Of a DNA stretch of 64,000 bases, positions 1 to 64,000 are shown piece after piece. Made by a program: the position numbers and the translations under genes. The notes under the pieces were generated by a model. That model made no database searches. It was not told where the DNA came from and saw only the letters and a list, made by a program, of their open reading frames with translations. This DNA is from Taxawa tesnikishii (nom. ined.) (Eukaryota > Ascomycota > Dothideomycetes > Dothideales). Positions within the stretch are counted from its first letter, which is position 1. Each line of letters begins with the position of its first letter. The DNA is taken from assembly GCA_030247885.1 (NCBI GenBank), contig JAPDRO010000015.1, positions 620,001-684,000 of the forward strand, in the 5' to 3' direction.

Positions 1-1615
1 GGGATGAACGGACTCATACCTTTGGAGGTTGTCTGGTCTGGGATATTTGTGCTCTCTGTCCGGACAGAATGGACAAATATAGCCAGGACTGTCGTGGACG
101 AGACCATGTCTGATCATCTCGTTCTTGCGCTTGAAGCCTTTGCCACCCTCTGCACGTGGACATCCTTTGACGGGGCAGTAGTGTGGACGGCTAGAGCTGT
201 GTACGTTTGCGTGAGAGCTGAGACTGTGTCAGAGGAGTGTTTCTTATCATGTATAGTACTAGGTCTTACTTGAGAAGATATTGCGTGGTGAAGGGCGGAG
301 CGGTGCAGCCAGGATAATCGCAGACATACGTTCCTCCTGGAATGCTAGTAAGACCCGGATGTGGCATGCCAGGTGGCAACGGAAGCGTCGGCATCTGACG
401 GGGCGTGCCTTCCATTGTGACAACTCCGTCAACGGGCGTGGTATGTTGTGTGCTATACGAGTCGTGGGAACCTGTACTCTGATGGCTCATCCCGCTTTCA
501 CCGGAGGCGGAGGTGGATGCAGTGGACATCTGTCCCATGAAGGGCGGGACTGCTTGATTGGGCAACGGACGACGTCTGTCGGCATAGTAGCCTTGCACAG
601 AAAGCCCGGCGGATGGAGGTGAGTGCGCAAATTGGGCCTCGCTGTGTGCACTTGTCGGGGACCCCTGACCTCCGAAGCTAAAAGCGTTTGCGGGTGAAGT
701 TTGCTGGCTGTGCGGGTAACCATAGTGCGACATGACTGGGGATTGTGACATGACTGAAGAAGGAAGCGGCGGCCGTGGGTAAGTACTCGGCCTTGAATCG
801 CCGTCCTCCATGCCACCATCTGCAATTTTACTGATCTGGTGAAACGAGGGCAGACGTTCTGCCTTTGGGGAAGTACCAGGCTCTTCTTGCGAGATTGAAC
901 GAGCCCTGAGAGCCGGCAGTGCCGCATCTGCAGAACCAGCCGACGGGGGTACAGCAGTGAGTGGGAACGACGGCGAGTTCAACTTACGGTGACCCGATAC
1001 TGGATCTTCCTCGGCTGAATCTCTCGACGAAGCAGTCTTCAATTTTAGAGGTGCAGCGAATGATGGCCGCATCGCCCTTCTGGCGGAGTCGACGAGATGA
1101 TCGAAGGCTCCTCCTTGGTTCGGTGCTTCGTCCAATCCAGCGCCCTTGAGCCTTGTTGCAAGCTCTTGCGGTCCGACCGATGTTCGGTAAGCACTGTGTG
1201 CACTCATGTGATCCGGTGGCTTCAGCTCCGGAGACGTATGATCGGCAATCACTCCGGACTTGTGCGAGGCGTCAGTTATGCGGGGATCTATCTGGTTTGC
1301 ATCCATCCGATCTCGGTACTGAGGCCAAGGTATCTCGTTCTTCGTCATTTGATGGCTGTCCTTACGATTGGATTCTGCAGGGGCAGTCTCTTCGAAGGAT
1401 ACAAAGTGTGAAGGGTCCGGCCCCAGACTCTGTAGAAGCGAAACAATTCCTGGACTGAAGCGGTTCAGGCAAGCAACCTGGCCTGCTTCGAGGTGAATCT
1501 CGTCTGAACGAGAAGGAGGAAACGATGATAGAGGAGTTGGAGTGGTCCTATATTCTCGGGGTGTCAACGAAGGGGTTTGGTGGCACTCGTCGTCAGAGTC
1601 GTAGTATGTGCTCAT
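1..1615 (-). CDS. C2H2 zinc-finger transcription factor, 3' part missing at window edge
   Basis: Nuclear DNA-binding regulator by family; target genes unknown. The start is put at 1615 (MSTYYDSDDE...), not at the longer open frame to 1741, because the extra N-terminus looks like untranslated leader. Exon 1 is 268/270-1615; a 52-nt intron (218-269, GTAAGA...CTCAG) joins to exon 2 (20-217), and another donor (GTATGAG) lies at 13-19, so the gene continues outside the window. The first ~400 residues are Ser/Pro/Gln-rich and look disordered. C2H2-type pairs then follow: CDYPGC with a His-bearing NSHANVH segment across the splice, CPVKGC with a following RHGLVH, and CPFCPD running into the edge. 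The dense Cys/His spacing and basic linkers support tandem fingers. No frame break is seen. The orthologue name is not recognised. Confidence 0.85.
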
Positions 1616-3744
1616 CCGAAGCACGAGGCGAGTCGTGGCAAGTAGGTCTCCCAGCAGAGCTTGAAGAGACGTGGAAGCAACGACTGCCGTAAAAACATGT
1701 ACGTGGTCCGTTTCGCAGAAAGTGTCCAGACGGACGGGCAACTCTACACAAAGGGTAAGAGACGACAGTGCGTCAATTTACGGAACAGAAGTGATATCGG
1801 ATGCGTCGTTGATCCGCTCAAGGTGAAGGTTAAGCGGCCGAGAATTATCTTGCACATTAATTAGTCGGAGAGTTCGAAAGGAGACGTGAACACAGCAGAG
1901 CCGGACAAGCAAACGCGGAAAGGCTATACATATGCGGTCCAGCTAGGAACGCGGATTATTTGTAAACCAGCGTATGCATCAGTGCAGGTGGAACGAGGCA
2001 GTGTAGGCTATAGCTAGCGGAGGGGCAAGCGCGATGGTAGCACGCGTCGACGAGTGTGTTCCATGTGGTTTGGCCGCGAAGTAATAACGAGCTATCGCGG
2101 CTTCGAGCGGGTACGTACCGTAACTCGGGGAAGCTGAGAGTCTAGATCTTTTGGACTGGACCCTTAGCCCGGGGGTGCCAGAAACGGGGAGAGGATGCCG
2201 TCACCCACAGAACCGATGGTAAAAGGGTTCTGGGGATGTTCAGAAACCGCAAGAGGAAAAGAAGCAAAAGTGCCCCGTGCCTGGTGCGAGAGAAAAACAC
2301 GCCTTCCCGGACTACGGACCGTCGACTTTTTGCGTGGAGGCTGAAGCTTCTCGCTCGGTCCGAGAGGGGCTCTGCCTCTTGGTCGTGCAGCGTTGGCAGG
2401 TAACGAGAATGCAGCGCTGATCAGAGGGGATCAATCATCAGGGTGGGATGGGTGTCGCTCTTTTGAGCCGCTGCCAATCGCCCACCGGCAAGCCCGACGG
2501 AGTTGGGATCGTCGTCGCAGGTGTTGTCGTTGGGGATGGGATGGGCTGGGCTGGGAATGGGGTCGTCGCGCTGGTGAGGCTCAGGTGGGTAGCAGCATGG
2601 AGGTGATCATGGATGTTGTCGGACCGTGGAGGAAGGCGGCCTGAAGGAGACCTGTGTCAGCAGGCTTGGTTAATCTATGTGCAGCGGTGCGTGCTGCTAA
2701 GAAGGATTGTTGCGAAGTGGTTAGCCTGTGCTTGAGCCGCAGATTGTTCTGTGGAAGCGGAATAGCCGCAAGCCGCAAGTCGCAAGTCATCCCACCACCC
2801 ACGCTTCGCCTTGCTCGAATTGCAGGGCGACTTCAGGGTTGGCCAGGGTCCGGTGTGTGCTTGGCTTATACGAATAGTTACCCCACCTCAGCGCTGACTG
2901 CGACGCATGCCGTCGAACGGACAGAACACCAAGAGGGTGCGATGCAGCGGTGTTGTTGCGTCTTGCGGCCCATGCCCGGACCGGGGAGCTAGGAAGATCT
3001 AGAATCACGCCTCAAACCGATCCCGCACGTTCCTAGCTAGACGTTCGATGGTATTACAATTGCAATACCACAGATCTCAATCCAGACTGCCATACCATAT
3101 CCCAGAGGCATGGGGAGGGCAGAGGGCAGAGAGGAGAGGGGAGAGGGCGATTGTTGAGGATCGCGTGTGTCTATTCCAGACGCGTCCCCATCGCCTCGGC
3201 ATACTGTCCTGGGCGGTACTGAAACGCGACCAATCGTCTTCTTGTTCGCCGAACGGGGAAAGGAAAGGATAGGGCAGGCATCCGTCCATCACGTGTAATG
3301 ACGTCTACAATTCCTCCCTCCTCCGTCGGCTCTCTCGTGCAGGATCAAAGGTGAAGGCTAGAGTAGCTGCATCCACGATTTGTTGGAACCCTACTGTGCT
3401 GCCATCGAGATCCGCCACACATTCCCCCCAAACTCCTCTGGCCTGGCTGTTGGGCGCTCGGAGTGCAGTGCTTTGCGGTGTCCTGTGATCGATAGGTTGG
3501 GCGGATGCTGACAACGCGCCACTGGATCGAGTGTCTGTCGCAAGGCATACCAGCTCTAATACAAGGTACATGCACACGGAGCTCTGTGAGAGAAACCACG
3601 ACTTTGTACAAAATTGCCGAGCAAAGCCCTGGTTGCCTGAGAGCCGCGAGCACCTCAAACCGTCTGCAGGCGAGCCGGGCGTTCGAAGTCAAGCCGCGTT
3701 GGAACTTGACGTCTCGCTCAATCAGTACACGTACACCTGGCAAG
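1616..3744. other. Intergenic, divergent promoter region
   Basis: About 2.1 kb between the C2H2 gene (minus) and the DHH phosphoesterase gene (plus), so it should carry both promoters. Short open frames occur on both strands but none has recognisable protein character or splice structure. CT-rich stretches just before 3745 fit a fungal 5' leader. No RNA gene or mobile element was seen. Confidence 0.5.
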
Positions 3745-5186
3745 ATGAAGCGCAAGCAGCCGCCATCGAAAGTCCAACCTGCAGCTAAGAAAGCACGTCC
3801 GGAGGTTCCAGAGTACCATCTAACACCCTCACTCAAGGATGAGTCCGGAGAAATTATATGGCCTGCTCCGAAAGAGCAAATGCAGCGAGCCAGAGAAACA
3901 ATACTGGAATGGCTAGTGCCCTGTCCCCATAATATTGCGTTCTATTGCTAAACCCTTGACAGCGCAAAGGCAAAGAAAAGAACTCTCATCGTTCCAGACA
4001 AGGATGCAGACGGCCTTTCATCCGGCGTGATCCTGTACCGGACACTGCAGGCACTAGGCCTTCCATCTGACTTGATCTCTGCTCATCTATTAACGAAAGG
4101 CAATACAGTACATTCGGAGAGCGAGAGTGCCAAAATGTCCGCTCAGTCACCAGCCTATATCTTCGTCTTGGACCAAGGTTCTCGTAAATCCGGACCATTA
4201 ATTCCTGAACCGCATACCGCTCTTATCGTCGACCACCATCATGCCACACCCTCGGACTTTCCCGAAGGCGCAGCATTCGTAACGGCATGCAACTCGCCAC
4301 CGGTTGCCACTTCATCACTGCTCACATACACCCTGTGCGAGCCCCTGCACCAGGACGTCGCCTCACTTTGCGACTGGCTCTGCGTAGTCGGTACGCATGG
4401 CGATCTAGGCAACACGTTGAAGTGGGAACCACCATTCCCGGACATGAAGGCAACGCTGAAGCAATATACCAAGAAACTCCTCAATGACGTGGTTTCGTAC
4501 GTCAACGCGCCCCGACGCACTGCAACCTACGATGTCGCGTCTGCCTGGTCAGCGTTACTGACCGCCACACACCCGTCTGATGTGTTGAAGCACCCGCGCC
4601 TGCTCGCCGCCAGGGAAGAAGTCAATGCTGAAGTCGAGCGATGCACCCACACAGCGCCCAAGTTCTCTCCGGACGGGAAAATCGCCGTCTTCCGCATCCG
4701 GAGCGAGGCGCAGGTTCACCCCGTCATCGCGACACGCTGGGCCGGCCACCTCAACAGCAAGGCGTTGGAAATAGTCATGGTGGCCAATGAGGGTTACTTG
4801 CCAGGTAGGGTCAACTTCTCATGCCGAATTCCACGTTGCGCAAGGAGCAGAGACCCCCGGTCAATATAATCGAGAGTTTGAAAGCGTACGCGAGTCTGAA
4901 GCCCGAGGTCGACGACGCAGACGTTGATGGTGAGGAGCGAAAGCCCCTACTGGAACGGCTGGGCGACGACTTTGCGAGGGGTCATGTTCAGGCCAGTGGA
5001 GGCATTGTGGACACAGAGCAGTTCGAAGAGCTGATGAGGTTGATGAAGATTGGAGAGAAATCGGACAAGAAAGAGAGCGAGCAAACCAGCCCAAAGAAAG
5101 GGAAGAAACCCATCGATCATGCGCAGAAAAACACTCTGATGAGCTACTTTGGGAAGAGCGGCAAGACGCCATCAGCCACTAGCTAA
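3745..5186 (+). CDS. DHH/DHHA1-family phosphoesterase (RecJ-like), one frame break
   Basis: Predicted metal-dependent phosphoesterase of the DHH superfamily, which includes RecJ exonucleases and oligonucleotide or pyrophosphate hydrolases; the substrate is not known for this fungal group. Start at 3745 (MKRKQPPSK, lysine-rich N-terminus). Exon 1 is 3745-3911. The best join uses a GC donor (3912) and an AG acceptor (3962), giving a 51-nt intron with a TGCTAAAC branch site and restoring ...ILECAKAKKRTLIVPDKDADG. The N-terminal motif PDKDADGLSSG and the signature IVDHHH (~residue 145) supply metal ligands. The C-terminal part has a DHHA1-like GHVQASGG. In the C5 run at 4854-4858 the frame slips: the protein reads into TAA after RDPRS, while the next frame continues PPVNIIESLKAY. 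One extra C gives 463 residues. The C-terminus is Lys/Ser-rich. Confidence 0.85.
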
Positions 5187-5983
5187 CGAGCCTCACTGCA
5201 CATCGAGCACCGCCCTAATCCTCCCGGAACCCAATGAGAGACTGCACCCAAAGTCTTCAACCCCTCGCCCACGAATAGTATACAACCCTGAATGGAAGCT
5301 CAAAAGCCACTGCAGCCGTTAGACAGGGACGTTTACGTGCGTACAGCGACTTGCGGAGTTGCCATGTTCTAGACCATCGTCGCCACCGCACGGATACATC
5401 CACATACAACCGAAGTGGATGTACTCGCTCTTGCAGCCTAAGAATCGGACTCGTATGGTTGTTCGCAGCATTGTGGCTTGCTACTGGCGCACTTCTCCTT
5501 CCGGATGCACCGCGGTAAGTACACATCGTCCCTAGACGTATCCTCAGCAACCAGGCTAGCGAAGGCGGTAAGACGAATAGCGTGAAGACTTCCTCCCCGT
5601 GATGAGGGGCAAGGCAGGCGATGTGCGAGTGGGGAGTCTCCTTCTGGAAGTTAGAGTACTGCAAAGAGTGAGTAACCCTTAGCCATCTGTTTGACGCACA
5701 GTTCGCGCTGCTGAGTGAACAGAAGCGAAGAGACAGAAAGTAAGGGGTATTGGAGGCGCAAGAACAAGAACGAAAGAAGGAAGATCGACGGTTGTGCAAA
5801 CCGAAGAGAGGTTCGCGCAATAATCGTAGGAAAACAAGGGCCCGTCTTACGGTGTCATAACCTTCAGCGCATTCAGTCAAGGTAGAAGGATGACACATGA
5901 CTAATGCAGTTCTCAAAAACCGGGCACACAACCAGTCATCCAGTCATTCACTCCGCATTACACATTCCATCGTTGTCCGCCAC
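5187..5983. other. Intergenic between convergent genes
   Basis: About 800 bases between the stop codons of two converging genes. A 224-residue open frame on the minus strand (5257-5931) has no domain, no homology I recognise and an irregular Arg/Ser-rich composition, so I treat it as chance. Nothing else seen; the region should hold two 3' ends. Confidence 0.5.
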
Positions 5984-7317
5984 CTACAACACCCTCCTAG
6001 GATCCAGCTGGGAGATCTTCGCACTCTTCGCCTGGCCATCAAAAACGAACTCGGAGATGAGTTTGCCAGTCCCCGGCCCATTCTGAATACCCCAACACGT
6101 ATGCCCGCTCGCCAGCAGCAAGCCCTTCGTATTCGTCAGCCCGATCAGCGGACCCCCACTCCCACTCGCGTTAACGTTGGGCAAATAGCACGCCTGTCTC
6201 GCCGTGACCTCGCCATCCCTCAACTCATCACTGATACTGCCGACATAGTCGACGATATCCTGACACCGCCGGTCATCTATGTCCACCAAGTCCGTTGATG
6301 CGGGGAGCGGAACCATATGATCGCCCTCGCCGCAGGCGTAGACTTCGTTCTTCGGGCGCGCGTAGATCTCGGGGGTGACGATCTGCTCCCCGAACGTCCG
6401 CCGTAGCCGCGCGTCTTCTTCGCCTTGCTCTCCACGTGGTCGCCGAAACCGGCGGGGAGTTTGATCTGCGTGAAGAGGGCGTAGGCGGAGACGGGGCGCG
6501 TGGGCCGGATGGTCACGCTGTGGGCTCGCAGCGCGCTGATCGGGGCGTCGGGGTAGACTTTCTGCGTCCAGGGACCGGCGGAGACGATCACGTCGGTGGC
6601 TGGGATGGTTTCCTCTTTGTTGCCGTTGTTCTTGTCCTCGTACGTCACGCTCTCGACTGCGGAGCCGTCTGCCGTGTAGTTTATGCGTTTCACGCTCGCG
6701 CCCACGCGGACGTCTGCTCCGGCTTCCTTGGCCAGGTCGGCCATGGAGGTCGTGAATTGATACGGGTGCACCTGTGCGGTTGTGGAGGGGTCGCCCATCT
6801 CGTCGTACATGCGCAGACAGTCTGCCGCCACCCAGTCGAGGTCGTCCGGTACGCCGGCCGCGCGTAGTTTCCCTATGGCTTCCTTGCTGCGCTTCTGCAG
6901 GCTTACGCTCTCGCCCACGTCTTCTTGTCCGTTCGTTGCGACGTTGTCGCCCTTGGTTGCGCGCTCGGGCACTCCGTCTACGTTCGCCCGCTCTTTCTTG
7001 GGTGGGAGGCGTCTTCCCTTGCAGTCCACCTGCCCGCAATGCACGGCGCGGTATCCCCATCTCTCGGCGCCGTCGTACTCGTCCGCCAACTCCTTGTGCA
7101 GGCGGTAGGAGAGAGGAACGATCGAGGACGGGTATGCCCAAAGAGCGAGCAAGCCGCCTGCTTTTCCTGATGCGCCGCCCGCGATTTTGCTGGCTTCGAG
7201 GAGGGTTACGCGGTGCTTTGAGGGGTTGTAGGAGGGGTGGTGGGTCAGGAAGTAGGCGGAAGTGCAGCCGATGATGCCGCCGCCGATCACGACTATATTC
7301 TTCTGTTCGTCTGCCAT
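5984..7317 (-). CDS. FAD-dependent oxidoreductase (DAO superfamily, Tda3-like), one frame break
   Basis: Flavin amine-oxidase-like (DAO fold) oxidoreductase. The nearest named relatives are yeast Tda3 and a fission-yeast protein linked to endosome-to-Golgi traffic; the substrate is unknown. Start at 7317 (MADEQKNIVVIGGGIIG): the GxGxxG dinucleotide-binding loop lies within the first 20 residues and is followed by LLEASKIAGGASGKAGG, typical of the FAD site. The C-terminal half has TPEIYARPKNEVYACGEGD and the C-terminus SQLDPRRVL, both conserved in fungal homologues as I recall them. The two halves are in different frames. Adding one base in C4 at 6388-6391 (G4 on the coding strand) joins them as one 444-residue protein. 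The alternative is a 53-nt GT-AG intron (about 6380-6432), but it lacks a pyrimidine tract and branch site. It converges with the DHH gene. Confidence 0.82.
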
Positions 7318-9244
7318 TGCGGCGGTTGTGAGGGTGGCGAGGCGGCGGGGTTGTAGATGAAGGCGGCTGCTGGATAGCAGCGGGAGTAGACAACGACGAG
7401 TTGCGAGAAGAGTGGCCAGACTGACAGTCCGCTTGGCCGAGAAGAGGTTGTAGAGGGTCCGGTATAGGAGGAACAGTCACACGGCCTTCAAGGTGTTTCG
7501 TATGTAGATGTAGACGGCCGGAAGAAGTCCGTTTCTGAGCATCCAATGACATCACCGGATCCGGTCTTGCACGTGAAAGAGGCCATCCTACGAGCAACGT
7601 TCTTGTACCTCTCCTTGCTCTGATTTATATCACCACACTATACACGGGAGAGAAAGACCCACAGATGTTATCGGATTGCTGCGTTGTGTCCGGGATTCCG
7701 TACAGTGCGGAACCATCCCTGATGGTGCCTTCAATGGACGACTTGCGGCTTGCTGATCATGCACTGTCATGCAAGGCTGAGGCTGTGCCGCTCTGTCTGC
7801 CTAGATGAATGGTATTCAAGTTCTTGCTTCGTTTTGCAAAGCAGCGGGCTCTGTTGTATATGCTGTTGTTTCCGTTATGGACGGAAACGCCCACTGGATT
7901 CGCAGAACCCGGAGAGATCACAAAAGGCGAGGAGCGAGCTTGACATCTTTCGTGGACTTCCAGGTCTGCCAAATGCTGAAGAGCTCCCGAGCCGCGCGAG
8001 CCAGAGCGCAAGGTCTCAACTCGACAAAAACCCGCATCAACAAAGCCAACGAACAACAACATTGCGACCCCACGGATGGTGTCTCTGCCCGAGCCGCTCT
8101 GGAATGTGTACCTTCCCCTAGGTCTAGGACTTGACATTGAGAACATCGGTCTCCTCGATCTTAATTCACACACTGTTTGGGACTAACGTCTTTACGTTTC
8201 GTGCGAAGAACTCTGTAGTCTTGGCTCTGATAAACAACCGTTCAACCTTCATCCAGCCGTAACGGGGTATGAACATGAGCGTACATACACGCTCGGGCCA
8301 TACGAGCGGTTCCTTCAAACCTCTCACTGCGCACTCTGCCGTCTGATCTAGAGGGTTAGACCCATGCTAGACGCCAAAGATGAAGACATCATCGAGGCAC
8401 GAAAACTCCTGGCTTGATGTTGTCTTAATCAAGCACTCTGCAAACGCACGGAAGTCTGTCACTCTTAGGTTTCTTGAACGACATTGCACGACTACAGGAA
8501 ACGACACATGTTTCGTTGGCGATTGTCACTGCGATGATTACAGACCTCTTGGCCGCGCTATCAGTGAACGAGCCGACATGAGTATTCTGCGCCGCAGTCA
8601 ATTGGCTGGAGGGGCTGTTGGCTTTTCCCTCTATGGTCCAATTTCCCATCATTCATGAAGTCTGTCGAAGGCTCCGCAAAGTACAACAGCATCAACCATC
8701 AGACCTCGGGTTGGACAAACCCCAATCAGAGCCGGTGGAATACCTCCGTGAACATTGGCGTGAGGTGAACCAATGTTTGAGTGTGTTCTGTGACGATGGC
8801 AAAAACAGCCGACCCTGTCTACAATCAGTTCGAAAAGGCGTTGAAGCACAGCAGAACTGCATCGGACTGTACAGACTTCTCACACAGACTCATGAGACTT
8901 CCGAGGCAGACAGATGGTGGCACTCGTATAGCGGTCGAAGTACCGCAATCTGTATGGTTGTGAAGGAAGCAGGGGCCAACGCTGAAGGTGTCAAGCTGAT
9001 ACACGTGAAAGGATTGACCCAGTTAAATACTAAACACTGGCAAATGCGAGACACTAGCCTTGCTTGATTAGACCGCAGATCCGCACAGCCGCTTCGAAAT
9101 TGTGCTCTCCCGATCGGTTGCGGATCGGGACCATACAGCATATCCTGTCGGCCTCCACAACCCAGGGAAGTATCCAGTTGCCAGGGGGAAAGCTCACTCC
9201 CTGCCTGCGTCACCTTCTCATTCGGCGTCACCGTCTTGGTCATC
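7318..9244. other. Intergenic, no supported gene
   Basis: About 1.9 kb. Overlapping open frames of 60-190 codons occur on both strands (for example 7757-8173 and 8890-9465 minus, 8618-9067 plus) but they overlap each other, show no domain and have no convincing splice pattern. The left part should contain the promoter of the FAD oxidoreductase. Confidence 0.45.
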
Positions 9245-9715
9245 ATGGAATCGGCGATCTTCATATCCAAGCTGACGACGAGGATACCGCTTGAGACACA
9301 ACCGCAACGACAGTCTTGCAATCGTGGCTGGTTCGTTCTCCAACTCCGTCTTCTTCTCCTCGCAGCAACCGCCACGCTTCTACTCTGTGCCGCCCTTGCA
9401 CTGCCAAGCGACGACCCACGCTCCATCAGTACGTGCTGTCGCTTTGGAGATGATGTATTGAACAATGAAGCTGACTCTGATCCTAGTCCTAATCCCGATG
9501 TCTCTCTACTGGCACTCTTGCTTCCAGAATACGTCGACCATGCAACTCTGTTTCACCCGCCCCTCCAGCCCAACTCTGCTATCTCCTCCGGCTGGCTTGT
9601 ACCTCTCAATGCGGCACCCACTCGTATTAACACATTTTTGTCGAACCTCTTTACGGCTTTGTTCACTGTTCTCATCGTGGTGGCGATGGTGGTCATGGGA
9701 TTGAGGGAACTTTAG
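9245..9715 (+). CDS. Possible small membrane protein, hypothetical
   Basis: Tentative. From the ATG at 9245 the frame runs to 9715. It contains two hydrophobic stretches: LRLLLLAATATLLLCAALAL, which could be a signal anchor, and near the C-terminus LFTALFTVLIVVAMVVMGL. A GTACGT donor at about 9430 and a pyrimidine-rich acceptor ending near 9527 (CTTGCTTCCAG) would remove about 96 nt in frame, shortening the protein to about 125 residues with both hydrophobic segments kept. The family is not recognised. Overlapping minus-strand frames (8890-9465, 9506-9790) look less protein-like. It may be a chance frame. Confidence 0.3.
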   Translation: MESAIFISKLTTRIPLETQPQRQSCNRGWFVLQLRLLLLAATATLLLCAALALPSDDPRSISTCCRFGDDVLNNEADSDPSPNPDVSLLALLLPEYVDHATLFHPPLQPNSAISSGWLVPLNAAPTRINTFLSNLFTALFTVLIVVAMVVMGLREL

Positions 9716-9975
9716 CCTTCGATGTAGATCATCAAATATTCTCCAGTCCAATCGAATGCATCCATCGGTCGCACTGTGAAAAACGGACATTAAGCATAGA
9801 GGTTAAACTCACGTCTTCGCTTGTCCGTCCTCCTCAGGCTTGAATCGGCCATAGCCTTAGGCTTACTCATACACTTCGGATTGACGAACCGATATCGGTG
9901 GTTCTAGAGCGACATGCCTTCCTCTCATCCTCTTCCCGAACTTGTGCATTCCCCCATCGATGCGTCTGTTTACGT

Positions 9976-12900
9976 CTACTGCATCCGATCAAACCAACCA
10001 AACACGTCTCCCACGGCCACGATGCTCCACCTTGTGCCACCGACACCAATCAACACGCCCATGACCTCGACGACCAGCAACACAGCCACACCCATCAACA
10101 TCCTGGGCATGAAGATGCGGTACAGCATGAGATGTCTCCTCAACCACGCCGCCTCGACCACTGTCGCGAGCGCTACTGCCATGTAGAACAGGACATGAGT
10201 GGCCATGGCCTGCGCCACCTGACCCAGCAAGCCCGTCTGTCTCGGTGGGATCTTCCACATCACGACCGCGGGCACGGCGAGCGCGCACAGGATCTGCGGC
10301 GCAAAAGTGTTGAGGATCACGAGCAGTGGGCTCCAGGGGTACGTGATGCTCTTGAGCGGGATGAAAGCGCTCTCCCACTGGATGGAGGCGAGGGTCGCTT
10401 GATGACCCGTCTTGAAGTAGTAGAAAGAGCCGAGGAGTGCGAGGACGGTTGGGCCCAGGGGCGAGCCGCGCAGGTCGTTGGCGTCAATGATTTCGAGCAG
10501 GTTGAGGATTGAGATGAGGCAGAGGGAAAGAGTTCCCTGGCCCATTGGTTTCTGGAGTAACAGCAGGGCGAGCGCCCAGATCGTTACGAGCAGGAAGTAG
10601 CGTGTGCCGTGCGTGTTGGCATAGCCGAGGATGATGAGCTTGGACCTGGGCTGAGGAGCGGCACGAGGCAAGGGAGTGAACACAGGAGCGGTGGGATCGG
10701 ATTCATCCAGCGATTCCGAAGCTGGGGCAGTCGCTGCTGGGGCAGGGTCGGCTGCCGCTTGCTCGACGCCGATGAATGGCGTGGCCCAGACGTAGGTAGA
10801 GTAGCCGGCTGCGTAGGCAATTGCGAGCACCACTTGAGCGATGGTCACACGCGTGCTTTTCAACGTGCTGCTGGAGACGGACGGGAACCAGTTCCCATCG
10901 TCTGCTGCATCGACCAGCCAGTAGGCAGACGAGATGAGCAAACCAATCCGGAAAGCAAAGCCAATCCAAACAACAGCTGAGCCCTGATAATTCTTTGACC
11001 TGTCGTAGAAGTCACGCACAACACTCGGAAGGAATACTGCCACCACGACAGGTATGGCCAGCTGCCATGTGGCGGACGTGGATGAGGTGGCCGAAGCGTA
11101 GTATGTCGACTTGCAGTATGGCATCTGTTCCTCGCGGCAGAGTCTGGACAACGAGGCGATGCGAGTGATGACGACAAACGAGATAGAATGCCAAGCACCA
11201 AGCAGACGTTCCTGTGGGTCGTCAAGGCGAAGGGAAGAAGCCAGCGTAAGAACGCCAATGGTACATAAAAGGTATAAGAGAAGCTCGTCCTCCCAGATGG
11301 TGAAGGAGTTGGATGCAAATCCAATGCAAAGAAGAGTAGTCGATACAACACAGATCCATCCCCACAACGTTGCGGGGATCGGTAATACAAGCCTGCGTCG
11401 GGCAGAAAACAATCCGGAAACGACGCCAGCAATGCCGCTGATTCCCGTGGAAAAGACAATGGTATGAGCGGAGGGAAGGCCTGGGATAAAGGAAAGTAGC
11501 ATGCCGATCGCGGTGCCCGTCACGGAGCCAGCCAGTCCGCGCAGCAGCAGGGTAGGCACGACATGCGTAACATCACTCGCAATGCCTCGCGCAAACATAG
11601 CGAGGACTAAGAAGCTGCTAAGCAAGAGAACAACTCCGGTAGACATGCTTGAGAGGTCGAACCGAGCCCACAGGCTCCGGCACACACGCAGGTTTTCCGC
11701 CTGATATGCGGCGAACCTGTCATAAGCGTCTTTCCACAGCCTCGCGGATGGGGCTTTGGCTTCCTGAACGAGTCGCCATGCTTCGGTAGCAGAGTTCCAA
11801 AGTGGTACAACTGGGGACGTTGCCGCGGCGTCGAAATTTCTTGCAGCCGCGTAGCGCTCCTGATAGCGACTAATTTGAGCCGCAGTCAAGCGGTTCACTT
11901 CAGCGAGGTTCTTGTAATCTTTGCCTTTGTTCCCAATGAAGGCTTCCTCAATCGGACGACCGAGGTTGTTGAAGGGAATTGGCATTCCCAGCAACAGCGA
12001 AAGCGTTGGTACAAGATCGATCTGGCCGACAGGTCTCTCCTTAGCTGTAGAGGGTGGCTCAAGCAACGTCTTGTCGCTACGCCCGAAGAGTCCTCGCTTC
12101 GAATACATCCACACAGCGGCTTGGACCTCGTCATCCGATTCTCCCCGTGGTCGCCCTTTGCGTCCATGCCATGGTCTCCCATCACAACCAGTAGCGTCTC
12201 GCCGTCGATCACCTCCATGATCCTGGTGAAGACGTCGTTCATCTGGTTCAGCTTCTCGGTCATAGCAGGATGGTCGGGTCCGTAGCGGTGTCCGGCATGG
12301 TCAACGCCCAGATAATGGCCAAAGATGACATCCCATCTACTTGCGTTGGCAGGTTCCAGGAGCGGGAAGAGGTGCTCGTTCACGCCGTTATCCACGGTAT
12401 GCAAATCCCACACGTTGAACGAGTCATAAGGACGTGTCAATTCCGGATCGAAGTAACCCGGGAAGAGCGAATGCCACGTATCATCTCCCAAATGCACAAT
12501 TCTCTTGCTCGCATTTCGCAATTGCGCCACCAAGTTATCTTCATCTATCGCCGTTCCCGCAAAATTCGATCCCGCGTCAATGAACGTGGGCAGCGTCCCG
12601 GTGGTAAGCCCCTTGAGCCGTTGTAGGGTGGTAGTAGGAGGATCCGCAATGAAGGGGAGCAGGAAAGCGTTCTGAGGTTGAGCAACAGCCGTATCCCAGA
12701 AGATAGGCAGCGAGTTGTGGAAGTGGTGAGGAGACTCTTCGGGGTGCTGTGGTTTGAACGGAACAGTAAAGTCGTAGCGGAGAGCGTCGACTATGATAAT
12801 GACCGCCTTGTCGAAAGACTTGGGGTGCCAGCAACCTCGGTCCGCTGAGCCAGGCGAGTAGCCGTTGTCAAGTGCTATAGGCGGTATGGCGCATTCTGAC

Positions 12901-13198
12901 TTGTAATCCAAGACTAGCCGAGTGAGCAGGAAACCGCTGAGGAAAAGGTAGATACCAAGGACATGCAGGATACTATCTGCTGGTTAGCACTAGGAAGCGT
13001 TAATCGGACATGCTGAACACACAGAAGAAGAGAGAAGAATGCTATGAGCAAACCGTGGGAGACTTTGAATAGCACCTCTCGCTGCTTGTTGGTATTCTTG
13101 GCGTCTTCCTCCAGCTTCAGTCTCTTCTCGACCGCCTTCGCATTGGCTGCTTTCACCGTGTTGCCCTTAGACGGGGCCCGAGGTTGGCCATTATCCAT
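9976..13198 (-). CDS. GPI13: GPI ethanolamine phosphate transferase 3 (Gpi13/PIG-O), one frame break
   Basis: Endoplasmic-reticulum enzyme that adds ethanolamine phosphate to the third mannose of the GPI precursor, the group later joined to proteins. Start at 13198 (MDNGQPRAPSKG). A short intron of about 44 nt (about 12977-13020) sits inside the first membrane helix. The lumenal alkaline-phosphatase-like domain shows IIIVDALRYDF (first metal site), TTGTLPTFIDAGSNF (family position of the nucleophile region), DHAGHRYGP and VVMGDHGMDAKGDHG. The last ~600 residues are strongly hydrophobic with many membrane helices, as expected. The frame breaks at 12143-12146 (G4 on the coding strand) directly in the conserved GDHGGESDDE motif; one more G restores it and gives a ~1059-residue protein, the normal size. 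The promoter side is shared with no close neighbour. Confidence 0.93.
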
Positions 13199-14076
13199 TA
13201 GGGAAGAGAAGACCACCTGTCTGGCATTGAGAATATTATGATTGTTGTAGAACAAATAACAATTTGATGAGGGGTGAAAGTCGAGAGCTAGCTCCTCTAA
13301 ACTGTGGGCCGATAAACACCGAGCGTTCCCCTGTGGGTCATCAAGGGTCCTCGTATCACATGTGAAACGAATCGCACGGCGTATGTTGACAGAACACGTA
13401 CTACGACAGCAACCGACAGCAGCAAAGAAACTTGTTCGTGGATCATGGAAGCGTTCTCCATTTGCGCGTCTACTGCTTGTAATGCCGAAGCAGGAGCACT
13501 CGGGTATATCTGTTGTACTATAAAATACACACACTACACAAAAAGTGTCTTGTATCAAACCAAGAAGTGAAGCCAAAGTGCCAGCAAGCCACCCTCTCTT
13601 TCCTCTTTTGACAACCCAATCCCCTTGCTTGACGGAAGAGAAAAGTAAAACGGGTGAGCAAAGACTCGAAGGCCCGCAAGAAGACATTAACAATACGAAA
13701 GGAATCCATGCTCAGGCTTCTTAGGTGAGCCAGTAAGCATTGCGCCTTGCCGAGTTGACAGGAGCAGTATCAGCCCGTGATCCATCCCTGATCCGGTGCC
13801 GAGTATAGTAAAGGCTGAATGTACGGGCATTGTCGTGATGCGCGTGTGCATCTGCCGTAAGTATGATAGAAGTGCCAGGTCGAGGCACACGTGGAGAAAG
13901 GAAATCCGAAAGCCGAGAAAGGAAAAGAGAATCGACGAAGCAGCGCAGGGTAAGTCTAGTGGGTCGTTACGGTGTCTGATGAGGGTCGTCGTAGTTTTGG
14001 TGCGCAGTACTGAAAAGGTTCATTCGTGGTATGGTCTAGTGCCAGCGGGCCTCGACCTCTTTTTCCTTGAGGCCAC
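13199..14076. other. Intergenic
   Basis: About 880 bases upstream of GPI13 and downstream of the 14077 gene, both on the minus strand, so it should hold the GPI13 promoter and the neighbour's 3' end. Open frames here are short and overlap on both strands. Nothing else supported. Confidence 0.45.
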
Positions 14077-14586
14077 CTATCCGGTCAAGGTCGAGCGATT
14101 GGAAGCGGTCCGATTCGCTCTGTTGGTATGGGGAAGGTTCTCCGTGACAGGCTCCATGCCGACGCTGTGCTCTCCAACGCGAACAACAACAACACGACCA
14201 GACTGACGCTTGCCGGCGTCGTCGACTTCTTCGGGAAAGGTAATGCGGATTTCAGGGATGGGGCTGGTGGGTGGGCTGCTCGAGTTGGCGATCAGGTTCT
14301 GCTTCTCCTGGTAGACGTAGATTGACTCTGAAGGCTTGAGGGTGAAGTGACGGCTTCGACCATGGTTGGACGGTGCGGAGGAGCGCTTCTCCTCATACAC
14401 GGGAAGGCCATGATGGTCGTTCTGTTGCCTCCTCCGGTTCCGGATGAAATAAAGGCCAATGACTGAAACCAATGCGACAATGACAAGAACCAGCAAGACA
14501 ATCAAAAGGTCGGCCATGGTCGGAGTCAAAGTGGACGATGAGTCGGAATCGTCGCGGGTGACAAGCTTCATGAAGGTAGTCTGCAT
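14077..14586 (-). CDS. Single-pass membrane protein, conserved but uncharacterised
   Basis: Intronless frame of 169 codons. The N-terminal ~24 residues are Ser/Thr/Asp-rich; one membrane helix follows (LLIVLLVLVIVALVSVIGLYF), then a basic stop-transfer patch (RNRRRQQ) and a ~110-residue tail. The tail carries the compact segment YQEKQNLIANSSSPPTSPIP followed by an acidic/hydrophobic patch (EIRITFPEE) and a basic, valine-rich patch (RQSGRVVVVRVGEH). That ordered segment resembles a motif I recall from unnamed proteins of other filamentous ascomycetes. Topology is probably N-out, C-in by the positive-inside rule. A second in-frame Met at 14571 (MKLVTRDD) and a third just before the helix are alternative starts. 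The function is unknown; a receptor-like or adaptor role would be guesswork. Confidence 0.7.
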   Translation of the reverse strand: MQTTFMKLVTRDDSDSSSTLTPTMADLLIVLLVLVIVALVSVIGLYFIRNRRRQQNDHHGLPVYEEKRSSAPSNHGRSRHFTLKPSESIYVYQEKQNLIANSSSPPTSPIPEIRITFPEEVDDAGKRQSGRVVVVRVGEHSVGMEPVTENLPHTNRANRTASNRSTLTG

Positions 14587-17500
14587 TTTGAGAAACGAGT
14601 GGCAGTCTTGATAAGATGAAGCCGTCGTTATGAATGCGTCGTCGTATGCCGGTCCTTCAGGAAGTATATGAAATAGTCCGACTTGGCAGGCAAGAGGATT
14701 AGCGGGGATAGAGGGTATCTGTACAGTGAATCCCAGCCATTAGCAAAGTGGTCTGCATGCACGATGCCTAGTGCATTCTGCTCGCCCTGCTTCACAGGTG
14801 CTATCGCGCATAATGAAACATGCTGGTGCGTAAGGATGTGCATTCAACGTTGGAGAGGCTGGGGTGTTGAGCGGAATTCTGATGTCGGGTCTCCGCATAC
14901 CTTTCAAAGTGTCGCAATCGATGGCAGGGGCAAGGAACGGCGGGATGCTAACGAGCGGAACGCGTACAAACAGCTAAACGAGTGAAGCTGATGTCGCTGA
15001 GAGGAGAAGGAGCGAAGGGAGTCGAGGATTGTCCGCGCAAGGAAGGCAAGGAAGCAAGCCTTTCAGCGTGAGGAGTGTTCGCTGATGCGAGGAGGAACTC
15101 GGGGATTAATGTTTTGACAGTCTGCCAACAAGCCTGTGCCCTGCAGCCCTGGGCGCCGGAGATGAGGTGTCTAAGCGCGCGGGCAGCCGTTACGCCGTTA
15201 CCGTTGGGCCACTAGCAGGGCCTGCATCAGCGCATATCGGAGTAACGTTAGGGAGCACCTGTATGCACACACAGTACGGAATACGGTGGCGGTCCCAAAT
15301 CGAAAAAGAAGATCATGATGAAGATGCTGATAAATGGTTGGGCGAAGTCAAGGAAGGGTCTGCTGTTGGCCGAGTGCAATCCGACCGTGCTGATCTGAAA
15401 GTTTGGTCTATCCGAAATGTATTATCCTTGGAGCGCAGATCAGGCACGCAGACGCTATTCAACATCCAACATGCGTGTCCCTCCTTAATCCCATATCTTC
15501 TACTAACTTACTGAGGAATGAGTTAAAGCCAATCGCTTTCCTTCCTTCCCAGCCTCAATCTCTCCCACGGCGAGCGTCATCTGTACCAGCCTCGAACACG
15601 CGCCGTGGCTGGCAGAAACGAGAGATCCTCCCGTGAGTCTGGTGGCCGACGTTTATAATCATGTGCGCTCCGGACCCAATGAATCTGTATTTGCACACAT
15701 CCATCTCCAACGATGCCATCTTCGCGTGGCTCTGAGTGAGATTTGGTTCTGTTACGGTCCAATGGTCTTTGTCGTCAGCATCGTCATTTGCCATTACAAT
15801 GCGCAGCAGAGCCTGCTGGGAAATGAGGCCCCATCCCCATCCTGCTCACGGACTCGAAGACCAAGGCTGGCATGACGACGCTCTCATCAACTGTTATCCA
15901 TGTTTATCCGTCATCACAAACTCCCGTCAGGAATTGCACCCAGACATAGACGTTTGACTCCCACACCGACAGCCCTGTTATCCGCATGGGAACCGTAGCC
16001 GTTGAAATGGCACCGTTGCGACTCATAAACTGCCGATATTCCTGATGTTGTTGCTATTTCCAAATATATATTTTCTCCACATCTTCTGCTGGTTCACTCG
16101 TGATAATTTAGGGAGAAGAAACTCTGCAATGGGAAAGTGATTAGTCCATGTAAGGACAGCAGCTTACAGTTCGATGAAAACTTGATGGCGCGTTTGTTGG
16201 CAAAACGATCAGGCAAACAACAGCATGAGAGAGAATCAACAACACAAACAACAAGCAGTCTCTTCTGGTGGACGCAAGTCACGGTTCTTGTGTTGTTCTG
16301 AGTATGCTACAACCTCTGTCATCCGATGACACCCATTCCTTCCCAACTGGAAATCTTCAAGGAATTGCTGGTTCGCACGAAACTGGAACCCTGGGTGGAA
16401 CCACGAACCGTGGACCACTTCAACAGCGCTTCCGCAAGCGACCCCAAAAGAACGCGTCAGTGCAGGCTTCGCTTCCCATGACATCCAAAAAGCTTGCTGA
16501 CCCTCGATGGACGGGACGTGCGCTTCTGGCCACGACGAAGACTCGTCCGAAAGTTGAGACGCGAATCACGCTCTCCATATCTAGCGAGTACCAAGTAGTG
16601 TCGCGGATGAGTATCTCTCCGGCCTACTTGTGTCTGCAGGAACACCCGTGAAAGCCCATGAGCGGCACGCTGTTTCGAAACATGTCACCTTTTCTCCACA
16701 TACACTAGCATCCAGGCATACCAACCAATATTGCACTGCATCCGCACTGTAAACTACCTAAGATGCAACTCGTTGTGCTGAGGCAGTGGGCGGATATCTA
16801 GAGCAGTGCTCGAGAGCATTATTCAGTTGATTTGACTTTACCTCTTTTGCCAGCTACGTATATCATGGCGAGGAACCGGAAGACAGTCTCCCGCAACCCG
16901 GTGGCTCTTATCCAGTGCCCTTGTCAATCGTTGTGATGGAAGGGTTCTCGCTTGCGCTCCGCTAAGCTTTGTAAGTGAGTACCGCGAGTCAGAAGTCTTC
17001 ATCCGAGACATGGTAGCATGGATCTGGACTGCAAATCCATCAAAGACCAGAGAACCCGCCTGCTGCTGACCTTCCGAGCATAAAGAGACCTTAAAGGACG
17101 ATCTCCGTGACGCAGATACGCAACGAACGGTCAAAAGTCCGTGTCTGCCCCTTTGTGGCTTCTATACCACCGCATCAATAGTGCGGAGGAAGCAACGATG
17201 ATGAACAACACACGATATTTGTCAATGTCTTTTCGTCACGTGCGTCACCAAGTCTGAAACATAGACATTGCTGTACGACGTGAATGCAAGTCATAACGCA
17301 GCGGTGTGCATCCATACGAGATTGCTAGCAAGGATGCCGTGCGAAATTCCAAGGAATGTGGATACAGAAGCGCTTTATCCGATAAAGCAATGAAGAGGAG
17401 AGGGCTGCTTGGCTTTCACAAAGCAGCCAAGGGCAGTACCCGCACAGAAACCACACGATAGTCATTCGTCGCTTGTGGCGCAATCGGCGTCGAGCATCTC

Positions 17501-19072
17501 CAATGATTGCTCTGCGGCTCATGGAGCCTGCAGGTAACCATGCTGCAGGGCTGCGTGGAAGCAGATTGGAGACTTCCAAATACCGGTGAGGCTGCTGGTC
17601 GGACGAATATCAGGCAGAGTCTCTGCACAAACGCATCGTGGTAAAGGCGACTTGCATGATATGGAGATGAGATGTTCATCATCGACAAACAGCGATGCTC
17701 CTCATGCTGGTTTTCTGCCGGCCGGCACGCAGCACCGACGGATCTTCAATTCTTCGAACAAAAGATCCGGAGAAGGAAAACGCCCACGGCGGGCTCGCGG
17801 GGAAGTTTGTGCCCTGTGGTGCAACGATACATGGGGGCTGCCTAGAATCGACCCACAAAGGCAGTGGCTCATCTCGCGACACGCCAGGAAAGGTCAGTAC
17901 CGGGTGTCTCAAAGATTGGTGACTTGTCATATGCAGCTTTTGACAAGGATTGGCGGCCAGAGGCATCAGCGGCGTGGTTGGGGTGAGCGGTCAGCAGGCG
18001 GCACAGGGAGATGCCTGTCTGGGAGAACGCTTTGAAAGTCTCGTTTCCTGCAGGCTGCGACGCACAACATGTGCGACGCGGTTAGTTTGTGTTGGTCTCG
18101 GTCGAGTTGACATGAGCAAGCCATCAACTACTTGTACGGCTCTTTGGGTGGGATAGCAATAGATTCATTAGTGAGATAGTCGGCGACTGCCCCGGATCCA
18201 CTGGCGATTGCGTGCCCTTCTAACGCCCGCTATACCCTTTTCGGGCGAGCTTGTAACAAAGTTACATGGGGACAAGCAAACACCCGTCCCGTGGTAGAGC
18301 CCTGAAGTCTATCACAAGCTGCGCATAGATAATATTATCTCAAGCCTTACCAACAATCTACCACGCTCCCTTCCACTCTTGCTGCTGCACTCTTTTACAC
18401 GTGACGCCAGGAGCATCTCTCTCCCTCTCTACTGTGGATTTTCTTGCCCTCAGCTGTTTCCCAGCAACACTCTTCTCCATTCCTCTTGGACATACGCTGT
18501 CCCATCCCTTGCGTCTGACAGCGCTTCCGAATCACCAGTTTCACCACACCGTCTCCGCGTACGGCCCACGACTGAAAAGCCTCAGTGCCTTCGATGCGAC
18601 CCACGGACCCGCCTGTTGACACCCCAGGGCCAGTCGGCGCAGGACAGGCATCTTCCGCTGCTTGTTGAAATTACATACTTCACATATCTTCCCTGGCGTC
18701 CTGCAGGCACCGTACATATCAAGGGACTGTTCCTCTCAAACCCTTCACCCAGCTAGCACCTGGATCCTATCTCCTGCCATATATTGTCCATTCCGTTTGT
18801 ACATGAACACTGCATTGTGCGCCGTGCCTGCAACTCTCCGGTAACGACCAACTCCACCGCAACGCCTGTAGGTGCGAGTCATCCGTCATTCATGCAGCTG
18901 CCTTATAGCATGCATTTGCTGACAACCTGCAGCGTTCCCATCTGTGCGACCCCGCGACACATAGTCCAGTCTTAGACGCTCTATCCTTCACACTGCTATA
19001 CCAAGCTCAGCCCCCGACACACATCCTTTCGCCCACCGTACTATTACCACACTCCCTACATAATTTGCAATA
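14587..19072. other. Large gene-free region; right end is a pyrimidine-rich leader
   Basis: Nearly 4.5 kb without a supported gene. Open frames are short, overlap on both strands and lack domains or splice structure. From about 18350 to 19072 the plus strand becomes pyrimidine-rich (runs of CTCTCTCC, CCTTCCACTC) with several upstream ATGs, which fits the promoter and long 5' leader of the Pumilio gene at 19073. No tRNA, repeat array or transposon terminus was found. Confidence 0.5.
18350..19072 (+). promoter_or_regulatory. Probable promoter/5' leader of the Pumilio gene
   Basis: CT-rich tract on the coding strand with short upstream open frames (for example 18379-18756 and 18784-18975) before the ATG at 19073, whose context is CAATAATGT. 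CT-rich tracts often mark transcription starts in filamentous fungi. The upstream ATGs could act as uORFs if transcription starts early. No individual factor site is claimed. Confidence 0.35.
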
Positions 19073-22000
19073 ATGTCTTCGCTTGGCGAGAGTAACGACG
19101 GCGCGCGCACCATCGTGAGTCTCCTTAGTCAAGAGTTGGAAGTTATGGGACATCGCAAAGCTGACCATTGCGCTCAGACAAGACCAAGCCCAGCAAGCGA
19201 GCTTTCCAGTCTTGGACAGCAGAACAACGTCCGAGGAGTCCCCACTCACTCTATATCCTCGACTTATAGTAGCAAGCCGTGGGGAAGCATATGGAGCACT
19301 CCTTTTGGCAGCGGACTAGGTTCGTCTGCTGCCACTAGGGAGAACTCCCGCTCAAGAGGCATGTCGCGTGATAACATACTTGGCCAGGACGTGCTAACAG
19401 ACACAGAAACATTCGCCAAGGCAGGAACTGATGAGATTGAGGGTAAGACCGGATCGGGCTCCCTCGTTGATTCATCCGTCCCGTCCGAATGGCCTTCCCG
19501 AACCCCTTGGTCCAAACGGGATGATTCTAACTCAAGACCTGCGACGCGAATTCAGACGTCCGACAACACGTCGCTGCAGCAAGAAAGGAGTAATGGCCTT
19601 CGCCTTGGGCAGACCTTTTCCACAACCACAGCCAGTGCCTCAACCTATCCACAACGTCCGACGGCTATCAATCTCAACCTCCACACGAACACTGCATCCA
19701 GACCTCATTTTGGCGCCAACTTCACGAGCCCCGTGACTTCGCGACACAGTGACCGTCCACCGAACGTCTATACAAAGTTCGATCGGCCGAAGGATGTGCC
19801 GGTATCGCGCAACGCCGACTCGCCACTTTCTGCATGGCACGACGGGCAGTCAGTACAATCGCCGTCGGAAGAACGCAGGAGTGCTGCAGGCTCAAGCTAT
19901 TTCGGTGGTGCCAGTGTTCCACAATCTCGCAATGGCAGTTTGCCTCCTTCCCGTCATAGTGATGAGGCGCCACCATTTCCCACTAGCGCTCAATATTCTG
20001 CTTACGGCCAAATCCAACCAAGTACGTTCCGTCCGAACGGCCAACACAACATGTCTCGGCAGAGCACAGCTGGTTCTGAACGGTTCGACAACCAGATGTT
20101 GCCACAGTTCGGACAGTTGGCGCTTGAGAATGACACTCGCAGTCTTGTAGCGCAGAGGCCTTCCATCTCTATGCCATCCAATGGCTTCCCCGGCCAATTC
20201 TCTAATCAGCAAACCTTCTCACCATCGGGTGGATCTGGCTTCTTGGATAGCACCAACGGCATGGTGCCGGACAGTGATGTTGAAGAGGTCGACCGGATTG
20301 GTTTCGGTTCTTACGCAGTCGGCTCCTACCCGGGTCTCACTAATGGACATTCTGAATATCGTGGTAGGGTACTCAACAACAACAACAACAACTGCTCCCC
20401 AACAAACGGTCACGCCCATGATTTCCGTCAGAATGGCATCCACCAAAACGGCTCATCCTTCTCTCGCACGTTAGACCCTACCCGCTCTTTCCAGATGTTC
20501 AATGGAGCTGTCAGTCCGTATGGGAACGGCCGTTCCACTACAGTGGTGGATCCCAGACTTCGCAATTTGCAGGACCAGCAGTTGTATATCCAACAGGGCG
20601 TGGCTCAGATGATGGCGAGCCAGCTTCGCCTCCCTCAAGGGTATGGCAATTTCTACCCCTACGGCGTTCCGAACGGCCTTTCACTGAATGGTGTATCTCC
20701 CTACATGAGCATGCAACCGGTGGTGATCATGGATCCCAAGACCGCGGTCGAAACGGACGTGGACAATGAGGTGTCACACTGGAGGAGCACACTTCTTGAT
20801 GAGTTCAAACAGAATGCTAGCAAGATGACCAAACGCTACGAGTTAAAGGTGAGTTTGTTCATCGTCCCCAAAAACATCACCAAACTAAGCGTGGACCTGC
20901 AGACTATTGAGCATCATGTCGTCGAGTTCAGCGGTGACCAGCATGGCTCGCGCTTCATCCAGCAGAAGCTTGAAACCGCCAACAGCGAGGAGAAGGACCG
21001 CGTGTTCAACGAGATTCTGCCTGAAGCGTACAAGCTCATGAGGGATGTGTTCGGCAACTATGTTATCCAGAAGTTCTTTGAGCACGGCTCGCAGGAGCAG
21101 AAGAAGATCCTCGCCTCGCAGATGAGGGGCCGTGTTCTTGATCTGTCCATGCAGATGTACGGTTGCAGAGTGGTGCAGAAGGTGAGTCCTGTGTCCCGAA
21201 CCTCGTATGTCGTCATGTAAGAGGCTAACAGGTAATCAATCAGGCTCTTGAAACGATCCTTACCGAGCAACAAGCCATGCTTGTCGGCGAGCTCCAAAAC
21301 AGCGTCATCAAGTGCGTGAAGGACCAGAACGGCAATCATGTCATCCAAAAAGCCATTGAACACTGTCCGCCTCACCTTATCGCCTTCATCATCGACGCTT
21401 TCATCGGCCAAGTTCAGAGCCTCAGCATCCACCCATACGGTTGCCGCGTCATCCAGCGATGTCTTGAGCGTTGTGATGCTTGGGCTAAGCGCCGGATCAT
21501 GGACGAACTGCATCAAGGCATGTCTAGCCTGGTCGGAGACCAGTTTGGCAACTACGTCGTCCAGCATGTAGTCGAGCACGGCCAAGAAGAAGACAGGAAG
21601 AAAGTACTCTCCTTGATCTTTGCCAATCTTGAGGGCTACAGCATGCACAAATTTGCCAGCAACGTCGTCGAGAAATGCCTGCAGCACGCACCAACTGAGT
21701 ATCGTGTGGACTTTCTGAAGGCGCTCCTCAACGCAAACAAGCGCAACGGGGAGAGCCTGATTGTGCAGCTGTGCAAGGATCAGTATGGCAACTATGTCAT
21801 CCGTAAGCATTGGTATTTTGTGATGCTTCTGTGCCGTTCTAACCACATCTGCAGAAACCATGCTCGATATCCTGGATCGTGACAACTTCATGTACTTCAT
21901 GGAGACCTTGCAGCCGGAGATGGTCAAGGCGAAGCGTTCCGGCGGCGGAAAGACCATTCAAGCTGTGAGTGTGGCACTTTTTCATACTTCTTCCCTGTGC

Positions 22001-22272
22001 CATGTCAACGAGACTGATGACCGTTACAGATCGAGAAGAAGATGCACCGCTTCGGCACACCGTTCGGCTACGCGCAACTGAACGTTCCGGGTCCTTACAG
22101 CTCCCACAACATCTCGCGTAACATGTCCAACAACACGACGCCACCATCCTTGACTGCTGATACTCGGAGCTTGCAGACGAGCTCGCGCTCCAGTGTCAAC
22201 GGTGACGCTGTCGAGGGCGCAGCCAACAGCCGCAAAGGGTCCGAGGGCGAGCAGGGCGTCAGCCTCGCCTAA
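19073..22272 (+). CDS. Pumilio-family RNA-binding protein, Puf3-like
   Basis: Sequence-specific 3'UTR-binding protein; Puf3 relatives control mRNAs for mitochondrial proteins. Six exons: 19073-19114, 19178-20848, 20903-21181, 21244-21802, 21855-21964, 22030-22272, summing to exactly 968 codons, with no frame break. The first ~580 residues are Ser/Asn/Gln-rich and include an Asn run (20374-20392). The C-terminal domain has eight PUM repeats whose base-contacting cores read in order GSRFIQ, GNYVIQ, GCRVVQ, GNHVIQ, GCRVIQ, GNYVVQ, ASNVVE and GNYVIQ. By the established code this equals human PUM1 and predicts binding to UGUA(U/N)AUA. After the repeats comes a ~90-residue Ser-rich tail ending GVSLA. 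Introns 1 (63 nt) and 2 (54 nt) are multiples of three without stops, so retention would keep the frame. The assignment to Puf3 rather than another Puf is inference. Confidence 0.93.
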
Positions 22273-23936
22273 GCGATGTCTCTCGCACACCAAATCGAAC
22301 CATCGCATCGGGAGCGCAAGCCAACCAGGATGCAGTCTGAGCGCGAAAACACGCATCCATGGTGAAGGGCCTTCGTCTTTCGGTTTTCGAAGCCAGACGC
22401 CGCCATTGAACAAAAACATGATCGGCGTTCAGGCGCAACCCGGAAAAGGGACAGCGCCTCCTTATTTTCCGGTTTTCTTTTTCTTTTTTTTTTTTTTGGC
22501 TGCACAGGCTAGCCGCTTGTTCTGCTTATCCTTACGACTTTACACAGCATGATTCATGACGGTTCATGGAGTACAGTTCCGGGTTCATACAACCTTCGAA
22601 AGGAGGGATTTGTGGGGGTAGGGCACACGAGGGAAACGCACAAAAAGCGCTGGCGATGGGTCTGTCGGGGCGCAGGTACGCGCGGAGTACTAAGGATCAA
22701 GGACATATTTAGCGCAAGGATACCCAGGGTCTCATATCTTTACTGTTATTCGGTTTTTTTTCTAGTGGAGTGGGATTTTGACTTTTGAGGGATGAAGGGA
22801 CATCGATGGAAGGGAATATGGGATTACGTGGTATGCATGTAAAGGGTGCTTTCTATGTGCTTAATGCGCTTTCGGGGTCATACTTTTTTTGTAATCGAGG
22901 GTCTATATTGCGGGTTGGTGGTTCTGCTTTCTTGTACGTCAGCATAACCTCATTGAGCACTCATTACCGTGCTCTGGATAAATCGAGTATATCAAGGACG
23001 TTACCAGAGAAGGGATAGAGCATAGCACATGCTGAGATTCAGTTCCGTCCTGAGTGAACTCTTGAACGAGGGAAAAATCATTAAAGCCTAGGCAGGGCGT
23101 AAAGTAAAGCGTACAAGTAAAACCTTAGGGAGAAAGGTTTGCGTAGAATGCTCGAGTGCTTTCCCGCACGCTCAACTAATCAGTGGGGAGAACGTGCGCG
23201 CTCGACCGCAGCTATATAGAGGTTTCACCTTCCGGGCCTCCAGATGCTCGCAACCGGGGTGGGGGGAGGGGTTGGTAGCTCGTCGATATCCGACCAAGCC
23301 CGCCACGCGCCCTTCTTGAGGGGAATCAATGCAGGCAGGCCATAAGCCAGGTAAGGAGCATGCATCCATGTTTCTGGTGGGAGAAAAGGTCCTTTCATGT
23401 GTATCGAGGCAACCGCGCTAGCAAGGGGCGGTGAGTGTAGCGTGCTGGCAGATTTTCCGCTGCTGCTACCCTCTCTACACTGGTACAGCGGGCGAGTCTG
23501 ACGGAATGCGGGTTGTTGTTGTTGTTGTCGGTTCGCTGTTGTTTGGATGGACTGGTATTCACCGCTTTTGTTGGCTCGTTCTGGATTGGATGTATATCGA
23601 CCCTCGTCTCTCCTCTGGACCGTCGGCAGGAGTAGTGCACGTCGTTGTAGCGGGTGTACCAGAGACTGAAATTGGAAGCCGCTCATCTAAGGGCGGGCCG
23701 ACTGTATGTATCAGCTTCGGCGTTGGTCCTCAAAGGGTATCCGTGTCACTCATTTGAGTCTTTTTTTGGGGGGGGACGAATCCGGCTATTAGCATTGTCG
23801 CGAGTCCGAAAACACACATGTCGAAATCGGGAAATGGCCGTGACTTTCTCTCATATACACAAACAAACCATTCGTGAGAACTCCAACCCGTACATAACAC
23901 ACGCACAGCAACCAAATGCATTGCTTCCTCCATCTA
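22273..23936. other. Intergenic between convergent genes
   Basis: About 1.66 kb between the Pumilio stop and the TRS120 stop, so it contains two 3' ends. A T14 run lies at 22484-22497, and T-rich stretches recur to about 22900. Open frames are short and unconvincing. A GTT repeat occurs near 23513-23530 and a G9 run near 23769. No gene supported. Confidence 0.45.
22484..22497. repeat. T14 homopolymer downstream of the Pumilio gene
   Basis: Fourteen uninterrupted T after TTTTCTTTTTC, about 210 bases past the Pumilio stop codon, so probably in its 3' untranslated region. It may assist 3'-end formation, but that is inference. Confidence 0.8.
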
Positions 23937-26900
23937 TCATATCCCCTTCGCATCCTTGGCGTGAATCGTACACGGCTCCCTAGCACACCAGACCCTCCTC
24001 TCCATTCCTTCCCACAACCCCCTCCCCTCCATATCCTCCGCCCCGTCGCCACCATCTTCTTCTCCCGCAGCACCGCCCTTCCCCACTTCCGCAACTCGCA
24101 CCTCCTCGACTAGTGCTCCGACCTCGAAATCGCCCTTGGCCAACACCACGATGCCCAAGTCTGCGCTGATGGTCTGTCCCGGTTGTAGTGCTGGCAACGG
24201 ACGCTGCAACAAGCCCGTCCACATGAGGCGTTTACCAACGTCCAGCGCGGCTGCAGAGAGCTGATTACTGAGACGGGGTTGCAGGCGCAGGATACCACGG
24301 ATCGGGGTGCTTGCGCTGCGGTTACGTATGCGCGCCCGCAGGATCAGTGGAACGGCAACGGGGGCCGAGTAGCGAGCGTGGCCGAGCTGGGTTATCCCGG
24401 ACGCTGCGTGTTCACGATCTTTGTCGGCTTCGCCCTCCTCTCCATCGGTTGGGGAAGCTGAGGGGTCCGACCCCGTGATACTCAACTCGATGCTCAAATT
24501 CCTCAACCTCACCCCTTCCACCATCCTCGGAGCGAGTCGGATGCCTCGAAGCGCAATCTCGCCTTCGCGCTCGCTGTTCTCCTCCTTCCACACCCCGCGC
24601 AGCCGCTTTAGGATCGCTTCGCGGAACCAGAAGGACTCGCGGGCGGCGCGTTCGGCGGCGGGACTGAAGACATCGGTGCTGACGACGAACTGGCGCTCGT
24701 TCTTGCGCGACAGCACAGGGATGGGCGCGTGTGGGTTTGGCAGATAGAGTCGCGGGAGAAGGAGGACCAAGCGTGCGATGTGGCCAGGATGAATCACGTC
24801 GCGGACTGTGTAGGCGCGCTTCCAGTCCTCGGTGTCGGTGTCGATGTCGGTGGAGGAAGGGGAGGGAGGTTCACGCACGTCGATGGAGACGGAGAGCGGG
24901 CTTGGCCAGGCGTTGCGGATATCGAGCAGGAGAAGGTAGTGCGACTCGTCGTCCGAGGCCACGCCTACACGCTCGAGCAGCGCTTTGAAGCGACTGCCGC
25001 CTCTTTCGATCGGACGCGACAGCGAGCGGCGAGGCCGTGGTTTCTCGTCTCCGTCGGCACTGTCAAGGAGGCGTTGTCGATGCTGGTTCGACCAGGCGAA
25101 GTCGCTGGGGAAATTGGCGACGTCGACGCGGTGGAGTTGGACGCTGGCGTTGACGGTGATATCGATGGGCACGGAGACCTGACGCGTAAAAACCGACCTT
25201 CCACCTCGGAAGACGGCTTGCCCAGGCTTGCATAGTCGAACAATACCCTGGCGGCTCCCAGGCCTGGTCGGCCAACAACACTGATCTCGAACACAGCTTC
25301 CTCGCCAGGTGCGACGTCCGAGGATCCTTCTTTGTCCACCCGTCGCCATTTGAAAAGCGGATCGTGAGTCAACTGAAGTTCGAGCTCGTATGTCTCTGCC
25401 CGAGACATGTCCTTCAATGTCAGGGCGTTCCGGATCGAGGTTGACAAAGAATCCTCGAAAGAGACGTGCAAGAAGTCTACTGTGACAGATGGTGAGAGGT
25501 TACGCAGGGTAACTTGGAAGGACTTCCTTTCGCCTTCTAACACCATCAGAGCGGACTCGGATAATGCAACATCATGGACAGCTAGATGGGGCTGCGTTGC
25601 AACTACTGTCAGTGGCAGGGTGTATGGCGATGGCGGTGACTGCTGGCTGACTCGAGAACCCTTTTGCGTCTCAGAGACCGACCGACTTAAGGTTTGGATC
25701 AGCGGAATGCCAATGTTCTTCACTTGAACTGAGACATCCGAGCTCCATGCATCACGATAGACCGGGAAGAATTGCTCAGCACATCCGAAGACTTGGATGG
25801 TGCACCCCAGAACCTTCAATGGCCCTGCGGTTTTGGCCGTCGCTGTAAGAGTGGTGCTTTGCAGACGAGCTGGGCCCAGTACAATCCGGCCATGGTCCGT
25901 CGTCAACTCGATACCATCCGTGACGAGTCGGATTGAGTCAATGTTCAACTCGAGGTCGTAAGGGTTCTGCAGGGTGATGACGAAGTTTATCGATTCTCCT
26001 GCAACGACGACATTCTCCTTAGTGGCTCCCTCCGCCTTTTTGGCAAAGGCATCGTACAAGAAGGGCGTTTTGCTCTTGCGTTGAGTCGATTCGAGGTCAG
26101 ATTTGTCATGAACAACGAGTGCACCGGAGGCATCTGTTTCCGCGCACCGCAAGTCCCTCACAAGAAAATCGTCCCAGTAATTCGCCTGGATCTTTGGGAG
26201 GCCCATCTTCTGAGAAGCACTGATCATTCTGGCCATGTTGGATACCAGCCTGTTCTGCTCCTCAACCGCCAGACGGACATGCCGGCTCGAGCTGCTTGGT
26301 CCTATCGCAGTTTGCGGTCCGGCGACACGAAGAAGCAAAGCAGCAAAATCGATCACGCCAGCGGGATCAGGCAGCGCTTCGCAGAAATCAATGCAGGCTC
26401 TGAGGATGTCGATTTTGAGGTTAAGGCTGCCGAAGATCTGCGATGCTGCTGTGTTGGCAGCACTAGCAGCAATCCTGTCTATTTCGCTGTCGAGACCAAA
26501 TGAATCGTCTGAATACCCGTTCTGTTCGGAGTCGGCAGGCCCGTTGGCTTCGGGTATCGATGAAGCTTGGGCTTTTGTTTGAGCTCCATAGACGCCGTGA
26601 AGCTCTCTCAGAATGCCGCCAATGCCACTCTCTTGGTCATCCAGGAGAAGCTGACTAGATGCTGCGCCAGCTTCGCCTCCGAGTGATAGACTCGTTGCTG
26701 GATGGATGCCTGCTTCGGCGGCCCCTATCTTTCTCGCCTGCACGAGGGCTGGTACAAGGCTTGCGATCAATTCTTTCAGCACAATGGCTCTTTTCCGCTC
26801 CAGTGGCAATATTGAAAGAACGGAAGCGATACCTGCCAGAATGCTCACGTTATCGGAGAGAACAAGGTCCGGACCTGGTACAGGGTATGCTCGGAATATA

Positions 26901-28649
26901 AGCTCCGCTATGAAATGTTTCGAGAGCCCGGGATCAATGGTTAGACCCGGTTTAGTGTGTGGAAGGCTCCTGACGTCTCCTGCAACGATCGCTTGCAGCG
27001 TGACTCTATCAAGTGCACCACCTGATCGATGCAATAGCGCCAACACCCTGGTCAGTCGGAGGATGGAGCCAGCATGTGCCACCTGGGGAAGACACTCTGA
27101 TGAGAGGTAGCCGGCGCGCTCATAGTAAGACAGTATGAGGTTCACCAGGCTGGGCGCAACATTAGCCAGCCTCTGTGCGGCTTGTCTCGCTGCGGCCGGG
27201 TCATCTGCGAGCTGGTGTACCTGGGTTTCTTTGATGCTGTTGGAAAAGTTTACCGAGCTCGGTCTGTCGGGCGATGGTTGGCAGATCGCTGGTATCTATT
27301 CCAGCGGATCAATTTACGAATAAGTCAACAGGTACAGACGCAATTTCCCTTGACAGGAGACGCGACGGAAGGACCAACCTGAAAGTCAAACCCCGCCCAA
27401 GCGAAAAGCAGCATACAGGTCAAAAGATTTTCCAGCCCCTTTGCATGCCAGAGATAGTCGACATTGGTTCGCGCTTTGCTTGTATGTTCGATCAATTCCC
27501 TCCAGGCATCAGACCATCGTCCAGCAATAAGGTATAGCGACCCGACAACAATGCCTACCCGGCTCTTTCCTTTTAACCGTGCTCTTTCGGCTGTTGTCGA
27601 TGAGCTTGGAAAGCTTTGTATGGACGACCTGTCGCGACTTGCGGTTCTCCCACCTTCTTTCTCGCTCGCTCGGCTTGCAGATCTCGACAGTCCACCGGCC
27701 ATGGCAGCGTTCGCAATCTCGTCAAAAGATGTTGGAGGAGCTCTGCCATCGTTCGGTGATGTGGGTCTTGATTCGTAGGAATTTCCTGGAGGCGGCGATG
27801 TGATTCCTCGCGACTGGGAGACCGAGCGTGAGAGATCGTTTGCTGGTCCTGGAGATTCGGACCTAGGAGTTTGGCCTCTGAGAGAACTTGTCCGATCTAG
27901 CAGTGGACGGCGTGTTTGAGCCGAGTTTTGAGCCAAGGTAGGTGATTGTACGCTCGGTAAGGCCTGCACAGCTCTGGCGTACGTGGTCATTTCAGAGAGC
28001 AACTTAGCGGAGACGTCACACATGATCGTCTTCATGGTTGTCGTCTTCGAGCTTTCAACAGGTGGAACACATATAGCACCCTCCGGTACCCAGGCATGAT
28101 CCTCCTCTCTCGAATTGTTAAAGATGAGCAACTGAGTTACTAGAACTTTGGGGTATTGCTCGCGAAGCTCTTCTGCTGTGCTCTCCAACTCTTCCCTTCG
28201 AGTTGCCGCGCTCCTGTCATAGCTAGACCCGTTGCTGTCTTGCCTCTGATCATCCGTCTCTTCTCTGTATTCCTCCGCATCTGTTATCCCCAGGACTATC
28301 ATAGGCTCTCTGAACAACTCGAATGGCGTCAGGGCCGAGTGCGGAGTGGCAGGTACAGAAGTCGAAAAGTTGTACAGAAGTACACCGTTAGGGAAGGCAA
28401 GCGGCGAAAACATATCTGCAGGTTATCCGGTCAGCTTCGTCGTTGTTTGGCTCTGTATAGCTAGAACATCGGGCTGGCTGTACTCTTATCCGGCCTGCCA
28501 TAAGGGCTGATGTCTCCTAAGCGTACTGTGCTTTCTTGCTGCAGTCGTCCGACAAAGGTCATGAAACGTTTCCTCTTGATTCTCCCGACAGGCAGTATGA
28601 GCACCCGAACGCGCGCCGGCGCGATGGGTGAAAGAGGGTCTGCTGCCAT
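23937..28649 (-). CDS. TRS120: TRAPPII subunit Trs120 (TRAPPC9 family), one frame break
   Basis: Subunit specific to TRAPPII, the guanine-nucleotide exchange complex for Ypt31/32 (Rab11) GTPases at the late Golgi. Exon 1 is 28484-28649 (MAADPLSPIAPARVRVLILP); a 68-nt intron (28416-28483) leads to exon 2, 27379-28415 (NMFSPLAFPNGVLLYNF); an 83-nt intron (27296-27378) leads to exon 3, 23937-27295. Exon 2 ends AWAGFDFQ and exon 3 starts IPAICQPSPDRPSS, both diagnostic as I know the family. The middle of exon 2 (~100 residues) is a Ser/Arg-rich linker. In exon 3 the frame slips in A5 at 25188-25192 (T5 on the coding strand), between ...SSEVEGRF and TRQVSVPIDI; adding one T makes a 1520-residue protein. 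The tail includes a Glu/Gly-rich loop. It is divergent from the tuberin gene. Confidence 0.93.
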
Positions 28650-29851
28650 CGCAACATTTGGGCGATTGAAGGAAGACAGCGTGAGATGCTGGTGATATTC
28701 AGCCTTGCGGGTTATTTGCTATGTATGCTTAGCTCTTTGTCACTGGAGAAGTGAGCCGGTAAGCTCTGAAACAGCACCGTGGCAGCGTTCGGCGCATGGC
28801 TAGCTATGTTCAATTGTTTGGAGCGGTTGTCTGTCCTGTGTGGAGTTTCCCACAGGGTAAGAGCGATGGTCACTCGAGCCGATCCGTGCATTCCTGCCGG
28901 AAGCCCAAAAAGCAAGTGTATGCGACTTGCAAGGGTTCTCCACACGATCATCACTCATCACTCACTCACATGTGTGACACGTCGAAAGGCATACGTGAAT
29001 ATTCCTGGTAAAGCCCGCTGATCGTTCAGATGTTTTATTTCCCCTTCACCGTCTACCATGCGCCTTGCCTTGCCCCTTACGAGGCGAGTATGAAACCAGC
29101 CCTCGGAAAAGGGCCCGTACGCTTCTGAGGTTACGACGTTACTCGTACAGTTTGTGTTTCATACAGCAAGCCCAAGCAAAGACTGCTATCGCTATTGCAA
29201 GAGCTTTAAAGTCCCTCGGTCTGATCGGAGCAATACTACGGCAACCATGCGCAACATAGCACCATCCAAGGCGCGGCCTACGCCGAACAGGCGACGCTCG
29301 CAGAAGATTTTTGAATCTCTTACAATGAAGTCAAGGTACGTTGTTGTCTTTTTGTCTCTTGCCATGCTCTTGCTCATTCCTCCCCTTCACTCATCCTCTT
29401 GGACGTGTACAAGGCTTGATCCATCATGTCTGTTGTAAGGCCTCTCACTTTTCCCCCAGCACTGGCCCTTCCACGCTTCGACAGCCAGTACGACCTGCAT
29501 ATGGTGCGATTCGCGTGTGCTGTGCGGTGATTCCTCCTGATGTACAGGTACCATATTGATGAATGTGTATACATATCGTGAACCCTGTCAGAAGATGTAG
29601 TGGAAAGTCTTGATGCCTTTTGTGGGACGCTGTTCTTTCACTAGACAACCCGTGAGTAGTTTTAAGATTATGGTGGGCAATTGACATGCGTCTGAGAGCA
29701 GCTGCCTCAATGCGGGACCCTGTGGGCACTCTTTCAGGCACGGGTAGGATTGCGGAATATCTCAAGAAACCCTCGATCGTGCGCAAAGCCTTGTGACGTC
29801 CTCTCACCTCCGAATTGCGTCCGGACAAGATCTTTATCCCCTACCTCTTCA
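28650..29851. promoter_or_regulatory. Divergent promoter region of TRS120 and the tuberin-like gene
   Basis: About 1.2 kb between two divergent starts. Part of it may be the tuberin N-terminus: an ATG at 29247 in a good context (GCAACCATGC) opens a basic stretch (RPTPNRRRSQKIFESL) ending in a GTACGT donor at 29336. I could not join it in frame to the main body. T-rich and CT-rich stretches lie at 29340-29400. Confidence 0.45.
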
Positions 29852-32800
29852 ATGTCCTTTCTTGATAGCAGCGCTTTACTGAGCCATCTGTTAACTTCTT
29901 GTCCTAGTCGCTTCCGGCATACGCCTTTGCCTGCTGTTCTACCAGCAGAATGGCAGCCAAGCACGCTGTTGGAGCTCCAAGATTTACTCCAGCAACTGTG
30001 GCGTGACCATCCCCTTCCACAGAGACTTGCCGCCGCTGGTGAGGTCTGCAATATCATCACAGAGTACGAAATCGAAGACGCTGCTTACATCTGGGACCAC
30101 GCCCGGGAACTCTTCCTCTCCGACGATAACGAAGTTGTCGAAGCAGGCTACGACATAATCGTAGCTTTAGCACATAGCGGCAGCCTCAGGCAATACCAAC
30201 GCGTTCAGATCTTCTACGCACTCCACTCCCTTGGTGGCGCCGTTCATCTTCAGCAACGCCCACGCCTTCTATTCTCGCTCACGGACGGTGGAAGATGCAT
30301 TGAAGGCTTCGACGATCCCATTTCGACACTGCTAATCGAACTCCTACACGATTCCTACACCGCAGTGCACCTCCATCACCTGCGACAAGTGCCCAATCCT
30401 CATACACCTCGCAACCACCCCTCTAACGACGGGAACGGCAACCTTAATGCTACTATCGAACTCATCATCAACATCATCAAGTTCAATGCAAGATCTTTCG
30501 AAGACGCCGATGTCAGCCTAGTCATCCAGGCCGCTGTCCGCGTTGCACAACAGGCCTCACCTCTGGTTGAGATTGGGACGCTGATCGACATCATCGACGC
30601 ATTTATCATCTACGCACACATTCCGAAAGAGGTACTTCCTCTTGTGGTTCGCCAGCTGAGCATCACGCTTGCGGAGGCAGTAGAACAAAGAAGGATGGGA
30701 TTGCCAAGAAGATTGACAACACCCTCGAATGGCTTCTTTGCACTCACCTGAAAGATCTTGTATTGGAAACACTTTTCTGCATGCTTGACGAAGACGCCAT
30801 GGCCGACGTCAACAGCGACAAGCGCGCTTTCTCAGCGATGCGGGCCATCGAGCGAATCTTGTTGGACATACAAAACAGAGCCCCTATCAAGGTTGATGTG
30901 GAAGATCTGCTGGTCAAACTGGGAACCTCGACCAAAACAAAGGCGCCTGGGCACCCTAAACTTGCCCTGACGCTCATTCAGATCTTACTCAAAGACCACG
31001 ATACTCGAAGACAAATCGTCGAAAGCCAAAACTGGACTCCCTGGTCAACGCCATCTCTGCACATTCGAGCGCTCTGATGGAGCAAAAGATGGCTGCTTGG
31101 CGTTGCATCGATCGTTCAAAGGAAATAGATGATAGCAGCGATACCGAGACCAGAGCAATTGTCGATGACATACTGAGACGGCTCAATGCCGTCTCCAACT
31201 CCCATTACCAGGACTTCGTCAATCTCATCAGAAACGTGAGCATCTTACTGCCTGAGGAAGTCTACGAGGTCTATGTTGAAAGCTTCCGTGTAAAGGCGAC
31301 TTGGTTCGTGAACAGGGACCAGACCAGGATCAACGATTACGTTGAACTCATGAAAGTTTTTGTTGACAGAAGCTTCCGGAACACTCATGCCCCCTTGCTG
31401 TCCGCAAGCGTGCGCTCGATGTTATGGAAGAGGCTTACGCCAAAGGTCTGGACGTATTCAACTCGCCGCACGTTGACCAAGTGAAAGAGCTGGCGAAACT
31501 CATCATTGGAAGCCTTCATACCGAAACGGATCCTGGTCTCCAAAAGAGGCTGGTGGAGATGGCAGTCGAAGTGGCCACAGCGTGCTCTAAGAGGGAAGCC
31601 GAGGACCTTTACCAGTGGATTATCCAGGTTCTGCTCATATTGGCCAAGTCTAAAGAAGCAATCGTGATGACCAGGTACAAAGACAACTCGCTTAAGTCTG
31701 GAGGAGTGCCTGATCTGCTGGCGGGCTTGCTTGCTGACTCCCGACCGCCTTCCGACCTCCTGCTGGGTACACACGCAGCGCCCCTCCGACGCATCTTCTG
31801 TGCGGCGCCTTTATCTCGCTCTTCTTACGCAACGTCAATGTCAATGCGGACAGAGCGATCAGGCTGTATCGCAACATTGTCGATGACCTCCTCATGTGCG
31901 ACCACCTGGAGAGTAGGACCAGGATTTCTCTCTCAAGGATGCTTCTCAGTCTCCGCAGTGATATTGAGAACCACATCTTCTTTAACTTCAACTTAGAAGA
32001 TGTCAATGAGCTGCACGGTCTCCCTGAACATCCTCCGAATATTGTCTCACCCGTGCTCACTTCTTACTCATCGGAGAACAGTGTCGGGGATGCCGAAGGC
32101 GAAGTGGAGGGTGAGGAATCCTACACTTACGACAACCACTTGAACATCGCGAGGTGGTTGTCCTATGTCAGCGAGTATGTTATCAGAGACCCAGAGTGTC
32201 CATGGGACGTCTACATCTTCACCCTTGAGCTTCTCAGCTCCCAGTTGACGAACCAAGGACTGTTCAAAGAAGCATGCGACGAGATCAAAGAGCTACGAAC
32301 CTTCCTGTGCAAGGAGTTACGACAGGGTACAACCAGACGACCGCCTCAAGGATCGCCGCTGAAGCAGGGAGACGTCGCAAGGCATTTGTACAACACGCTG
32401 ACTGCGCTCATCGCGTACAACGAGCACTTCACCAGACGCGAGCAAGACGATATGGTGGCCGCATTCATCACCGGGATGACAGCTTGGGACAAGACACCCA
32501 TACAGTGCATCCACTCGCTTACCGTCTGTTGCTACGAGCTTCCCAAATCGCTGGAGAAGAACGCATACACCATAATCGACAAGATGGCTGTGATTGTCAC
32601 GAAGCCGGACGCGGCCATACATGTGCTGGAGTTCTTGGCGGGATTGTCAAGACTCACCGACCTAGCGAGAAGCCTGAAAGAGGATGAGATCAAGCGCATC
32701 TTCGGCGTATGCTTCAGCTACATTGATTACGTCCGCGGTAAGCGAGCCGATGAAACTCGCGGCCGCTCGACCGCTCCCTCTTCCGCCCCTCCTCCGCCCT

Positions 32801-34068
32801 CTCAACACATACCCGAGTATGTCTTCGCATTGGCATACTTCGTCATCACCTTCTGGTTCTTGACTTTGAGGCCGGCCGATAAGGTCCGCCACTTGCGGTG
32901 GGTCGACTCACGCCTCCTCTCAAAGGATCAAGAGGGCAACACCGAGGACCAGGCCTTGGTGACGCTCGATGGCGTGTTCCGCAATACTCTAAGGGGAAAC
33001 TCGCAGGGTATTGGTCTGTTGGGAACCCAGCAGGCCTCCGGCGCTTTCTCGTCCGCAGAGGGAGCAGCCCCTCCGCTCACGGCCTCGGAAACGTGGATAT
33101 CCGAGTACTGCATCGCCACAATTGCGTACGATGCATCGACACCGTGGGTGGAGGTGACGGAGCGGAGGCCATCGGGAGCGGACGTGCGGCGTGTTGCTCT
33201 GCCGACCGGAACGCCTGCGGGCAACCCTCAGGCGGCGTTCGATGCGTGTTTCCCTCACGGCATGGACGACCCATTCACCACTGTCCGCACGCCAGTCGTC
33301 CTCCCACTGAACGACAGAACCCGGCGCGGCCTCGAAATCTTCGACCGCACCTCGCCCGTCGACTTCTTCTTCGCGGGCGTGCTGTACGTGAGCGACAAGC
33401 AGAAGACGGAGCAAGACGTCCTGAGCAACTTCTCCGGCTCGCCCTTCTACGACTACTTCGTCAACGACCTGGGCGAGCGGCTCAATCTGCTCAACTGCCG
33501 CACGAGCACCGGCGGCATGGATACGTCCGAGTCCCTCCTCGACGGCAAGACGACGCGGTGGCAGAACGCCGGCGTCACCGCGCTCGTGTACCACATCGCG
33601 ACCATGATGCCCACGGACCGGACCAACGACCCGCAAGCCATCGCCAAGAAACGCCTCATCGGCAACGACTTCGTGTCCATCATCTTCAACAACTCGGGCG
33701 GCGCGGACTGGGACTTCAACACCATCTCGTCGGCCTTCAACTTCGTCCAGATCGTGGTCACGCCCGAGGCGCGCGCCACGTTCGTCGAGACGCGCACGGT
33801 TGCGAACGCGAGGGAGCGGAGCCTCTTCGAGAGCGCGTGGTTCCGGGTGCAGGTGCGCACGAGGGAGGACTTCCCGGCCGTCAGCTCGGCGGCCGAGACA
33901 AAGGTCGTCAGTGGGAAGGTGCTGGCGCTGTATGTGAGGAACCTGGCTCTGAACGCGTGTGTGTTTGCCAAGGTCTGGGTGAATAGGGGTGGCGGGGATT
34001 ACCCGAGCAGCTGGAAGAGCAGGCTGCAGCAGATCAGGCAGCTGAGGGCTAGGGCCGAGGAGGCTTAA
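29852..34068 (+). CDS. Tuberin (TSC2)-like GTPase-activating protein, four frame breaks
   Basis: GAP for Rheb-type GTPases and a negative regulator of TORC1 in the TSC complex; present in filamentous fungi and fission yeast. The N-terminal ~1000 residues are helical-repeat (tuberin N-terminal) sequence. The C-terminal Rap-GAP domain (33310-34060) has PVDFFFAGVLYV, SPFYDYFVNDLGERLNL, KRLIGNDFVSIIFNNSG with the Asn-thumb context IGND, AFNFVQIVVTP, and YPSSWKSRLQQIRQLR near the end. The frame changes four times, each repaired by one added base: A3 at 30687-30689, A4 at 31028-31031, C5 at 31390-31394 and C4 at 31781-31784; the joined length from 29852 is 1406 residues. The start is uncertain: MSFLDSSALL is used here, but an upstream exon at 29247 is possible. 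No spliceosomal intron was needed downstream. Confidence 0.88.
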
Positions 34069-35988
34069 GGGTGGTTGGTGGGCACGGGATTGTAGATGCT
34101 GGATGCAGGATCTTGATGGCGCTTGCTGTGTTGCGGCGGAGAAGTTGTTGATGAAGCGTGCGTTGCGGTTCGACGCGGTTAAGTGTTGATAATGTCACGC
34201 CTGTGCCAACGCGGAGTAGTGAACCCTACGGCCTCATACAGTCACGAGAGACCCACTTATCCAGGCCGTCGATGGCCGTAGTACGATCTTGCCGGCTACC
34301 TCTCCATCACGGGGTGTTTTCATCGCATGCTAAAACATTGTAGCAGTACTGGGAACGGGTTGGATGTCCGGAAGCGGGATTGCTGGAACAATACGATCGT
34401 AGTGCGCGACAGCAGCAGCCTTTGGGACACTTATGACTCAGTGCTCCCGGTCAAAGGGTATAGTTGACGGACGTGCTCGAAGGTGTTCCCGCAAGTAAAG
34501 CGGTAGCCAGCGGTGTGGACGTAGACTTGCACGTTGTGGCCATCACACTTGTCTCTCTGAGGCGTCGTTCCTCCGACGACCAACTCGGAAATGATCAAGC
34601 GATGGAAAACCGGTTCTCGAAGTTGGTTGCATGGGTTGGATTTGGAAAAGGTCTGCGTGCAGGTAGTCCTCGCTCGAGGGGCAGAGAGAGAGATATGAGG
34701 AGAAGCAAGCTAGGAATACACCTGTCCAGATCTGGCGCTAAAGAGAGCGGTAAAGCACTAGCGTGACGACGAGGTCGTGCTATGCCGACAACTACGCAGA
34801 AGGTCGGACGATGCGCGCCCTTTGCACGTTGGGCGCGAACAAGTCCCATGCCATGAACGACATGTCCTCATCAGGATTGGGGGAGAGGTTCAAGGAAGCC
34901 ATGCCATGTAAGCCTGGCTCTGTGAAAGATGCAATTCCGTGGCCTCGACCCGAGTTCGGCGAAGTGCATCTGGGTTCTCTCCAGAACCGCCGATGTACTG
35001 TACGAAGCGCTCACGCTGCAGGCGTTGTGGAGAAGGCGAAGGCATAGGGAGGGGGAACTTGGTAGACACGGGCATCGATAAGAGGGCGATAGGCGCCGCA
35101 GTGGGGCCCAAGCTCTCAGCGACGCGTGCCGACCAATGACTGGAGAGCTGACGCGCTTGTTTCGTGGCGCTGGCCGGTTTCGCATGCCTGAACACGGCGG
35201 AAAGCGCAGAAAGGGCAGAAAGGGCAGAAAGGGCAGAAGGACGTGACCTTTTGTGTCCTGCTTTGTTTTGGGAAGGTCACGTTTCCCGTCATACATCTGG
35301 CTCTAGCTCGAAAAGGTGCGCGTCTTGTTTGGCCTGAAACAGAGGACCGGCGGGCGCAATCGAGTGCCACGTACGGGGCGCTGAATCGTAAACAAGACAT
35401 CCACCGTCCATCGTTCCCTTTCTCGTCCACGACACCAGCAGGAGCTTCGATTGTACGTGCTGCTTCCGACTGCTGTGCGTCCTTGTTCGTTGGGCGTGAG
35501 GTCGAGTTTGAGCTGTCCCACTCTCGTCAACACGCGGGCGCCATCACCGCTCTCGCTTAGCAGAGCCGCATCGTCTCCCTTCCTTCCGCTTTCGACCAGG
35601 AACCCTTCGACATCATCCACGTACGAAACCCCACGACTTCGACACACAACACCGCCGCCACTGCTTTTCGCGCATCGGCACTCGCTGCATATCCATACCA
35701 CCGGCATTGCGACAGGAGAATCCACTGGTATGAGAGTTGTGGAGTGAGGGCGCGAAAGAGCTTGGGACTGTTTACCGGACGCTGGGATACCCGCAACCGC
35801 CCGCAACGCTCTACCAAAACATTCACAGTCGCTGTTGGCAAACGCCCACAATACACTCCCGGCAATTGCTGGACAACCGCTATTGTTACATCATCAATTC
35901 GCCGCGATCGTTCCGTGGGATATTTCCAGCCTCACAACCGCCCGCGACGATCCACTTGCGCTCGCTCATACATATCCGGGGATTACCA
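34069..35988. other. Intergenic with a 9-bp tandem repeat
   Basis: About 1.9 kb between the tuberin stop and the CDH1 start. The right part (about 35400-35988) is pyrimidine-rich on the plus strand and probably includes the CDH1 promoter. Open frames overlap on both strands and carry no domain. The tandem repeat at 35201-35236 is listed separately. Confidence 0.45.
35201..35236. repeat. Tandem repeat, 9-bp unit x4
   Basis: Four adjacent copies of AAAGGGCAG, the first with C in place of G at the fifth base (AAAGCGCAG), followed by AAGG. It lies between genes. As purine-rich DNA it could be a length-variable locus between strains. Confidence 0.9.
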
Positions 35989-38078
35989 ATGGTCACCACA
36001 CGCTTGCAAGGCCCAGCCGAGGGGCTGAGCGTCGAAACAAGAAGCCACAAGACGTCAGACGATGTACACACACCCACGTTAATATCGCCGCCTGGCACAA
36101 AGACACCACCGACCGCTCCGGGCAAGCGAACGACGTCAGCTGGCAGGAGCTCGCATGGAGCGCAGCGTCATGGATCGGAACCCGTGGATGCGGATGCGTT
36201 GAGCAAGGCGCTCCATCAATTTGAAGAGGCCGGACGGAGGGAGCGCACACCAGGCGACAGCCCGAAGCGCAAGAGGCAGCGGGTGTATACGGACAGGTGA
36301 GCATCAATGCTGGCGGATGCGGAAGCGATTGGAAAGACTGAATGGAGAAACGCATGCTGAACTGCTACACGACAGGTTCATACCAAACAGGACAGGACAG
36401 GATCTCCAAGCCAGCTACAGTCTGCTCCACGAAGACGGCTCGCCAGCGACACCCTCAAGTAGACACAAGAAATCAGCGAACAACGAGCTGCATTTCCAGA
36501 AGAGTGAGTTCCATTAGCACAAACCCAATCCGCCGTTTTCTGATCCATGTCACAGCCGACGAGGCCAATCGGACCTATTCTTCGCTCTTGCGCTCAGAAA
36601 TGTTCGACAATGAGATCCCCCAGTCAATACCGCAGCACGCGGAGAATGGGTTGGCAAGAGCAAAGACACCACCTGCTAATCTCACAACTTTCCCCATACC
36701 CAACCTCACCCCTTCAACCCCGCACAAGAATCTCTTCAACTACTCCTCACCCGCTCACCTCACTCCGTCACTAACACCAAGATCTCACTCGCGGTCAGAG
36801 CGAGGACCGAACCTCAACGCCCGCTCCGAAATCTACAGCCTTTCACCAGTCAAGTACGAGTCCCAGAAGATGCTCTTATCCCCACGCAAGACGCCGAGGG
36901 CAGTCAGCAAAGTCCCGTATAAAGTGCTAGATGCGCCCGAACTTGCGGACGATTTTTACCTTAACCTGGTAGATTGGGGCTCACAGGGCGTGTTAGCAGT
37001 GGGCTTAGGGAACGCCGTTTACCTCTGGAACAGCGAATCGGGCCAGGTCAGGGAACTGTTCAAACTCCAGGATGACCACGTGACGAGCGTGAGCTGGATA
37101 CAGAGGGTGTGTCATCCCGAGCTTTTCCCCACGAAATGAGATACTGATCGATCCTCAGGGCTCGCATCTTGCGGTAGGCACTCATCGCGGCGTCGTCCAG
37201 ATCTGGGACACAATAGCATCCAGGCGTCTTAGGACGATGCTCGGACACACCGGCCGTGTCTCCTCAATGTCCTGGAACGCGCACATCCTCTCCACCGGCT
37301 CAAGGGATCGGAGCATATTACACCGCGACGTGCGATCCCCGTCCCAATACCTCACCAAGCTCACCGGCCACAAGCAAGAAGTCTGCGGTCTGCGCTGGAA
37401 CTCGGACACGGGACAACTGGCCTCTGGCGGCAACGACAACAAAGTCTTTGTATGGGAGGGCCTCGACGACCGCTGGCTGCACCGCTGGGGCGAGCAAGAA
37501 GGTGGCCACAAAGCAGCCGTCAAGGCCATTGCTTGGTCACCGCACCAACGCGGTCTCCTGGCGTCCGGAGGCGGAACCGCGGACCGGTGCATCAAGTTCT
37601 GGAACACAGTCTCCACGGCACAAAACTCGGCCAACGCCGCAATCTCCACCTCGGCATACGCGTCCACGAACCTCAACTTCGACCGCCTCAACCCCCGACC
37701 TCCCTCACCGACCCCGCCGCCACCTTCTCCCCGCCGCCCACGAACCCCCACTTGCTGAGGAGCCACGACACGGGCAGCCAGGTCTGCAACCTGATGTTCT
37801 CGAGCCTGACGAGCGAGTTGGTCAGCACGCACGGCTACTCCCAGAACGCTATCAATATCTGGAAGTACCCCAGCATGCACCAAGTCGTCAGCCTGACGGG
37901 GCACACGTACAGAGTCCTCTACCTGGCCATGAGCCCCGACGGCAACGTCATCGTCACGGGCGCGGGGGACGAAACCTTACGCTTCTGGGACGCGTTCGGC
38001 GGCAAGAAGGGCGCCGGCCCCGGGGGCGCGGGCGAGGCTAAAAGGGGCCTGGCAAGGGAAGTTGGCGTCATCAGGTGA
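35989..38078 (+). CDS. CDH1: APC/C activator Cdh1 (fizzy-related WD40 protein), one frame break
   Basis: Substrate-recruiting activator of the anaphase-promoting complex in late mitosis and G1. Exons: 35989-36296, 36376-36503, 36556-37106, 37159-38078; introns of 79, 52 and 52 nt. The C-box DRFIPNR is created across the first splice (DR|FIPNR). Proline-directed sites (TPSTPHK, LSPVKYES, LSPRKTPR) fit Cdk control. KVLDAPELADDFYLNLVDWG opens the propeller; LGHTGRVSSMSWN, LTGHKQEVCGLRWN, DTGSQVCNLMFSS and SPDGNVIVTGAGDETLRFWD mark blades. The C-terminus is the APC-binding Ile-Arg. The frame slips in C5 at 37692-37696, inside an extra ~50-residue Ser/Pro/Asn-rich insert between two blades; one added C gives 635 residues. 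The insert, and a Gly/Lys-rich stretch before the IR tail, differ from the usual form. An intron replacing the insert is the alternative, but no good donor is seen. Confidence 0.92.
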
Positions 38079-38155
38079 ACAAAAAAAGGCCGGGGGGTGT
38101 CACAGGCGCGTTGGCGGTGGGGTTTGGGCAAGAACACTCTGGGAGGCGTGGGGGT

Positions 38156-38169
38156 GGGGGGGGGGGGGG
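38156..38169. repeat. G14 homopolymer
   Basis: Fourteen G in a row after GTGGGGGT. It is about 80 bases after the CDH1 stop codon and probably in its 3' untranslated region. Such a run can form a G-quadruplex in RNA or DNA; its exact length is not reliable. Confidence 0.85.
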
Positions 38170-38263
38170 AGCAGAGCTTGTCCGGGTTTTTTCCACATGA
38201 TCTTATGAGCGTGCGCATTGGGGGAGGGGGAGGAAAGGCGGGAATGGAGCTGGCTGCCATCTC

Positions 38264-38293
38264 GGGAGGGGAGGGAGGGAGGGAGGGAGGGAG
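38264..38293. repeat. (AGGG)n microsatellite
   Basis: About seven GGGA/AGGG units, a purine-only stretch with G-quadruplex potential on the plus strand. Confidence 0.85.
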
Positions 38294-38336
38294 CGTTGAT
38301 GGCGTTTACTCCTGCTTTGCTTCTTTTCCTTCCTTT

Positions 38337-38377
38337 TCTCTCCCTCTCTCTCCCTCTCTCTCACACACACACACACA
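38337..38377. repeat. (CT)n / (CA)n compound microsatellite
   Basis: CTCTCCCTCTCTC units pass directly into ACACACACACACAC. A standard candidate for a length-polymorphic marker. Confidence 0.9.
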
Positions 38378-38632
38378 AGCATGCATAGCAGAGGCGCAAA
38401 TGGGGCGGGGAGAAAAACCCGGTGCGGTGGCTTATTTTTTTGCTGCGCGCGTGGCAGTCGATGGGATATAGGGGTTCGAGATACCCCGATGTTTACACTT
38501 CGGTCGTCTTTTTTCTCCCCAGTATTGAGCAGATATGAGGATTGCTCCGAAGCGGGCTGACTGAACCGCCCCCCCTTTTTCTTCGTGAGTGAAGCTGGCT
38601 GAGGTTTGGTCGTGAGCACTTGTTTGTTCGGC

Positions 38633-38717
38633 AAAAAAAAAAAAAAAAAGAAGAAACAAGAAAGAACGGAATCATGTTGCGGCTAAGTCTCGTCTTCTCT
38701 GTTGTTGTTGTTGTTGT
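38633..38717. repeat. A17 homopolymer and nearby (GTT)n repeat
   Basis: Seventeen A at 38633-38649, then five GTT units grading into GTC at 38701-38717. No coding role supported. Confidence 0.85.
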
Positions 38718-39026
38718 CGTCGTCCGCTATGCCCGACGACTCTGTTCGTTTTTGTCGTTCGCGACTTTGTCGGATATTCGAAGCCGAGTAGAACGAGGCA
38801 ACGCCCCCAATAAAGGGCATCACGGGCTGTTCAGTTTGGGCATGGCGGTCCATGTTGAGAAAAGTGCGCAGGCCGGGAGTACTCAAGCGTGAACAATCTC
38901 CCCATCGGGAGTTTTTTTCGTTAAAAATCAGAACCTACGAACAACACACTCTCTCCGCGCCGAATCCCTTCAACGAATATTCAAAATCACCCAGAAACCG
39001 CCCCTGCCAGCCCCTATTCTCCAACC

Positions 39027-39044
39027 AAAAAAAAAAAAAAAAAA
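39027..39044. repeat. A18 homopolymer
   Basis: Eighteen A at 39027-39044 followed by GACGAA. Resembles the A17 run 380 bases upstream; neither has a transposon or target-site duplication that I can see. Confidence 0.85.
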
Positions 39045-40075
39045 GACGAAACAAATCATCCCGCCATGCTGTCCACCTTCCTTCAAAGTCCCAACCCCTC
39101 CGACCTAACCCCGGCGCCGATTTTACCCCCAGCCCCCTGCCCACTCGACCATACCCCCCACCCCCCAGATCCCGAATATTTCCCCTCTCTAAATCCTTAG
39201 AGACATTTTCTAAAAAGGAAAATCCCCCTTCGAACCCCCTCAACCGGCACCTTCCCTATCTAAACTGGCCCATTGCTCCCAGTAGCCTCCACCCCAATCG
39301 TCTACCATCGCCAACGCCCACCTACAGGCGCCCTGGGTCCTCTTTCGTCTGGCAGCCGACGCCCGCACAACGGGAAGTCCGTCATTGGCGAGACCGAGGA
39401 GTGGTGCCCAAGCTGGTCCAGCGGCGACGACGACGACGACGGAGCTGTATATGACCTGGTTTCGAAGAAGGTGGAGGGAGGAAAAAAAGAGAATTCGCGG
39501 GCCAGGGCTTGCGTGCTCGAACCCCCTTATCGTGCGTGCAGGTGGTTTTGAGCCACGTGGTCTGCGGGTGCCGGAGCCGTGCTGACGTCGAGGAGCAAGA
39601 GGAGAAGGGGTTCCGGCGAAAGTGAGTTTGGGACCCTGCCTCCGAATCCCTTCCGGCAGGTTTTGAGAGATATTTCGAGTTTCCTTTGCATGTGGCGAGG
39701 TGCTTCTCATTAGGATTTGGTGGTGAGCGTAGCTCAAAACTTGCCGAGGGCTTGCACGACCAAGATTGATGCTTCCATGGATCGGCTTGTTCTGGCCCGG
39801 CCCAGATTTGACTCTGGAGCTTCCCCAATGTCCATGCCGGTATTTGAAAGTTGTGAGCCGGGCGGGCTCCGCCCGTTCTGGTTCCCCGTGTCTCTCTGCT
39901 GGGCTTATATCTGCTGCTCCTGCGTGGTTTTGTTGACTGAGAATGGATGTAGTGGGGAAAGCTGAGAAGGACCAGTAACGGAAGCGGCGACTAACACATG
40001 TATGTAGCGCCGCAGACACCTTTCTTTGTTGCAGCTTCGTTTTTGCCTGCGCTGCTCTCCGGGATGTCGTGGATT

Positions 40076-41778
40076 TCACTTTCCGTACAGGTATGGCCGC
40101 CAGAGGAAGTAGCCTTGACGTAGTGAGGGCGGCGCAATTCCTTGCGAGTATATGGTTGCTGCGACCTTCTCGCCCCAGCGTTGCTGAGCTCGCATTTTCC
40201 GCGCTTCAAAGAATAACGTAACAAATCGCAGGGGCACGAAAGTGGAGAAGCGGCCGGTTGACGATGCTGCCGGCTGGCAGAAGTATGGAATGGCCTGGCA
40301 GATGTTGATTGCATCTCCCAAAAGATCCTGATCGATCTCTTTCGGTGTCCAGGCACAAGGCAAGTTGGGATACCGTGCGAGAAGATCCATGATTGCTTTC
40401 TGGAGGAAACACCGACACAGCCAGTATTTGCAATGAAGATAGCCGTTTTGGAAAGACCGGAACTTGAAGGCCTTCGGGAACGTCCTGTCATCGCAGGTCT
40501 CCACGAAAGCCGGGAATTCCTCAATGTCCTGCAAATGATACGATTCTTCGCCAATGGCATCATGCCAGCGTGTCAGCCAATGATGGAAACGCTGCAAAGC
40601 ATCTACGACGTCGGTCATGACCTTCATCGCCAGAGCTTCATCGCCAGAGCCGAGGGCATTATCTGTATCCTCCAGAAGTCCGGGGACTTTTATTGCTATG
40701 TCTAGCAGCCGTGTCATCATGTCAGTTTGACTACCTTCCTTTGATATCTCCAGCCACTCGGGCGCTTCAAAGAAGCTTCTCTTTCGAGATATGTAGCCCC
40801 GAATGATCTGCAATTTGTTAGTGATATCCACGTCAATTTCAGAGCTCGAACATACTGTGAGGTGCCTTGCGTGATGGAACAGCATCAATTCGTACTTCGT
40901 ATTGAGAGGCTTAGGTCCTCTGAGCTTAAACAGGCTCTGCAAGCCGGAGATGTGAGCATTCCAGCTACCCTCCTGGTGCAGGTTCTCATAAAACTATCTC
41001 CAAAGATCAGTACTGTATTCACAGAACCGAAAAAGTACCCAGCACGGATAATGGAAAGCCCCACCTCGCAGTTTCCAAGTAGATAGACCGCGGCTAGAGC
41101 GTCCTCGATGTATGCAGTTTTAGGCTGTACAAGCAGCCTGGACAGACTTCCTAACGCTTCTCCGTATCGGCGCCGCGACTCGTACAGAAATCGGGGGTCA
41201 TTGTAGGTGGTACCGAGTTGCACTAGCATCAAGGTATCCAAAGCGGCTTGCACCGCAGGCTGATTTGACTGTAAGTACTCAGTGAAGGAGCCCATGTTTG
41301 AGAAGTGGCATAAACCAGCGGGCAATAATTCCTCCTCCGGCGTGTAGAGTTCGAGGAACTTCTGGAAGGTCTGCAGACGATTTTGGAAGGCGTTCGGAAC
41401 TTCGAAGACAATCGGTGATGCTGTCGACTCCGGAGTTTTCGAATACGGGATGACTGCAGCTTCCGGCTCTGGTGTGCTGCTGTTCGGGCTCAACGAGGCA
41501 GTACAGGCTGATCGAGGGCTGTAGCTGTTCTGATGAGCTTCGCGAGCTTTTGCCTTGTTCACTACTAGACTGGTTTGATCCAGAAACTCGATACCGCCAG
41601 GCTGAGGAGTCCGATATCCGGGACAAGGTACTCCATGGATAGCGCATTTCTGACAGGTTGGACGCGTCTCATCGCACTACAGCTACGTGTAAGTCCGCGG
41701 TACGGTCTGACGGACGGCGTAGCTCACTCTGATTTTGCGGCGGCGGCATGTCGCGCATCCCGCTGAACGCACTGGCAT
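40076..41778 (-). CDS. Zn2Cys6 fungal transcription factor
   Basis: Gal4-type regulator; target unknown. Four exons with a complete frame: 41728-41778, 41065-41676, 40856-40993, 40076-40807; introns of 51, 71 and 48 nt; 510 residues. Exon 1 (MPVRSAGCATCRRRKIR) joins exon 2 (CDETRPTCQKCAIHGVPCPG) to make the six-cysteine zinc cluster right at the N-terminus, which settles the start. A Ser/Pro-rich linker follows, then a helical middle region (for example VYLLGNCE|FYENLHQEG across a splice) as in the fungal-specific regulatory domain family. The C-terminus has repeated Trp/Tyr/Cys-rich helices. Intron 3 (40808-40855) is a multiple of three without a stop and could be retained. No biosynthetic genes flank it, so a pathway-specific role cannot be inferred. 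Confidence 0.9.
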
Positions 41779-42389
41779 CGCGCCTGCGCGAACAAGAGCT
41801 GAGCACTCGCTTGCAGTAAGTACCTCGGCAAGTAGAAGACTGTGTTGTTACGAAGCCTGGGTGAGATGTAGACGATCGGGGCATAGATTACGTAAGCTAG
41901 ATACAGATGCACTTGACTCAAGCTCGTCAACGTCAATCACCGTCCTTTGTCCACTTCTTTACAAACATCTCAAAGGGGCATGCTTCGTCAGGTCTCCCTG
42001 AAAATGTCTAGCCTCTTGCAGTGGAACACGAAATGCTCTCACGATGGTGATGAGGGCTCTTGCCTTCTGCGCCTACTGCGGAGCGAAGAACGTGGTCTGA
42101 TTGAGACTTCGTCCTTCTTCTCTTACAGACCTTGATATCCGATTTCCGTTGGATGAATGAGGTTTTGCACTTTTCCCCTGGGCACATCGTCCATCCTGAC
42201 AATTGGTCTATATCCGATAACCCCCATGCATACAGGAAGCCGCGCGCTGTCGCAGCGGTGAGGACACTTCTGGCCTCGATTGACGGTTTCTTGCATACAG
42301 GCTTCACCATCACTACCCCAAAACGAGATTCGACCATTGAGGAGGCGTGGGCTTATATTGCTTTCAAGAACGTGTGATTCGACAAAGAG
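41779..42389. other. Intergenic, promoter of the Zn2Cys6 gene
   Basis: About 600 bases. An 81-codon plus-strand frame (42132-42377) ends just before the tRNA; it lacks a recognisable domain and is not called. Otherwise nothing seen. Confidence 0.4.
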
Positions 42390-42396
42390 GCGGTAG

Positions 42397-42407
42397 TGGG
42401 CTAGTGG
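42397..42407 (+). promoter_or_regulatory. RNA polymerase III A box of tRNA-Gly
   Basis: TGGGCTAGTGG in the D-arm region matches the internal A-box pattern for TFIIIC. Confidence 0.85.
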
Positions 42408-42486
42408 TTCATGCCGTTGCTTTCCCATTACTTCACAGTCATGCTCCGGCATGCTCCTAGTAACATGGACAAAGCAGAAATCGCAG

Positions 42487-42497
42487 GTTCGAACCCT
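42487..42497 (+). promoter_or_regulatory. RNA polymerase III B box of tRNA-Gly
   Basis: GGTTCGAACCC in the T arm is a perfect match to the B-box consensus. Confidence 0.9.
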
Positions 42498-42507
42498 GCC
42501 TGCCGCA

Positions 42508-43105
42508 TTCTTTTGGCCCAATCTGCACTCATTGTCTTTGTTGTGCTTCTTCGTATCTAGAAAAGAAGACACTGTGGAAGCTGTCGATGGCGATTAGAGC
42601 GATCTCTCGCATCTCCTCATGCATAGCACAGCCCAGTCTCCCACAATATACAGAAGTATCCCGAAATTCGGGATTACGGATAAGTGTCTGTTCCCGCCAT
42701 ATCGACATGCTTACCAACAAATCTTCAACCCGCGCGACGCCTTGCTTGAGGGCATACCACTTCGGCTCGCAAGTGTGGTGACGCGGAGATGGTTCGTCTT
42801 GGAGTTCGGTTCATGAGCCGGTCATGACCTCCTGTTGAAAAAGCGTATTAGCACGTCGCCACAGAACGGTCAACGAAGCGTAGGCAGCATCAAACCAGTA
42901 AATAAAAGAGATAGAAAGACATAAGAAAAAGCCGCCAGCCAAGGCCAACTCTTGTCATTCCCTCGACATCTATATGTGGGTATCATGCCAATCCATGTAT
43001 ATCACTGCAGGGCTCCGACAAACACCCACTCGACCCTCCTCAACCTTCTATAACAATGACCAAACAATCAATACAAAAGAAACCTCTCTTCACGAATGAA
43101 TGATC
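42508..43105. other. Intergenic
   Basis: About 600 bases between the tRNA and the 3' end of the DUF1640 gene. AT-richer from 42890 to 43080, as expected for a 3' flank. No gene supported. Confidence 0.4.
42511..42514 (+). terminator. Pol III T4 terminator
   Basis: TTTT four bases past the mature tRNA 3' end. Four T is the minimum for efficient termination; the preceding TTC may help. Confidence 0.6.
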
Positions 43106-44429
43106 TCAACCCAAGCTTACAAATGCCGGATTGTCCCCCTGCTGCACCAACATCTCACCCGCCCCAATCACCTGCTCCTCCTTTTCCTTCCTCTCCTCTC
43201 TCCCCTTCCCCTTCCCCTCCTTGTCCATTGCCGCCATGTTCTTCCGTTCCTCCTCCTGGATATGCATCATACTGCTCGAAAACTTCAACGAGCTGAGAAT
43301 CATCGTCACGCACACGGCCAAGGCCGTGATCGCGCGCTTCGTAATCACCCACCTGAGCCCCTCGACCTCGGAGCGCGAGTCCGAGTTCAGCGAAACGGTG
43401 ATGCGGTAGTTGAGCTCTTGAATCTTGCGGTCCATGTCACGTTGCTCGTTCCGAACGCCCATTTTGCGGTCGTCGAACATACCCTTCAGCTCGTCTTTCA
43501 GGTTGCCGCCTTCTTGCGTCAGGCGTTGGCCCAGGATGTCGACTTCGTGCTGCAGTTGCGTGCGCTCGCTGCGTTGGCGCTCGCTCTCTGCTTTCCGCTT
43601 CGTGGTGAGCTCGGTGCGTAGCTCGCTGCACGCGGCGCGGAAGAGGTAGGTTTCGTTCTCCACGTTGCTTCTCGACACCAGACCCTCGCGCGCTAGTTCC
43701 ATGTTCGAGGCGAGGATCAGTCGGACGGCCTTCATGATTGTGACGGCTTGGGGTTGCGTCCACCCGCCTTCTTCGAGCCGTCGGACGAGGCCGTAGGTGT
43801 CGAAGTGGTGCACATACGGTGGTGTGGAGATGTGCGGGGGCTTTTGCGCGTCGCTACCGTTCAGGGAGGCATGTGCATGGCCTTCTTCGTCGGAGTATAC
43901 GGGCGCTGTTGCTTGGGCTTGTGATTCAGATGACGGCATGTGCAGGACCGCCTCTAGCGGGTTTGTGGAGGGAGATGGGGAGATGGTGGAGGAGGGTCGG
44001 CGGGCCGCGACTCGGTTGCGTCTAGGACGGCGGCGGTTGAGGTGCCTTTAGCGGGTTTGGAGGCTGCTTCGGTCTCCTTGCTTGATCCCTTGTCCTGCTT
44101 TGTATCCTTTGCCTTCGCCTTGGGCTCGGATGAGTATGGGGACTGTGGCTCCTTCTCTTTGGGGGTGGAGGCGGTTTAGGTAGTGCCTTTGCATCTTTTG
44201 GTGCTGCATCTTTCACCTTGGGTGCGCCCATCGGTATCGCCTGTCCCCCTCCGAGATGAGGCGGAGGCTCGTTGGCGGTCCCATAGCGTTGGTTGACGGT
44301 ATTGTGCTGGTGTGCGCCGCAGGTGGCCCGAAAGCCTCTGGTTACGGTTCGAGATGCACTGCGCGAGACGGATGGCTTCGTGGAGGCGAACAGGAAGGGA
44401 TAGAGGAATGTCAAGCGCGGTGTTGACAT
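43106..44429 (-). CDS. CCDC90/MCUR1-like mitochondrial protein (DUF1640), two frame breaks
   Basis: Coiled-coil inner-membrane protein family (human MCUR1/CCDC90, yeast Fmp32), linked to the mitochondrial calcium uniporter or respiratory assembly in other species. Start at 44429 (MSTPRLTFLYPFLFASTK), where a basic, hydroxylated N-terminus (SVSRSASRTVTRGFR) looks like a matrix-targeting signal. A Pro/Lys-rich linker follows. The conserved core reads HHFDTYGLVRRLEEGGWTQP, SNMELAREGLVSRSNVENE, then a long charged coiled coil and a membrane helix (ITALAVCVTMILSSLKF) near the C-terminus. The frame changes twice, both in the linker: G5 at 44161-44165 and somewhere in 43985-43996; each needs one added base, giving 441 residues. 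Because both lie in a low-conservation linker, the exact sites are less certain than the net shift. Confidence 0.85.
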
Positions 44430-45356
44430 TGTTTCTCGGCGGGATATGTGAAGTGGGATGTTCGATGATTGTTTGGAAGCGCAGACAAGCGTGAATCCTT
44501 TCGGAGGGCGTGACATGGATATAGTATAGAATTCTGACCAATCCGAGGAATCTGTCCGACCACTAAACGCGCATCGCATACGCTATCATTTTATGTTGGA
44601 AACGCCTGTACCTTCTGCAAGGAACCGCTCGCGATCTCCCATCTACTCAACACGACAAACACTCCCGACGACGTAATGACACCTTTGCACAGTGTTCCTA
44701 GTCTTCGACAACCAAGCCGTCTGACCGACTACAACGAGGCCGCACCCAAAGATCGCCGAATGTTCAGTACATTCAGTTACTGAACAACCGTGCATCGCCA
44801 TCCCTGATCCTGACACCAAGTAAGAGTGCAAGGCTAGCATCCCGTGCTGGTGGTGAGCCGACAAACAGCAAAAAGCATTACGACTTTGGTGGTTTTTATT
44901 CTGAGCATGTGCGGCCTTTCGGCTCTGACAGCAACCACGAAGCAGTGGAGGGGCTGTTTTCATGGTGCCGTAGACGCCGTTTCACGTCCGCAAGCCGAGA
45001 TCACCATGTCGCCAAGGGCCAGAATTCTGAGTGGAGAAGTGCTGCTCAAACAGCTCATGTCGCCGAAAGCTTCTGCTCACTCACTGGCAGCAGGGACACA
45101 AGGCAGGGGATCGTTTTCGAAAGAAAAGTCATACATTCCATCGTAGACCCCGCTATGCAACAAAAACCATCCAGCAAGCTGCGATGGATTGAATATAGAA
45201 GACATCGAAAGTAAGTAGGCTACAGTAGGAACAGTGCAGTAAATCCACTTCCACATCCAAACACTTCGTACGTTTCAAACACCATTTAAGAAATCGAAAC
45301 ATCAACCATGTGTTTCCTTCACAGGTCCCCATTTTCTGCTAAGTCGGCGACTCCGT
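44430..45356. other. Intergenic
   Basis: About 930 bases between two minus-strand genes; contains the promoter of the DUF1640 gene and the 3' flank of the AA9 gene. Short open frames only. Confidence 0.4.
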
Positions 45357-46642
45357 TTAGTTGCGCATGATGTCCCTGGCGTGGGCACGCTTGCTGTACG
45401 AGGATGGGCTGGCAGAGGCGGCAGCGGTGGAGGTGCTGGCGTCAGAAGCGAACATCTCGCTCAGGAGGTAGCGGAGCCACTCAATGACATCCTTGAGGGT
45501 GGCGCCAGCTGGGAGAGGCTTCTCTGGGGTGTAGCTGGTGCTGTCGGTGCTGCTTGGGGAAGCAGTGGCGGCAACGGCGGCAGCGCCGGTGACGGTGGCG
45601 GTCAGGACACTGCTCGGAAGAGCGGCGGTCAGGGATTCGATTGGGGCAACAACGGAGGAGACGGCGGCGGAGGCGGCAGCGGTGACGGTGGCGACATCCG
45701 TGGCATAGGCAACGTTGGAAGTGGTCACGACCTTGGTAACGACGGCGGAGGAGGCAATTGGGGCGGAGGTCACGGCTGCGGCACTGCTGGAAACGGCGGC
45801 GCTGGAGGAGGCAGTTGAGGAGGAGGTAACAGCGGCAGCGGAGGAAGCAGCAGCGGAGGTAGCGACACCGGTGGCAGAGGCGACACCAGTTTGGGCAGCG
45901 GTGGCGGCACCGCTATAGAGAGTTGGGCCGGGGATCTGGTAGGTGCTCAGGCTTTGGTAGATGTTGATGAGGATACCTGGGTCGTTCTCTGTGTAGAGCT
46001 TGGTACCGAGGACACCCTCCGGCTCGGCAGTACCGCTACCAGTGACCTTAAGGTTGATGCACTGAGGGTAGTTCTGCGCACCGCCGGCGGTGCCAGCAGA
46101 GTGAAGGGCGATGATCTCGTGACGAGCGACGTAGTTGCCTGGTGCAATGTCGCTTGGGATGGTAGAGGTCCAGCTGTTGTTGTTGGCAATCAGCTGGTCA
46201 GAGGCCCAGGTGCCAGGAACGGTGGTGTCGCTGACAAGTCCACCCTCGTCGATCTTGAACCACTTCAGAGTGGTTTTGTCGGCATCCTCACATTTGGCAG
46301 GGCACTTGGCAAGGTAGGTGATGACTGGGCCGTGGTGGCTGTCTGGCCAGACAGTCCACTCGAAGGCGACCTTGCCACCAGCCTTGACTGGGGCGTGGGT
46401 ACCAGCGGGGGTAGCGTTCAAGTGGCAGATGATGTCAGGGCTAGTGTAGTCGGAGACGAAACCGTTGGACAGGTCGTCAGGGACGGACCAACCGATGACG
46501 GTTGGGGAGGGCTCTGGTACTGGAAGGATGGGCTGTAACCAGTGTAGTAGGTGCCGTCAACGACAAGACCCTGGACGGTACCGTGAGCGGCAGCCGTGGC
46601 GACGAGGGAGCCTACGAGGGCAGCAGTCCGAAGGAAAGACAT
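45357..46642 (-). CDS. AA9 lytic polysaccharide monooxygenase, one frame break
   Basis: Secreted copper enzyme that oxidatively cleaves cellulose or related glucans. Start at 46642 ([19 protein letters not shown]); signal cleavage leaves His20 ([11 protein letters not shown]) as the first residue, as the histidine brace requires. The second copper His is in [13 protein letters not shown]. The distal pocket has [11 protein letters not shown] and [11 protein letters not shown] (axial Tyr). [14 protein letters not shown], the IPGPTLY region and paired cysteines complete the fold. After the ~235-residue domain comes a ~150-residue Ala/Ser/Val/Thr-rich tail with few charges, then a short helix [16 protein letters not shown] and a basic end; no CBM1. 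The frame slips in G4 at 46504-46507, just after FQYQSPP; one added C on the coding strand gives 428 residues. Expression on plant biomass is expected from the family. Confidence 0.92.
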
Positions 46643-47467
46643 TTTTGGCGTTGGTTGTCCTGAGATAGTTTTCCTGGGTGGAAAGATCGTGATGCTGAAG
46701 GCGAAAAGTTGAATGCTAAACGTATGGATGGTAGTTTTCAAAGAATGGGAGATATCACAGAACCGGTCTGGATGAGAAACGAGTGGATGGTTCGAAAACC
46801 GAAAACTGTTGCTGCACTGCAATGAATTGAGAGGTACTGGCCTGAGGAGGGAAGAGGGTACAGCCAGTAGGCAGAACCTCAATCTTATACCATTCAATCA
46901 TGGTAGGCGCTCGTTCATGGACAAGGCCGCATTTCCCAAGCGAGGATGCACAGTTGTTCGTCCCAGACGTGGCTGAATGACGGAGGACTGTTCCCTGCTC
47001 CTGGTTTCGGGCGTGTGGATTAGGGCCTGTTTCAATTATGGCAAAGCCGTGTATCTCGAAGTGAGCACGGCCACTGTCATAGTACGCCTGGACGCCGGAT
47101 AGCTGTCCCTTCGGTCCTGTTTTGCTATTTTGACGGCAAATGCTTCTTCGGACATGTTCCGTTTGGTGGAGAGTTTTGTGGATCTGTGTTGAGTAGATTG
47201 AGTATCGAAAAGTAGTCGAGATTAAGCCAGGAGTGCCAAGAATGTCGTTCAGCGGCAGTCGCTTCTGGCCGCCATGTGAAACGCGTAGACCGCGCCTTGT
47301 CTCCTTCTCCTCTACCACCTAGCTTGGCGTTTCTGCATTGTGTTCAAGGGCTGTAGAACATCCGTAAGAGTTTTCTGTCGTTAGTGCTGAGTGTTTGTCA
47401 AGTTCTTCTTTACCTGTGCATGTGGTGTCCTTTCTTGTGCTCCCATCAGAAGTATTGGGACTCTCAT
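46643..47467. other. Intergenic, AA9 promoter side
   Basis: Upstream of the AA9 gene; CT/AG alternation near 46650-46900 would be its leader. An overlapping minus frame (46755-47318) has no domain. No gene supported. Confidence 0.4.
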
Positions 47468-48055
47468 CTACTTATCTATCTGTCCCTTCGCGTATTCGAT
47501 ATCAACATGAAACAGATCGACCCCAGATTCTCTAAACGCTCTCCGTGCGTCAGAGACCGCCTTGGAGTCTCTTCGGTACCACGCCCTGAAGCGAAGCACC
47601 AACCTGCTGCAAGGGTAGTAGGAGCAGTGACCGCAAATGCGGGTCAAAACGTCAAATAGTAGAGTTATTTCTGATGCATCCCAGCGTCTCAGCACAGAGC
47701 CGACATGCTTCTTAGCAATGCTTAGCATCGATGGCGACATCTGCGTCCCTGATACGGCGATTCCAGCGATCGCAACCATGAACTGTGTCAGGTGATGGAA
47801 GCACAGCTGTAAAAGCCGCCTGCAGCGCTTAATGTCTTGCTGATGCCATCCAGAAATGGGTATGTCTGGCATCGCCAAGCGCTTCCAGAGATGTGAGACT
47901 GTGACCGTGCCTAGGTAGTGGAGACTCGAGACACGGAGTGAGTTGTTCGTGTCTGTTTTATCCCAACGCGGACGCTTCGAGGCACCGCGAAGAGATTGTG
48001 CCTCGGAGTACCACGGCATCCACGGTGTTTTCGTAAATACAGAGTTACTTAACAT
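47468..48055 (-). CDS. Orphan ORF, hypothetical protein
   Basis: Uninterrupted 195-codon frame, the longest in a gene-poor block. Composition is rich in Trp, His, Cys and Arg (for example KTPWMPWYSEAQSLRG, LCFHHLTQFMVAIAGIAV, ICGHCSYYPCSRLVLRFRAW). No signal peptide and no recognised domain. The hydrophobic helix LTQFMVAIAGIAVSG is too short to call as a membrane span. It could be a gene fragment, an effector-like orphan or chance. I do not recognise it. Confidence 0.3.
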   Translation of the reverse strand: MLSNSVFTKTPWMPWYSEAQSLRGASKRPRWDKTDTNNSLRVSSLHYLGTVTVSHLWKRLAMPDIPISGWHQQDIKRCRRLLQLCFHHLTQFMVAIAGIAVSGTQMSPSMLSIAKKHVGSVLRRWDASEITLLFDVLTRICGHCSYYPCSRLVLRFRAWYRRDSKAVSDARRAFRESGVDLFHVDIEYAKGQIDK

Positions 48056-51000
48056 GGTCCATCACAGGGTCAGATGTCTTCGGCCCTCTTGGTCCATAGG
48101 CAAATAGTGACCTCTGGATGTCTTGTAGTCCAGCACGGTGCCGTCTTGAAGCATTAGCATCAGCCCCTGTCGACTAACTAGGCAATTAGAGTAATGCTGT
48201 CAATGCAAAAGGTGTTGACCGAGTTGATGCCGATAAACTTGGTCTTGGTCAGATGAAGCTTTGATTCAATCACAACGAAGTGTCTGGTTTCTGTCGCAGG
48301 TCCATGTTGCGGTGGTGATGGCGGAGGCCTCGATGAACAGTTGAACCGCCTGTATCATATGCCCAAGAGTTTTGACGCTGGCTTACGTGTCTCGGCTACG
48401 GCCAGGGCAGGCTACATGCTTGCAGTTGCCGGATTTGTCGCCTGTCTGCCGGCCGCCGTGGGTCTAGGCCGGTCCACTATTCCACTGTTCTGTTATATTG
48501 CTTTCCAACATCACCGTTCCGACCGCAACCTCCTTGATGTCTCTTGTGAACGCTGAATACTGAGTATCTCTATTTTGACTGACATCCGCAAGGAACCCAT
48601 CTGTTGTCCGAGTACGCTGTTCAATTCTAGGCAGAAAATAATACATTCCAATCGGCCACGGGCCAGCATCTACGCAAGAACGCCACCGAGTACCATTGCA
48701 GCAACAATAGCTTGGACGATCACGTTCGAGTGTGTTCAGTATGAACGGCACAGTCTACAGGGAAGTACGAAGGGTACGGAAAATTGCGATTCGGGAAAAT
48801 ATTTGGACGCATAAATCGCTGGATGGACACCCCGCCAGGCTGTGCGCGAGTACTACCCTGCGCAAACCAGGCAGGTGTTAGTTATTGATTTACTGCGCTG
48901 TTACGGATCCTGGCCCAATCACCGATACAAATCTCGGACCATCCTACTTGCTCGGCCGTACATCTTTCTGGTCAGGATTCTGTTGCTTGGTTGTCTACAG
49001 TACACTACACGGCAAGGCAACAACATCCTGTCTCTTGGTTCCTCCCTACGACATCATCTACTTACATGGTTGCTTGAGGCTGAGTCTCAGGGCTGTGAGA
49101 AGCATGTCAGCAGCCACCTACCGTACGGTAGGACAAGAGTTACCGACTCGGAAGCCAAGTCGGCCAAGTGCGCTGCTACGAGGGGTCACCGACAGTCTAG
49201 ACCTAGGACGCCGTCGGCTCCTGGGATGCTGGAACCAATTATGCCGCATCACGAAGAACTTGGTTCTTGGCGACAAGATAGAGTCACCAGTCTCAACCAC
49301 ATCTGGTAAGGGTCTGGGAAGGCTGTCTCAAAATGGCGACCACGGAAGTACTTGCCTCTATCTTGCATGCAACCCTACGGTGTACGTACTCTCCCTCTAT
49401 CGGAGGCAGGCAATGGCTGACAATTGGAACACGAGCTATCGTGAGTTGCTCAGCTGGGCCTTGGCTACAGCACGCATTTTCACCCTACCTGATTGTATCT
49501 ATGACAGCACCCAGACATGTCTGCCAGCTGAAGCTTCCGTCAGTAATCACAATGTCAAGAGAATTGACATACGAGAGCAGACACAGATCAGAGCGATACT
49601 TCGCTGAGCCTCAGCGGTATTCGCCTATGCTTGCCTACATGGAGTCGGAAATGTGGACGTTTTGAAGACGAACAACGATCCAATATTCCACGCGAGAAAC
49701 AAAAAGCAATTAATGCATGCAGTTTCGGTTGGTGGAATGGACCACTTCGCTTCGGCACGCCAGTGACACACCGATTCGTTTCTTGTGGACAACAACAAGC
49801 CAGCTGCCTGAATGCATCCATGATGGCTTGATGCCACTGCAAATCCGCACTCCATTTTCCGACACTGCTTGAGCACCAGAATGTCTCGCTTTGTAAGTCA
49901 GCCTTGGGTTTACGGCAATTTGGTGTTTGCAGATAGGTCTCTTGGTGATGCCTCGAAGAATTCACAACTTACACGCATGCATGTGCAACCGTTGGTCCAT
50001 TCTGCAGGGCGCCATCCATGGACATGGCTGAATTGGTGGCATGCACACCATTCCAACCCCTGGTTCCATCCCACTGCCCCGAGGTCGGCTGTATGCTTGG
50101 CATGTCGAAGAGCGTCCACGGGGGACGGACGGAAGCAATGCGAACACTTCCTTTTGCCCTGCGCGCTAGGCTTTACAACTGCCATTACGTGATCAGAGCG
50201 TGATTGCGATCGCTATGTGCAAGTTGAAGGTTCATTTTTCTTTCGCATCCTGTCAGAATTCAATCCTAGGGACTGATGCTGACACGAAAAACCTGGCAGC
50301 CTTATCGGCAGCCTTACGGGTTCAGGGCATGGCGCAGAACGAGTGCGTCGCATGTCGGTGAGAGCGATTTGCTCACCCTGCTCATTCCGGCTACCACGTT
50401 GGCTTGCCGGCACTTTCGGGATGCCGTGCGGAGAATCAAAGTAAGCCGACTGCTCCGGCTTCGCTCCGCTCGCCAATTGCGAACGCTTGATCCAACCATC
50501 CCTGCTGGTCTTTCCTAGCTTACTTGGCAGAACACTTTTAGAGACGGCCACAGAGGGGCAACAGAGTGGAGGTGCAACCAGGTTCAACAGACCCTCTTAA
50601 CACTACGATGACAGCTTCAAGGCTGCTGCCAAAGTAGCTGGGTTGATTGGGGGCCCTCTGCATTGGCAAGTCTATTTCTGCAGATCGGGCGATTGGCGGG
50701 TTTGGCGTGGATTCGCGCGCATCCAACCAATATACTTTATCTGGACACCTCGCTGCCATCTCTGCGCGTTCGAGCATGCCTTGGAAGGATTCTCTTGTTG
50801 CAAGCTATTTATGGAGGACTCTTCGATCGTTCATCCCGAAGTTTCTGCACGTGATTCCTGTCTGCGCATTCGCAAGTGATGCATTATGACGAGCTGCCTC
50901 TCCCATTCATGGCAAGCCAAAGCGATTCTTGGAATACACCTCACACGTTGCGGGTTAGTATAGCCAAGAGAAGACTAAACTAGATTTTGAGTCACGGTCA

Positions 51001-51303
51001 CGCACTGCTCAGCCCTGGCTGGGTGGGGACCTCTCGATAGCTAGCGGCTCAGGTACAGCTTTTGCTTCGTTGACATATAGGGACGCAGCAGCCTGCCTTG
51101 CGTTTGCATTGCTTTTCGCATACTTTGACCCCAGCCAAAACAGGGCTCGCAGTACATTGTACTTTGTTCATCAACCCCGCTGTTGTTAGGCGGCCACGTT
51201 TAAAGGCTGCTTCCTGCTTGCTCGTCAACCTTCATTAACTACCTATCCAACTAAGTACTCACAACCAAGCACCGTCGATCGGTCCATACACGTGATCTGG
51301 TTG
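48056..51303. other. Gene-poor region
   Basis: About 3.2 kb. Many overlapping open frames on both strands (48885-49607 plus is the longest) but none with a domain, splice signals or credible codon pattern. I looked for transposase or reverse-transcriptase motifs and long terminal or inverted repeats and saw none. The right end (51000-51303) should hold the bHLH promoter. Confidence 0.45.
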
Positions 51304-52354
51304 ATGGCCGGTATGGCGCATCTGCAAAATAACCGTGCACAGCGTCAGCCCGTCACTACAGCTGCCGAAACAAACATGCCGTTCATCAATGAGCAGTCCG
51401 CCTGGGACTTCAACCAGTCTCTCACTACAGACCAAGTTGCACCGCAGATCCACGTTTCGTATCACCGGAATTCAGATCCGCAGCACTACCTGCCTCCTGA
51501 TACAAAGTATCTGCCTCCTGATACTGGCTATGGATCAGAGGATCCATTTGAAACCCACCTCTACCGTCGAGATAGCATGGAGATGCCATACTGCCAGCCC
51601 CCAACCACGGATGTGACCATGACCACCGCTCCCCTTTCAGCAATCAATACCAGCAGGACAGCTTCGAAGGCGCGGAGTATAGCGACGCACGCTACATCCC
51701 TTCCGAACAGAGCCTACAATACAGCTACCAAAGCGCCTTCAACACTCCTCCGCTGGCCAATCGCCCCTTTGGCACCCTGGAGCCTATCACTGGCCACAGC
51801 AACACGAGCTACATGCGAAGCACCGCGTATCGAAATCCTCTATTTCCTCCTGGGGAGAGCAACAGCAACAGCCACCTCAACAGCTCAGTGCTCAACGACC
51901 CCGCCGCCCTGGCGGTCCTAAACGCACCGTGACTTCCGACTCCGCGGAGAGCGACAGCGCCATCACAGACGATGTTCTGCATACCGCTCGCGGCGAAGGT
52001 GTGCGCAGCAATAGCAATACCAGCAACAGCCGCCGCAACAAACAACGCCTTCCGCATACCGCCGTCGAGCGCAGGTATAGAGAGAACCTAAACATGCATC
52101 TTGACAAGCTGCGGCTGGCGGTGCCGAACCTGCAGTCTGCGCAGGCCAGGCGTAAGACAGATCCAGGCGTTGTAGGGCTCGGAGAAGAGAGTAATGGTAG
52201 TGGAAGTACTGCGCAGGGTGATCAACAAAAGCCGAGCAAGTGTGAGATCCTCATCGGCGCGGTTGAGTATATCAAGCAGATGGAGACGGAAAACCAGAAG
52301 TTGAGGAAAGAGGTGCAGTGGTTAAGGTCGAAGGGTGGGAAGGAGTCCTCCTGA
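51304..52354 (+). CDS. bHLH transcription factor with SREBP-type tyrosine, two frame breaks
   Basis: DNA-binding regulator. The C-terminal bHLH (from ~51990) reads RLPHTAVERRYRENLNMHLD, KLRLAVPNLQS, a ~45-residue Gly/Ser-rich loop, then KCEILIGAVEYIKQMETENQ and a short leucine-zipper-like extension. The Tyr in ERRYREN in place of the usual Arg is the SREBP-family hallmark and allows sterol-response-element as well as E-box binding. The N-terminal 200 residues are Gln/Pro/Tyr-rich. No membrane segment follows, so it is not a membrane-tethered SREBP. The frame slips in C4 at 51631-51634 and in G4 at 51852-51855; between them the protein reads YQQDSFEGAEYSDARYI and so on. Two added bases give 350 residues. 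The start could lie further upstream if there is an unseen 5' exon. Confidence 0.85.
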
Positions 52355-52890
52355 AAGAAGTTGGAGAAGGTCAACGGCAGACGGGGTCAACATAGTCGTT
52401 GACAGAAGGAGTCTGACACGGTTGATAGCTGCTGGTTGTTGATTCCGGGCACACAAGAGCCCCTCGCTCTCGCTTCTCTTTGTTTTCCTGCCACGATATA
52501 CGATGGATGGCGGTTGGATACGAATTGGACTCTCCCTTGTTCCGGGGAAAAGAAATATACCCACTCTGTTTGCTAGGATTCGAACTCGTACTGGCGTTGG
52601 TGGCTTATCTGTCCTTTCTGCATGCGCTCGAGAATGAATGCTTAATCTTCTCTCATCAACTTGCTTGTTGGCTGGATCGGCTGTACTATCTATGGGAAGA
52701 TAGAGCGGCAAAAGCACTCGCTTGAAGTACCACCAGCATGGTGCCATGATAAGCGTGATCGATCCCAGCAATTACCTGCTCTACCATGTTCACGTGACAG
52801 GCTCTCCACCTTACGTGAAGCTTCTTCTTTGCCTTACTGCTTCATCGAGAAGCGCTGTGCTGACCCTGCTCAGATGCACCGGCCACTGCT
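52355..52890. other. Intergenic
   Basis: About 540 bases between two plus-strand genes. Possible N-terminal exons of the HET gene could lie here (frames to 53131), but I could not join them convincingly. Confidence 0.4.
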
Positions 52891-54545
52891 ATGGGCAAGA
52901 TCCAACACAGGCTGCCTCCTGCGTTCGCACTATCCGACAACAACATCAGGCTCATCAAGTCCTGGATCTCAGGCTGTGAAGGTCATCTTGCCTGCCAAGC
53001 TAGGAATGACGCCACAATGCCATCAAGACGGATCCATATCAAACCGGATGGTGGAAAACCAGCGCCATGTCTTTATCTGGATGGAGGGTGTCAACACCAG
53101 TATGTTGTATTGCCCCACTGCTGGGGCATGACACCATTTTGTAAGACGACAAAACACTATTTCCACGATAGCCTCCACTGCATTCCTTGGGATGGGCTGC
53201 CTCTGAACTTCCAGGATGCGATACGTGTCACCAGGGCTCTGGACATTTAGTTTCTATGGATCGACGCATTGTGTGTCGTGCAAGACTCTACCTCCGACTG
53301 GGAATTTGAATCTGCAAAGATGCACGACGCTTACAAGAACGCTTACAAGAACGCTTACCTGACAATTGCGGCAACCTCAGCTGTGACGGCTCATGACGGC
53401 TTTCTGAATCGCCAAAGAGTCTCTCCCCACTCAGGATACCATATCTGTGGAGCTCATGTTGCCAAGACAGTTTTCATCATCACGTTGGAACTTCTGTATG
53501 GAATAAAAGGGCCTGGACCTTGCAGGAGTGGGTCCTAACAAGGAGAGTGCTTCACTTCGCCGAAGACACTTTGTACTTTGAATGCCCACAGGCATTGTAC
53601 TCAGAAAGAAAACACATAGCCTCATCCGGAGCGATGGTGGCCTGGCCGACACCTTTCGGACTTCCGCTTACCGCGCCTCCCGTTGACCAAGACAATGATG
53701 AGATTACTCCTAACAATACTGCAGAGCATCGACAAGGATACACTGTGGCATGATACAAACGCATCCACGGTTCGTCTGCTGGAGTACGTAGACGCAGACC
53801 GACTGGCGTTAACAATAACCACAAACAGTATTGGTACGACGAGTGGCTAAATCTTGTCGAAGACTACTCGGATCAGGATCTGACTTTGACGAGCGACAAG
53901 TTACCAGCAATATCCGGGGTTGCGCACCAACTGCAAAGCATCCTTGGCAACGCGTACATTGCTGGGTTATGGGAAGACGACCTTATCCGGAGCCTGATAT
54001 GGGCCGCCATGCGATCAACCCGTAGAACACAATCCTACTGCGCACCGAGCTGGTCCTGGACCTCCATGGATGGAGGGATCCGGTTCGAAGTTCGGACGAG
54101 CAGCGACCAGAAACATTGCCAGATCGTAGATGCATCTGTGTCAGTCTCTGGCGTTGATCGTATGGGAGCAGTCACGGCAGGACATCTCCGGTTAGTGGGC
54201 CGGATTGCACGCGCATTCTCCATGACGGCGCCAGATGCTAAAGCAGTGGATGCGAATAAGGTCATTCTAGTTCCAGACAATTGTCTTGTCGCCGAAGGCT
54301 TTCTCGACCACACCGACGCAGGCCGGAATGCTCAGCTTTATATATTACTACTTCGGTCTGGTAGCGACATCTGTAGCCCTCCAGACCAATGGAAAAGGAA
54401 GGGCTACGGCATTGTCTTAGAAGAAGTGCGTAATGGCGAGTATCGCCGTATAGGGGCGTTCTCTCCATACCTTCCCTCGGGGAACATCGGAGGACCTGAT
54501 GACCCTTTCAAAGGTTGCGAGGACCAAGAATTGACCATCATATGA
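52891..54545 (+). pseudogene. HET-domain (heterokaryon incompatibility) gene, in-frame stop and frame break
   Basis: HET proteins trigger self/non-self responses between fungal strains; this copy looks damaged. HET motifs are in order: YVVLPHCWG, the central IPWDGLPLNFQDAIRVTRAL, FLWIDALCVVQD, and YLTIAATSAVTAHDGFL. An in-frame TAG at 53248-53250 separates RVTRALDI from FLWIDALC; homologues have Gln or Arg there. The frame then slips in T4 at 53471-53474 (SVWNKRAWTLQEWVL is in the next frame). A TGA at 53751 is probably avoided by an 84-nt intron (53745-53828, GTGGCA...CACAAACAG). The tail has YDEWLNLVEDYSDQDLTLTS, SDKLPAISGVA and APSWSWTSMDGG, all typical. The TAG is a substitution and not a length error, so degradation is plausible. 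The start at 52891 is provisional. Confidence 0.8.
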
Positions 54546-54776
54546 CGCCACAAGGAAACACGTTGGTTTCACGCTGGCTTTCTCCCGGTCCGGGATGCTT
54601 GCGGACAGATCGTGCTGTTCAATAAAGATAAGTCCGTTCAATATCTAAGCAGACGCCAGAACTCCTCGCTTTCATTCATCCAATCTTGTCTCAAACGTCT
54701 CAATCCCACACCAGACCCAAGGAACCCATATCTAGAGCCTCGATACCGTCCTCTCATACCATAACCGCCATCCCTG

Positions 54777-56903
54777 TCAGAACGGCAACAAAACCGTCAA
54801 CCCGACTCTCGCCAGCGCCGCCCCGGCACCGTTCAGATAATAAACGGCGCCCAAATAACTGCAACGCAACCCAATCCCCTGTCTCGATCCATACCCGACC
54901 TCCAATCCCCTTCCGGGCAACGGACACGCGAACTGCAGACTGGCCGGACAAGCCTGCATCAAACTATAACACAGGTCCTCACACGGCAGCAGCTCCTTAT
55001 ACGGGCCGGGCATGATCCTCTCATCAATAACCTCCGGGTTACGACTCGAATTCGCCGCCAAGGCACTTGCCCAATTCGGCTTGGCCGCGCCGCCCGGGGC
55101 GCCCGTCATCGGCACGTACACGGCGTCGAGCGGTTGGCCGTTGACCGAGTCCGGCATACTGCCGTTGATGAACGACTGCCCCAGGTTCCGAGGTTGCAGG
55201 AAGTCGAGATCGGAGCTGAAGTCCTCGCAGCGGGGGATGGTGACGGCGCAGAGCCACTGCTTGTAGGCGGCGGCGCAGTCGTCGCAGTTTTTGGCGAGGG
55301 AATAGCGCGCGGTCGAGGTCGTGTTGCAGGGGACTTGTTGCAGGGATTTTGAGAAGTTGGTGTAGAGATTGGCGGCGTAGGAATCGTAAAGGGCGGAGAG
55401 GGAAGAGGGATTGGGATAGGTGGCCGGGTTGGCGGGAACAGCGTAGGCGACTTCGGAGCAGAAGGAGAGGTTGAAGAGGAGGGCGCAGTTGCCGTCTGGA
55501 GATCTGTTAGTCCTTGCGTTTGATTGCGCTTTGAGAAGAGTAAGAGGGAAAGGAGAGTTATACGTACCTGTCTTCGTAGTGAACTGAACACCCGGCCACA
55601 CCTGGCCACCGCCGCCCACAACGCCATCGCCAGAACTCGTCGAGTTCCCCTGCATGGCTAGGATGCCGTAATACGTTGAGCTGCCGTTCAGGCTGCGGAT
55701 GTAGAACTGCTCCTTGGGCTTGTTACCCAAACCTCTCGTCGTCATACCCATCTGCACCTGATTTACTGTCCCTGCAGCATCGGACACGTCGGCCATGATA
55801 CGTCCCGGGCTATTCTGCAGCCCGCAGAAACTGTGACGTACACCGTCGATGCTGCTGTAACCCGCGTTTGACGCGAAGATGGTAAAGGGAACTGTCGTCA
55901 GGTTCATCCACTGCTGGAATGTGGTTGATGATGGATCGGCTTGCGTCAGGTTGTCGGACACGAGAAGCGCGGATGTAGTGTCAGAGTCTACCAGGAAGAG
56001 AAATTGGGATACGTTATTGTAGCCGTGATAGTAGCCGTCAATGGATGCGGCTAGGTCGTAGTTCCAGCCGCCACTGAATGTAGAGGGAAGAGAGGGTGCG
56101 GAAACGGATATGTAGACGTCGCTGCTTGCTACCAGGGAGAAGTTGGCAAAACCTTCAACTAGGGGGATTACTTGTTGTGCACCAGTATTATGCGGTCCCG
56201 GATGTGTGTTTGCAGAGGTCATGGAGACGTACAGAGTCAGTTGTGGTGGCGCGCCGGACTGTGTACGACTGCCGTTCGAAGAGGGTTGTAGACAGGTGTT
56301 TATGGAGATGTAAACCGTTCGACTGCCGGACTGTCGCTTGAAGATGGCCTTCATTTGGTCGTCCTCTACGCCGTCTTCGAAATCCGTTATTCCGGTGTTC
56401 CTTTTCCTAAGCTCCTTGCGCACTATGTCTCCATCCTCGTCTTCGTCGTCTTCCAGCTCGCTTGGTAATCCTGAACCCAGGGGCGTGTGCGGTCCCCACA
56501 ATGTCGCGTTTGTAAAGACCCAGACTTGTGTTGCTCCAGCCTCAATATTCAGGTTGCTCGGGATGTTGTTGCCCGCCAGCGCAGTCGTCCCCTCCGGTAT
56601 CCGCTTTACAACCGCCTGCGATTGCGCCTCCAAGCTCTCTTCTCTCAAGCGCCCCTCGTTGTTCAGCTCATCCAGATCATCGTCCCAATGGATTGTTATA
56701 CCCTGACCGCGCCATTCTTCTCCATCATCAAGCAGCACATCCTCTAAGTAGCTCTCTGCACCTTCATGTCCCGACGGCCCTAGCTCAGCAGCATACGCAA
56801 GATGTGGATTCGAAAGCGAGAACCAGAGAACGACAAGGATGAGGGAGGCGAGCAGACAGATGGCGAAGCGGGATTGAAGATGAGTGAGTTTAGGAAATTG
56901 CAT
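54777..56903 (-). CDS. MID1: Mid1 stretch-activated calcium channel subunit
   Basis: Regulatory subunit of the high-affinity calcium uptake system, working with the Cch1 pore at the plasma membrane. Start at 56903 (MQFPKLTHLQSRFAI), chosen over the open frame to 57221 because a signal-anchor helix (ICLLASLILVVLWFSL) follows at once. Two exons, 55564-56903 and 54777-55503, with a 60-nt intron (55504-55563) that is a multiple of three and stop-free. The body has many N-glycosylation sites (NGSS, NVSQ, NLTQ, NFSK), an acidic Asp/Glu stretch early on, and the Cys-rich C-terminal region (CDDCAAAYKQWLCAVTIPRC, LLPCEDLCYSLMQACPA, FACPLPGRG, LRCSYLGAVYYLN) diagnostic of the family. 688 residues, normal for filamentous fungi. 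No frame break. Confidence 0.93.
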   Translation of the reverse strand: MQFPKLTHLQSRFAICLLASLILVVLWFSLSNPHLAYAAELGPSGHEGAESYLEDVLLDDGEEWRGQGITIHWDDDLDELNNEGRLREESLEAQSQAVVKRIPEGTTALAGNNIPSNLNIEAGATQVWVFTNATLWGPHTPLGSGLPSELEDDEDEDGDIVRKELRKRNTGITDFEDGVEDDQMKAIFKRQSGSRTVYISINTCLQPSSNGSRTQSGAPPQLTLYVSMTSANTHPGPHNTGAQQVIPLVEGFANFSLVASSDVYISVSAPSLPSTFSGGWNYDLAASIDGYYHGYNNVSQFLFLVDSDTTSALLVSDNLTQADPSSTTFQQWMNLTTVPFTIFASNAGYSSIDGVRHSFCGLQNSPGRIMADVSDAAGTVNQVQMGMTTRGLGNKPKEQFYIRSLNGSSTYYGILAMQGNSTSSGDGVVGGGGQVWPGVQFTTKTGTYNSPFPLTLLKAQSNARTNRSPDGNCALLFNLSFCSEVAYAVPANPATYPNPSSLSALYDSYAANLYTNFSKSLQQVPCNTTSTARYSLAKNCDDCAAAYKQWLCAVTIPRCEDFSSDLDFLQPRNLGQSFINGSMPDSVNGQPLDAVYVPMTGAPGGAAKPNWASALAANSSRNPEVIDERIMPGPYKELLPCEDLCYSLMQACPASLQFACPLPGRGLEVGYGSRQGIGLRCSYLGAVYYLNGAGAALARVGLTVLLPF

Positions 56904-58059
56904 TATCGTCGGAGCCTGTGGATCGAGGCGGTATGCGCCCGGCGGCGCTGAGCGAGTGTCGTTAGGCCACTGTTTTTGATATCCTGGGAAGGGATTCTGA
57001 CGGTCCTGGAGCGTTGCTAGAACAGAAGGGCTTCGTTGGTTTAGGTGATGGAGACAATTTATGTTGGCGGCCCAAAGTTGGGATGGATGATCGGTTTCAC
57101 ATGCAAAGCAGCGATGCCAAGCATTCAGAGCCCATGAGCCGTCGGTGTCAGAGTAGCAAGAGCTAGTTTCGATCCCCTTTTGAAGATCAGCTATGTAGCT
57201 GAATACTGCCAATGGAAGCATCGAACCCTTTCAAAAAGAGGAATATTCATCGTGGATGGGATTCCATGGACCGTTGCAGAGAAATTATCGAGGATCGGGA
57301 GCAGCACAACACAGCGGCATATACAATACCTGACCTTATACTAGTGAGGGCGGTGAAACATAACGTGCTACAAGATCACGAACAGAGATTGGTAACCGTG
57401 CACATCTCAATACAGTTGAGGAAGGTCTTGGTTGAAGCTCTGTGTACTGCTCTCCTCCGACTCACTCGGCAGCGGCGTGGTAGCCATGTTTCTGGTCACC
57501 TTCTACCTAAACTGCAACTGCTCCTCTTCACCTCAAAAAGCGCATCTGATTGGTCAAGACGATGGTATTCACACATCTTCCCTCCACCGTCATGCTAGGC
57601 CTTGTTCTCTCTCCACCATACTGGCTCCTGGGACGAAGATCCTGATTGGCAGAGCTACGCTGGCATCCATGGATCAGGCACTGGGAAGCGCCTTCTGGTC
57701 AGCCATTGTGCTGCCGAAAGAACGCACTATTGTCATGGATATCGTCAATACCGTAAAGACAATGAATCAAAACCCGGGTCCCTTCGTCATTGATGCTCTG
57801 GCGGGAAAGAGCGATTTCTAGATTGCGTTTCTCATTGCAAGAAGTTTGGAGGCCGCCCACGATCCCCGGCCTACTCGCTGTGTTTGTGCGCACCAAGCTG
57901 GACAACGAGGCTGATTTAAACGGCACTGGCGAACCGTTGGCGACGCCGGGTCCGGAGGGATTTTTAGTGAGAACGATGATGATGTTGAGCTTGCTTTGCA
58001 TGCAACATCCGTACCAGATGCGGCCCGCTGATGGGCTAAAATACGGAGATCGTGGCTAT
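56904..58059. other. Intergenic, MID1 promoter region
   Basis: About 1.15 kb upstream of MID1 and downstream of the Laa1 gene. Plus-strand frames at 57432-57821 and 57790-58236 have no domain. No gene supported. Confidence 0.45.
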
Positions 58060-61000
58060 CTAGCTCCCGAAGTTCATCTTCAGCGCTATCGTGGGTTCCC
58101 GATCTTCGCTCGTGTTGGTCCTCGATATTGGCTTCGGACCTTGGCCTTGTCTAATGATTTTCTCCATGAACGTTCGTTGCTCTGTGTCCATTCTGCCAAC
58201 GATAGTCCTGAAAGCGGACTGATCAGCACCGGCTAAGTCGATCAAACGTGCAGCTGTCTCTGCGTGCGTCTTCTCCCCTTCTTTGGCCGCTCTGCTGAGT
58301 AAGGTCGGGACCGCAAGGGCCAAAGCGGCAGACTTCTGTTGCTCTGGTAGGCCCCGGGCAAAGTCGACGAGTGTTTGCGAGAGGATTCCCTGCTCTCATT
58401 TGTTCCTTCCAGCTCCGCAGGATTGGCAAGAAAGGGGACGAAGCGTGGAAGAAGCCGAGCAGCGACAGCCGCTTGCAGACCAGACTTGCTGGAAATTCGC
58501 ATGAGCGACCTCGCACAACCCGCAGCCATCTGAGTCGTCATCCGATTATCGAGACAATCGGCAAGCTCAACGGTGAATTGCGTCAGTAACGGATCGTCGG
58601 GAGAAAGGGCGTTGTTTGATGAGGTTATGAGGATAGTACTGGCTAATATGGTATTTTTCTCGCAGGGTACTGAGGCCTCCGACTCGCGTTTCTGAGCATT
58701 CTTGAGGATCGCAAGGAACCTGGAAAGTGTGCCGCGCACTTGCTTGCGGGTCTCCGAGTGTGGATCTGACGTGATGTTGCTGACGAAACGCCTGAATATA
58801 GGCAAAGCTTGCGGCACGACTGCAGCTTGACATGAGCCCGTGCCTAAAACGGTTACGAAGATGTGGAAGATGCAAGCGTGCAAATCAGTCTTGATGATTG
58901 AAGGGAAGACCTCTGCAGCTTCGACCAGGGCGTTGAGAGAGAGGCTTGCAAGAGTGACGGCCTCGTCAGAGATCTCTACGCGGGCTAATAACAGATGTCA
59001 GCGCGATCGTGGTTTAGTGCGAACAATAGACTTACTCGGCCGGTTGCTCTCTGCAAGGCCGGGTATAATGCCAGCCAGTACCAAAACGATGATGCGAGTC
59101 AACTCGAAGAGCTGGTCGATATCGTCGGAGAGATTCTCTTCATTCGTTGGAGACCTATGCAACCGTCAGTGAGGGAATAAAAACAGTCGTAGAATCCTTA
59201 CTCCACTCCTTGTCTCGAAGAAGGATGACCGATGCACAGGTTCCTCGCAATATCCACGATGACAGTTTTTACATCCGTTCCCTCTGTAAGAACCATTCGA
59301 TCCAGCAGATCCATTGTTTCAGTAAAGATCACTTCCTGATAGATGGCGTTGCCAGAGACCGAGGGCCGCAGGATTTTCTTGAGTGCCAACAGTATTTCTA
59401 GTGTACGTCCTGCGCCTAAGGCGGCATCATTGCCAGAGCGTGCCACTAATGCCTCAAACGCTAGACCGAACAGAACGAAAAAGAACGCAACAGGCTCTTC
59501 CCGATAGTTGATATGGGAATCCCGGCGAGTGACGTCTCCGTTAGATGCTGGTTCGTCGAGTTTGCCATCAAGTGCGTCGAACACGAATTCACTATCTTCA
59601 TCGATAAGACTAGCAATTGCATCAACAAGGTTGAGCCACGAGTCTTGGTAGAACTAGGGAAAGTTAGTCACATGTAAAGACGCTCATCAAGGATTTACTT
59701 GCCTTTAGCAGAGTCTGTCTGTTGAGTGCAGCATATACCATTTCAAGATTGCCAGAGAGAGGAGTTGTGCCTGAATTCGTAGAGATATCAGGCTCGAACC
59801 GTAAGCGAGCATACTCTCTCAAGGACGAGAGCCAAAGAGGGGTCAGCCTGGCTACGTGCGGTTTCACAACAGCAACCAGATATTGTTGTTCGGCTGTGGC
59901 GATCTGCAGCCCTGCCCATGCGGAGAAAACTGCCATGCGCACCATGACCTGAGCATTCGAGCTTAGGCCTTTCAGCTCACCGATAGAGGTCGACTCTGAA
60001 GTGCCTGCAACTGTCAGTGCGTTTCCCAACCAGACTATTATGACGTACTTGAGAAGTTGTCCAAAGCAGAAACGAGGAGTTTGAGGATGCGGCCCATGCG
60101 ATCCACGTCCTTCACAATACCCGTCGAAATAAAAGTAGCACAAACGTTGATAGCTTCTGCAGCAAGCTCCGGGGACGAATCCGCAGCGAACGCTGGTGTG
60201 AGCGCTGAGCTGATCTGGGCTTGATATTGTTCCAGAAGCATAGCATCGGCGAAATCGGGATCGGGCATACTTCCAAACATCTATAGTAGGCGTCAGCTGG
60301 GCACTGTATCTGGGCCTGCGAGCCTTACCTTCAAGACCAGATCTATGATACGCATGCCGCGAGTTCGAAGGCCAACCACACCTGCAGTCGATGCTGAGAA
60401 GGCAATGCGTACAACGTCTGCCACTCGGTGCTGGAGAGATGCCAGAGCGGGGACTCATCGTTGCCAGCGGCATCCTTAGCTACCATATTCAGAAGCGCCG
60501 TCAACATATCCATAGCAAACAAGCGGACCTGCCAGCGCATAAGTTCTTGGCTTGATGTAGGAGCAGAAGCGTCGTCTTCTTTAGCGCCGGCAGCGGCAGC
60601 AAAGCCTGCGACTTCGTCGTCTTGCATGTCAGGTAGGGCTGTGGTTTTAGTGGCAGCAATCTTAGGCGCGGTTTCCATACGCGCTTTCGACTTAGTGAGA
60701 ACTGTGTTACACCTCTGTATCCATTGCGCTGTATTAGAGAGGCCGGTCTGGTCAAGCCAAGTTGAGAAGATGTTTTTATGGTGCGTTGTTCAGGCTGCTC
60801 ATCAAGGAGATCCCATAGCCGCTCCTCGAGACCTGGTTTAGCCACCCGGATGATATCTTCTGCGTCTCGCCGCATGATGTTGGATAACCCATCAACGGCC
60901 ACGGCTTGGATATCCGGAGATGAAGCATCAAGATCGGACTGCAAGCTCTGAACATATTGTTGGAACTCCATATGGCCGGGTGCGTATAGGGAAAGGTTTG

Positions 61001-64000
61001 CTAAACAACGCAGACCCTCGATGAGGACCAAAGAATCATTCTCGAGCTGGAACTGGCGAATGAGGGTAAGGACCATCTCGCGTGGCTTTGCCATATCCTG
61101 AAGGTCAGGGCCGAGAACATTGATGATAGAGTCCACGCATCGAGCGCTGACGGCCGTCGTAGACAGATCCATCTCGAGATTTGAAGAAGCTTGCGATGCA
61201 GTTTCCGCGTTGTGCGTGTCAAGCACATACAGCTGGCCAAGGAGCCCTATAGTATTCGAAACGTATCCAGAGAAGGTGAGGCCTGCCGAGTCAGCAACCT
61301 TGCAGAGACTCTCGAGAGCCCAGTAATGGACCACTGGATGGGGGTCGGCAGCTAGGGACATCAAGATGCCGACGATGTTCTTGAGATGGTAGCCTGCCGC
61401 CATCCCACCAAGCCTAGAGTGTATGCATGCCAACGTCAAAGCACAGCCGGATCGCACATGTGGTTCTCTGTTCTTTACTATGAGTTCAACTAGGTGGCTA
61501 ACCTCCCTGTTGGTAAGGTCGTTCCCGCAGATGCTGCAAAGACGTCCGAGCGCCTCAGCGGCAACATTGCGAATGCATTGATCCGGGTCCGTTACCAGTA
61601 TCTGCTAGGGATCAGTGATGGCTTGCAGCGCACTCGTAAATACTTACGTGCAACATGTCTTGCAGCGCCTTTTCTGCGGTAGCGCTTTTGATAGAACCAG
61701 TGGGACTCGTAGAGTCCGGACCAGCAGTGCGGACAGTAGCCAGGATGGCCATTGCAACGTTCGCACATAGCGCGGCTCTTTCCGCAGAGTCTTTCTGTGT
61801 ACCCATTGAGGTCAAGAACGTGGAAATCTGTTCCAGCAAGCTGTCTTGGACCTTCGGCGATTGCAAGGGAAACACAACGGCAAAGATGCTGATCGCAGCA
61901 TTAACGACTTCAGTGGCTGGTGCTTGCGGTGGGCTGTGGTCAGCAAATGGCGCTGATGCATAAGAGGTGATTGAGTCGTGCTCCCACGCGCCACATATTG
62001 GTGAGAGGAGCTGGCATCGTTCAGTACATACTTCAGAAAGGATTGTGATGACGACTTACAGTTCTGTCAATGACCGATGCCGGATCGCTCTTGGTGGTCC
62101 AGTGTTGGTCCGTTTCGCCCCTTTCCTGATATGGAAGCGGCTTAATGTTTAGGCCCTCGATGAGCCCATTAACCCCGAAACCAGAGTTGTCGCCAACATC
62201 CCACACGGTGTCGTATGTTCCAGCGCTACTGGCGATAGCCACACTCAGCGAGGAAGCTGTATGGTTGTCGGGATCAGCGAAGGAAGCGACCGCAAGAGGC
62301 AGCACATTGGACTGCTGCGCGATCTCTGCGGCACCAAGTGGACTGGACTTCACAAGAGCCGTGTAGCATTGGAACACACGTCTTCGGACCATGAGTTCAA
62401 AATCGAGCAGATGTAGAGAAGGAGAGAGACGCTGGGACATGTCTTCAGAACTCTTCTTGTCCGGCAGACTGCTGAGGAACAACGCAGTGTTTTGGAGCAT
62501 GCCCGCCAATCTCTTAGATACATCTGAAGTGAGTAGCCTGCTATTAAACTGCAGGAAAGCCATAATTGATCCAAGCGCACATTCTCGGACATGAGCGAGG
62601 AAACTCAGCTCGAGCATGTTCCGTTGGATCATGCTGTCTTTATTGAGCGGTTTAGGGAGCGCGTTCTTCCATAGTAGTAGGAGCTGTGAAAGATGTATCT
62701 TGACGAAGTTCGGTCCCAAGGACATGAGACCACCGATCATGATCCACGCGATCTGAACTTGAGTGCTGGATATCCTGAGATCCGAGCTACTGCTGGACTT
62801 GAGGAGGGTTGTAGCCTGAGAAAGCACCCTGGAGTAAACGTCCACCGATCCATAGAGAGAATGTTGGCTGGAGACACTCAGCACAGCTGCTAAGCCATTC
62901 GCATACCCCACGCATTTCCGGGAACTTTGCCGCCCTCCAGCAAGAAGACTTAGCTCACGGTTGACGCTATTCATACAAATGGTAACAGTTGGAAGTAGTT
63001 GCTGAGGGCATGCCAAAACGAAAGCCTGCAAGCACCTCGAGGCATAGACTTGAACAGTATAGCTAGGGTGTTGCAGTACTTGTAGCAAGGCCTCGCGGCA
63101 TGACTCCGCAACGGTATTGGTAGCTGCACCCAACCGTCGTATAAGAGACGTAAGTGCACTGAGAGCTCCCGTCAAGGCCTGCTTCCCCGGTTCTGGACGT
63201 TCTTTAAGAGCTTGAGGATAATCCTTGATGATGTCGTTTAGAAGGAAGCGCGCTGCGTTCAGCTGCGCAGTCTCTCCGATCATGTTCCCTGCGACTTCTT
63301 CGAGAATTATGCGGACAAACTTCCTCGTGATGAGCAACCTGTATCGGTGTGTACTCAAACTCTGGTAGCTGAGAAGGTCATTGAATAGATGGGTCGCGAC
63401 CACGCCGTAGTGATTTTCTACGATGCTCTCTCCTAAACCAAGGATCACTTTCTGGTAGCACACCGCAATCCCGGCGCGAGCGCGGTTGCCTGTTGCCGGA
63501 CGACAGTATTGATTGGAGAGATGTTTGAAGATCTCGAGAAGACCGAATGAAAGCGATGTAACGGGCTTTTGAGGGACTGGCGAGGCGGCCCGTTCTGTTT
63601 CTTCTTCCGCATCTCCGTCATGTACCTGCTTTCTCGCCTTCTTGGGTTTCTTGATCCTTGGAACAACTTCCCTGTTCGGCGATTCGGAGAAGCTCTTGAC
63701 CAGAACCGCGCTTAAACACGAAGCTGCGGCGTGCCTAACGGATACCGATGGACTGTCGATCGTCTTCCAGATCACTGTCTGTAGTTTCTCGAAATCGTTG
63801 GAATTGTCGAAGTATGGCGTGGCGCATATCAGCTGCTCCAAACACCAACAGGCATTGGCCTGCACCAGTAGTGTTTTGTCGCCAGGTGCGAAGGTCCTTC
63901 CTTGTTTCCAGATATCCCTGGCTATTGTCTCGTCAATGGAGTTATACACGCCCTTCACTATCTGGCCCAATGTACGGAAAACAGCACTCCGAAGTCCGGC
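58060..64000 (-). CDS. LAA1: Laa1/HEATR5 AP-1 accessory protein, 5' part missing at window edge, three frame breaks
   Basis: Very large HEAT-repeat protein that helps the AP-1 clathrin adaptor at the trans-Golgi/endosome. The frame is open through 64000, so the N-terminus lies outside. Helical repeats run throughout (VIWKTIDSPSVSVRHAAASC; TDPDQCIRNVAAEALGRL; EPHVRSGCALTLACIHSRLG; HYWALESLCKVADSAG); the C-terminus is EPTIALKMNFGS. Seven introns: 62011-62059, 61602-61647, 60281-60328, 60005-60048, 59654-59702 (GC-AG), 59155-59201 and 58985-59035. The frame slips at T5 60773-60777, G4 60449-60452 and C3 58388-58390 (plus-strand bases), each repaired by one added base. Domain order and the conserved C-terminus are as in HEATR5. 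A ~20-residue Lys/Glu-rich loop lies near 63620. Confidence 0.92.
59654..59702 (-). other. GC-AG spliceosomal intron in the Laa1 gene
   Basis: Donor AAG|GCAAGT is the strongest GC-donor consensus; branch TGACTAAC and acceptor TTCCCTAG follow. Splicing joins LLK to FYQDSWLNLVDA in frame. 49 nt. Confidence 0.85.

What the first reader, a model, noticed from the sequence alone, without database searches (positions are those of the whole stretch)
4854..60777. Eighteen one-base losses, all the same sign, mostly in short homopolymers
Hand reading finds conserved proteins continuing in a new frame at 4854-4858, 6388-6391, 12143-12146, 25188-25192, 30687-30689, 31028-31031, 31390-31394, 31781-31784, 37692-37696, 43985-43996, 44161-44165, 46504-46507, 51631-51634, 51852-51855, 53471-53474, 58388-58390, 60449-60452 and 60773-60777. 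Every one needs exactly one added base; none needs a removal. Adding them makes the coding lengths of all ten complete genes divisible by three. Housekeeping genes are hit, so gene decay is unlikely. The best explanation is uncorrected homopolymer deletions; gene predictors will have split these genes or invented introns. Genuine genome-wide frameshifting is the exotic alternative.
Basis: partly seen in the sequence, partly recalled or inferred. Interest (0 to 1): 0.75.

Follow-up and report, generated by a model that had tools for sequence, protein, structure and literature searches.

The report
Homopolymer run-length errors in fungal assembly
Many genes in this fungal genome appear broken by a missing letter, almost certainly because the sequencing miscounted runs of identical letters, so this is a quality warning about the assembly and not new biology.

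Summary
The window lies in a 29.4-Mb, 34-contig assembly, a filamentous ascomycete by gene content (inferred). Five are not (43985, 44161, 51852, 53471, 60449). All 13 fit a one-base loss.

The pattern is genome-wide. A blind scan of the window plus 200 kb elsewhere called 42 losses and 5 gains in 139.9 kb of coding sequence. Planted losses and gains were recovered about equally (226 and 217 of 250). Of 41 localizable losses, 28 contain a run of four or more identical bases, against 10.8 expected. Slippery heptamers are not enriched (2 of 41, 1.1 expected).

Duplicated mitochondrial contigs in the same assembly disagree in run length, and one of two copies of a tRNA gene lacks a base. That shows such errors in this assembly, though not at the nuclear sites themselves. 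An uncorrected long-read consensus explains the pattern; a nanopore-only fungal assembly is reported with the same kind of fault (PMC7500977). Raw reads would settle it.

The parts
4854..4858 (+). frame change (loss type) at a C run near the 3' part of a DHH-domain gene
   Evidence: model gain 5.0 nats; the free scan placed the loss at 4820; DHH domain upstream, Pfam 7.2e-07
6388..6391 (-). frame change (loss type) at a C run in a DAO-family FAD oxidoreductase gene
   Evidence: model gain 13.8; DAO profile 2-236 in one frame, 254-352 in the next; about 71 nt excess between them, so the profile alone does not exclude an intron
12143..12146 (-). frame change (loss type) at a C run in a phosphodiesterase-domain gene resembling GPI ethanolamine phosphate transferase (name recalled)
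   Evidence: model gain 19.7; Phosphodiest domain upstream; no useful PDB relative
25188..25192 (-). frame change (loss type) at an A run in a TRAPPC9/Trs120 gene
   Evidence: profile position 949 at 25190-25192 in the first frame, 948 at 25194-25196 in the second: no room for an intron; model gain 10.9
30687..30689 (+). frame change (loss type) in a tuberin-like gene
   Evidence: DUF3384 profile 223 at 30665-30667, 230 at 30700-30702, 14 nt more than the profile gap; read-through with X gives one DUF3384 stretch, profile 1-472 of 473; model gain 0
31028..31031 (+). frame change (loss type) at an A run, same tuberin-like gene
   Evidence: crossed by the DUF3384 read-through match; model gain 7.5
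31390..31394 (+). frame change (loss type) at a C run, same gene
   Evidence: model gain 8.8; the DUF3384 match runs only about 10 residues past it
31781..31784 (+). frame change (loss type) at a C run, same gene
   Evidence: model gain 14.6; Tuberin and Rap_GAP domains downstream in the new frame
37692..37696 (+). probable frame change (loss type) at a C run in a Cdc20/Cdh1-like gene
   Evidence: model gain 10.1; WD40_CDC20-Fz profile ends at 213 in one frame and restarts at 213 in the next, about 128-131 nt excess
43985..43996 (-). claimed frame change, not supported
   Evidence: no model gain; not a homopolymer; no domain across it
44161..44165 (-). claimed frame change, not supported
   Evidence: no model gain; no domain
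46504..46507 (-). frame change (loss type) at a G run in an AA9 (LPMO) gene
   Evidence: PDB 7ova residues 24 and 29 lie 14 nt apart where 15 are needed (worked out from the alignments; the upstream match is short, E 0.0045); model gain 12.4
51631..51634 (+). probable frame change (loss type) in the N-terminal part of a bHLH gene
   Evidence: model gain 6.2; the free scan prefers 51575-51617
51852..51855 (+). claimed frame change, not supported
   Evidence: no model gain; HLH domain lies downstream only
53471..53474 (+). claimed frame change in a HET-domain gene, not supported
   Evidence: HET profile 49-102 upstream, nothing in the next frame; no model gain; the free scan calls a loss at 53753 instead
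58388..58390 (-). frame change (loss type) in a LAA1/HEATR5-like gene
   Evidence: TPR_LAA1_C profile 69 at 58389-58391 and 71 at 58384-58386, two bases for one residue; model gain 0
60449..60452 (-). claimed frame change, same gene, not supported
   Evidence: no model gain; the model prefers introns further downstream, e.g. 60281-60381
60773..60777 (-). probable frame change (loss type) at a T run, same gene
   Evidence: model gain 6.7; free-scan interval 60687-60776

Best explanation
The frame changes are consensus errors of the assembly. The sequencing under-counted runs of identical bases, and sometimes other bases, and the consensus was not corrected with accurate reads, so many intact genes read as if one base were lost. 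The source is most likely long-read-only data, nanopore-like (platform inferred). Shown: the frame changes, their sign bias, the homopolymer enrichment, the spread beyond the window, and run-length disagreement between duplicate mitochondrial copies inside the assembly. Inferred: the platform, that the nuclear sites have the same cause as the mitochondrial disagreements, and that the living genome has intact genes.
For: 42 losses against 5 gains in 139.9 kb of coding DNA (one-sided binomial 1.2e-8), with near-equal sensitivity to both signs (226 and 217 of 250 planted). 28 of 41 localized losses hold a run of 4 or more (10.8 expected, 0 of 2000 random sets reach it); outside the window 17 of 26 (6.7 expected, 0 of 2000). 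Runs of 6 or more in coding DNA: 4 observed, about 33 extrapolated from lengths 3-5. Copies of mitochondrial contigs in the same assembly (C26/C28, and inverted copies in C25) differ by 12 one-base differences in runs of 4 to 8 over 17,515 aligned columns. One of two copies of a mitochondrial tRNA gene lacks a base. For a nanopore-only fungal assembly the authors report that most errors were homopolymer indels that alter reading frames (PMC7500977, passages).
Against: No raw reads or RNA were available. Five gains were called elsewhere. In one mitochondrial pair the copy with the longer T run appears to be the frame-broken one (positions worked out by hand), so errors are not only losses. 13 of 41 localized losses hold no run of 4 or more. 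On E. coli K-12 the same model made 12 calls in 81 kb of coding sequence, 9 losses and 3 gains: 11 within 64 nt of an annotated gene end, one loss internal. So the control also leans to losses, and some fungal calls may be false. Runs of 6 or more are not clearly short outside coding DNA: nuclear noncoding 40 against about 62, window noncoding 19 against about 20, mitochondrial C26 86 against about 79, E. coli 82 against about 113; the coding shortage could be selection. Seven of the 18 listed sites gained nothing in the model. The tRNA loss is not in a homopolymer, and mitochondrial differences could in part be heteroplasmy.
Confidence: 0.93

Rival explanations
1. Genuine genome-wide minus-one recoding: ribosomes or RNA polymerase slip back one base at these runs, or an RNA-editing system inserts the base, so the genome really lacks it.
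For: All supported window sites fit one sign and conserved genes are hit. Transcriptional slippage at homopolymers would also give homopolymer enrichment.
Against: Slippery heptamers on the gene strand in only 2 of 41 loss intervals (1.1 expected; 4 against 3.4 for a looser pattern). Run identity varies (C, G, A, T). Mitochondrial copies in the same assembly disagree, and a tRNA gene copy is affected, which no translational mechanism needs; this shows errors in the assembly but does not test the nuclear sites.
Confidence: 0.015
2. Real mutations: pseudogene decay in the sequenced strain.
For: One-base losses in homopolymers are common natural mutations (general knowledge); one gene (53251-53750) carries a HET domain, a fast-evolving kind (recalled).
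Against: Four supported hits in one tuberin-like gene and hits in TRAPPC9-, Cdh1- and LAA1-like genes, at about 0.3 calls per kb of coding DNA, with domains otherwise conserved. Decay should also leave in-frame stops, which were not tallied here.
Confidence: 0.03
3. Some frame changes are ordinary or non-consensus introns and misread exon ends.
For: The model finds 77 introns in the sampled DNA. Five listed sites are unsupported, and around 60449 the model prefers introns. At 37692 and 6388 the profile leaves room for an intron.
Against: At 25188, 58388, 46504 and 30687 the homology leaves 14 nt or less. Missed introns should give both signs (inference), not 42 to 5.
Confidence: 0.02

Closest known systems
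Nanopore-only assemblies of the fungus Drechmeria coniospora (PMC7500977; passages seen)
   Same: Fungal genomes in which the authors found most errors in homopolymers, with indels altering reading frames; of the conserved genes checked, the share predicted full-length is given as below about one-sixth (the start of that sentence was cut off in the passage). Their assembler gave the mitochondrial genome as a contig with tandem duplication.
   Different: There polishing introduced more insertions than deletions; here loss calls predominate 42 to 5, and the mitochondrial duplicates in contig 25 are inverted.
Residual errors of long-read bacterial and small-genome assemblies (PMC8812927, PMC9262707, PMC12007338; starts of abstracts seen in the search listing)
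   Same: Same error class: homopolymer-length errors, and frameshifts that fragment genes.
   Different: Not this organism; no direct comparison of rates was made.
Euplotes +1 frameshifting and Physarum insertional editing (recalled, no call)
   Same: Genome-wide mismatch between genomic frame and protein.
   Different: Euplotes needs the opposite sign and acts at stop codons; Physarum editing is mitochondrial and acts on transcripts (all recalled).

Membership tests
Uncorrected long-read consensus errors | frame changes concentrated at homopolymers | tested here: met
   28 of 41 against 10.8 expected
Uncorrected long-read consensus errors | sign bias not caused by the detector | tested here: met
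   42 losses, 5 gains; planted 226 and 217 of 250 found; E. coli control 9 losses, 3 gains, 11 of the 12 near gene ends
Uncorrected long-read consensus errors | spread over the genome, not one locus | tested here: met
   27 losses and 5 gains in the 20 stretches outside the window
Uncorrected long-read consensus errors | copies of the same DNA in the assembly disagree in run length | tested here: met
   12 differences in runs of 4 to 8 between mitochondrial copies; no nuclear duplicate of 29800-34100
Uncorrected long-read consensus errors | noncoding sequence affected too | tested here: inconclusive
   one of two mitochondrial tRNA gene copies lacks a base; 14 of 47 nuclear 5S copies were read and are uninformative; nuclear noncoding run spectrum shows no clear shortage
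Uncorrected long-read consensus errors | raw or short reads support the missing base | not testable with these tools
   no reads held
Programmed -1 ribosomal frameshifting | slippery heptamer X XXY YYZ at the sites | tested here: not met
   2 of 41 intervals on the gene strand, 1.1 expected
Programmed -1 ribosomal frameshifting | restricted to translated sequence | tested here: inconclusive
   a mitochondrial tRNA copy is affected, but nuclear noncoding DNA gave no clear answer
Insertional RNA editing | base present in cDNA and absent in genomic DNA | not testable with these tools
   no RNA held

The most novel reading that the evidence does not exclude
A fungus whose nuclear genes really lack about one base per few kilobases, with the frame recovered by genome-wide transcriptional slippage or insertional editing at homopolymers.
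Probability: 0.015. Interest if true: 0.95.

Novelty: not a real feature. Interest (0 to 1): 0.1.

Why it matters
Gene models built on this assembly will be split, truncated or given false introns at roughly 0.3 called sites per kb of coding DNA (42 in 139.9 kb). Counts of pseudogenes, short proteins or odd introns from it should not be used without polishing. The mitochondrial copies offer a way to measure the error inside the assembly itself.

Tried and rejected
Second nuclear copy of the tuberin-like gene as an internal control: none. Small-subunit rRNA as a noncoding control: the search never gave an answer. 5S rRNA copies: 47 matches listed, 44 of them 120 nt long; 14 were read; they differ by substitutions, and the single 119-nt copy is diverged, so they say nothing. 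Sugar-transporter family for a genome-wide count by profile: only 9 places scored of 323 candidates, too few. PDB relatives of the phosphodiesterase-domain gene: none useful. First versions of the model under-called coding sequence or lacked splice signals; their counts are not used. The first slippery-site count (2 against 0.9) looked at the + strand only, whatever the gene's strand; it is replaced. E. coli K-12 as a clean control is imperfect because its genes overlap. The no-change arm (0 of 250) excluded ground near existing calls, so it is weak evidence on false positives. Rows set aside in the mitochondrial count: 11 gap openings in one cluster (L035 2586-2633), the tRNA base, one single-G gap, and all substitutions; two of the 12 kept differences (L030 404 and 407) are adjacent and of opposite sense. 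Naming the organism by a size search in papers failed.
Full report
What was checked. The window is bases 620001-684000 of contig 7 in a 29,367,862-base, 34-contig assembly. No call named the organism; the gene content (tuberin-, TRAPPC9-, Cdh1-, LAA1-like proteins, AA9, HET, short GT-AG introns) points to a filamentous ascomycete (inference). I tested the 18 sites with pieces of the two frames kept apart, with one read-through search joined by X, and with a two-strand Viterbi model of coding, introns and background, with equal prior cost for a lost and a gained base, trained on the window plus 20 stretches of 10 kb from elsewhere in the genome.

Homology. At 25188 the TRAPPC9-Trs120 profile reaches position 949 at 25190-25192 in the first frame and starts at position 948 at 25194-25196 in the second. 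At 58388 the LAA1 C-terminal profile passes from 69 to 71 with two bases between the matched codons. At 46504 residues 24 and 29 of PDB 7ova fall 14 bases apart (worked out; the upstream match is short, E 0.0045). At 30687 DUF3384 positions 223 and 230 are separated by 32 bases. None of these leaves room for an intron. A read-through of the tuberin-like gene, X at each junction, matches DUF3384 in one stretch, profile 1-472 of 473 at 159.6 bits, against 111.1 and 21.7 bits for the first two pieces. This crosses 30687, 31028 and, by about ten residues only, 31390. For 4854, 12143, 31781, 51631 and 60773 there is no homology across the junction, and for 6388 and 37692 the profile leaves room for an intron, so these seven rest on coding statistics.

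Coding statistics. Allowed only within 6 nt of the 18 sites, losses raise the log-likelihood by 114.3 nats and are used at 11 sites. Gains at the same places raise it by 30.4. Sixty sets of 18 random coding spots gave a mean of 7.0 and a maximum of 31.7. Sites 30687, 43985, 44161, 51852, 53471, 58388 and 60449 gained nothing; two of these are shown by homology, so five remain unsupported.

Beyond the window. The free scan called 42 losses and 5 gains in 139.9 kb of coding DNA: 15 and 0 in the window (34.2 kb coding) and 27 and 5 in the other 20 stretches (105.7 kb). Planted errors: 226 of 250 losses and 217 of 250 gains were recovered with the right sign, so the bias is not the detector's. As a further control the same model on 100 kb of E. 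coli K-12 made 12 calls in 81 kb of coding sequence, 9 losses and 3 gains. Eleven were within 64 nt of an annotated gene end, where bacterial genes often overlap; they include one gain in prfB, annotated as joined from two pieces and known (recalled) to use a +1 shift. One loss was internal. The control therefore leans to losses too, and some fungal calls may be false; overlapping neighbour genes are not expected to be common in a fungus (general knowledge).

Homopolymers. One loss could not be localized. Of the other 41, 28 intervals hold a run of 4 or more (10.8 expected) and 10 a run of 5 or more (1.8 expected); no random set of 2000 reached either. Outside the window it is 17 of 26 (6.7 expected). 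The scan has no term for homopolymers. Runs of six or more are nearly absent from coding DNA (4 seen, about 33 if the fall from 3 to 5 continued), but outside coding DNA the shortage is not clear: nuclear noncoding 40 against about 62, window noncoding 19 against about 20, mitochondrial contig 26 86 against about 79, E. coli K-12 82 against about 113. The extrapolation is a crude null and selection could explain the coding part, so I give this little weight.

Internal duplicates. The assembly holds mitochondrial DNA several times: contigs 26 and 28 are 99.43% identical over the 10 kb compared, and contig 25 contains inverted copies of parts of itself. These copies differ by 12 one-base differences in runs of 4 to 8 over 17,515 aligned columns, besides clustered substitutions and one cluster of gaps. 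One of two copies of a tRNA gene lacks one base, not in a run, and its score falls from 62.6 to 57.2 bits. In one nad-type gene the copy with the longer T run appears to be the frame-broken one, so gains also occur. Heteroplasmy is possible in principle. These copies show that this assembly contains run-length errors; they do not test the nuclear sites directly.

Interpretation. Programmed -1 frameshifting would be expected to show slippery heptamers; on the gene strand they occur in 2 of 41 intervals (1.1 expected). Uncorrected run-length errors in a long-read consensus explain sign, context, spread and the copy disagreements together. The same kind of fault is described for nanopore-only assemblies of another fungus (PMC7500977, passages only), and homopolymer-length errors are called the commonest residual error of long-read-only bacterial assemblies (PMC8812927, start of abstract). 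What is not shown is the platform, and the true base counts, which need reads.

Noticed in passing
G000 contigs C25, C26, C28 (L029-L037): Two mitochondrial genome types, 72 to 88% identical in the regions compared, lie in one assembly, suggesting two fungi or a contaminant.
   Followed up: partly
L035 2576-2643 and 7964-8602; L029 1276-1407 and 2385-2400; L030 2642-2693: Clustered substitutions between otherwise near-identical mitochondrial copies look like patches, perhaps mis-polishing from the other mitochondrial type.
   Followed up: no
G000 contig C25: Parts of the contig recur in inverted order (mirrored tRNA and nad hits), as fold-back or circular assembly artefacts do.
   Followed up: partly
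window 42390-42507: tRNA gene found by Rfam (46.9 bits), 118 nt long, probably intron-bearing; ARAGORN in bacterial mode reported none.
   Followed up: no
   Followed up: partly
L038-L051: Dispersed 5S rRNA copies fall into clearly different sequence types within one genome.
   Followed up: no
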